Of a stretch of 31,585 nucleotides of DNA, positions 1-31,585 are shown piece by piece. Numbering within the stretch: position 1 is the stretch's first letter; each line of letters starts with the position of its first letter. Source of the DNA: a virus; IMG/VR virus record IMGVR_UViG_3300029787_000166, positions 1 to 31,585 of that record; one strand, 5' to 3'. The position numbers were made by a program, and so were the translations under genes. A model generated the notes under the pieces. The model had not been told where the DNA came from, did no database searches, and was given only the letters and a program-made list of their open reading frames with translations.

Positions 1-1
1 C

Positions 2-2356
2 TATAACCTGCCTTTGACTAAACTTCGTCAAGCAGTTACGACCGCCGAGGCACGATGGCGACCATACTCTATCACCTATGTGAATAAAGGAGTTGGTGGA
101 GCATCACGAAACCAAGGTATGCTTGCCGATGGTAGATTCGAGAATCTTCGGGACATAGACGTTCAAGAAGAGATGATCGAAGAGTATCTTATTAATAAAG
201 AACTTGATGATGGCGTTCTTGACAAAGTGCTTGAACATAATCGTCACTACAATCGAATCGCCGAGTCCCAAGAAGAAGTTTCTCGTAATGTCATTTGGGC
301 TGTAAAAGAAATGCAGTGGGACAACCTGTTTAACTACGGGGGGAAGAACAAACTAAACTTTGAGAACCTCAACGGGATTGTGGGGATCTTTGGTAAAAAC
401 TATTCAGGGAAGTCATCAATTGTAGACTCTGCCCTTTACTCCCTATTCAACACCACCTCAAAAGGTGAGCGCAAAAACGTTCACATTATCAATCAAAATA
501 AAGAGAAAGCCCGAGGTCGTATAGACATTCAAATAGGCGAGAACACATATAGAATTACTCGTAATCTCGCAAAGTATGAAAAGACACTGCGAGGTAATAC
601 AACTATCGAAGCAAAAGTAGAACTTGACTTTGCTGTTTACAATGGTGAAGAGTGGGAGTCCCTAAACGGAACATCCCGCAATAAAACAGATGCTGCCATT
701 CGTAGACACTTTGGAACGATTGACGACTTTCTTTTGACTTCAATGGCCTCGCAGATGGACTCTCTTTCTTTTGTAAAAGAGGGCTCGACTAAGCGAAAAG
801 AAATTCTTGCCAAGTTTCTTGACCTCGATTTGTTTGATGCCAAGTTCAAGTTGGCCAAGAAAGATCTATCAGAGAAAAAATCTATTATCAAACATCTTCG
901 TTCAATGAACTGGGATCTTGAGATCAATAAAAAGCAAGACATTCTTGATGACATTGAGATCGACATTCGAGAAAAGAATGACAGATGTAAAGAAATTGAC
1001 ATTGAACTAAAAACAATGGTCGCTCAACTTGAAGAGATCAATGAAGCAATTGATGCTATTCCAGCAGAGATTATTAACATATCCGACATTAACAAACGGA
1101 TTCAACAAAAGGAAAATCACACGACATCACTGCTTACCAAAAACGCATCATTGTCGTCGAAAATTTCCACTAATAAGCAAACTTTACAAGAGGTCATTGC
1201 CTTCGTCGATACATTTGACCTGAATGTATTGTTAGAAGAAAAACAAAGCCATTCTGAACTAGTTGGCTCTAAATCTTCAAATTCTTCGGACATTCGTGAA
1301 GCAGAGACCGAAAAGAAAAGATTACAGAAGAAAATCAAGATGCTGGATAATCACGAGTATGATCCTGATTGTGAGTTCTGTATAAACAATAAGTTTGTCA
1401 AAGATGCAAAGAAAGCAGAAGCCGGATTGAAGGGGCTCAAAGAAAGAATGTCAAATCTCAAGATGACAGCAGAGAACATCGATGCTAAGATCTCCGAGTT
1501 AAACATTGAGGACATTGAAGAAAAGATTGCTTCTTATCACGAAGTTGTATCTCGTCGCGACTCTTTACAAACAGAGATAGAGCGAGACGGTTTACAAGTA
1601 GAAAGCAACAATAAGCAAGTCCAAATCAATAACACCGCTCTTGATGGCTTGGTTGTCTCTCGTGACTTATACGAAGAAAACCGAGAAGCGATTGAAAACA
1701 AAGAAGCATTTCTTGCTAAGCGAGACGAATACTCTCGTGCGAGAGCGAAACTTACTGGGGAACAAAAGGATTGTGAAGAGGCGCTCCAAGAATTCTTTAT
1801 CGAGAAGGGATCAACCCAGCAAGCAATAACCTCTTATCAAGAACGGAAACAGGAACTTGAGGCTATTGAAAAAGAATTTGTGGCTCTCGACTTGTTCCTC
1901 CAGTGCATGCATCCTAACGGTATCGCCTACAACGTGATTCGTCAAATGCTTCCCGTAATTAACGAAGAGATAGCCAAAGTTTTAACTTCTATTGTTGACT
2001 TTGAGGTGTTCTTTGTTGATAATGGTAAGTCTCTAGATATCATGCTAAAACATCCAAAATATGATGCTAGACCAATGTCTATGGGTTCAGGCGCAGAGAA
2101 AACATTATCGGCTATGGCCATTCGACTTGCTTTGATTTCAATAACGAATTTGCCAAAATCGGAACTATTTATATTGGATGAACCAGCCACTGCTTTGGAT
2201 CAAGAACATATGGATGGGTTTGTTAAGATGCTTGAGATGATTAAGTCTCAATTTAAGACCGTCTTGCTTATCTCTCATCTTGATTCTTTAAAAGATTGCG
2301 CTGACTTAACTATTGATATTCAAAAGAAAAAAGGATATGCGAGGGTAAACTTATGA
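2..2356 (+). CDS. SbcC/Rad50-type recombination ATPase (T4 gp46-like), N-terminally fused to the tail of SbcD/Mre11; 5' partial
   Basis: The frame is open from the first bases, so the true start lies upstream; residues are numbered from a TTG at 14 that is probably not a start. A Rad50-type SMC ATPase is clear: Walker A GKNYSGKSS near residues 127-135, long coiled-coil arms, a zinc hook CEFC (453-456), ABC signature GSGAEKTLS near 691-699, Walker B LFILDE (718-723) and an H-loop ISH (753-755). In T4 the gp46/gp47 complex resects DNA ends for recombination-dependent replication. The roughly 100 residues before the ATPase do not belong to a normal Rad50 start. A helical stretch near residues 50-80 looks like the Rad50-binding end of Mre11, and no stop separates the two, so I infer one fused polypeptide. 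The next gene overlaps by ATGA. The ATPase call is firm; the fusion is an inference. Confidence 0.87.
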   Translation, partial: YNLPLTKLRQAVTTAEARWRPYSITYVNKGVGGASRNQGMLADGRFENLRDIDVQEEMIEEYLINKELDDGVLDKVLEHNRHYNRIAESQEEVSRNVIWAVKEMQWDNLFNYGGKNKLNFENLNGIVGIFGKNYSGKSSIVDSALYSLFNTTSKGERKNVHIINQNKEKARGRIDIQIGENTYRITRNLAKYEKTLRGNTTIEAKVELDFAVYNGEEWESLNGTSRNKTDAAIRRHFGTIDDFLLTSMASQMDSLSFVKEGSTKRKEILAKFLDLDLFDAKFKLAKKDLSEKKSIIKHLRSMNWDLEINKKQDILDDIEIDIREKNDRCKEIDIELKTMVAQLEEINEAIDAIPAEIINISDINKRIQQKENHTTSLLTKNASLSSKISTNKQTLQEVIAFVDTFDLNVLLEEKQSHSELVGSKSSNSSDIREAETEKKRLQKKIKMLDNHEYDPDCEFCINNKFVKDAKKAEAGLKGLKERMSNLKMTAENIDAKISELNIEDIEEKIASYHEVVSRRDSLQTEIERDGLQVESNNKQVQINNTALDGLVVSRDLYEENREAIENKEAFLAKRDEYSRARAKLTGEQKDCEEALQEFFIEKGSTQQAITSYQERKQELEAIEKEFVALDLFLQCMHPNGIAYNVIRQMLPVINEEIAKVLTSIVDFEVFFVDNGKSLDIMLKHPKYDARPMSMGSGAEKTLSAMAIRLALISITNLPKSELFILDEPATALDQEHMDGFVKMLEMIKSQFKTVLLISHLDSLKDCADLTIDIQKKKGYARVNL

Positions 2357-2673
2357 GTCTAGAAGATATAAAAGAAAAAGTTCAAGATGCGAAAGAGGGC
2401 TTAAGCGAACTTGCTACCGAGCAAGCCAAAGGCCGTGTCCGCAGAGTAGCAGACAGTGTTGTTAAAGGTGTTGCTGCTTTAGGAAATAAAGGTGGATTGC
2501 TTGATACCGTTCTCGGTAAGATAGTTTCTCGCAAATTGTTGGTATTTGGAACAGCCACTTACCTTCTTGCGACCGCCGGTCTTGATTCCGATACTTGGGG
2601 CCTAATTGCTATTGTTTACATCGGCGGCCAATCTGCTGTTGATACAATGAAGGCTTGGAGACACGGAAGATAG
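2353..2673 (+). CDS. Small membrane protein, holin-like (tentative)
   Basis: A 106-residue protein that overlaps the upstream ATPase gene by four bases (ATGA). The first half is amphipathic and charged (EDIKEKVQDAKEGLSEL), followed by a Gly/Val/Ala-rich linker and two hydrophobic segments near residues 58-74 and 79-94, with a YIGGQSAVD motif near the second and a basic C-terminus. Size, two candidate membrane spans and position next to two other small membrane proteins suggest a holin-like role, forming inner-membrane lesions at lysis. No endolysin gene is in the window, so the lysis role rests only on architecture and neighbours. It could equally be an unrelated membrane protein. The stop codon shares its last base with the GTG start proposed for the next gene. 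Confidence 0.6.
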   Translation: MSLEDIKEKVQDAKEGLSELATEQAKGRVRRVADSVVKGVAALGNKGGLLDTVLGKIVSRKLLVFGTATYLLATAGLDSDTWGLIAIVYIGGQSAVDTMKAWRHGR

Positions 2674-3074
2674 TGACGCTTCTTGCAATCAAAAAGTACT
2701 GGGATCTAACTTGCTCTTTCTGCAAAAGCTATTGGAGGGGTTTAATAGTTCTCGGTGCTATGTTGATTTGCATTATATACGGTAAGAAAGTTGAAAAGAG
2801 ATTAAAACTTGATCGTGCAATGGCCTCAGCACAATGGATAAAAGAAAAGAAAGCAATTGAAAAATCTTATGAGAAAGAGATCCAAAAACGGCAAACTGCT
2901 AAAGAAACCTATGATAAAGCAATTCGGACCGCAGAAGAGAAGAAAGCCATAGCGACTTCTGAGCTTGAGAAGACAAAAGCCGAGGAAGTAAAGAGCTTGC
3001 TCAAGAAGGCACGAGAAGATGCAGACGAGATTGATCGCATTTTAAAAGAACAGTTTAACATAGAGGAAATATGA
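2673..3074 (+). CDS. Single-span membrane protein with coiled coil, inner-membrane-spanin-like
   Basis: I chose the GTG at 2673, which overlaps the previous stop by one base (TAGTG) and has GGAAG just upstream; a TTG at 2655 would add six residues. The 133-residue product has a short N-terminus, one transmembrane helix near residues 21-37 (GLIVLGAMLICIIYG) and then a long Lys/Glu/Ala-rich coiled coil to the end. This N-in, C-out layout with a periplasmic coiled coil is that of Rz-type inner-membrane spanins, which help disrupt the outer membrane of Gram-negative hosts. No sequence motif proves this; it rests on topology and position between a holin-like and a signal-peptide-bearing protein. 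It overlaps the next gene by ATGA. Confidence 0.62.
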   Translation: MTLLAIKKYWDLTCSFCKSYWRGLIVLGAMLICIIYGKKVEKRLKLDRAMASAQWIKEKKAIEKSYEKEIQKRQTAKETYDKAIRTAEEKKAIATSELEKTKAEEVKSLLKKAREDADEIDRILKEQFNIEEI

Positions 3075-3466
3075 TTTTACTATTATTATGTTCGCTAGCG
3101 TATGGCGAACCGCAATTCACCCAACTCACGAAGGGTGAACCAGCACCGTTTTCTGGTCGTTTATTTAACGACGAAGCGGTAGCAAACTTAATTGTAGACC
3201 AAAAGTCAATTGAAGAGGCGTGTTCAATCGAAGTTGATTTCGAATTGGAGAAGGCACAAGCTAAATGGAATTATGATTATCAAATCATGCAGATCTCCCT
3301 TCAGGGTAAACTTGAAAGGGCAAATGCTGTCATTGAGTCACAATCACAAGAAATAGACTATTTAAGGGGTGAACATAAACCCGCGAGAACATTTCTTTGG
3401 ATCTCAACAGGCTTTGCTGTTGGGACACTAACATCGCTGGGGATTTATCATTCTGTAAAGGATTAA
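3071..3466 (+). CDS. Exported or membrane protein with signal peptide and C-terminal membrane span, lysis-cassette-like
   Basis: The 131-residue protein starts with a short signal-like hydrophobic segment (MILLLLCSLAYG), followed by a GEPAPFSGRLFNDEAVANL segment, a central helical, charged region likely to form a coiled coil (residues 45-100), and a hydrophobic span near 106-124 with a short polar tail. From memory, proteins with this AP-F-x-G-x-L motif, central coil and C-terminal span recur in Gram-negative phages beside lysis genes, but the family has no firm function known to me. It overlaps the upstream gene by ATGA, so translational coupling is likely. A role in envelope disruption is plausible; a virion or superinfection-exclusion protein cannot be excluded. 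Confidence 0.6.
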   Translation: MILLLLCSLAYGEPQFTQLTKGEPAPFSGRLFNDEAVANLIVDQKSIEEACSIEVDFELEKAQAKWNYDYQIMQISLQGKLERANAVIESQSQEIDYLRGEHKPARTFLWISTGFAVGTLTSLGIYHSVKD

Positions 3467-3469
3467 GTG

Positions 3470-3904
3470 ATGATTAAGGTAAGAATAACAAAAGCAATAA
3501 ACCAGATAATGGAGATGGTATGCCCCAAACCAACTCAAGACTTAGAATTAAACACAAAGAATAGAAACGCTGCTATTCAAGCAAAGCATATTCAATATGG
3601 TCCACTTAATTTATCAGATGAGGCTTATTGGGATAGAGCAGCAGAACACTGGAATACAACACCAGATGTAGCCAAAGAATCCAGATGCGCCAACTGTATA
3701 GCATTTGATATCTCACCAAGAATGCTTGAGTGCTTGCCCGGTCCGGTGTCTGAACCAATTGAGGACGCTGACGGTTATCTTGGATATTGCTGGATGCATC
3801 ATTTTAAATGCCATAGTGCAAGAGCATGTTACACATGGGCCGCTGGTGGACCAATAAGCGAAGATAAGAATTCATACGAGTGGCAAAAGAAGTCGGAGGG
3901 ATAA
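3470..3904 (+). CDS. Cys-rich conserved phage protein, possible iron-sulfur or zinc binding
   Basis: A GTG at 3467 and an ATG at 3470 are both in frame; the ATG is preferred because AAAGGA sits seven bases upstream. The 144-residue product has a clustered Cys/His pattern in its second half: CANCIAF near residues 72-78, a further Cys in LECLPG, then GYCWMHHFKCHSARACYTW. The order C-x2-C-x-F, later C, later G-aromatic-C resembles the cluster-binding pattern of high-potential iron-sulfur proteins, but extra Cys and His residues would also allow zinc. I do not know an assigned function. It is the first of two metal-binding-looking proteins that lead into the terminase gene, and its stop overlaps the next start (TAATG). 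Confidence 0.68.
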   Translation: MIKVRITKAINQIMEMVCPKPTQDLELNTKNRNAAIQAKHIQYGPLNLSDEAYWDRAAEHWNTTPDVAKESRCANCIAFDISPRMLECLPGPVSEPIEDADGYLGYCWMHHFKCHSARACYTWAAGGPISEDKNSYEWQKKSEG

Positions 3905-4290
3905 TGTCGAAAGACCCAAATTATGTTGTTAAAATAGAACAAGCAATAGCCAAAAAATACGGTGAGTTAGCGGTTCAAAATCCAAAGAAAACATGGACTG
4001 AGGAAAAGGATCAAGAGTACTTTGAGCAACTTAAAGAGTTTTACCGACACCAAAGACAGGAAGAGGATTACGACAAAAAAGAAGTAAATGGTGTTTTCAT
4101 ACCAAAAAAACTACTTAATAGTGATTCTAATCGTTCCTGTCCTGTTTGTTCTGTCTATACTACAAAAGCGCAAGACGATCTATACTTTACAAAGTTTGAT
4201 TGCTGCTTTAAATGTTATGTTCAATGGGTCGAGGGTCGAGAAGAAAGATGGAAAACCGGCTGGAGACCAAACAATGAAACTAACGACTAA
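3904..4290 (+). CDS. Small zinc-ribbon-like protein
   Basis: The start is the ATG at 3904, which overlaps the previous stop by one base and follows a strong SD (GGAGGG, 3895-3900); an in-frame GTG at 3880 is less likely. The 128-residue protein has a charged helical first half and a CPVC ... CCFKCY arrangement in the second half, i.e. two CxxC knuckles about 23 residues apart, as in zinc ribbons. The tail WVEGREERWKTGWRPN is aromatic and basic. Zinc ribbons of this size often bind nucleic acids or proteins; the role here is unknown. The downstream gene starts 17 bases before this one ends. Confidence 0.62.
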   Translation: MSKDPNYVVKIEQAIAKKYGELAVQNPKKTWTEEKDQEYFEQLKEFYRHQRQEEDYDKKEVNGVFIPKKLLNSDSNRSCPVCSVYTTKAQDDLYFTKFDCCFKCYVQWVEGREERWKTGWRPNNETND

Positions 4291-4597
4291 ACTCCTCAAA
4301 GAGATGATTAAAGAAGAGCTTGGAAACATGACCGAAAATAACAACCCAATACTACAGGTTGCGAAAGCGGTTGGCGTCCCCAAGAGAATTGAAGAAGAGC
4401 AGATTGAAGAGGGTCTTGAGAACCTTACTCCTGAAAATCTTCAAATGGCCGTTGATTTGTTGGTTAAGATGAGTCAAGAGTTTGCTCCTGTAATTGCGGG
4501 TAGTGGTCTTTTAGCCGCTGCAATGAAAGCCAAAGAAATGCTAGCAGGTGCCGAAGAAGTTGACACCCGCGACGATTTATATGATGATGAGGACTAA
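4274..4597 (+). CDS. Unassigned small helical acidic protein
   Basis: The ATG at 4274 gives 107 residues. The same frame extends upstream to 4088, but that region overlaps the zinc-ribbon gene and would add a spurious hydrophobic segment, so the short form is chosen; GGAGA at 4262-4266 is a suitable SD. The protein opens with MKLTTKLLKEMIKEELGNM, an amphipathic helix of a kind also seen at the start of the gene at 11119. It continues with acidic helices, an Ala/Gly-rich segment (VIAGSGLLAAAMKAKEML) and a very acidic end. Such N-terminal helices are common in head-region proteins of marine T4-like phages, from memory; no function is known to me. A prohead or packaging accessory role is possible from position only. 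Confidence 0.6.
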   Translation: MKLTTKLLKEMIKEELGNMTENNNPILQVAKAVGVPKRIEEEQIEEGLENLTPENLQMAVDLLVKMSQEFAPVIAGSGLLAAAMKAKEMLAGAEEVDTRDDLYDDED

Positions 4598-4600
4598 GCA

Positions 4601-5137
4601 ATGAGCAGTACAACACTAGAAATTATTCAGGGCCTTGCCCAAGCCGCTTCAAGAGCGTACGACGGATCTCACGACCCTCGTTATAACGATGACGGTAAAG
4701 AAAGATCCGCCGGACTTGCAAGAGAAGAAGGTCAACCTCTCATCGATCGCCGAGTTATTGATGGCTTCAAGGTTCGCTTTTCAGGACCAAACATGATTAT
4801 TACCTACCAAAGCGAAATTAAACTCAAGCAAGTTTACGCTGGTGGCTTTGAAGATGAGATCAATCGAAGAATAAATGAAATTAAAAAGTTTCTTCAAAAA
4901 GAATACAAAGCAATCACGGGCAACCCCGTCACGCTCACATCCGATGGAGAACCAAAAGTTCTTGTACAATCTTCCTCACGTGTGCATTCTTGGGTTCAAG
5001 CTACTCAATATTTTAAAATTGGTAAACTCGACGCAGAAGGCATACTTCAACCATCTGAGCCAAGTGTTCGCGAGATCACAAAAAAATTCCTTGATCAAGC
5101 ATCCAAGAAGCGCCCAAGTAACGATACAAGGAAATAA
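4601..5137 (+). CDS. Conserved phage protein of unknown function, immediately upstream of terminase
   Basis: The 178-residue product starts at an ATG with GAGGA (4589-4593) seven bases upstream. It has a helical N-terminus (LEIIQGLAQAASRAYDG), a central beta-rich part (VIDGFKVRFSGPNMIITYQS) and a conserved-looking LKQVYAGGFEDEINRRI segment leading to a helix, then SSSRVHSWVQATQYFKIG. It does not look like a helix-turn-helix small terminase, although it sits where a small terminase often lies. It overlaps the terminase start by one base (TAATG), so the two are probably translated together. A head-completion or packaging accessory role is an inference from position alone. Confidence 0.65.
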   Translation: MSSTTLEIIQGLAQAASRAYDGSHDPRYNDDGKERSAGLAREEGQPLIDRRVIDGFKVRFSGPNMIITYQSEIKLKQVYAGGFEDEINRRINEIKKFLQKEYKAITGNPVTLTSDGEPKVLVQSSSRVHSWVQATQYFKIGKLDAEGILQPSEPSVREITKKFLDQASKKRPSNDTRK

Positions 5138-6720
5138 TGGGTTTTGAGTTATCAAAGAAAGAAATTGTAAAAGAAATTGTAAAATCTGGTAAAGATCCGG
5201 TTTACTTTATAAACACATATTGCCGTATTTCACATCCTCAAAAGGGCCTTATAAAATTTGATACATACCCATATCAGGATGACCTCCTTCAAGATTATAA
5301 TGATTTTCGATTTACGGTTATTCTAAAGGCCAGACAGTTAGGCATCTCAACGATTACTGCCGCCTATATTGTCTGGTTGATCTTATTTCACCGTGATAAG
5401 AACGTAATGGTCCTTGCGACCAAGTTTGCAACCGCTGCAAACCTAGTAAAGAAAGTAAAGGCGATCATGAAGAATCTGCCTGACTGGATTCGTATCACCG
5501 ATATCTCTATAGACAATAGAACTTCGTTTGAGTTGTCTAATGGATCTCAGATTAAAGCATCATCCACTTCTGGAGATGCCGGTCGTTCGGAAGCACTTTC
5601 GCTCCTCGTGATTGACGAGGCTGCTTTCGTTGATGGTCTCGATGAACTCTGGACTGCTCTTTATCCCACACTCTCGACAGGTGGTCGCTGTATTGCACTA
5701 AGCACACCCAACGGTGTTGGTAACTGGTTTCACAAAACCTATGTTGATGCCGTGGATAACCAAAATGATTTTAAATCTGTAAATCTTCCATGGGATGTCC
5801 ATCCAGAAAGAGACATGACTTGGTTTAGAAATGAGACAAAAAACATGTCTAAACGGCAAATTGCACAAGAGCTTGAATGCAACTTCAACTCCTCTGGTGA
5901 AACCGTTTTACAATCAGAAGATATGGAATGGGCGAACTCCTGTATCTGCGACCCTATTTATAAAACAGGGTTCGACCGTAACTTCTGGATTTGGGAGAAA
6001 TACCAAGATGATTCTAAATATCTGCTTGTTGCTGACGTTGCTCGTGGTGACGGAGCAGATTATTCTGTTTTTCATGTCATTAAATTGGAAACGATGGAAG
6101 TCGTCGCAGAATACCAAGGAAAGCCAACGCTAGACCATTACGCAGACATTTTGTTTGATGCTGGTCGAGAATACGGAAGTTGTCTTTTGGTTGTTGAGAA
6201 TAACGGTATTGGAATCTCAGTCCTTGAGAAACTTATCAACAAAGAATATCCAAATCTTTACTACTCGATCAAAGGCACACACGAATATATAGAACAACAC
6301 AGAGCAGAATATGCCTCGAACTCCGTTCCGGGATTTACTAATTCATCGAAAACAAGGCCGCTTATTGTGGCCAAAATGGAAGAGTACATAAGAAACAGAC
6401 TAATTACTGTTAGATCTTCGCGACTTTTTCATGAATTTAAGACTTTTATATGGCACAACGGGAGACCACAAGCAATGCGCTCGTACCATGACGACTTGGT
6501 TATGTCCCTATCAATTGCCTGCTGGGTGAGAGACACAGCGATAGAAGTAGATCAAAGAGATGTTGCTTATAAAAAAGCAATGATGGGTGGTATGTTTCTC
6601 AACAGTACCAAAATGAATACTGCTATTAAAGGGCAGGAAGGATATGATCAATCCTTCGAAGACAAGTATCGCGAAGAAATACAACAAAAGAAAAATTTTC
6701 TTTGGATTTATAAGGGATAG
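5137..6720 (+). CDS. Terminase large subunit (T4 gp17-like)
   Basis: A 527-residue DNA-packaging motor subunit. The N-terminal ATPase has a Walker A-like LKARQLGIST (63-72), Walker B LLVIDEA (156-162) with the catalytic Glu, and a coupling motif ALSTP (187-191). The C-terminal RNase-H-fold nuclease has VADVARGDGADYS with Asp300, an acidic VENNGIG (Glu354) and SYHDDLVMSLS (Asp452/453). These match the two activities of T4-type large terminases: ATP-driven DNA translocation through the portal and cutting of concatemers at headful. The length is slightly under that of T4 gp17. The ATG overlaps the previous stop (TAATG) and has AAGGA upstream. The portal gene follows after three bases, the usual pairing. 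No intron or intein interrupts it. Confidence 0.96.
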   Translation: MGFELSKKEIVKEIVKSGKDPVYFINTYCRISHPQKGLIKFDTYPYQDDLLQDYNDFRFTVILKARQLGISTITAAYIVWLILFHRDKNVMVLATKFATAANLVKKVKAIMKNLPDWIRITDISIDNRTSFELSNGSQIKASSTSGDAGRSEALSLLVIDEAAFVDGLDELWTALYPTLSTGGRCIALSTPNGVGNWFHKTYVDAVDNQNDFKSVNLPWDVHPERDMTWFRNETKNMSKRQIAQELECNFNSSGETVLQSEDMEWANSCICDPIYKTGFDRNFWIWEKYQDDSKYLLVADVARGDGADYSVFHVIKLETMEVVAEYQGKPTLDHYADILFDAGREYGSCLLVVENNGIGISVLEKLINKEYPNLYYSIKGTHEYIEQHRAEYASNSVPGFTNSSKTRPLIVAKMEEYIRNRLITVRSSRLFHEFKTFIWHNGRPQAMRSYHDDLVMSLSIACWVRDTAIEVDQRDVAYKKAMMGGMFLNSTKMNTAIKGQEGYDQSFEDKYREEIQQKKNFLWIYKG

Positions 6721-6723
6721 ATA

Positions 6724-8679
6724 ATGGCTCCACGTAGAAAAATTAGAAATGGTAAGAACCCAAACAACCCTGAAAACGATTTATTTAAATCGTTAACTCG
6801 TTTGTTTTCGGGACCAATAACCACTAGAAGGACAGAGACAGGCCGCCAACTCAGACGCAGACATTTGGATAGGTATTCAACCCAGTTCAAGTCTGCAAGT
6901 GGTAAGCAATTTAAAAAGTTAGATTACAATACACCAATGGCCCAACTGACCATTAATGCAATGGCCAACCGAGCCCGTACTGAGCGGTATGTAGATTTTG
7001 ATGAGATGGAGTACACTCCAGAAATAGCGTCCTCATTGGACATATACGCTGATGAAATGACCACACATTCTGCATTGCAGCCGATGTTGAGGATTAATTG
7101 CTCTAATGATGAGATAAAATCTATATTAGATAACTTATATCACAACGTTTTAAATATAAACTACAACCTTTTCAGTTGGTGTCGCACAATGTGTAAATAC
7201 GGAGACTTGTTTTTATACATGGATATTGATGAAAAATTAGGTATTCAAAATGTAATCGGCATACCTCCTCAAGAGATTGAAAGATTAGAGGGCGAAGACC
7301 CAATGAATCCCAACTACGTCCAATACCAGTGGAACTCAGCAGGTATGACCTTTGAAAATTGGCAAGTCGCTCACTTCCGAGTGCTTGGTAACGATCGGTT
7401 TCAACCATACGGAACATCTGTCCTTGAACCTGCTCGTCGTATCTGGAGACAGCTTACAATGCTTGAGGACGCAATGATGGCTTATCGTATTGTCCGAGCA
7501 CCAGAAAGACGACTTTTTAAAATTGATGTGGGAAACATCGCTCCTGAAGATGTAGAGCAATACATGCAGAAGGTAATGACTCAGATGAAGCGTCACCAAG
7601 TCGTTGACCCAACAACTGGACGTGTCGATCTACGTTATAATCCTTTATCAGTTGAAGAAGATTACTTCATCCCTGTGCGCGGTGGTACTGCTTCAGACAT
7701 CACCAACCTCCCCGGCTCTTCATATAATGGCGGGATTGACGATGTGAAGTATCTCCGCGACAAATTATTTTCCGCGCTAAAAATTCCCCAATCATATCTC
7801 TCGATGGGAGAAGGGGCAACCGAGGACAAAACAACCCTCGCTCAAAAAGATATTCGATTTGCAAGAACGATCCAAAGACTACAGCGGGTTGCTGTTTCAG
7901 AGTTAGAAAAGATAGGAATCATCCATCTGTTTACTCTTGGGTTCCGTGGAGATGACCTGCTTAACTTCAGTCTCTCTCTGAACAATCCATCAAAGATTGC
8001 TGAACTTCAAGAGCTCGAACACTGGAAACAAAAATTCGATGTTGCCGGTGCTGCGACTGAAGGATTCTTTTCTAAGAGATGGCTTGCCGAACATATGTTT
8101 GGAATGTCTGCCGAAGAGTTTGTGCGAAACCAACGAGAACTATTCTTTGATAAAAAATACTCTGCTGCTCTTGAAGCCGCAGGCCAGCCTGATGAAGAAG
8201 CCGCCGCCGGTGGTGGTGGAGGCGGAGAACTTGATCTCGGCGGTGACGAAGGTGGTGGTCTTGGCGATCTTGATTTGGGTGGCGAGGACGAACCAGCGGA
8301 ACCAGCAGATGAACCTGCTGATGCAGGTGGTGGTGATGATGAAACAACTCTTCTCGCAGAACCACCCGCAAAAAGAGATGATGATGCTCGACCGAAAAAA
8401 CGAGGCCCATATAAAAGACACCAGAAGTCTTATGATAAGGGTGGTCGCACTAAGAGTTATAAAAACATGGCCACAGGTGGCGAAGTTCGCGGTTCAACCG
8501 CAAGAACAACGTTCCCCGGATATCAAGGACCCGGAGGTCTTTATTCGCTCGGTAAAGGAATAGTAGAGGAAAATTCACAAACCGAGGATTTGGAAGAGCA
8601 AAAACTATTTAACATTAGCAATGATGTAAAAACATTACTAGAAAGTTTAGCAAACAGGGAAGATGAGCATGAAACATAA
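6724..8679 (+). CDS. Portal protein (T4 gp20-like) with a long low-complexity C-terminal tail
   Basis: A 651-residue protein that should form the dodecameric ring at the packaging vertex. The body (to about residue 480) has features of gp20-type portals: EMEYTPEIASSLDIYADEM early on, KYGDLFLYMDI, a VAHFRVLGNDRFQPYGTSVL segment, a stem/tunnel-like APERRLFKIDVGN, and LKIPQSYLSMGEGA. From about residue 484 it changes abruptly to Gly/Asp/Glu/Pro/Ala-rich low complexity, then a basic KKRGPYKRHQKSY patch and a helical end. T4 gp20 (524 residues) lacks such a tail. The next gene starts inside its last 11 bases. The portal call is firm; the role of the tail is unknown. Confidence 0.94.
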   Translation: MAPRRKIRNGKNPNNPENDLFKSLTRLFSGPITTRRTETGRQLRRRHLDRYSTQFKSASGKQFKKLDYNTPMAQLTINAMANRARTERYVDFDEMEYTPEIASSLDIYADEMTTHSALQPMLRINCSNDEIKSILDNLYHNVLNINYNLFSWCRTMCKYGDLFLYMDIDEKLGIQNVIGIPPQEIERLEGEDPMNPNYVQYQWNSAGMTFENWQVAHFRVLGNDRFQPYGTSVLEPARRIWRQLTMLEDAMMAYRIVRAPERRLFKIDVGNIAPEDVEQYMQKVMTQMKRHQVVDPTTGRVDLRYNPLSVEEDYFIPVRGGTASDITNLPGSSYNGGIDDVKYLRDKLFSALKIPQSYLSMGEGATEDKTTLAQKDIRFARTIQRLQRVAVSELEKIGIIHLFTLGFRGDDLLNFSLSLNNPSKIAELQELEHWKQKFDVAGAATEGFFSKRWLAEHMFGMSAEEFVRNQRELFFDKKYSAALEAAGQPDEEAAAGGGGGGELDLGGDEGGGLGDLDLGGEDEPAEPADEPADAGGGDDETTLLAEPPAKRDDDARPKKRGPYKRHQKSYDKGGRTKSYKNMATGGEVRGSTARTTFPGYQGPGGLYSLGKGIVEENSQTEDLEEQKLFNISNDVKTLLESLANREDEHET

Positions 8680-9472
8680 TAAGAAAAGAAATACCGCTTT
8701 TCTTTACGAATGCTTGGTAAAAGAACTAACCAAAGCCGTCGTAAGAAACGATAATCAAACCAAGGAAAAATTGGTCGAAGTTTTAAAACAAAATTTCAAA
8801 AATGGATCAATTCTAAAACGAGAATTGGACATTTACAATTCATTATTGGAGGGCACTGGCGAAGCGGAATATTCTCGATCACTTCGAGTAATATACGAGA
8901 TCAAAAAAGATTTTGATAATCTCGATAGAAAAGAAGTGTTCAATGCTCAAACAGGTTTGATAAAACAAATGAACGAATCATTCAATTCGGCTGTTTGGTC
9001 AAGCTTTCTTCCAAATTATAAAAACATAGCCACAGCAGGAATGTTTTTTAATCAAAATAAATTACCGGCAAAGAAGCGCCTACTGATTGAGAATCGAGTG
9101 GTACAATTTCGCCAAGCTCGTTTGGTTGAATCCAAAATGGAGCATGTCGATAACTTAACATATAAAACATTCGTCAACAAATTTAACAAGACTTACGGGG
9201 AACACCTTAGACCCGAGCAAAGAGAGTTGCTCACAAACTTTATCGTGTCTTTCTCCGACAACGGTCTTGGGCTTAAGAGCTACGTCAACGAAGAGATCTA
9301 TCGTCTTAGATCTTCTCTCCAGACTCTCAATGAAAACATGTATAGCCAAAACACCTCAAAAGTTGTTGAAAAACTCAATAGTTTCGGTGAAAGACAAATA
9401 GACGAACAAATGCTTAGGGATTTGTTTTATATTCAAGATTTAGTGCATGAGGTAACAAAAAATGGCGATTAA
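8669..9472 (+). CDS. Helical protein of unknown function in the prohead-core position
   Basis: Two ATGs are possible, at 8663 and 8669. The second is preferred because CAGGGA (8655-8660) is then eight bases away. It gives 267 residues, beginning MKHNKKRNTAFLYECLVKEL. The protein is almost entirely helical and rich in Lys, Asn and Glu, with no membrane span or catalytic motif that I can see. It lies between portal and prohead protease, where T4 carries the small prohead-core genes 67 and 68, so a core or scaffold accessory role is a positional guess. It overlaps the portal gene by 11 bases and the following gene by 11 bases. A copy of the AACTATTTA motif lies at 8603-8611 inside the portal gene. 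Confidence 0.7.
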   Translation: MKHNKKRNTAFLYECLVKELTKAVVRNDNQTKEKLVEVLKQNFKNGSILKRELDIYNSLLEGTGEAEYSRSLRVIYEIKKDFDNLDRKEVFNAQTGLIKQMNESFNSAVWSSFLPNYKNIATAGMFFNQNKLPAKKRLLIENRVVQFRQARLVESKMEHVDNLTYKTFVNKFNKTYGEHLRPEQRELLTNFIVSFSDNGLGLKSYVNEEIYRLRSSLQTLNENMYSQNTSKVVEKLNSFGERQIDEQMLRDLFYIQDLVHEVTKNGD

Positions 9473-10085
9473 TGTTAAAATTGATGGTGGCTTCGAACCC
9501 GTTATTCAAGATAACAGTGTTACTGTTAGAGTTGACTCGGCACCCTCTGTTGGAGTTAAGATAGTTGACCCTTATCTTCACGAGATAAAGTTTAAGCTTA
9601 ACATGCGTCGTGCGATGAATGGCGACCTTATGATCTTCGATCATCCGGACATTGATATCGTTTACATGATCGAGAAAAAGAAAATTGTTACATTTGCAAA
9701 AGATTTGATGTCTGATATGACTTACGGGACATCCAGCAGACTTTTGGAAAGACTCAGCAAAAAAGGTCTCCTAGTGTATGAATCAATTCAGGGCGGAAAT
9801 GTTTATGGTTCACTTGAAGGCAAACTTCAGGAAGCCGTGGATAATGCCGCCAAAGATAAATACGTTGGCTTAGTGCTAAACCAAATCTCAGAATGGATTG
9901 AGACTGAAAGACCTTACTTTAAAGCAGCACAACAATATGATGATCTGCTTGATACTAACTTTGCTGATCCACCCGATGACGAGACTACTCGACTTGGTAA
10001 AGTACCACAAGAAGTGGAGAAAGGATCAATGATGCAAAGTTCGCTATTTGGGCCATATTATTATGGAAGGTATGTGTACGAATGA
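9462..10085 (+). CDS. Conserved phage protein of unknown function in the prohead module
   Basis: A 207-residue protein that starts with a beta-rich domain (MAINVKIDGGFEPV; VKIVDPYLHEIKFKLNMRRA), then NGDLMIFDHPDIDIVYM, and continues with helical segments and an acidic linker ending VPQEVEKGSMMQSSLFGPYYYGRYVYE. From memory this family (start MAINVKI, then NGDLMIFDH) recurs in marine T4-like phages between portal and protease, without a known function. Its start overlaps the preceding gene by 11 bases, with GAGGT upstream, and its end overlaps the next by ATGA. Position suggests a prohead-assembly role; nothing in the sequence shows an enzyme. Confidence 0.7.
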   Translation: MAINVKIDGGFEPVIQDNSVTVRVDSAPSVGVKIVDPYLHEIKFKLNMRRAMNGDLMIFDHPDIDIVYMIEKKKIVTFAKDLMSDMTYGTSSRLLERLSKKGLLVYESIQGGNVYGSLEGKLQEAVDNAAKDKYVGLVLNQISEWIETERPYFKAAQQYDDLLDTNFADPPDDETTRLGKVPQEVEKGSMMQSSLFGPYYYGRYVYE

Positions 10086-10429
10086 ACGTAAATTTTTTGC
10101 AACTCGATGTGGGTTGGTTATGGTTTATTCTGGCCGCATACGGACTAACTCAAATTCTCGTGTATAGTTCGATCTTTGCTCAGATTCGTCCGGACAAAGA
10201 TGCATACCGAGGTTGGGGTAAAGTTTGGCACTGCCCTATGTGTATGGGATTTTGGGTTGGAGCCCTTTTATTTACTCTAAACGGCTTTACAGAACTATTT
10301 ACATTTGATTACACATTTGCTAATTTTTTAATTTGCGGATGGATTTCATCAGGAACATCGTATTTTATAAGCATGCTTGTGAATGATGATGGTATTAAAA
10401 TAAACAAAGGAGCGAAAAATGATGACTAA
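10082..10429 (+). CDS. Small membrane protein with a HCPMC motif
   Basis: A 115-residue protein with three likely membrane spans: about residues 11-30 (VGWLWFILAAYGLTQILVY), 52-68 after the CxxC motif (GFWVGALLFTL), and 78-100 (FANFLICGWISSGTSYFIS). The WHCPMCMGFWVG segment places a CxxC next to a membrane span. DUF1360-type bacterial membrane proteins have a similar CxxC followed by GFW, so a distant relation is possible. A membrane protein between prohead genes is unexpected; it might anchor proheads or another head protein to the inner membrane, as T4 proheads assemble there, but that is speculation. It overlaps the upstream gene by ATGA. Confidence 0.65.
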   Translation: MNVNFLQLDVGWLWFILAAYGLTQILVYSSIFAQIRPDKDAYRGWGKVWHCPMCMGFWVGALLFTLNGFTELFTFDYTFANFLICGWISSGTSYFISMLVNDDGIKINKGAKNDD

Positions 10430-10475
10430 GAAATGGATGCTACAACCAGTTCGTCGTTGTTGCAGCGGATCTTAA
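10419..10475 (+). CDS. Candidate 18-residue mini-gene
   Basis: A short reading frame with a near-ideal SD: AAAGGAG (10406-10412), six bases before ATGATG at 10419. It encodes MMTKKWMLQPVRRCCSGS and a TAA stop, with a Cys pair and a basic patch. It overlaps the end of the membrane-protein gene in another frame and lies 37 bases before the protease start, followed by a small GC hairpin. The SD has no other gene to serve, which is the main evidence for translation. It may be a leader peptide controlling the protease or a real micro-protein; I do not recognise it. Confidence 0.42.
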   Translation: MMTKKWMLQPVRRCCSGS

Positions 10476-10480
10476 CTCGG

Positions 10481-10500
10481 GCGGGAAAGACCCGCATTGT
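10481..10500 (+). terminator. Small GC hairpin, possible weak terminator or attenuator
   Basis: GCGGG (10481-10485) pairs perfectly with CCCGC (10491-10495) across an AAAGA loop, followed by ATTGTTTG. The stem is only five pairs and the U-tract is poor, so it may attenuate rather than stop transcription. It sits just after the mini-gene and 18 bases before the protease ATG, so it could tie translation of the mini-gene to protease expression. Confidence 0.35.
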
Positions 10501-10512
10501 TTGAGAATAAAT

Positions 10513-11118
10513 ATGACTAAAAGATTATTAACAGAATTTTATGAATTATGCCCCGATGGTATGTGTCCCGATCTTCTCACCGAAAGGGAGAAGAAAGAGA
10601 TTGCTAACGGAGCTATGTATTTAACCGGACGTATCCAAACTGCCGACAAGCAGAACGGAAATGGCCGTGTTTATCCTTACGAGGTTCTAAAGCGCGAGAT
10701 AGACAATTATAAAAAAGTTGTTGAAGACAATCGTGCTTGTGGAGAACTCGACCACCCAGATGACTCAGTAGTCAATCTAAAGAATGTGTCGCACATGGTT
10801 GTTGATTGCTGGTGGGAAGGTAAGGATGTTATGGGCAAGATGAAAATTCTTGACACCCCTTCTGGACAAACAGTCAAGGGACTTATTAATTCTGGTGTAA
10901 AACTGGGGATCTCATCTCGTGGTCTCGGATCAGTAAGAGAAAGCATGGGTAAGACTGTCGTCGAAAGCGACTTTCAACTCATTTGCTTTGACATTGTTTC
11001 CGAGCCCTCAACGCCAGACGCTTTTGTTTATCCAGAAAACAAGAGTGCCCCAATACGGATGCGAGAAAACAAACAAAACAAGATTGATAATCTATTTACC
11101 AAGATCTTGGGAGATTAA
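10513..11118 (+). CDS. Prohead core protease (T4 gp21-like)
   Basis: The ATG at 10513 gives 201 residues (a TTG at 10501 would add four). The fold signature of T4 gp21-type serine proteases is present: LTGRIQTADKQNGNGRVYP near the start, the catalytic His in GELDHP (His81), and the catalytic Ser in KLGISSRGLGS (Ser134/135). In T4 the enzyme is activated inside the prohead and cleaves scaffold, core and major capsid proteins after (L/I)xE sites before packaging. The length matches T4 gp21 (212). It follows the hairpin at 10481 and precedes an unassigned gene without a gap. Scaffold and capsid genes lie 8 kb downstream, not adjacent as in T4. Confidence 0.93.
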   Translation: MTKRLLTEFYELCPDGMCPDLLTEREKKEIANGAMYLTGRIQTADKQNGNGRVYPYEVLKREIDNYKKVVEDNRACGELDHPDDSVVNLKNVSHMVVDCWWEGKDVMGKMKILDTPSGQTVKGLINSGVKLGISSRGLGSVRESMGKTVVESDFQLICFDIVSEPSTPDAFVYPENKSAPIRMRENKQNKIDNLFTKILGD

Positions 11119-11541
11119 ATGAACAAGGGCGAATTAAAAAAAGTTTTAAAACCTTTAATAAAAGAGTGCATCAAAGAAGTAATGTTCGAAGATGGAACTC
11201 TTTCCTCTATTATTGCCGAAGTAATGAAAGGCACAAACGCCACGTCTGCTCAGCCAATTGTCGAAAGCAAGCAACCAGTCGTACAACAACCTCGATTGGA
11301 AACAGATGCCGAAGCAAAAGCGCGGTTGACCAACAAGAAAAGACAACTGATGGATTCAATCGGCAACGACTCTTATAATGGAATCAACCTCTTTGAGGGG
11401 ACCACTCCAACCTCGGCCCAAACAAGCGGCCACAATCAGGGCGCACTTAGTGGAATATCTCCCGGTGACCCCGGAGTGGACATAAGCAATCTAATGAACA
11501 AAACATCAGCCATCTGGCAGAAGATGAACGAGAAAAAATAA
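11119..11541 (+). CDS. Unassigned small head-region protein
   Basis: A 140-residue protein starting directly after the protease stop, with GGGAG six bases upstream. It begins with a basic amphipathic helix (MNKGELKKVLKPLIKECIKEV), similar in type to the start of the gene at 4274. A Gln/Pro/Ala/Lys-rich middle follows, then a motif-like DSYNGINLFEGTTPTS, a Gly/Ser/Pro linker (GALSGISPGDPGVD) and a short helix. It is largely disordered-looking. From memory, proteins with an F/Y-NG-x-x-LFEGTTP motif recur near head genes of marine phages. An internal core or scaffold accessory role is possible; none is shown. The stop overlaps the bS21 start (TAATG). Confidence 0.6.
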   Translation: MNKGELKKVLKPLIKECIKEVMFEDGTLSSIIAEVMKGTNATSAQPIVESKQPVVQQPRLETDAEAKARLTNKKRQLMDSIGNDSYNGINLFEGTTPTSAQTSGHNQGALSGISPGDPGVDISNLMNKTSAIWQKMNEKK

Positions 11542-11747
11542 TGGGATACAACTACGAATACAAACTTAGAAAAGGCGAGTCAGTTGAGAGAGCCGTCAAG
11601 AAGTTTTCTAGAAAGTGCAAGAAGCTAGGCATCATCCAAGATGTTAGGGACAGACGGCATTACCAAAAACCTTCGGTCAAAAAAAGATTAGCCAAAAAAA
11701 GGGCTATCGCTCGTCATCGCAAAGAGATGGCGAAAAGACGCCGTTAA
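11541..11747 (+). CDS. rpsU: Ribosomal protein bS21 homologue, phage-encoded
   Basis: A 68-residue basic protein with the bS21 pattern: RKGESVERAVKKFSRKCKKLGII, then a DVRDRRHYQKPSVKKR helix-turn segment and an Arg/Lys-rich helical tail. In bacteria bS21 sits on the 30S platform beside the anti-SD end of 16S rRNA and takes part in initiation; it exchanges readily between ribosomes. Phage copies are thought to replace host bS21 and steer initiation to phage mRNAs. It is translationally coupled to the upstream gene (TAATG) and is directly followed by a putative late promoter. Full length, with no damage. The family call is firm; the effect on the host ribosome is inferred. Confidence 0.9.
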   Translation: MGYNYEYKLRKGESVERAVKKFSRKCKKLGIIQDVRDRRHYQKPSVKKRLAKKRAIARHRKEMAKRRR

Positions 11748-11761
11748 ACTATTTAATACGA
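11747..11761 (+). promoter_or_regulatory. Putative phage late promoter (AACTATTTA motif) for the fibre genes
   Basis: AACTATTTAATACGA starts on the last base of the bS21 stop codon, 20 bases before the next ATG. The AACTATTTA core followed by nTRyGA recurs upstream of 22725, 23990 and 29240, and with one change upstream of 19485. It does not match the T4 late consensus TATAAATA, so a divergent phage sigma-like factor is inferred. Confidence 0.5.
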
Positions 11762-11775
11762 TAGGAGATTAGAAT

Positions 11776-12195
11776 ATGGGTTATCAAAACATTTACACCG
11801 CCGGTCTAAATAATGTTGGATCATACGAGGTATCCGGTGTACCTTATGCAACTGGTAGTATTGATGCTAGTGGTGGCGTGTTGATTAACTTTCCCACTGT
11901 TACTCGATGGGTTGTTGTTCATTATTCTGCTTCAGACTCCGGAAATCCTGATTTGAAACTCGGCTTCAGTGAAAACGGTGTTGGTTCAGTAGAAGAAAAT
12001 TACTTTTTCACAATGAAGCCAAACACTACAAGTCCACGTTTTGAACTCAAGCTAACTGAATTGTCTCTGTTTGGGGGTGATGCCGGTGAACAAGGCGTCT
12101 CCGTAATGGCGGGGCTCACATATATACCTACATTAAGGCTCGATTCAATTGGCCCCTCAGGATCTAACTGGTCTGGTTCTATCGGAGTAGGTTAA
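11776..12195 (+). CDS. Beta-rich virion protein, unassigned (fibre cluster, first gene)
   Basis: A 139-residue protein with SD AGGAG at 11763-11767. It is rich in Gly, Ser, Thr and aromatic beta-strand patterns (GVLINFPTVTRWVVVHYSAS; LKLGFSENGVGSVEENYFF; RFELKLTELSLFGG) and lacks helices or membrane spans. The composition suggests a compact beta-sandwich structural protein, perhaps a capsid decoration or fibre-base protein. It is the first gene after a putative late promoter and overlaps the next fibre-like gene by one base (TAATG), so it is probably made together with that protein. No specific family recognised. Confidence 0.65.
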   Translation: MGYQNIYTAGLNNVGSYEVSGVPYATGSIDASGGVLINFPTVTRWVVVHYSASDSGNPDLKLGFSENGVGSVEENYFFTMKPNTTSPRFELKLTELSLFGGDAGEQGVSVMAGLTYIPTLRLDSIGPSGSNWSGSIGVG

Positions 12196-12824
12196 TGGGT
12201 GAATTTGGATGGGCCTATATTACTTGCGACGATCAAGTCGGTAACGCCGTTGGTCCAACAGGATCTCTTCAGTTCCACCATGCTGGACAAGAGATTACTG
12301 GTTCCGAGTTTTTGGTTTTTAAAACGAGCTCAGCACCTTTTTCACTTGATCTAACTGGTACATTAAACGTTAGTGGAACCATTAATGCCGATATTATGAA
12401 TATCGCGGTTACTAACAAAAATGTTATCAACCTTTCGGCTTCAGGTGATACAAAGTTTGGAAATACTGTAAACGATAGTCACCAATTCACAGGAAGTGTG
12501 TTCATAACAGGCGGTGTAAGCTTTAATTATTATAAAGTTACATCAGCAACATACGCAATTACACCAACAGATTATATATTGGGTATATCTGGATCTGGTT
12601 ATATAAGCATAACACTGCCCACATTTAGTTCCTTTAAAGGAAGATTCATAACTATTAAAGATGAATTTGACTTTTCTGGCTCTGGGCGGCCTGCTATTCA
12701 CCCAATCGGTCTAACAGCATCCAGTGGCTTGTTAGATGGTAATGGTACTTATGAAATATCTAATGGTGACTTTGCTGCTGTTAACTTATACTCTGATGGT
12801 ACTACTGGGTGGTTTGTAGTCTAA
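12195..12824 (+). CDS. Fibre-like virion protein, paralogue of the next gene
   Basis: A 209-residue Gly/Ser/Thr-rich protein. The middle has a strand-repeat pattern typical of trimeric phage fibres (LDLTGTLNVSGTINADIMN, then INLSASGDTKFGN ... DSHQFTGSV). The C-terminal domain of about 80 residues (YILGISGSGYISITLP ... FITIKDEF ... GLLDGNGTYEI ... AVNLYSDG ... WFVV) recurs in the genes at 12843 and 16194 and, more remotely, 13918. That domain resembles small beta-structured tips of phage fibres. SD GGAG lies seven bases before the ATG. The gene probably arose by duplication with the 12843 gene, with which it aligns over the last 140 or so residues. Confidence 0.72.
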   Translation: MGEFGWAYITCDDQVGNAVGPTGSLQFHHAGQEITGSEFLVFKTSSAPFSLDLTGTLNVSGTINADIMNIAVTNKNVINLSASGDTKFGNTVNDSHQFTGSVFITGGVSFNYYKVTSATYAITPTDYILGISGSGYISITLPTFSSFKGRFITIKDEFDFSGSGRPAIHPIGLTASSGLLDGNGTYEISNGDFAAVNLYSDGTTGWFVV

Positions 12825-12842
12825 ATATTATAGGAGAAAATA

Positions 12843-13805
12843 ATGTCCTATAACCTATTGTCCGCCAGTGTTACAATGCCGACCACATATAACGGCGACA
12901 CTGCTATTAATCTAAGCAATGTCAGCATGAGTGGTAATATCGCCGGTGACGGCACCGAATTAATAAATGTAAACCACACTTTGCAATCTAACACAGGCCC
13001 CGGAAGAATACCATTCTTTGACACGTCAGAAGCAGTAGGTCCTCTTGGTAACCAGTTTAATTCAAGGGGAGACCGAAACTTTACATTTGATCGATCCAAT
13101 GGTATTATGACCATTAATGGGACCGCCTCGTTAAGCGCAATAACTCTTAATAGTGCCTCCAGCGAACTTGCGGTAACAACAAAATATCTTGCATTGAACG
13201 CTAATGATGAAGTTGTTCTAACTTCTTCGGTAACAACCGGAGGACCAGTCAGTTCGCTTCAGTTTAGTACGGGACCAACAGCCCTGTCTGGTTCTCCGAC
13301 AATGACGTTTGATAGCACCAATAACCTGTTAGCCCTAACTGGATCAATAGAAGTATCGGGGTCTATAACAGCACATGAATTAAACATTGTTGTAATCAAT
13401 GAGAGAAAAATAAATCTTGATATCTCTGGATCAACTATATTCGGTGATTCCTTGGATGATACTCACCAGTACACTGGGAGTATTTTAGTCAATGGAACAG
13501 TTATAAGAAGCCGCGTATCTGTAACTTCTAGCCCTTTTTCGATAGGTGCGACAAATTATTTTGTTGGAGTTCGGTCGGATACAATCGGTGCTACCAGTAC
13601 GATTAATCTCCCTGTGGCCAATACTTTACAGAATGGGCAATCTCTGATTATAAAAGACGAGGGCGGTTCTGCTCAAAGCCATAATATTAAAATAACAGCC
13701 TCCGCAGCAGATTTAATTGACGGACAGTCCGAAATTTACATAGAATCGCCTTTTGGATCAGTAAACATATACACTGATGGATCTAGTAAATATTTCATCT
13801 ACTAG
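12843..13805 (+). CDS. Fibre-like virion protein, paralogue of the preceding gene
   Basis: A 320-residue protein with SD AGGAG just upstream. The N-terminal part (MSYNLLSASVTMPTTYNGDT; SMSGNIAGDGTELINV) resembles the fibre at 16980 (MSYN start, GDG or GNG-x-x-L-x-x-V segments). The last 140 residues parallel the preceding gene: SGSITAHELNIVVINERKIN, GSTIFGDSLDDTHQYTGS, then the shared tip domain (STINLP, SLIIKDEGGSA, LIDGQSEIYI, VNIYTDGSSKYFIY). Repeated short beta-strands and no Cys fit a trimeric fibre. A structured element and terminator-like run follow, ending this part of the cluster. Confidence 0.72.
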   Translation: MSYNLLSASVTMPTTYNGDTAINLSNVSMSGNIAGDGTELINVNHTLQSNTGPGRIPFFDTSEAVGPLGNQFNSRGDRNFTFDRSNGIMTINGTASLSAITLNSASSELAVTTKYLALNANDEVVLTSSVTTGGPVSSLQFSTGPTALSGSPTMTFDSTNNLLALTGSIEVSGSITAHELNIVVINERKINLDISGSTIFGDSLDDTHQYTGSILVNGTVIRSRVSVTSSPFSIGATNYFVGVRSDTIGATSTINLPVANTLQNGQSLIIKDEGGSAQSHNIKITASAADLIDGQSEIYIESPFGSVNIYTDGSSKYFIY

Positions 13806-13841
13806 CGCGTCGATTGCGCGTTGGTTCCTCTAATTATAATA

Positions 13842-13901
13842 GCGCCAATGATGCCTCCGCGATCCTTGTGTTCGTCGGCATCATAGCCATGGCGCGTTTT
13901 T
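13842..13901 (+). terminator. Two-part stem-loop followed by a T-run, terminator or 5' leader structure
   Basis: GCGCCA (13842-13847) pairs with TGGCGC (13890-13895), and the adjoining ATGATGCC (13848-13855) pairs perfectly with GGCATCAT (13877-13884). There are 14 pairs with a five-base bulge (AGCCA) on the 3' side and a 21-base loop, followed by GTTTTT. It lies between two fibre genes and only 16 bases before the next ATG, so it may end transcription from upstream or fold in the leader of the abundant fibre gene. A perfect TATAAT (13835-13840) lies just upstream, but without a good -35. Confidence 0.55.
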
Positions 13902-13917
13902 ATGGAGGATATAAATT

Positions 13918-16089
13918 ATGGCTTATAAATTTCAAGTTGGTGTAGCCCAACTCTCGGGTAACTTAACCCAAGAGGGCGCACTAACTGCTGAGGGACTTGC
14001 GTCTCTCGACGGTGGTATTGACGTTAATGGCGCAAACTTCACCGTTTCAACCGCTGGTGCTCTTAGTGCTGCCGGTCTTGCTAACCTCGATGGTGGTATC
14101 GAAGTTGATAATGGTGGTAATAAATTCACTGTTTCTACTGCTGGTGCTGTTGTTGCGGAAGGCTCCGTTTCTGGTGCTGCGGGTACATTTGATACTCTTG
14201 CTGGTACTTCTTTAGCTCTTCAAAATGGTGGTATTTCTGCTGCTGGTGCAATTGCTGGTGCAACTACAATTGCTGCAAGTGGTCTTGCTAACCTTGACGG
14301 TGGTATCGAAGTTGATAATGGTGGTAATAAATTCACTGTTTCAACTGCTGGTGCTGTTGTTGCTGAAAGTTCTATATCTGGTGCTGCTGGTACATTTGAT
14401 ACTCTTGCTGGTACTTCTTTAGCTCTTCAAAATGGTGGTATTTCTGCTGCTGGTGCAATTGCTGGTGCATCTACAATTACCGCAACTGGTTTAGTTTCAT
14501 CTTCTGCTGCTCTTAATGGTCTTTCATTAGACATTAATAGTGCTGCAAGTGTTAACTCTGCTGGTGCTGCAAGCTTTGCTAGCGCAAATCTTAACGCTGG
14601 TGGTATTTCTAATGCTGGTGCTATTGTTGGTGCAACCACAATTTCTGGTTCTTCTACCATTTCTGGTCTTGAATTAGACATTGAAAAGAGCGCGAACATT
14701 GCTCAAGCGGCTGATATTGGAGGCAAACTTACTGTTGTAGGTGTTTCCGATCTCGATGGTGGTATTGATGTTAATGGTTCAAACTTCACTGTTGCTGCTA
14801 CTGGTTTCCTTGCTTCACCATCTGGTTCTATCACTGATCTCTTTGTAGGTGATGATGCTCAATTTGCTGATACTGTTACTATCGAAGGTGTTTTACGTGC
14901 AGATGCTGCTGCTACTTTTGCTACTACAGTTGCTGTAAACGGTCTTTCTAACCTTGACGGTGGTATCGAAGTTGACAATGGTGGTAACAAATTCACTGTT
15001 TCTACTGCTGGTGCTGTTGTTGCGGAAGGCTCCGTTTCTGGTGCTGCTGGTACATTTGATACTCTTGCTGGTACTTCTTTAGCTCTTCAAAATGGTGGTA
15101 TTTCTGCTGCTGGTGCAATTGCTGGTGCATCTACAATTACCGCAACTGGTTTGGTTTCATCTTCTGCTAAAGTTGAAGCTCTAGAATTAGAGATCAACAG
15201 TGGACTAACTATTAATTCTGGTGGCGCTATCGCTGGTGCATCTACAATTGCTGCAAGTGGTCTTGCTAACCTTGATGGTGGTATTGAGATTGATAACAGT
15301 GGTAACAAATTTACTGTTTCTACTGCTGGTGTTGTTGTTGCTGCCGGTCTTGCTAACCTCGATGGTGGTATTGATGTTAATGGTTCAAACTTCACTGTTG
15401 CTACTAATGGTCACCTTGTTTCACCATCTGGTTCTATCGCTGATCTTTACGTAAGTGATGATGCTCACTTTGCTGATACAGTTCTTATTCAAGGTGCTCT
15501 CAGTCAAACTGGTAATGCTACCTTCACTGGTGCTGTATCTTCATCTCAAGGTCTACACATTACTGCTGGTCTTGGTCTTATCGTTGGTGCTTCTGGTGAA
15601 CTTCAGGTAACTCCAAACGGTAACGTTTCTACCTCTGGTGATGTAACTGGTTCTGCTTTTGACTTCGCTAAAGGTGCTGATTTCAAAATCGCTCAAAGCC
15701 TCTTACCAGATGTTGCTTCTTCACTTGATCTTGGTAGTTCTGCACTTCCTTATCAAGCAGTTTACGCTGATACCTTCATTGGTAACATCGCATTTGATAC
15801 TCAAACCGTAACTGACTTCGGTCCAGTTGCTGCGGCTTCTGATATCGTTTACGTTAACATGGCCTCAACCGGTCTTACTCTTGAGCTCCCAACTGGTTCT
15901 GCCGGTAAGGTACTCAGAATTAAGGCGTCAGGCGAAAGACCATTCGAAATTTCTGGTGCTGCTGGTACTGGTGATTCCGTATTTGATCAACCTGCTGATT
16001 CTATTCTTGTTAAGATAGAGCAACTTGGTGCTGCTATGACTTGTGTATACTCTGGTTCTGCTGGTTCCGGTAAGTGGCACATCATCTAA
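13918..16089 (+). CDS. Large repetitive fibre or surface protein with capsid-like codon bias
   Basis: A 723-residue Gly/Ala/Ser/Thr-rich protein with strong SD GGAGG. It is built of repeats: a 69-residue unit (LANLDGGIEVDN ... KFTVSTAGAVVAE ... GTFDTLAGTSLALQNGG) at residues 53-121, 122-190 and 342-410, with partial copies later, plus a second 46-residue unit (LDGGIDVNGSNFTVA ... SPSGSI.DL). Such regular strands fit a long trimeric beta-fibre. The last 100 residues resemble, remotely, the tip domain of neighbouring fibres. Codons are strongly biased to GGT, GCT, TCT, ACT and CTT, as in the major capsid gene and unlike the flanking fibre genes, which suggests very high expression. It has its own terminator. 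It could be a head-decorating fibre or a tail fibre; the sequence does not decide. Confidence 0.78.
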   Translation: MAYKFQVGVAQLSGNLTQEGALTAEGLASLDGGIDVNGANFTVSTAGALSAAGLANLDGGIEVDNGGNKFTVSTAGAVVAEGSVSGAAGTFDTLAGTSLALQNGGISAAGAIAGATTIAASGLANLDGGIEVDNGGNKFTVSTAGAVVAESSISGAAGTFDTLAGTSLALQNGGISAAGAIAGASTITATGLVSSSAALNGLSLDINSAASVNSAGAASFASANLNAGGISNAGAIVGATTISGSSTISGLELDIEKSANIAQAADIGGKLTVVGVSDLDGGIDVNGSNFTVAATGFLASPSGSITDLFVGDDAQFADTVTIEGVLRADAAATFATTVAVNGLSNLDGGIEVDNGGNKFTVSTAGAVVAEGSVSGAAGTFDTLAGTSLALQNGGISAAGAIAGASTITATGLVSSSAKVEALELEINSGLTINSGGAIAGASTIAASGLANLDGGIEIDNSGNKFTVSTAGVVVAAGLANLDGGIDVNGSNFTVATNGHLVSPSGSIADLYVSDDAHFADTVLIQGALSQTGNATFTGAVSSSQGLHITAGLGLIVGASGELQVTPNGNVSTSGDVTGSAFDFAKGADFKIAQSLLPDVASSLDLGSSALPYQAVYADTFIGNIAFDTQTVTDFGPVAAASDIVYVNMASTGLTLELPTGSAGKVLRIKASGERPFEISGAAGTGDSVFDQPADSILVKIEQLGAAMTCVYSGSAGSGKWHII
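14074..14487 (+). repeat. Tandem 207-bp coding repeat, two copies (type A)
   Basis: Copies at 14074-14280 and 14281-14487 are in frame and nearly identical at the DNA level, each encoding 69 residues beginning GLANLDGGIEVDN. The near identity, including third positions, indicates recent duplication or ongoing recombination between copies. Confidence 0.9.
14752..14890 (+). repeat. 139-bp coding repeat, first copy (type B)
   Basis: This encodes LDGGIDVNGSNFTVA, then SPSGSITDLFVGDDAQFADTV. An equal-length copy without gaps is at 15358-15496. It begins with the same LDGG motif as the type A unit. Confidence 0.82.
14941..15147 (+). repeat. Third copy of the 207-bp type A repeat
   Basis: It starts GGTCTTTCTAACC and matches the two tandem copies at 14074-14487 over its whole length, in the same frame. 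It is separated from them by a unique section and a type B unit. A shorter partial type A copy begins at 15259. Confidence 0.88.
15358..15496 (+). repeat. 139-bp coding repeat, second copy (type B)
   Basis: This matches the unit at 14752-14890 without length change. It encodes LDGGIDVNGSNFTVAT, then SPSGSIADLYVSDDAHFADTV. Confidence 0.82.
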
Positions 16090-16123
16090 TCTTCGGATTG
16101 GATTATTGTCCTATACTTTATGT

Positions 16124-16153
16124 GGAGGTTGCCTTCGGGCAACCTCCCTTTTT
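16124..16153 (+). terminator. Strong intrinsic terminator after the repetitive fibre gene
   Basis: GGAGGTTGCC (16124-16133) and GGCAACCTCC (16138-16147) form a perfect ten-pair stem closed by a TTCG tetraloop, followed by C and five T residues. This is a textbook Rho-independent terminator, 35 bases after the stop codon. Confidence 0.92.
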
Positions 16154-16193
16154 ATTATCAAAAGCCTAATTATGGATAGCACGAGGTAATGAA

Positions 16194-16961
16194 ATGGCTT
16201 TTAATTTTTCAATTGGTGGACAAATCATTGGTGACCTGTCTGGATCTGATGATTCGGATAGAAACACAGTCATAGATTTTGAAGAAGATTACATTGGGTT
16301 TGTAACCAGCGGATCAACCATATTAAGCATATCAGGCAGCGATGTATATTTAGCAAATGGTTCAAACCTATATTTAGACGGAGGATCAAACCTTTATTTT
16401 GATTCAAGCCCAACCCCCGCTTCGGTTTTTATAAGCGAGGTTGGTGATGGTTCTAATTCTTTAAACATTGATGCAAATAATGTTTTATATCTTACGGCTG
16501 ACGAAAGCGTAAGGGTAATGAATAACAGTTCAACAAAAGTTATATTTGACTTTAATAATGATGTTGCTGAAGTTGAGATGCCTATTTCAAGTTCTACGAC
16601 AATTGAAGGCGGAACTCTTGTGAACAACGGAGGACGAAAAGCAAATGTTGCGTCTGTTACCTCCACTCCATTCTCGGTTTCCACGAGTCATCATATGCTT
16701 GCAGTTAACACAGATTCTGCAAAAACTTTAAATTTACCACAAGTATCCAACTCAGACGCAGGTGTTGTCTTAATAATAATGGACGCCTTTGGAAGCTCTG
16801 AGACTGCTGGTGCAAACAACAACAACATAACAATCAACGCGCACTCTGGTCAATATGTCGGAGCAAATTCGTCTTATACCATTAATACCATGGGCGGTGT
16901 TGTATCATTGGTCGCCTTAGACAGTAATGGCTGGGGCATATTTAACAAGATAACTAGCTAG
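16194..16961 (+). CDS. Fibre-like virion protein with shared tip domain
   Basis: A 255-residue protein; GAGG lies seven bases before the ATG. It starts MAFNFSIGGQIIGDLSGSDD and continues with short strand repeats (SISGSDVYLANGSNLYLDGG, then SNLYFDS), a NSLNIDANNVLYLTAD segment and a hinge. The C-terminal 90 residues (STPFSVSTSHHMLAVN ... KTLNLPQV ... VVLIIMDAFGSS ... NITINAHSG ... SYTINTMGGVVSLVALDSNGWGIF) are a version of the tip domain shared with the genes at 12195 and 12843. It sits after the strong terminator at 16124, and no AACTATTTA motif is seen before it, so its promoter is not clear. Confidence 0.7.
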   Translation: MAFNFSIGGQIIGDLSGSDDSDRNTVIDFEEDYIGFVTSGSTILSISGSDVYLANGSNLYLDGGSNLYFDSSPTPASVFISEVGDGSNSLNIDANNVLYLTADESVRVMNNSSTKVIFDFNNDVAEVEMPISSSTTIEGGTLVNNGGRKANVASVTSTPFSVSTSHHMLAVNTDSAKTLNLPQVSNSDAGVVLIIMDAFGSSETAGANNNNITINAHSGQYVGANSSYTINTMGGVVSLVALDSNGWGIFNKITS

Positions 16962-16979
16962 TTACTACGAGGATAAAAA

Positions 16980-19415
16980 ATGTCATATAATATTTTTAGC
17001 AAGAGGGCTGCTTTTCAGGGGACCACAAAAACCGCTGATGGTGATATAGTATCTGGTACTATTGAGTATATGGTTGATAACCATTCAAACCAGACTATTG
17101 ATGGACAAAAGACCTTTACTGATCTATCGGCTAGTAATATTTCAATTGGTGAGAGGATTTCTCATACAGGGGATAGTGATACAAGACTACAGTTCGGCAC
17201 AGATAATATAGCTTTTATGGCCGACGGTGGAACTCAAATATTTACAATTTATGGTAACCTAAATCCTGATCGAGTACAAGTTAATACTGGAAACCTTGTT
17301 ATTGCTACTGGTAATATAGGAATTGGGGTCACCGTACCAACTTTTGAACTTGAGGTCGATGGTAATGTATCTGGTTCCGGAACATTCCACAATGTCGGTG
17401 CTGCAACCTTTGGTAACAACTTGAGCGTCACTGGGACAATATCTGGTAACGGATCTGGCCTAACAAATGTTGGTTTGGCTGGAAATCTATTGGCTGAAAG
17501 CATAATCGGTTCTGTTAGCGGTTCTCAAATCAGCGCATCAAACGGTCTCTCTACAAGCGGCAACAATTTGGTTGTGCAAGTAAGTGGAACGGCATCTGGT
17601 CTTGTTTCTGAGACAAATGGTATTAAAATAGATTTAACTGGACTCGGAACGGTAGCGTACTCCGATAACGATCACATACTCATAAGTTCTTCTGCCGGTA
17701 ACAAGAAGATGCAACTATCAACCCTCGAATCAGGGTTCGACAGTCTGGCGGCAGGGCAAGTAACAACAGGACGATTTGATACTGCCCGACTTCCCACAAC
17801 TATCAGCGGGATTAGTTTCTTAACATCCTCCGTTATTTCTGCCTCGACCTTTCATGGAAACGGAGAGAACCTAACTGGTGTTAGCGCAACGGCATCACCC
17901 GGCGGGTCTAATACGCAGGTTCAGTTTAATGATGATGGCGACCTCACAGGTGATGCACAATTGTTCTTCCTGACCGGTTCAAACACGTTGGCGACGACTG
18001 CGTTATCAGCATCAGGAGATCTATCAGGATCGTCGCTTCGTATTTTGAACTCTATTTTTACCGGAGGCAATACTTTCTTGGACAACAACGGAAATGTATT
18101 TGCATCAAGCATATCTGGTTCTGGAACAATTCATGTGGTTGGAAGCGCATCATTTGGTAATGATGTATCAATCACGGGTGCTTTCTATGGTGACGGTAGA
18201 CAACTAACAGGGCTACCAATAGCCAACGCTGCTGCTAATGCTGTTGTAACAGTTAACAATGCAACAACTAAAACAGTAGATTCTAATTCAAACTTCACAT
18301 ACGATGGTTCGGATGCCGTCGTTACAAGTGGTGATGTAAAGGCAACAAACCTTTCGGCCTCCTCTGACCTTAAAGCGGGTGGTAATCTTGTAATTGGTGT
18401 CGCCGCTACAACTCTATCAGCAACCGAACTTGGTGTGCTCGATGGTGTAACAGCAGGAACAGCCGCCGCAAGTAAAGCGATGGTTCTTGATTCAAATGCA
18501 GACATAACAGGATTTAGAAAATTAACTTCTGCTACTAATGGCGCTTCTCTTGTGGAGGTCACCTCTTCCGCAGGAAAAATCTCCCTATCAGGTGAGGCCG
18601 TGGCTATCAGAAATGTAGCCAATACATCAGTTTTCAATGTTGCTATTACTGATGGAGATGTAACTAGTGCTGGTGCTATTAAAGCGGCTTCTCTTTCTGC
18701 CTCCGCTGATATTCAAGCCGGAGGACACATAACTGGTTCTGGTAATATTGTTTTGTCCAATAATAATAACAATAGAATACAGTGGGACCTTTCAGGTGGT
18801 TCTGATGAAGGGCCTTATATACATGGTGTATCTTCATCGTCAGGTGTAGGAAGTACTAAGAAGCTTGAAATACATGGTGATAATGATCTAAACTTACTGG
18901 CTGACTCGATCATAAGACTTAAAGTTCCCGACAATGCTAATGCCGTGACTATTGAGTCTGCGATGGCCACAGTATCTGTACCGATTTCTTCATCTTCTCA
19001 GATTTCAGGATCAGGACTTTATTTGCAAAGTCATGGTACTACGGTGATTGCATCAGGAGGAAACACTTTCCTTGACTCGGATGGTGGTATCACCGTCGGT
19101 GCAATAACAATGATGGCCGACTCGGATGCTACTCTTAATTTCAACAATAACCAAATCTCCGGCTCTGGTCATATTTCCGGTTCAGCATTTTATTTTGAAG
19201 ATTCAATAAACCTTAGTGGAAATCCAATCATAACCGGAGACGGAAACGCTTCTTTTGGACAATTGACCTGTTTTGTTGACGCCAAGGGCAATACCAATCT
19301 TCCAACCGACAATAGTAGGGCAACATTTTATGTTGATGAATCAGCAAATAAATTCTTTGTTTATGTAAAATATTCTGGTGGAGCAGTGAAATCTGGCTCT
19401 ATCGACCTCACATAA
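16980..19415 (+). CDS. Long fibre protein (811 residues), candidate receptor-binding fibre
   Basis: A Gly/Ser/Thr/Asn-rich protein made of many short beta-strand repeats. The N-terminus (MSYNIFSKRAAFQGTTKTAD; DNHSNQTIDGQKTF) has the IDGQKTF segment often found in fibre shafts. It is followed by LEVDGNVSGSGTFHNVGAATFG, GNGSGLTNV and a second related block (GSGTIHVVGSASFGNDVSITG, GDGRQLTGL), then ATTLSATELGVLDGVTAGTA. Such modules occur in fibres of marine phages. The last 60 residues differ from the tip domain of its neighbours and may form a distinct receptor-binding tip. SD GAGGA is present. The codon use is mixed, unlike the fibre at 13918, so it is probably less abundant. Confidence 0.76.
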   Translation: MSYNIFSKRAAFQGTTKTADGDIVSGTIEYMVDNHSNQTIDGQKTFTDLSASNISIGERISHTGDSDTRLQFGTDNIAFMADGGTQIFTIYGNLNPDRVQVNTGNLVIATGNIGIGVTVPTFELEVDGNVSGSGTFHNVGAATFGNNLSVTGTISGNGSGLTNVGLAGNLLAESIIGSVSGSQISASNGLSTSGNNLVVQVSGTASGLVSETNGIKIDLTGLGTVAYSDNDHILISSSAGNKKMQLSTLESGFDSLAAGQVTTGRFDTARLPTTISGISFLTSSVISASTFHGNGENLTGVSATASPGGSNTQVQFNDDGDLTGDAQLFFLTGSNTLATTALSASGDLSGSSLRILNSIFTGGNTFLDNNGNVFASSISGSGTIHVVGSASFGNDVSITGAFYGDGRQLTGLPIANAAANAVVTVNNATTKTVDSNSNFTYDGSDAVVTSGDVKATNLSASSDLKAGGNLVIGVAATTLSATELGVLDGVTAGTAAASKAMVLDSNADITGFRKLTSATNGASLVEVTSSAGKISLSGEAVAIRNVANTSVFNVAITDGDVTSAGAIKAASLSASADIQAGGHITGSGNIVLSNNNNNRIQWDLSGGSDEGPYIHGVSSSSGVGSTKKLEIHGDNDLNLLADSIIRLKVPDNANAVTIESAMATVSVPISSSSQISGSGLYLQSHGTTVIASGGNTFLDSDGGITVGAITMMADSDATLNFNNNQISGSGHISGSAFYFEDSINLSGNPIITGDGNASFGQLTCFVDAKGNTNLPTDNSRATFYVDESANKFFVYVKYSGGAVKSGSIDLT

Positions 19416-19444
19416 AGCACAATCTTCCTTTTCTCATTAAAAAC

Positions 19445-19470
19445 ACTATTTACTTGTGATAAACTATTTC
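19445..19470 (+). promoter_or_regulatory. Putative tandem late promoter motifs for scaffold and capsid genes
   Basis: ACTATTTA (19445-19452, followed by CTTGTGAT) and AACTATTTC (19462-19470) lie 17 bases apart in the 70-base gap before the scaffold gene. They match the intergenic AACTATTTA motif with one change each. Doubling would fit the need for high scaffold and capsid output. Confidence 0.42.
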
Positions 19471-19484
19471 TAGGAGAAACCTTA

Positions 19485-20663
19485 ATGTCTTCAATGTTAG
19501 AACAAGCAATTGTTGATGCCGCCGCACTTCGCGAGGCTGCTTTAAAAAATGCTGAACAGGCTATTATAGAAAAATACGCCCCACAAATAAAAGATGCCGT
19601 AGAATCGTTACTTGAAGGGACGACGGGCGACCTTAGTGTTGGGTCTACTGTTCGAGAAATCTCAACGGGTGCTATTGGCACAATTAGAGAAATTGATGAA
19701 GACGGCGTACAAGTTGAGGGCCAAGACGGTGGTGTATTTCTAGCTGAGGCTGGAAACCTAGAAGAGACACGATTAATTAATGAAGAAGAGATGAGTTTGG
19801 GCTCAAGCCCCCAACCAATGCAAGTTAACGCGCCCTTGGGTGCATCACCTGAAAGTATTGTAAATCCTAACGCTGAGGTCAGTGCAGAATTTGAATTTAA
19901 CTTTAATCCGGGTGATTTCTTTGATCTTGACCTTGATCAAGTGGCTGCTGCCGCCGAGGAGAATCCTACCTCGGATGGTGAGCAACAAGAAAGCACCGAA
20001 GACCTCCTTGATGATTTAGGAGCAGAAGAAGAAGGCGATGCATTAGGCGATCTAAATCTTACAGAGATGGTCGCTGAATTAGCTAAAACTCTCTTAGAAG
20101 AAGAGGAAGTGATCGAAGAAGAACTTGTTGTTGATATGGCCGCTGATAAATTGGGCTTTTTCACAACCAATGAAACAGAGGTTGGATACCAACAAGATCG
20201 TCAACTTGCTCAAATGGAAGATACCAAATATAAAGAAGAGAACGAAGCACTTCTTAAAAGAGTATCTGAACTTCAAGAATCCTTAGATAAAAGAACTGAG
20301 GATGCTACTAAACTTTTAGGAGTTGTTGAACAACTCAAAACTACATTAGACGAAGTACTTGCCTCAAATGCAAGACTTATCTATTCTAATAAAACTTTAA
20401 GCGATGCCTCCCTGAATGAGCGACAAAAATCTAAAATTGTTGAAGCCATCGCTCAGGCAAACTCTGCTGAAGAAGCGAAAACTCTTCATGAGACTCTTAC
20501 TGCTACAGTGGGTTCTTCTAAATCTAAAGGACCACAATCACTGAGCGAGTCTGTAAATAGAAAATCAAATCTTTCTGCAATCTTGCCACGGCGCAAAGAA
20601 AAAGTGGTTACCGAGTCCATGTCCTTTGCTGACCGAATGAAAAAACTCGCTGGCATTAACTAA
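19485..20663 (+). CDS. Prohead scaffold protein (T4 gp22-like)
   Basis: A 392-residue acidic, mostly helical protein directly upstream of the major capsid gene, where T4 carries gene 22. The N-terminus is an Ala-rich helix (LEQAIVDAAALREAALKNAEQA). The middle is very acidic, with low-complexity Asp/Glu stretches. From about residue 240 there is a coiled coil (EENEALLKRVSELQESLDKR), followed by NARLIYSNKTLSDASLNERQK, which I recognise as gp22-type, and a basic end (SFADRMKKLAGIN). Scaffold of this type fills the prohead and is degraded by the gp21-like protease; several (L/I)xE-type sites are present. SD TAGGAG is good. The gp22 identity rests on position, composition and the C-terminal motif. 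Confidence 0.82.
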   Translation: MSSMLEQAIVDAAALREAALKNAEQAIIEKYAPQIKDAVESLLEGTTGDLSVGSTVREISTGAIGTIREIDEDGVQVEGQDGGVFLAEAGNLEETRLINEEEMSLGSSPQPMQVNAPLGASPESIVNPNAEVSAEFEFNFNPGDFFDLDLDQVAAAAEENPTSDGEQQESTEDLLDDLGAEEEGDALGDLNLTEMVAELAKTLLEEEEVIEEELVVDMAADKLGFFTTNETEVGYQQDRQLAQMEDTKYKEENEALLKRVSELQESLDKRTEDATKLLGVVEQLKTTLDEVLASNARLIYSNKTLSDASLNERQKSKIVEAIAQANSAEEAKTLHETLTATVGSSKSKGPQSLSESVNRKSNLSAILPRRKEKVVTESMSFADRMKKLAGIN

Positions 20664-20687
20664 TCATTTAATGGAGGTATTATAAAA

Positions 20688-22520
20688 ATGTCTATTATAC
20701 AAACTCTCACAGAAGGGATGGTCCAACGCGATATGCGTAAAGAAGGCGAAGCTCTTTTGAATAAGTGGGGCCAAACTGGTCTCCTTGAGGGTCTTGGTGA
20801 TGAGCGTCAACGTTCATCTATGGCCCGACTTTTGGAAAACCAAGCAAAAGAACTTCTTCGCGAAGCGTCTTCTATGACCAATGGCGATGTTGACGGTTTT
20901 GCTGCTGTTGCTTTCCCTATCGTTCGTCGTGTATTCGCCGGACTTATTGCTAACGATCTTGTTAGCGTTCAACCAATGAGCCTTCCATCAGGTCTCATTT
21001 TCTTCCTTGACTTCTCGTTTGGTGACGAGCAGAACGGAAGAACCGCAAGCTCTCCTCGTATGGGTAACACCGCCGATGGTACTGCTTCTATTTATGGTGG
21101 TAATCAACTTGCTTCTGGTATCGCTGATGGCGTTAGCCTTGTTGGTGCGACCTACAAAGAAGACCTTTCCGGTCCTCGCACAACTGTTGGTTATGCTTAC
21201 GCATCTCCATCTGGTTCTAACAATGGTAACATTACTCAAGCTCACGTTTCAGTAAACGCTGCTTTCTTGCTTAACGGTTCTGTAAGCGACACTGATGCTA
21301 AGTTCATCTTGTTCGACCCAGATCTTCTTGCTGTTACCGACAGCTCTGTTGGTGTTGTTGCGTTTGAGGTTGATGAAGCCGAAATCGCAAGTGGTAACGG
21401 TGTTGGCGAAATTGACTTCGACAACATGGGTGCTTTCCAAATCAGTGCTACTGCTCTTGCTACTCTTGATGCAGTTATCGATGCTGCTGGTGCTAACTTC
21501 AACGCTCAAATTCGTCGTTTAACACGTCGTGTTGCTGCTGCTGATTCTGGTACTGGTAACGCTGCTACTCGTTTTGTTTGTGTTATTGCTGGTGGTTCTT
21601 TGACCGCAGGTGATACTACTACAACTGCTGGTACTGCTATCGGTGCTGGTGAATTGAGTTATCCTGCTAAGGACCTCTTCACTGCTTCTGGTTCACCTGT
21701 TGGTGCTATTGATGGATACAGCATGCTTCTTGAAGGCAACGCTGCTATTCCAGAAATCGACATCAAAGTTGATTCAATCGCTATCACAGCCGAAACTAAA
21801 AAGTTGAAAGCCAAGTGGACTCCAGAATTGGGTCAAGACTTGAACGCTTACCACAACTTGGATGCTGAAGTAGAGCTTACTTCTATCCTCTCTGAGCAAA
21901 TTGCTCTTGAGATCGATCGTGAAATCATCGCTGACCTCGTTGTTGGTGCTACTGCTGCTACCTACTACTGGTCACGTTCTCCGGGTCTCTTTGTAAATCG
22001 TGAAACTGGTGCCGAACTTGGTGTTGGCGCTGCTGTTCCTGATTTCACTGGTACTGTTTCTGAATGGTACGAGACCCTTATTGAAACCATTAACGATGTT
22101 TCTGCTCAAATTCACAGAAAGACACTTCGTGGTGGTGCTAACTTTGTTGTTTGCTCTCCAGCAGTTGCAAACATTCTTGAGTTCACCGCTGGTTTCCGCG
22201 CTAATGTTACCGCTGACGCTGATAAAGGCGAAATCGGTGCTGTTAAGGTTGGCTCACTTAACCGTAAATTCGACGTAATTGTTGATCCTTACTTCCCACA
22301 AGGAATCGTTCTTGTTGGTCGTCGTGGTTCTTCATTCCTCGAAAGCGGATATGTGTACGCTCCTTACGTACCTCTCCAAGTAACACCTACCATCTTCGGT
22401 CCAGAGGACTTCGTTCCTCGTAAAGGCGTAATGACTCGTTACGCTAAGAAGATGGTTCGTCCTGATATGTACGGTCTTGTTATTTGCCGTGGTATCCTTG
22501 GCGAGTCTGGCGCAACCTAG
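20688..22520 (+). CDS. Major capsid protein precursor (T4 gp23-like)
   Basis: A 610-residue protein with strong SD GGAGGT. Family signatures are the LVSVQPMSLPSGLIFFLDF segment (about 91-109), the KAKWTPELGQDLNAYHNLDA segment with EVELTSILSEQIALEIDREI (about 375-415), and VDPYFPQGIVLVGRRG. Codon use is strongly biased to GGT, GCT, CGT and CTT, as expected for the most abundant virion protein. A likely maturation site is LRE-AS after Glu59, close to the T4 site after residue 65, so about 59 residues would be removed by the gp21-like protease. At 610 residues it is longer than T4 gp23 (521); extra length lies in a Gly/Ser/Thr-rich region around 110-365, perhaps an enlarged insertion domain. A strong terminator follows. 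Confidence 0.96.
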   Translation: MSIIQTLTEGMVQRDMRKEGEALLNKWGQTGLLEGLGDERQRSSMARLLENQAKELLREASSMTNGDVDGFAAVAFPIVRRVFAGLIANDLVSVQPMSLPSGLIFFLDFSFGDEQNGRTASSPRMGNTADGTASIYGGNQLASGIADGVSLVGATYKEDLSGPRTTVGYAYASPSGSNNGNITQAHVSVNAAFLLNGSVSDTDAKFILFDPDLLAVTDSSVGVVAFEVDEAEIASGNGVGEIDFDNMGAFQISATALATLDAVIDAAGANFNAQIRRLTRRVAAADSGTGNAATRFVCVIAGGSLTAGDTTTTAGTAIGAGELSYPAKDLFTASGSPVGAIDGYSMLLEGNAAIPEIDIKVDSIAITAETKKLKAKWTPELGQDLNAYHNLDAEVELTSILSEQIALEIDREIIADLVVGATAATYYWSRSPGLFVNRETGAELGVGAAVPDFTGTVSEWYETLIETINDVSAQIHRKTLRGGANFVVCSPAVANILEFTAGFRANVTADADKGEIGAVKVGSLNRKFDVIVDPYFPQGIVLVGRRGSSFLESGYVYAPYVPLQVTPTIFGPEDFVPRKGVMTRYAKKMVRPDMYGLVICRGILGESGAT

Positions 22521-22548
22521 TCATTAGGTTTATAGCCTTTGCTACTAG

Positions 22549-22577
22549 CCCCTCGATCTCCGGATCGGGGGGTTTTT
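22549..22577 (+). terminator. Strong intrinsic terminator after the major capsid gene
   Basis: CCCCTCGATC (22549-22558) pairs with GATCGGGGGG (22563-22572) around a TCCG loop: ten pairs, one of them a U-G wobble. TTTTT follows directly. It is 28 bases past the capsid stop codon. Confidence 0.92.
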
Positions 22578-22588
22578 AGTTTGGAGAA

Positions 22589-22604
22589 AACTATTTATTG
22601 TGAC
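22589..22604 (+). promoter_or_regulatory. Putative late promoter (AACTATTTA motif) before the capsid accessory gene
   Basis: An exact AACTATTTA (22589-22597) followed by TTGTGAC lies 12 bases after the capsid terminator. It would start a transcript with a leader of about 120 bases before the ATG at 22725. Confidence 0.48.
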
Positions 22605-22611
22605 TTGTTTT

Positions 22612-22720
22612 ATTCTCCTCTGGGCGAGGCCACTGCCCTTAGAAAGATTGTGTTCCGAGGTGGCTGGGATACAATCATTGAATAAATTCAGGTTATTGCA
22701 ATAATTTTATAATAGGAGAA
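22612..22720 (+). promoter_or_regulatory. Structured 5' leader RNA with complementary hairpin loops and an anti-SD tract
   Basis: The leader holds an 11-pair hairpin (GATTGTGTTCC 22646-22656 with GGGATACAATC 22666-22676, two wobbles, loop GAGGTGGCT). Before it is a four-pair hairpin, GGGC (22622-22625) with GCCC (22635-22638), loop GAGGCCACT. The two loops share GCCAC/GTGGC complementarity, allowing a kissing interaction. TTCTCCT (22613-22619) is complementary to the gene's own SD AGGAGAA (22714-22720). Two inverted repeats follow: TGAAT-AA-ATTCA (22679-22690) and TTATTGCAATAA (22693-22704). Control of translation of the 22725 gene is inferred. A frame without an ATG (22581-22685) also crosses the region. 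Confidence 0.45.
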
Positions 22721-22724
22721 AATC

Positions 22725-23333
22725 ATGGCAAAAAGAATAAGTAGAAGAAGACTCTACGCAATCGACAAAAAGGGTATTAGCTCTGGGTCATTTGTGCCCG
22801 GTGGTGGTATTTCTGGTTCAATTGTGCAACAGTCTATTTATAGAGATGGTTTTGAAGTCATAACCGAACTCGCAATTGATTTCGCTTACGGCACTACTGG
22901 TTCTCTAGCGGCACCCGGCAACAAGAACTTGGTTGTTGGTATGACCAATAGTGGATCTGCTGTAATCGGCCAGATCAACGAGCAACGAAATGGTGTTGTT
23001 ACAGCTGCTGAATGTATCTGTGTAGAATCACCAAACTCTGGTACTAGCAACCCAGTAGACCTTGACTTTGTTTTCGCTGATGAATACTTTACCGCGTTCT
23101 CTGGTACTTTAACAAACGCAACCGCTCTTGTAGCAGGTGGCGGTGATTGGGTTAAAGGCAAGAATGTTACCGGTGACGTTGACAACAACGGTGGAGAAAA
23201 CAAGTACATCTACATAACCACAGGCATGGGTGGAAACACCGGTGAAGGTGGTGCTGATTACACGGCTGGTAAGTTTATCTTGCGTCTCTTCGGATATGCA
23301 GTTGTTGCTGATAAAGGCACAAAACAACTCTAA
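22725..23333 (+). CDS. Putative capsid accessory or decoration protein
   Basis: A 202-residue protein with SD AGGAGAA. A basic N-terminus (MAKRISRRRLYAIDKKG) leads to Gly/Ser-rich beta segments (GSFVPGGGISGSIVQQSIY; KNLVVGMTNSGSAVIGQINE), ECICVESPNSG, an acidic FVFADEYF strand, and a Gly/Asn-rich KYIYITTGMGGNTGEGG region before a final strand (GKFILRLFGYAVVAD). It looks like a compact beta-rich virion protein and has its own promoter, structured leader and terminator next to the capsid gene, which suggests separate dosage control. A decoration or head-fibre-base protein is the best guess, from context only. Confidence 0.68.
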   Translation: MAKRISRRRLYAIDKKGISSGSFVPGGGISGSIVQQSIYRDGFEVITELAIDFAYGTTGSLAAPGNKNLVVGMTNSGSAVIGQINEQRNGVVTAAECICVESPNSGTSNPVDLDFVFADEYFTAFSGTLTNATALVAGGGDWVKGKNVTGDVDNNGGENKYIYITTGMGGNTGEGGADYTAGKFILRLFGYAVVADKGTKQL

Positions 23334-23357
23334 TCTATAAAACATTAATTATGATGT

Positions 23358-23388
23358 CAAAAGTCCCTTTTTGGGACTTTTGTTTTTT
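23358..23388 (+). terminator. Intrinsic terminator after the capsid accessory gene
   Basis: CAAAAGTCCC (23358-23367) and GGGACTTTTG (23373-23382) form a perfect ten-pair stem with a TTTTT loop, followed by TTTTTT (23383-23388). It lies 24 bases after the stop codon. Confidence 0.92.
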
Positions 23389-23419
23389 GGCCACTAATTA
23401 CAAATAAATGGAGATTTTT

Positions 23420-23587
23420 ATGAGTAAAAGTGGATATAGAGCCAAGAAAAGAGCAGCCCGTCAAGCCGCCGCAGAAGCAGGAAGTGCTCCCGCTCCCGCG
23501 CCAAAAAAAGCACCTGCTCCAAAGAAAGCAGCACCCAAAAAGGTTGTTCGCAAAAAGGCCCCCAAGAAAAGCGCTGAATCAAAATAG
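23420..23587 (+). CDS. Small histone-H1-like Lys/Ala/Pro-rich protein
   Basis: A 55-residue protein; the ATG at 23420 has TGGAGA upstream. After MSKSGYRAKKRAARQAAAEA come repeated AP-KK units (APAPKKAPAPKKAAPKK) and a basic end. There are no acidic patches apart from a few Glu residues. This composition is that of eukaryotic H1 tails and bacterial H1-like proteins, which bind and condense DNA non-specifically. It might be packaged with DNA, neutralise it, or bind host nucleic acid. No motif beyond composition supports a function. It is transcribed just after a strong terminator without an AACTATTTA motif before it, and six bases separate it from a second basic protein. Confidence 0.68.
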   Translation: MSKSGYRAKKRAARQAAAEAGSAPAPAPKKAPAPKKAAPKKVVRKKAPKKSAESK

Positions 23588-23593
23588 TGTTCT

Positions 23594-23941
23594 ATGGCTA
23601 GAAAATCTAAAAGAATAAGGTTATTAGCACAGTTAAAAAAACTAAATGAACAAACGCAACCCGTGATGCTTGTTGATGAGGTTAAACCTGTGCTTGAAAC
23701 CTCCAAACAAGAACCTGTTGTTGCACAATTGATTGAGGAACCAAAGATAGAAAAGGTGCCTGAACCAGTTGTTGAAGCCGTTGTAGAGGCACCAAAACCC
23801 AAACCAAAAAGAACTAGGGCCAAATCTACAACACCCTCAAAGCCCAAAGCCAGCGCAACGCCAAAAAAACCCCGAGCACGAAAAACAACAACGAGAAAGC
23901 CACGGGCAAAAACGGCTAAAAAAACAAAAACCGCAGAATAG
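23594..23941 (+). CDS. Second H1-like basic protein with acidic linker
   Basis: A 115-residue protein that starts six bases after the previous stop without a clear SD, so coupling is likely. Three parts are visible: a basic start (MARKSKRIRLLAQLKKLNEQ), a Val/Glu/Pro-rich acidic linker of about 40 residues, and a strongly basic tail from about residue 68 with PKPKRTRAK, TPKKPRARKTTTRKPRAK and AKKTK. The SPxK/TPxK-like and RKP units resemble H1-type tails and AT-hook-like Pro-Arg patches. Together with the preceding gene it forms a pair of nucleic-acid-condensing candidates between capsid and neck genes. The function is unknown; the linker might bind capsid or scaffold. Confidence 0.68.
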   Translation: MARKSKRIRLLAQLKKLNEQTQPVMLVDEVKPVLETSKQEPVVAQLIEEPKIEKVPEPVVEAVVEAPKPKPKRTRAKSTTPSKPKASATPKKPRARKTTTRKPRAKTAKKTKTAE

Positions 23942-23959
23942 ACGCTTTCATACGATAAA

Positions 23960-23975
23960 AACTATTTAGTATGAT
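23960..23975 (+). promoter_or_regulatory. Putative late promoter (AACTATTTA motif) before the neck genes
   Basis: An exact AACTATTTA (23960-23968) followed by GTATGAT, almost the same as the copy at 11747, lies 21 bases before the ATG of the neck gene and next to its SD CGGAGGG. Confidence 0.5.
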
Positions 23976-23989
23976 CGGAGGGTACATGC

Positions 23990-25234
23990 ATGTCATTTCC
24001 AACTTTAACACCAGCGTCTCAGACATCAGCAATCGTTCTTCCAGTAACAGGTACACACAGTGATGTATTATCTTCATTACCCTTTAGTATTTATACATCA
24101 AGTGCTTTTATATCTGGTGCTGTGGATCAGGTTGCTTATACTTACCGTAAGCTTGGTGGGGATGTACTTGATCTTGAAATCAAGGCCGAAAATGTCTACG
24201 CCAACTACGAGGAAGCAGTTCTTGAGTATTCTTACCTCGTTAATTTACATCAAGCAAAAAATATTCTTGGTTCTTCCCTTGGAAACCCAACAGCATCGTT
24301 CAACCAAGACGGATCAATAACAGAGGGCCAATCTGGGTCTATCGAATTAAGATATCCTAAATTCAAATTTGATTACGCAGTAAAGATTGGACAACAGTTT
24401 TCAAACGAAGCAGGGTTCGGAGGTACTACTCCTATATACTCAGCGTCTTTCTATACAACCGCTAGTAAACAAGATTACGATTTGCAATCGATTATTGCCT
24501 CAAACGCTGCGGCAGGTGGTGTTCCTTATGAAGATATAGACACTAACAAGAGGGTTCGAATCCGAGAGGTATTCTATGTCTCTCCTCGACAGATGTGGAG
24601 ATTCTATGGATACTATGGCGGTCTTAATGTTGTGGGCAATCTCCAGACATATGGGCAGTATGCTGATGACTCTAGTTTTCAGATTATACCGGTGTGGCAA
24701 AACAAACTTCAGGCCATGGCCTTTGAAGATCATTTATACACCAGAACTTCTCACTATTCGTATGAAATTATAAACAACAACCTTCGTTTGTATCCAGACC
24801 CCGATGCACAATCACCGAAGCAATTTTGGTTCAGATTCTCAATAAATGAGAACAGTTGGGATGACGAATTTGATGATGGACAATTGGGTGTAAACAATAT
24901 GAATACACTTCCGTTTGAGAACATCCCATATAAAAGCATCAATTCTATTGGTAAACAATGGATTCGCAGATTTGCACTTGCGCTTAGCAAAGAAACACTC
25001 GGACAGGTTCGCTCTAAATTTGGTAATAATGTTCCAATCCCCGGTGATACTGTAACACTTAATGGCTCCGACCTCATGTCTCAGGCCAAAGAGGAACAAA
25101 ACGCGCTGCGTACAGAATTGAAAGAACAATTGGAAGCAATGACTTACGACAAACTTATCGAGACAGATAAAAACATTGTTAACAATACAAACGAAATACA
25201 GAGAAACATACCCACAGGCATTTTTGTAGGATAG
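23990..25234 (+). CDS. Neck or head-completion protein (T4 gp13-like, tentative)
   Basis: A 414-residue protein; the ATG at 23990 is seven bases after CGGAGGG (another ATG at 23986 is out of frame). Features are LDLEIKAENVYANYEEAVLEY, a helix of the kind found early in gp13-type neck proteins; VRIREVFYVSPRQMWRFYGYY; FEDHLYTRTSHYSYEIINN with LRLYP; and WIRRFALALSKETLGQVRSK, then VPIPGDTVTLNGSDL and a helical end. This layout recurs in large neck proteins of marine T4-like phages. The following genes are gp14-like and gp15-like, which matches the T4 order 13-14-15 and supports a role joining portal and tail after packaging. It is longer than T4 gp13 (309). The assignment rests mostly on order. 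Confidence 0.66.
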   Translation: MSFPTLTPASQTSAIVLPVTGTHSDVLSSLPFSIYTSSAFISGAVDQVAYTYRKLGGDVLDLEIKAENVYANYEEAVLEYSYLVNLHQAKNILGSSLGNPTASFNQDGSITEGQSGSIELRYPKFKFDYAVKIGQQFSNEAGFGGTTPIYSASFYTTASKQDYDLQSIIASNAAAGGVPYEDIDTNKRVRIREVFYVSPRQMWRFYGYYGGLNVVGNLQTYGQYADDSSFQIIPVWQNKLQAMAFEDHLYTRTSHYSYEIINNNLRLYPDPDAQSPKQFWFRFSINENSWDDEFDDGQLGVNNMNTLPFENIPYKSINSIGKQWIRRFALALSKETLGQVRSKFGNNVPIPGDTVTLNGSDLMSQAKEEQNALRTELKEQLEAMTYDKLIETDKNIVNNTNEIQRNIPTGIFVG

Positions 25235-25237
25235 AAA

Positions 25238-27844
25238 ATGAAAATCAAAGTAAAGCTAAAAGAGAACAAGCAATTAGTTCAAGAAATCACCGAAGAAGAA
25301 TACTCTTTTGTCGAAGAGGCATTGGAGATCCCTATTGAGGAAATGCCTTATTCAAACATCTTTGGCGATAAATACCGAATCATTCGTGAGTTTGGAACTC
25401 TCAGCGATGGAAATCCTTTTGGAAAAATGATAAAGAAACTTGGTGAGTTCGGATGGAACCTCGCAGAGCACGAGGGCGATAAAGCCATTGAACTATACAA
25501 AGAATACACATTGGTAAAACCCAATCCTAAATACGCTGAAGACCCAGTAGGTGGACAATACATTAGAAATCCTCAGTATGTAAAGATGACTCTCCAAAAG
25601 CTCATTCAGAAAATGAATGCCTTTGCTACGAAGGGTGTAGTCTCAATGTTTGCAAAGAGGCAGAATGTCACCAAAAGAAACTATGAAGACCAAAATGCTT
25701 TAAGAGATGAACTTCAAGCCAGATCCCCAGATGGGACAATTAAAGGCGAACTGACTGATGAATACAAAGAAGGATTAGCAGCTCTTGATAAGAAATACGG
25801 ACTTCCAGCAAGAGCATTGGTCGCCAAAATGAGAACAGGGATTAATCTTTACTTTGGCCGCACTTCTGGGATGACTTATGAAGTACTAGCTATGAAGAAT
25901 CGCTCACGAGTCGAGGACCTATTAGAAGACCTTGAAGAGTATTCCAAATTGATAAGCGACGAAAGGGAGATGTATCAAATACAATCTAACTTTGACAGAC
26001 TCTTTGAGCCGACTTATGTAATCTACTCAAGACATCCAGTTGATGTGTTCCGTATGTCTGACTTCGTTCAGGTTACCTCGTGTCACTCTCCACCCTCTAG
26101 AAAGGGAGACAAACAAGGCTTTGACGAGTATAACATTTGTGCTCTTGCCGAGGCTTATGCGAACGGAATGATCGCCTATGCTGTTCCAGCAAAATCATTT
26201 GAGGACGTCGATCTTGAGCCCACACAAGAGTCTCTTGATGAAATCGGTGAGGATGAATTGTTCTGGGATCAGGAAAGAAGCGAAGGCCAAGTTGAGCCTG
26301 TTGCCCGTGTGAGGATTAGAAATGTTGCTTTTACAGACCGCGAGACAGGACAAGTAACACGAGTTGCTGTCCCAGACAAAAAGACTTATGGCAAACCTCC
26401 CGCTAACTTTAGCACTTATGTTCGCAACTTTGTTGCTGCCGCACAAAGAGAACAGATCAACCAGATCGCGAACTCTGATGCTGTTGATAGGTTTGACGAT
26501 GGTGACATTAACATTCCTCTTGAAAACTTTGAAAGGTTTGGTGGAAGTTATGAAGATGGTGGAGCGGCTGTTAGAGACAACATGCCTCTCATGTTTGCAA
26601 GTGCTCTTAACATATCAGCAGCAAAGATAACAATGCCCGGCAATCTTAATTATGATCACACACTTCAGAGGGAGTTAAAAGATAAATTCCAAACAGGCTT
26701 GAGCCAAGAAGATCTAGACCAAATGGTTAATAGACAGGCCAACTCTTACGGCGGTCCCGGTCGATACAAAATAGACGCATCTGCATACATGAGTGACGAC
26801 TATCATCCAATCATGGACTCGATTGATGTTACAGCCTATGCTGTGCTTCCAATGACGGATGACGAACTTAGAGAAAACTACACCGACATCGCAGAATTGT
26901 TTGAGGGGCATAGTGATTCTTTTGCCGTTTGGTTTAATGAAGATCAAATTCCTCCTGATAATGTAATCCCAATGTATTCTGGCCAAGGTCGCGGAGACAA
27001 GCCCGTCCTTGAACTTAATTTTCAAAATCTCCAATTCAACATGTCTGAGGCTGGTATGGATCTATACATTGAGGACGGGCACAGCGTAAGCGAAATACTA
27101 CAAACTGTTGGCGACTCTTCTAGAAACGGCGGCTTTGGTTTTGACCTTTATACAGATCCTTATGTTGAGGATGGCTTTGATGCTATTGCTAAGGGTATTT
27201 TAGATATATCTCAGTATGGTACAGGTGAAGAGTTTTATCTCACCCGTATATTAAACAAACATCTGGAGCCCGACAGCTCTGTTGGAGATTGGCAACCCGT
27301 AAATGTTGAGATTGAGTATCATGACTACACCAATGTGGAATACTATAAAGAGGCAGAGTTTGAAACCTTCATAGAAATAGACACGGAGTGGATGCTGGAA
27401 GCAGGATTAACACCAGAACAAGTGGGTATTTTTATCCTTGCTATAAACCAGCATGATATAGTTAAGAGTGAGCTTGTAAGACTTATCTACATGCATCTCA
27501 TTATGGACAGATCTGCCTTGAGCACATACGACTTCAGGTCCGGATTGACCGTTGGAAATGAGGATACATACACGACACTACAAGATGTTGTTGAGGATGC
27601 AGGAAACATTGCGGCTTCATTCGAGCTTAAACTTAAAGTAGATGCTGAAGATGATGTTTATTCAAAGAAAACAGCCGCCGCACTTGAGATTTGGCTGACG
27701 GAATACGACAGCAATAGTTCAGCCGATGATGCCTTAAGCAGCGGTCGAGGACAGATCTTTATCAAAAACGTTCTTGAGCAGTTCCCAAAACAACAGACAA
27801 ACGAAAGCAAGAAACGAATGAAAGTTCGCATGATACGAGGGTAA
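25238..27844 (+). CDS. Large protein of unknown function (868 residues) inside the neck gene cluster
   Basis: It starts three bases after the previous stop, with AGGATAG as SD. The N-terminus MKIKVKLKENKQLVQEITEEE is a charged amphipathic strand. The most motif-like part is VIYSRHPVDVFRMSDF (261-276), followed by SCHSPPS (281-287) and an ICALAEAYANGMIAYAV helix (300-316); the His, Arg, Asp and Cys residues look like a functional site. The rest is acidic and mixed alpha/beta, with a basic end (KKRMKVRMIRG). I recognise the RHP-x-DV-x-RMSD ... SCHS pattern from other marine phage proteins of unknown role. It lies where T4 has only gp13 and gp14, so it may be a virion protein, an internal protein injected with DNA, or an enzyme. 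No known family can be assigned. Confidence 0.78.
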   Translation: MKIKVKLKENKQLVQEITEEEYSFVEEALEIPIEEMPYSNIFGDKYRIIREFGTLSDGNPFGKMIKKLGEFGWNLAEHEGDKAIELYKEYTLVKPNPKYAEDPVGGQYIRNPQYVKMTLQKLIQKMNAFATKGVVSMFAKRQNVTKRNYEDQNALRDELQARSPDGTIKGELTDEYKEGLAALDKKYGLPARALVAKMRTGINLYFGRTSGMTYEVLAMKNRSRVEDLLEDLEEYSKLISDEREMYQIQSNFDRLFEPTYVIYSRHPVDVFRMSDFVQVTSCHSPPSRKGDKQGFDEYNICALAEAYANGMIAYAVPAKSFEDVDLEPTQESLDEIGEDELFWDQERSEGQVEPVARVRIRNVAFTDRETGQVTRVAVPDKKTYGKPPANFSTYVRNFVAAAQREQINQIANSDAVDRFDDGDINIPLENFERFGGSYEDGGAAVRDNMPLMFASALNISAAKITMPGNLNYDHTLQRELKDKFQTGLSQEDLDQMVNRQANSYGGPGRYKIDASAYMSDDYHPIMDSIDVTAYAVLPMTDDELRENYTDIAELFEGHSDSFAVWFNEDQIPPDNVIPMYSGQGRGDKPVLELNFQNLQFNMSEAGMDLYIEDGHSVSEILQTVGDSSRNGGFGFDLYTDPYVEDGFDAIAKGILDISQYGTGEEFYLTRILNKHLEPDSSVGDWQPVNVEIEYHDYTNVEYYKEAEFETFIEIDTEWMLEAGLTPEQVGIFILAINQHDIVKSELVRLIYMHLIMDRSALSTYDFRSGLTVGNEDTYTTLQDVVEDAGNIAASFELKLKVDAEDDVYSKKTAAALEIWLTEYDSNSSADDALSSGRGQIFIKNVLEQFPKQQTNESKKRMKVRMIRG

Positions 27845-27848
27845 ATGA

Positions 27849-28340
27849 ATGGCGGACAATAAATGGTCAAAACCAGCGTCTCCACCACCTCCTCTCTTTC
27901 TTGGAGAGAAGGAGCGAAACCTCGTCAAACAAGTCAACGACGAGATCATCGAGAGAGTTATTGGCCAACAGGTCCTCTATTTCCCAATCGACATTGACCG
28001 AACCAACTTCCACCCAGTATACGGCGAGGCCATAGAAAAAAGTTTCTTACACCCAGTAAGAGTATATGCCCTCGTAGAATACGGAGGAGTTGAAACCTCT
28101 TATCTTGATAATATTGGTGTTGACAAGCATGAAACAATTACAATAAATTTTCACAAAAGAAGATTAACAGAGGATCAAGATCTTTTTGTCCGCGAAGGAG
28201 ACTTCGTGAGATATGGAACCGGATTCTATGAGATAGTTAAATTGGTAGAACCTAAACAACTATTTGGCCAAATAGATCATAGATTTGAAATAACAGCAAT
28301 GTGTATTGATGCAAGAGAGGGATTGTTCGATGGCAGTTGA
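27849..28340 (+). CDS. Neck protein (T4 gp14-like)
   Basis: A 163-residue protein; of two close ATGs, 27849 has GAGGG at the right distance and the long frame. After a Pro-rich start (PASPPPPLFLGEKERN) it has VNDEIIERVIGQQVLYFPID, then YGEAIEKSF, a VRVYALVEYGG strand, VDKHETITINFHKRRL and EGDFVRYGTGFYEIVKLVEP with QLFGQIDHRFEITA. This follows the T4 gp14 order of VPREF-, FGED-, DEVTLSINPN- and EINWVEP-like segments, but without the C-terminal extension of T4 gp14 (256). gp14 forms the neck that receives the tail after packaging. The next gene overlaps by 11 bases. Confidence 0.76.
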   Translation: MADNKWSKPASPPPPLFLGEKERNLVKQVNDEIIERVIGQQVLYFPIDIDRTNFHPVYGEAIEKSFLHPVRVYALVEYGGVETSYLDNIGVDKHETITINFHKRRLTEDQDLFVREGDFVRYGTGFYEIVKLVEPKQLFGQIDHRFEITAMCIDAREGLFDGS

Positions 28341-29163
28341 AACTGACGGATCAGCCATACAAGGCTCATCATTAGAAAACATTGATGTTGGTTTTTATGA
28401 ATATGTTGATGAGGTATTAAACCTGCATGCAACATCAAACGGCGGGTTTAAAAAAGTTCCCGTAACATGGCTTTCTTCCGAAAGAGCGTTTCAGATTAAG
28501 AACAACGTTACACTGAGAGACTCAGGTGGCCATTTAAAGCTACCACTAATAACAGTTAATCGAGGATCAATAATTAAAGATCCATCTTTCAAGGGATCTT
28601 ATCAAGCAAATAACCAACTACCTTCCACCGGTCCCAGAGGATATAAAAATAATTCTTATCTTGCCGGTAGAAAATTAAAACAAGTTAAGTCATCAGAGTT
28701 TATGGAAAATGATCTAAACGAAGATACACTTGGTGTAAACAACAATGGTTATACAACCAGAAAAAAACTTGTTTATGAAGAAGTCTACTTACCTATACCG
28801 GTTTATGTTTCTATCTCATATTCTATTAATATTCGAACTGAGTATCAGCAACAAATGAATCAATTACTTGTTCCCTTTATTGCTAGAACGGGACAAATAA
28901 ATTCATTTATATTTGAAAAAAATGGTTACCGCTATGAAGCGTTCATACAACAAGACTTTGGCCAAGAAAATAATGCAAACAATTTCGGAGAAGATGAAAG
29001 ATTCTTTGTTACCAAGATTGATGTAAAGGTTTTGGGATATGTTCATGGCGAAGGAGTCAATAATTCTAAGCCAATAGTTGTAACTAAAGAGAATATTGTA
29101 GAGGTTAAGTTGGTTGGCGAAAGATTGGTCAAAAATATTAGCGACGACAAGAATTTTGTTTGA
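28330..29163 (+). CDS. Tail terminator/sheath-completion protein (T4 gp15-like)
   Basis: The ATG at 28330 (GAGGGA eight bases upstream) gives 277 residues; the frame extends to 28306 but lacks an SD there. The pattern parallels T4 gp15 (272): FYEYVDEVLNLHA, GGFKKVPVTWLSSERAFQIK, LKLPLITVNRGSIIKDPSF, and YLPIPVYVSISYSINIRTEY followed by a helix (QQQMNQLLVPFI). A FIFEKNGYRYEAFIQQDF segment and a final strand domain with FFVTKIDVKVLGYVHG come next. gp15 caps the finished tail tube and sheath and makes the contact with the neck. The order neck gp14, terminator gp15, sheath gp18 fits. A gp3-like tube terminator is the alternative. Confidence 0.74.
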   Translation: MAVETDGSAIQGSSLENIDVGFYEYVDEVLNLHATSNGGFKKVPVTWLSSERAFQIKNNVTLRDSGGHLKLPLITVNRGSIIKDPSFKGSYQANNQLPSTGPRGYKNNSYLAGRKLKQVKSSEFMENDLNEDTLGVNNNGYTTRKKLVYEEVYLPIPVYVSISYSINIRTEYQQQMNQLLVPFIARTGQINSFIFEKNGYRYEAFIQQDFGQENNANNFGEDERFFVTKIDVKVLGYVHGEGVNNSKPIVVTKENIVEVKLVGERLVKNISDDKNFV

Positions 29164-29196
29164 TTATAAAGTCGTTGGGTTATTGACCATTTAAAT

Positions 29197-29212
29197 AACT
29201 ATTTACTACGAA
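29197..29212 (+). promoter_or_regulatory. Putative late promoter (AACTATTTA motif) before the sheath gene
   Basis: An exact AACTATTTA (29197-29205) followed by CTACGAA lies in the 76-base gap between the tail-terminator and sheath genes, 34 bases before the sheath ATG. The related CTAGTTACTACGA occurs at 16958-16970, before the long fibre gene. Confidence 0.5.
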
Positions 29213-29239
29213 TAACATTAAATTATAGGAGATATTTTA

Positions 29240-31585
29240 ATGGCTACTAAATTTGATTTTTTGTCTCCCGGTGTCAACATTAGAGAAATTGACAACTCGG
29301 TTCTTCCTGCTGAGACCATTGCAGCAGGCCCTATTTTAATTGGTCGGTCTCTTAAAGGACCCGGCATGCAACCAATCCGCATCAGATCGTATGAAGACTT
29401 TGTTGATGTGTTTGGGGCACCTGTTTTAGGTTCTGCTGGTTCTACTATAGATGTTTGGAGAGATGGAAATCAAATCGGCCCACAATATGCTGGTATAGCT
29501 GCACAAGCACATCTTGCTTCCGATACAACTCCGATAACATTTGTAAGACTACTTGGTGACGACAGCACTATTAACTCTGTGAGCGCGAAGAAGCCCGGTT
29601 GGACATACAATGCTTCATCACGAACTGCTACTTCTAATAAAACAGCTTATGGACTTTTCTTAATTAACTCAGCCTCTGCTGGTGGTGGATTACCAACAAC
29701 AAATCCCCAAGGTGGTTTAGCGGCGGTTTTCTATGTGACAGAGGGATTCATGGCTTTGTCTGGTGCTTTAGCAGACGCTGGTACAACTCCCGCCGCCAAT
29801 CAATTGACCTCTTCCACAAACGTCCTACTTCAAAGTGTAGGGTCTGGTAGAAAATTTAAACTTGCGATTTACGGCACAGATAGCACAAAATCTGAGGAAA
29901 TTATTTTTGATTTTGATAAAGCAGACAATTCAACATATATTCGTAATCAATTTAATACCAATCCAATTCTGACTAACTCAACGGTAACTGCGGCTGACTC
30001 TAAAAAGACTTATTGGTTGGGTGAAACTTTTGATAGATTTATAACCGATCAGGTGACTTCTGGCGATGCTGCGGGTGACGTGCTTGGTATACTTATGCCA
30101 TTAGTAAGTGGATCACTCACAAACTGGGCAAATCATGAAGAGAAACACGCACCAGCACAATCTGGATGGGTATTTGCTCAAGATACCGGCTCACCAGCCG
30201 ATTTTGACCCAGTGATTAAGTCTGATAAACTTTTTAGATTTGTTTCACTTCATGGGGCAGACCAAATACAAAAAGAAACAATGATTGGTATAAGTGAAAT
30301 CACACTACCAGTTGATTCAAATATTAACCCATTTGGAACTTTCAGTGTTCAAATTATGGATTTGGCTGGTAATATTTTAGAAGAATTTAGAAATGTAGAC
30401 CTTAATCCCTCCTCTGACAACTATATTGTTAAGTTAATTGGTGATACATCATTTACTTGGTCAGATACAGAGAAAAAATACAACACTCTTGGAACTGAAC
30501 CTAATAGTTCAAATTATTTCAGAGTTGAAGTAAGTAATTTGGTTGATAATGGTGGCGCACAAGGGCTTGTACCATTTGGGTTCTTTGGCCCAGTTAGGCC
30601 AAGGGCTTTCTCTTTGGTTTCCGGTTCATCAACCGCACAAAGAGATCTTCGAGATGCAGCACCCGGAAATAATGCAACTAATGCATTCGCAGGTGTTTTT
30701 GCGGGCAAAGATTCTCCATTTTTCAATCGTAGTCATGGATCAGATTTTGCTCATGTTCCATTGAGCTTTACTGGTTCTTTTAAGTTTCCAAAAATTGCTT
30801 TACGTTCAGGCGGTTCTGATGGTAATCCCGTTGATCCATACGAAGTATTCTATGGAATTAGACCAATGGAAGGAACCGGAAATAGCCGTGTTGATTCTGG
30901 ATATAGCGATTATGTTAGAAGATTGAACGCGACTGCCAACAATTATGAGCCAGATTCAAATGGTTTGGCTGGTGTTGATTATGAATACTCTTTTGCATTC
31001 TCTATGGATGATCTTGTGGTCAATAGCAACACCAGAACTGTTACTTATACTTCTGGTTCTCGTGTCGCTGGAACTTCTAGAACTGCTACATCTTCTTCGG
31101 CAAATCTGTTAGATCTAGATATACAACAATTTTCTATGCCAGTCTGGGGTGGATTTGATGGCTTTGATATTACAGAGTCTGAACCATTCAGAGCAGCCTT
31201 ATCAGCTAATCAAACAACGTTAACAAGCTATGTAAATTACAGCCTTTTCAAAGCGGTTGACTCGATCAGGAACTCAGAGCAAGTTATTGCTAACTCTATT
31301 TCTATACCGGGCCAAACAACTCCTTTAATAACTGACAAAGTGATTTCAATGTGTGAGGACAGAAAAGATCTTCTTGGAATCATCGATCTTGAAAATGGTT
31401 ATACTCCATCAACCGAGGCTACCACACCCGCAGTTGGAAATGTTGGCACCGTTATCAGCTCTGCTAAAACAAGAAAACTTAATTCAAGTTACGCTTGCAC
31501 ATTTTATCCATGGGTTCAAATACGTGCCAACACCGGTGTTTCATCCGGTAAATTGTGGGCACCTCCATCTGTTGCCGCGATTGGC
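29240..31585 (+). CDS. Contractile tail sheath protein (T4 gp18-like), 3' partial
   Basis: The frame opens at the ATG at 29240, SD ATAGGAGAT, and runs to the window edge for 782 codons, so the C-terminus is missing. The start MATKFDFLSPGVNIREIDNS is the usual sheath opening (LSPGV followed by REID), then ILIGRSLKGPGMQPIRIRSY and EDFVDVFGAPV. The distal part has MPVWGGFDGFDITESEPF, DLLGIIDLENGYTPS and LNSSYACTFYPWVQIRA, all in the expected order for gp18-type sheaths. The sheath surrounds the tube and contracts to drive DNA delivery. It is already longer than T4 gp18 (659), with long insert-like stretches around residues 130-350, probably outer-surface domains. A tail tube gene would be expected just downstream. 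Confidence 0.93.
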   Translation, partial: MATKFDFLSPGVNIREIDNSVLPAETIAAGPILIGRSLKGPGMQPIRIRSYEDFVDVFGAPVLGSAGSTIDVWRDGNQIGPQYAGIAAQAHLASDTTPITFVRLLGDDSTINSVSAKKPGWTYNASSRTATSNKTAYGLFLINSASAGGGLPTTNPQGGLAAVFYVTEGFMALSGALADAGTTPAANQLTSSTNVLLQSVGSGRKFKLAIYGTDSTKSEEIIFDFDKADNSTYIRNQFNTNPILTNSTVTAADSKKTYWLGETFDRFITDQVTSGDAAGDVLGILMPLVSGSLTNWANHEEKHAPAQSGWVFAQDTGSPADFDPVIKSDKLFRFVSLHGADQIQKETMIGISEITLPVDSNINPFGTFSVQIMDLAGNILEEFRNVDLNPSSDNYIVKLIGDTSFTWSDTEKKYNTLGTEPNSSNYFRVEVSNLVDNGGAQGLVPFGFFGPVRPRAFSLVSGSSTAQRDLRDAAPGNNATNAFAGVFAGKDSPFFNRSHGSDFAHVPLSFTGSFKFPKIALRSGGSDGNPVDPYEVFYGIRPMEGTGNSRVDSGYSDYVRRLNATANNYEPDSNGLAGVDYEYSFAFSMDDLVVNSNTRTVTYTSGSRVAGTSRTATSSSANLLDLDIQQFSMPVWGGFDGFDITESEPFRAALSANQTTLTSYVNYSLFKAVDSIRNSEQVIANSISIPGQTTPLITDKVISMCEDRKDLLGIIDLENGYTPSTEATTPAVGNVGTVISSAKTRKLNSSYACTFYPWVQIRANTGVSSGKLWAPPSVAAIG

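Follow-up and report, generated by a model that had tools for sequence, protein, structure and literature searches.

A putative two-part late promoter ahead of virion operons in a clade of marine T4-like myoviruses

What directs late transcription in a T4-like phage whose gene gaps repeat a motif other than the T4 late promoter TATAAATA? The question is raised by a window of 31,585 nt (positions 1-31585 of a 34,959-base IMG/VR contig) in which every gene lies on the + strand and the products are T4-type head and tail proteins. Among the products are a gp46-like ATPase, terminase, Portal_T4, a gp21-type protease, ribosomal protein S21, a gp23-type capsid protein and a head-tail adaptor, and gene order compared with T4-like relatives suggests that gene 29240 encodes the tail sheath and gene 19485 the scaffold. 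Among cultured phages, the Flavobacterium immuto phages and Microcystis phage Mel-JY01 come closest in their capsid and portal proteins, which are less than 50% identical; the phage belongs to a large group of marine T4-like myoviruses, most of whose members have not been cultured and which is known mainly from metagenomes. An earlier sequence-only reading had proposed that the motif resembles a late promoter and may be recognised by a divergent phage sigma factor, and here we asked how far this proposal holds.

The exact copies of AACTATTTA that had been listed at 2163, 8603, 10293, 11747, 22589, 23960 and 29197 are all correctly placed and all on the + strand, and the estimate of fewer than one copy by chance was borne out: the window holds seven copies against 0.35 expected on both strands, and none of 100 dinucleotide shuffles of the window reached seven (mean 0.35). 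The gap sites of the window sit in true gaps preceding SD-bearing ATGs. For comparison we assembled 80 IMG/VR loci (873 kb in total) whose products include a relative of the capsid protein. In these, ACTATTTA has 250 copies on the strand of the late genes and 5 on the opposite one, while the reversed word, as a control, occurs 28 and 29 times. The proposal would be weakened by a motif no more common upstream of genes than in coding DNA across genomes; run on the relatives, that comparison gave strong enrichment instead, with gaps holding 3.81 copies of ACTATTTA per kb and genes 0.036 (about 100-fold, using simple gene calls). An unseeded search returned ACTATTTA as the top gap-enriched 8-mer of the relatives (211 copies vs 1.75 expected), and two natural variants are also overrepresented in their gaps, ACTAATTA (56 vs 0.8 expected) and ACTACTTA (43 vs 0.4 expected). 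On the other hand, the T4 sequence TATAAATA showed no late-strand enrichment in the relatives.

The motif's constant position on the coding strand, at a median distance of 41 nt ahead of the ATG in the relatives, could also suit a signal acting in leader transcripts, for processing or translation control, rather than a promoter. We find this scarcely credible, considering that sites often follow immediately upon terminators, beyond which a new transcript has to be initiated, that some are more than 100 nt before the ATG and some inside genes, and that the motif belongs to a two-part element of fixed spacing that aligns with known late promoters.

Read as a promoter, the predicted full signal is larger than the motif first noticed and consists of GGsnTTTT (-33 to -26), 12 bases, ACTA(T/a/c)TTA (-13 to -6) and a purine at about +1. 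Alignment of the sites revealed the second element upstream at a fixed distance, and an EM model (PWM) trained on 459 gaps of the relatives, with the window left out, returned GGsnTTTT, 12 bases, ACTA(T/a/c)TTA and tTwTrRA, finding a site in ~79% of gaps. Direct counts agree in register, with GG peaking at -33 (108/248 sites, ~10 elsewhere) and TTT at -29 (145/248 sites, ~20 elsewhere), and the upstream element is also seen in three near-complete genomes outside the training set. The numbering places ACTATTTA at -13 to -6, as in the T4 late promoter; position +1 is then purine-rich (A 0.42, G 0.42), and transcription is predicted to start at about this position. The nTRyGA that had been thought to trail the motif proved weak, the model giving tTwTrRA there with a purine at +1, and the main second part of the signal is the upstream GGsnTTTT.

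T4 late promoters have no -35 element (PMC2988020), and it might be argued that the present sites are likewise T4-type late promoters with a -10 only, served by gp55 and a sliding clamp, their upstream G- and T-runs being mostly tails of the preceding operon's intrinsic terminators. A perfect terminator stem does abut the upstream element at 38/248 sites, against 1 in each control, and the conserved sites at 11748 and 10294 have no upstream element. However, at 140 sites without a good stem the register of the element is intact (TTT at -29/-28, GG at -33/-32), and the element is also present inside a coding gene at 4110. Because it persists at stem-less sites, a terminator tail is ruled out as its sole explanation, and we regard a -10-only promoter as rather unlikely (see also the clamp genes below); in a subset of sites terminator tails may be co-used as the upstream element.

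The two-part model picks out strong sites in the window at 22590, 19445, 23393, 4110, 29198 and 23961, with scores of 17-28, compared with a best score of 11.9 on the opposite strand and a mean top score of 11.3 (maximum 17.7) in block-shuffled windows. The putative late promoter of the scaffold (19485) and major capsid (20688) genes, at 19425..19452 on the + strand, combines TTCCTTTT (19425-19432) with ACTATTTA (19445-19452; PWM score 25.2) and has a predicted start at ~19458. The candidate before gene 22725 (22570..22597, + strand, score 27.7) pairs ACTATTTA at 22590-22597 with GGGTTTTT at 22570-22577, which doubles as the tail of an intrinsic terminator, and the one before a small basic ORF from 23420 (23373..23400, + strand, score 24.3) has ACTAATTA at 23393-23400 and a GGGACTTT-like upstream element inside a terminator. 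Further + strand late promoters are predicted for the head-tail adaptor gene 23990 (23941..23968, score 17.1, with GACGCTTT at 23941-23948 and ACTATTTA at 23961-23968) and for the tail-sheath gene 29240 (29178..29205, score 21.6, with GGTTATTG at 29178-29185 and ACTATTTA at 29198-29205). A probable intragenic promoter lies upstream of the terminase/portal operon (4090..4117, + strand, score 23.2), with GGTGTTTT at 4090-4097 and ACTACTTA at 4110-4117; this strong site and the one at 23393 had escaped the sequence-only reading.

Other sites are weaker. A -10-only late promoter is predicted before gene 11776 (11748..11755, + strand); its score is low (9.7) because its -35 region falls in the S21 gene, where the coding sequence ends, and ACTATTTA stands before ~10/13 orthologues. 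The + strand site at 10294..10301, also without an upstream element, lies within gene 10082-10429, ~220 nt ahead of gene 10513 (head protease), and is a candidate intragenic promoter. A tandem pair described at 19445/19462 does exist (CACTATTTA at 19444, AACTATTTC at 19462), but the second copy (19463..19470, + strand, score 9.9) has no -35 and is probably not an independent promoter, and a looser relative suggested at 16958 is not credible in the window, with a score of 3.2, no -35 and a broken -10.

We next sought a model site scoring at least 15 upstream of the orthologues of each window gene and found one for 27/27 orthologues of the scaffold gene 19485, 45/45 of the sheath gene 29240, 54/67 of the adaptor gene 23990 and 4/6 of gene 22725, whereas operon-internal genes mostly had none (capsid 20688, 1/73; 27849, 0/52; 28330, 1/50; 11119, 0/19) and 10.6% of random windows had one; these sequences are mutually related, so the counts do not represent independent events. 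Relatedness does not explain why genes that are neighbours in one genome differ in this way. The exact copies inside genes had been offered as possible internal promoters, and of these the copy at 10293 gained support: E-L-F is encoded GAA-CTA-TTT-A in 14/14 homologues of 54-62% amino acid identity, despite CTATTT coding only 7.9% of Leu-Phe pairs, which argues for selection on the DNA at 10294. The copies at 2163 and 8603 were rejected, as homologues do not keep the DNA sequence. The 4110 site is found in the same place in relatives, and its Leu codon is CTA in 6/6 of this smaller sample (CTA usage 11.3%).

Larger genomes gave the same picture of strand preference. Near-complete records of 127-195 kb carry the motif on the two strands in ratios of 33:1, 22:0, 19:1, 24:2, 15:1, 26:1 and 22:1; three of these records are syntenic with the window (terminase 66-70% and capsid 50-61% identical), and a PWM scan of these three placed model sites chiefly in gaps. 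Two of the three (G049 and G030) are also enriched in CTTGACA with a TATAAT-like partner, mostly outside the virion block, in the non-structural region; no CTTGACA/TATAAT-type class was seen in G033. As this class mostly stands apart from the virion block, at least two genomes seem to keep early-type promoters separate from late-type ones, the early or late timing being suggested by gene content.

These observations bear on whether the signal could be an ordinary host-type promoter, recognised by the bacterium's primary sigma or one of its alternative sigmas without a phage sigma. A two-part layout is usual for bacterial promoters; yet the early-type sites of two genomes fit the standard TTGACA/TATAAT, and relatives on Flavobacterium and Microcystis use related TATTTA-core late motifs. 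Since related motifs recur across different hosts, the signal appears to follow the phage lineage, and a host-sigma promoter is in our estimate highly improbable.

A phage late promoter invites comparison with those of T4, which have TATAAATA at -13 to -6 (PMC1524935). The present sites share with them an 8-bp -10 at -13 to -6, in which T3, A4, T7 and A8 are common to TATAAATA and ACTATTTA, a place ahead of virion operons in coding orientation, and a gp55-family sigma, encoded by relatives that have the motif too. They differ in having ACTATTTA for TATAAATA, with ACTA(T/a/c)TTA matching at only 4/8 positions, and in the added GGsnTTTT at -33 to -26 in most sites. Because neither TATAAATA nor the lack of a -35 is found here, the signal is set apart from the T4 late class, though it would work like one. 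The Aeh1 late promoter CTAAATA, given in the available text of PMC1524935 as an in-silico class before late genes starting from -12, is intermediate between T4 and this motif: C at -12 and TA at -11/-10 are the same, while TTTA/ATTA here replaces AATA, and that text reports no upstream element for Aeh1.

The upstream element, on the other hand, is similar to the Mot box of T4, which has GCTT at -30 to -27 (PMC1524935), both being a G-C/G-TTT element near -30 in nearly the same position. A middle-mode-like promoter could thus be imagined, in which a MotA-type activator on GCTTT/GGsnTTTT would bring the host polymerase with sigma-70 to a degenerate -10. T4 middle promoters have a sigma-70 TATAAT -10 and MotA, and neither was seen here: the -10 part is unlike TATAAT and aligns with T4 and Aeh1 late sites, and no MotA match was found by Pfam in seven large relatives. 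Moreover, the sites precede virion genes, and in two genomes TTGACA sites form a separate set, most of it in the non-structural region. We therefore hold a middle-mode-like promoter to be distinctly unlikely.

The sites are thus best read as late promoters of a kind other than T4 TATAAATA, probably recognised by a divergent phage sigma, with a revised consensus and the variants ACTAATTA and ACTACTTA added. At the level of sequence, the alignments and counts show a conserved bipartite signal that is specific to strand and gene and differs from the TTGACA/TATAAT early-type sites of two relatives; that it would act as a promoter is well supported. SPO1-type phages also combine a phage sigma with two-part late promoters, in an unrelated lineage and with unrelated motif sequences. 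A literature search, with most subscription journals outside its coverage, found among the results listed no published description of ACTATTTA/CTATTTA as a phage late promoter, or of this promoter.

A gp55-like sigma, which the sequence-only reading had suggested looking for, was found in near-complete relatives, with no match on the window's own 35-kb contig; as the gene is not on that contig, we infer it for the window phage from relatives with 50-61% identical capsids. The profile phrog_234 (T4 gp55 family) matches one large relative at E 3e-6 and immuto weakly, the E values for the gp55-family sigma in relatives being 3e-6 and 5e-5, and a profile made from these two sigmas recovers Mel-JY01 and 80 IMG/VR loci, of which 42 lie close to that large relative. 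The protein has ~230-245 residues in relatives, against 185 in T4 gp55. Its match to gp55 is collinear and spans the sigma-2 part (residues 17-164, hhalign), so that it has the sigma-2-like core of gp55, although the hhalign match to the single T4 gp55 sequence (E 0.057) and the Sigma70_r2 matches are weak. Where gp55 has a short linker and a C-terminal hydrophobic-acidic clamp-binding epitope, with no further domain, the relatives' sigma has an extra, helical C-terminal stretch of ~75 residues, in which the conserved block FNKKAIYLYLREITGLNTKQ and the preceding helix, modelled alone, are confidently predicted to form four helices (pLDDT 88, pTM 0.73). Foldseek gave this domain no significant match, whether to sigma-4, to any DNA-binding domain or to anything else, and calling it sigma-4-like or DNA-binding would therefore draw on its position and helix-turn-helix-like sequence. 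The sigma profile had no match among PDB sequences; Foldseek of the whole sigma against PDB gave several sigma factors among the best matches, none significant, and against BFVD one significant, nameless match followed by weak ones, many of them sigma factors.

Taken with the sites, this makes it probable that the signal is a bipartite late promoter class of a marine T4-like myovirus clade, serving virion operons and read by the extended gp55-like sigma. Host RNA polymerase would carry the phage sigma to these promoters, and its sigma-2 region would read ACTATTTA as gp55 reads TATAAATA; less surely, the extra C-terminal helical domain may be the part that reads the -35, contacting the -33 to -26 element as a second DNA- or flap-contacting domain of the sigma. 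Promoter capture could then rely less on a T4-type sliding clamp, or do without one.

The clamp genes are consistent with such a difference from T4, and tell further against a -10-only promoter that depends on the clamp. In the seven clade-A records, which are not necessarily complete, we found no match to gp45 or to PolB (a remote homologue could escape), while DNA polymerase A was matched in all seven; gp44 matches were weak and could be other ATPases. Here, unlike in T4, the sigma has an extra C-terminal domain rather than a clamp-binding tail, gp45 was not found, and the gp33-like co-activator that was sought was not identified: the conserved ORF of ~95 aa that follows the sigma gene, considered as a candidate, has no similarity to gp33 and a weak one to the small terminase gp16.

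The cultured relatives are less uniform, and speak against a tight link between domain and element. Flavobacterium phage immuto has a long sigma of the same architecture and uses CTATTTA(TA) as its motif, yet its few sites show no clear GG-TTTT element, and Mel-JY01 has a ATATTTAT-type late motif together with PolB and a clamp loader.

A review of T4 asks why the late sigma comes in two parts, gp55 and gp33, with no fused form in nature (PMC2988020), and our findings bear on that open question. We tentatively suggest, short of leaning towards it, that these genomes dropped the T4 clamp and have a one-piece late sigma, with a gp55-like sigma-2 core and a C-terminal domain reading the -35; if so, late transcription would be recruited by promoter sequence and not tethered to replication via gp45. 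The analysis thus provides a usable promoter model for a diverse group of marine phages, whose operons become readable from sequence, and it offers a candidate fused sigma and its promoters in genomes without a recognisable gp45, so that the link between the clamp, the split sigma and the lack of a -35 becomes directly testable.

The head operon of the window includes a gene for ribosomal protein S21 (11541-11747), and the Microcystis phage Mel-JY01 likewise carries an S21 gene at the matching position. The predicted 11748 promoter, a -10-only late promoter before gene 11776, is located in the coding end of this gene. The interval from gene 22725 to the head-tail adaptor gene encodes, at 23420-23941, two small Lys/Ala/Pro-rich basic proteins with a histone-H1-like composition, and this pair has its own strong predicted promoter. 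The window gene at 3470-3904 has an 81% identical but non-syntenically located counterpart in the large relative G030, a displacement not seen there for its neighbours. Directly beyond the window end, a run of Ns (contig positions 31586-31617, approximately) marks an assembly gap that falls within the putative tail sheath gene (29240).

In relatives (L102-L143), a conserved ORF of ~95 aa lies immediately 3' of the gene for the gp55-like sigma factor, often overlapping the sigma stop, with an invariant core, ETLQRSNEQLVK, and a hydrophobic-acidic C-terminus. This ORF showed no match to gp33 and weakly resembles the small terminase gp16.

In the early region of the immuto Flavobacterium phages (L089-L090), the words TATATTTAGGTATC and CAATAATTAA are enriched in gaps and probably belong to an early promoter or operator that these phages use.

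Seven large relatives (G030, G033, G039, G040, G041, G049 and G050) have a family A polymerase alongside T4-like virion genes (the latter verified in three of the seven), with no recognisable T4 clamp in any of them. These phages pair a T4 head and tail with a non-T4 replication module.
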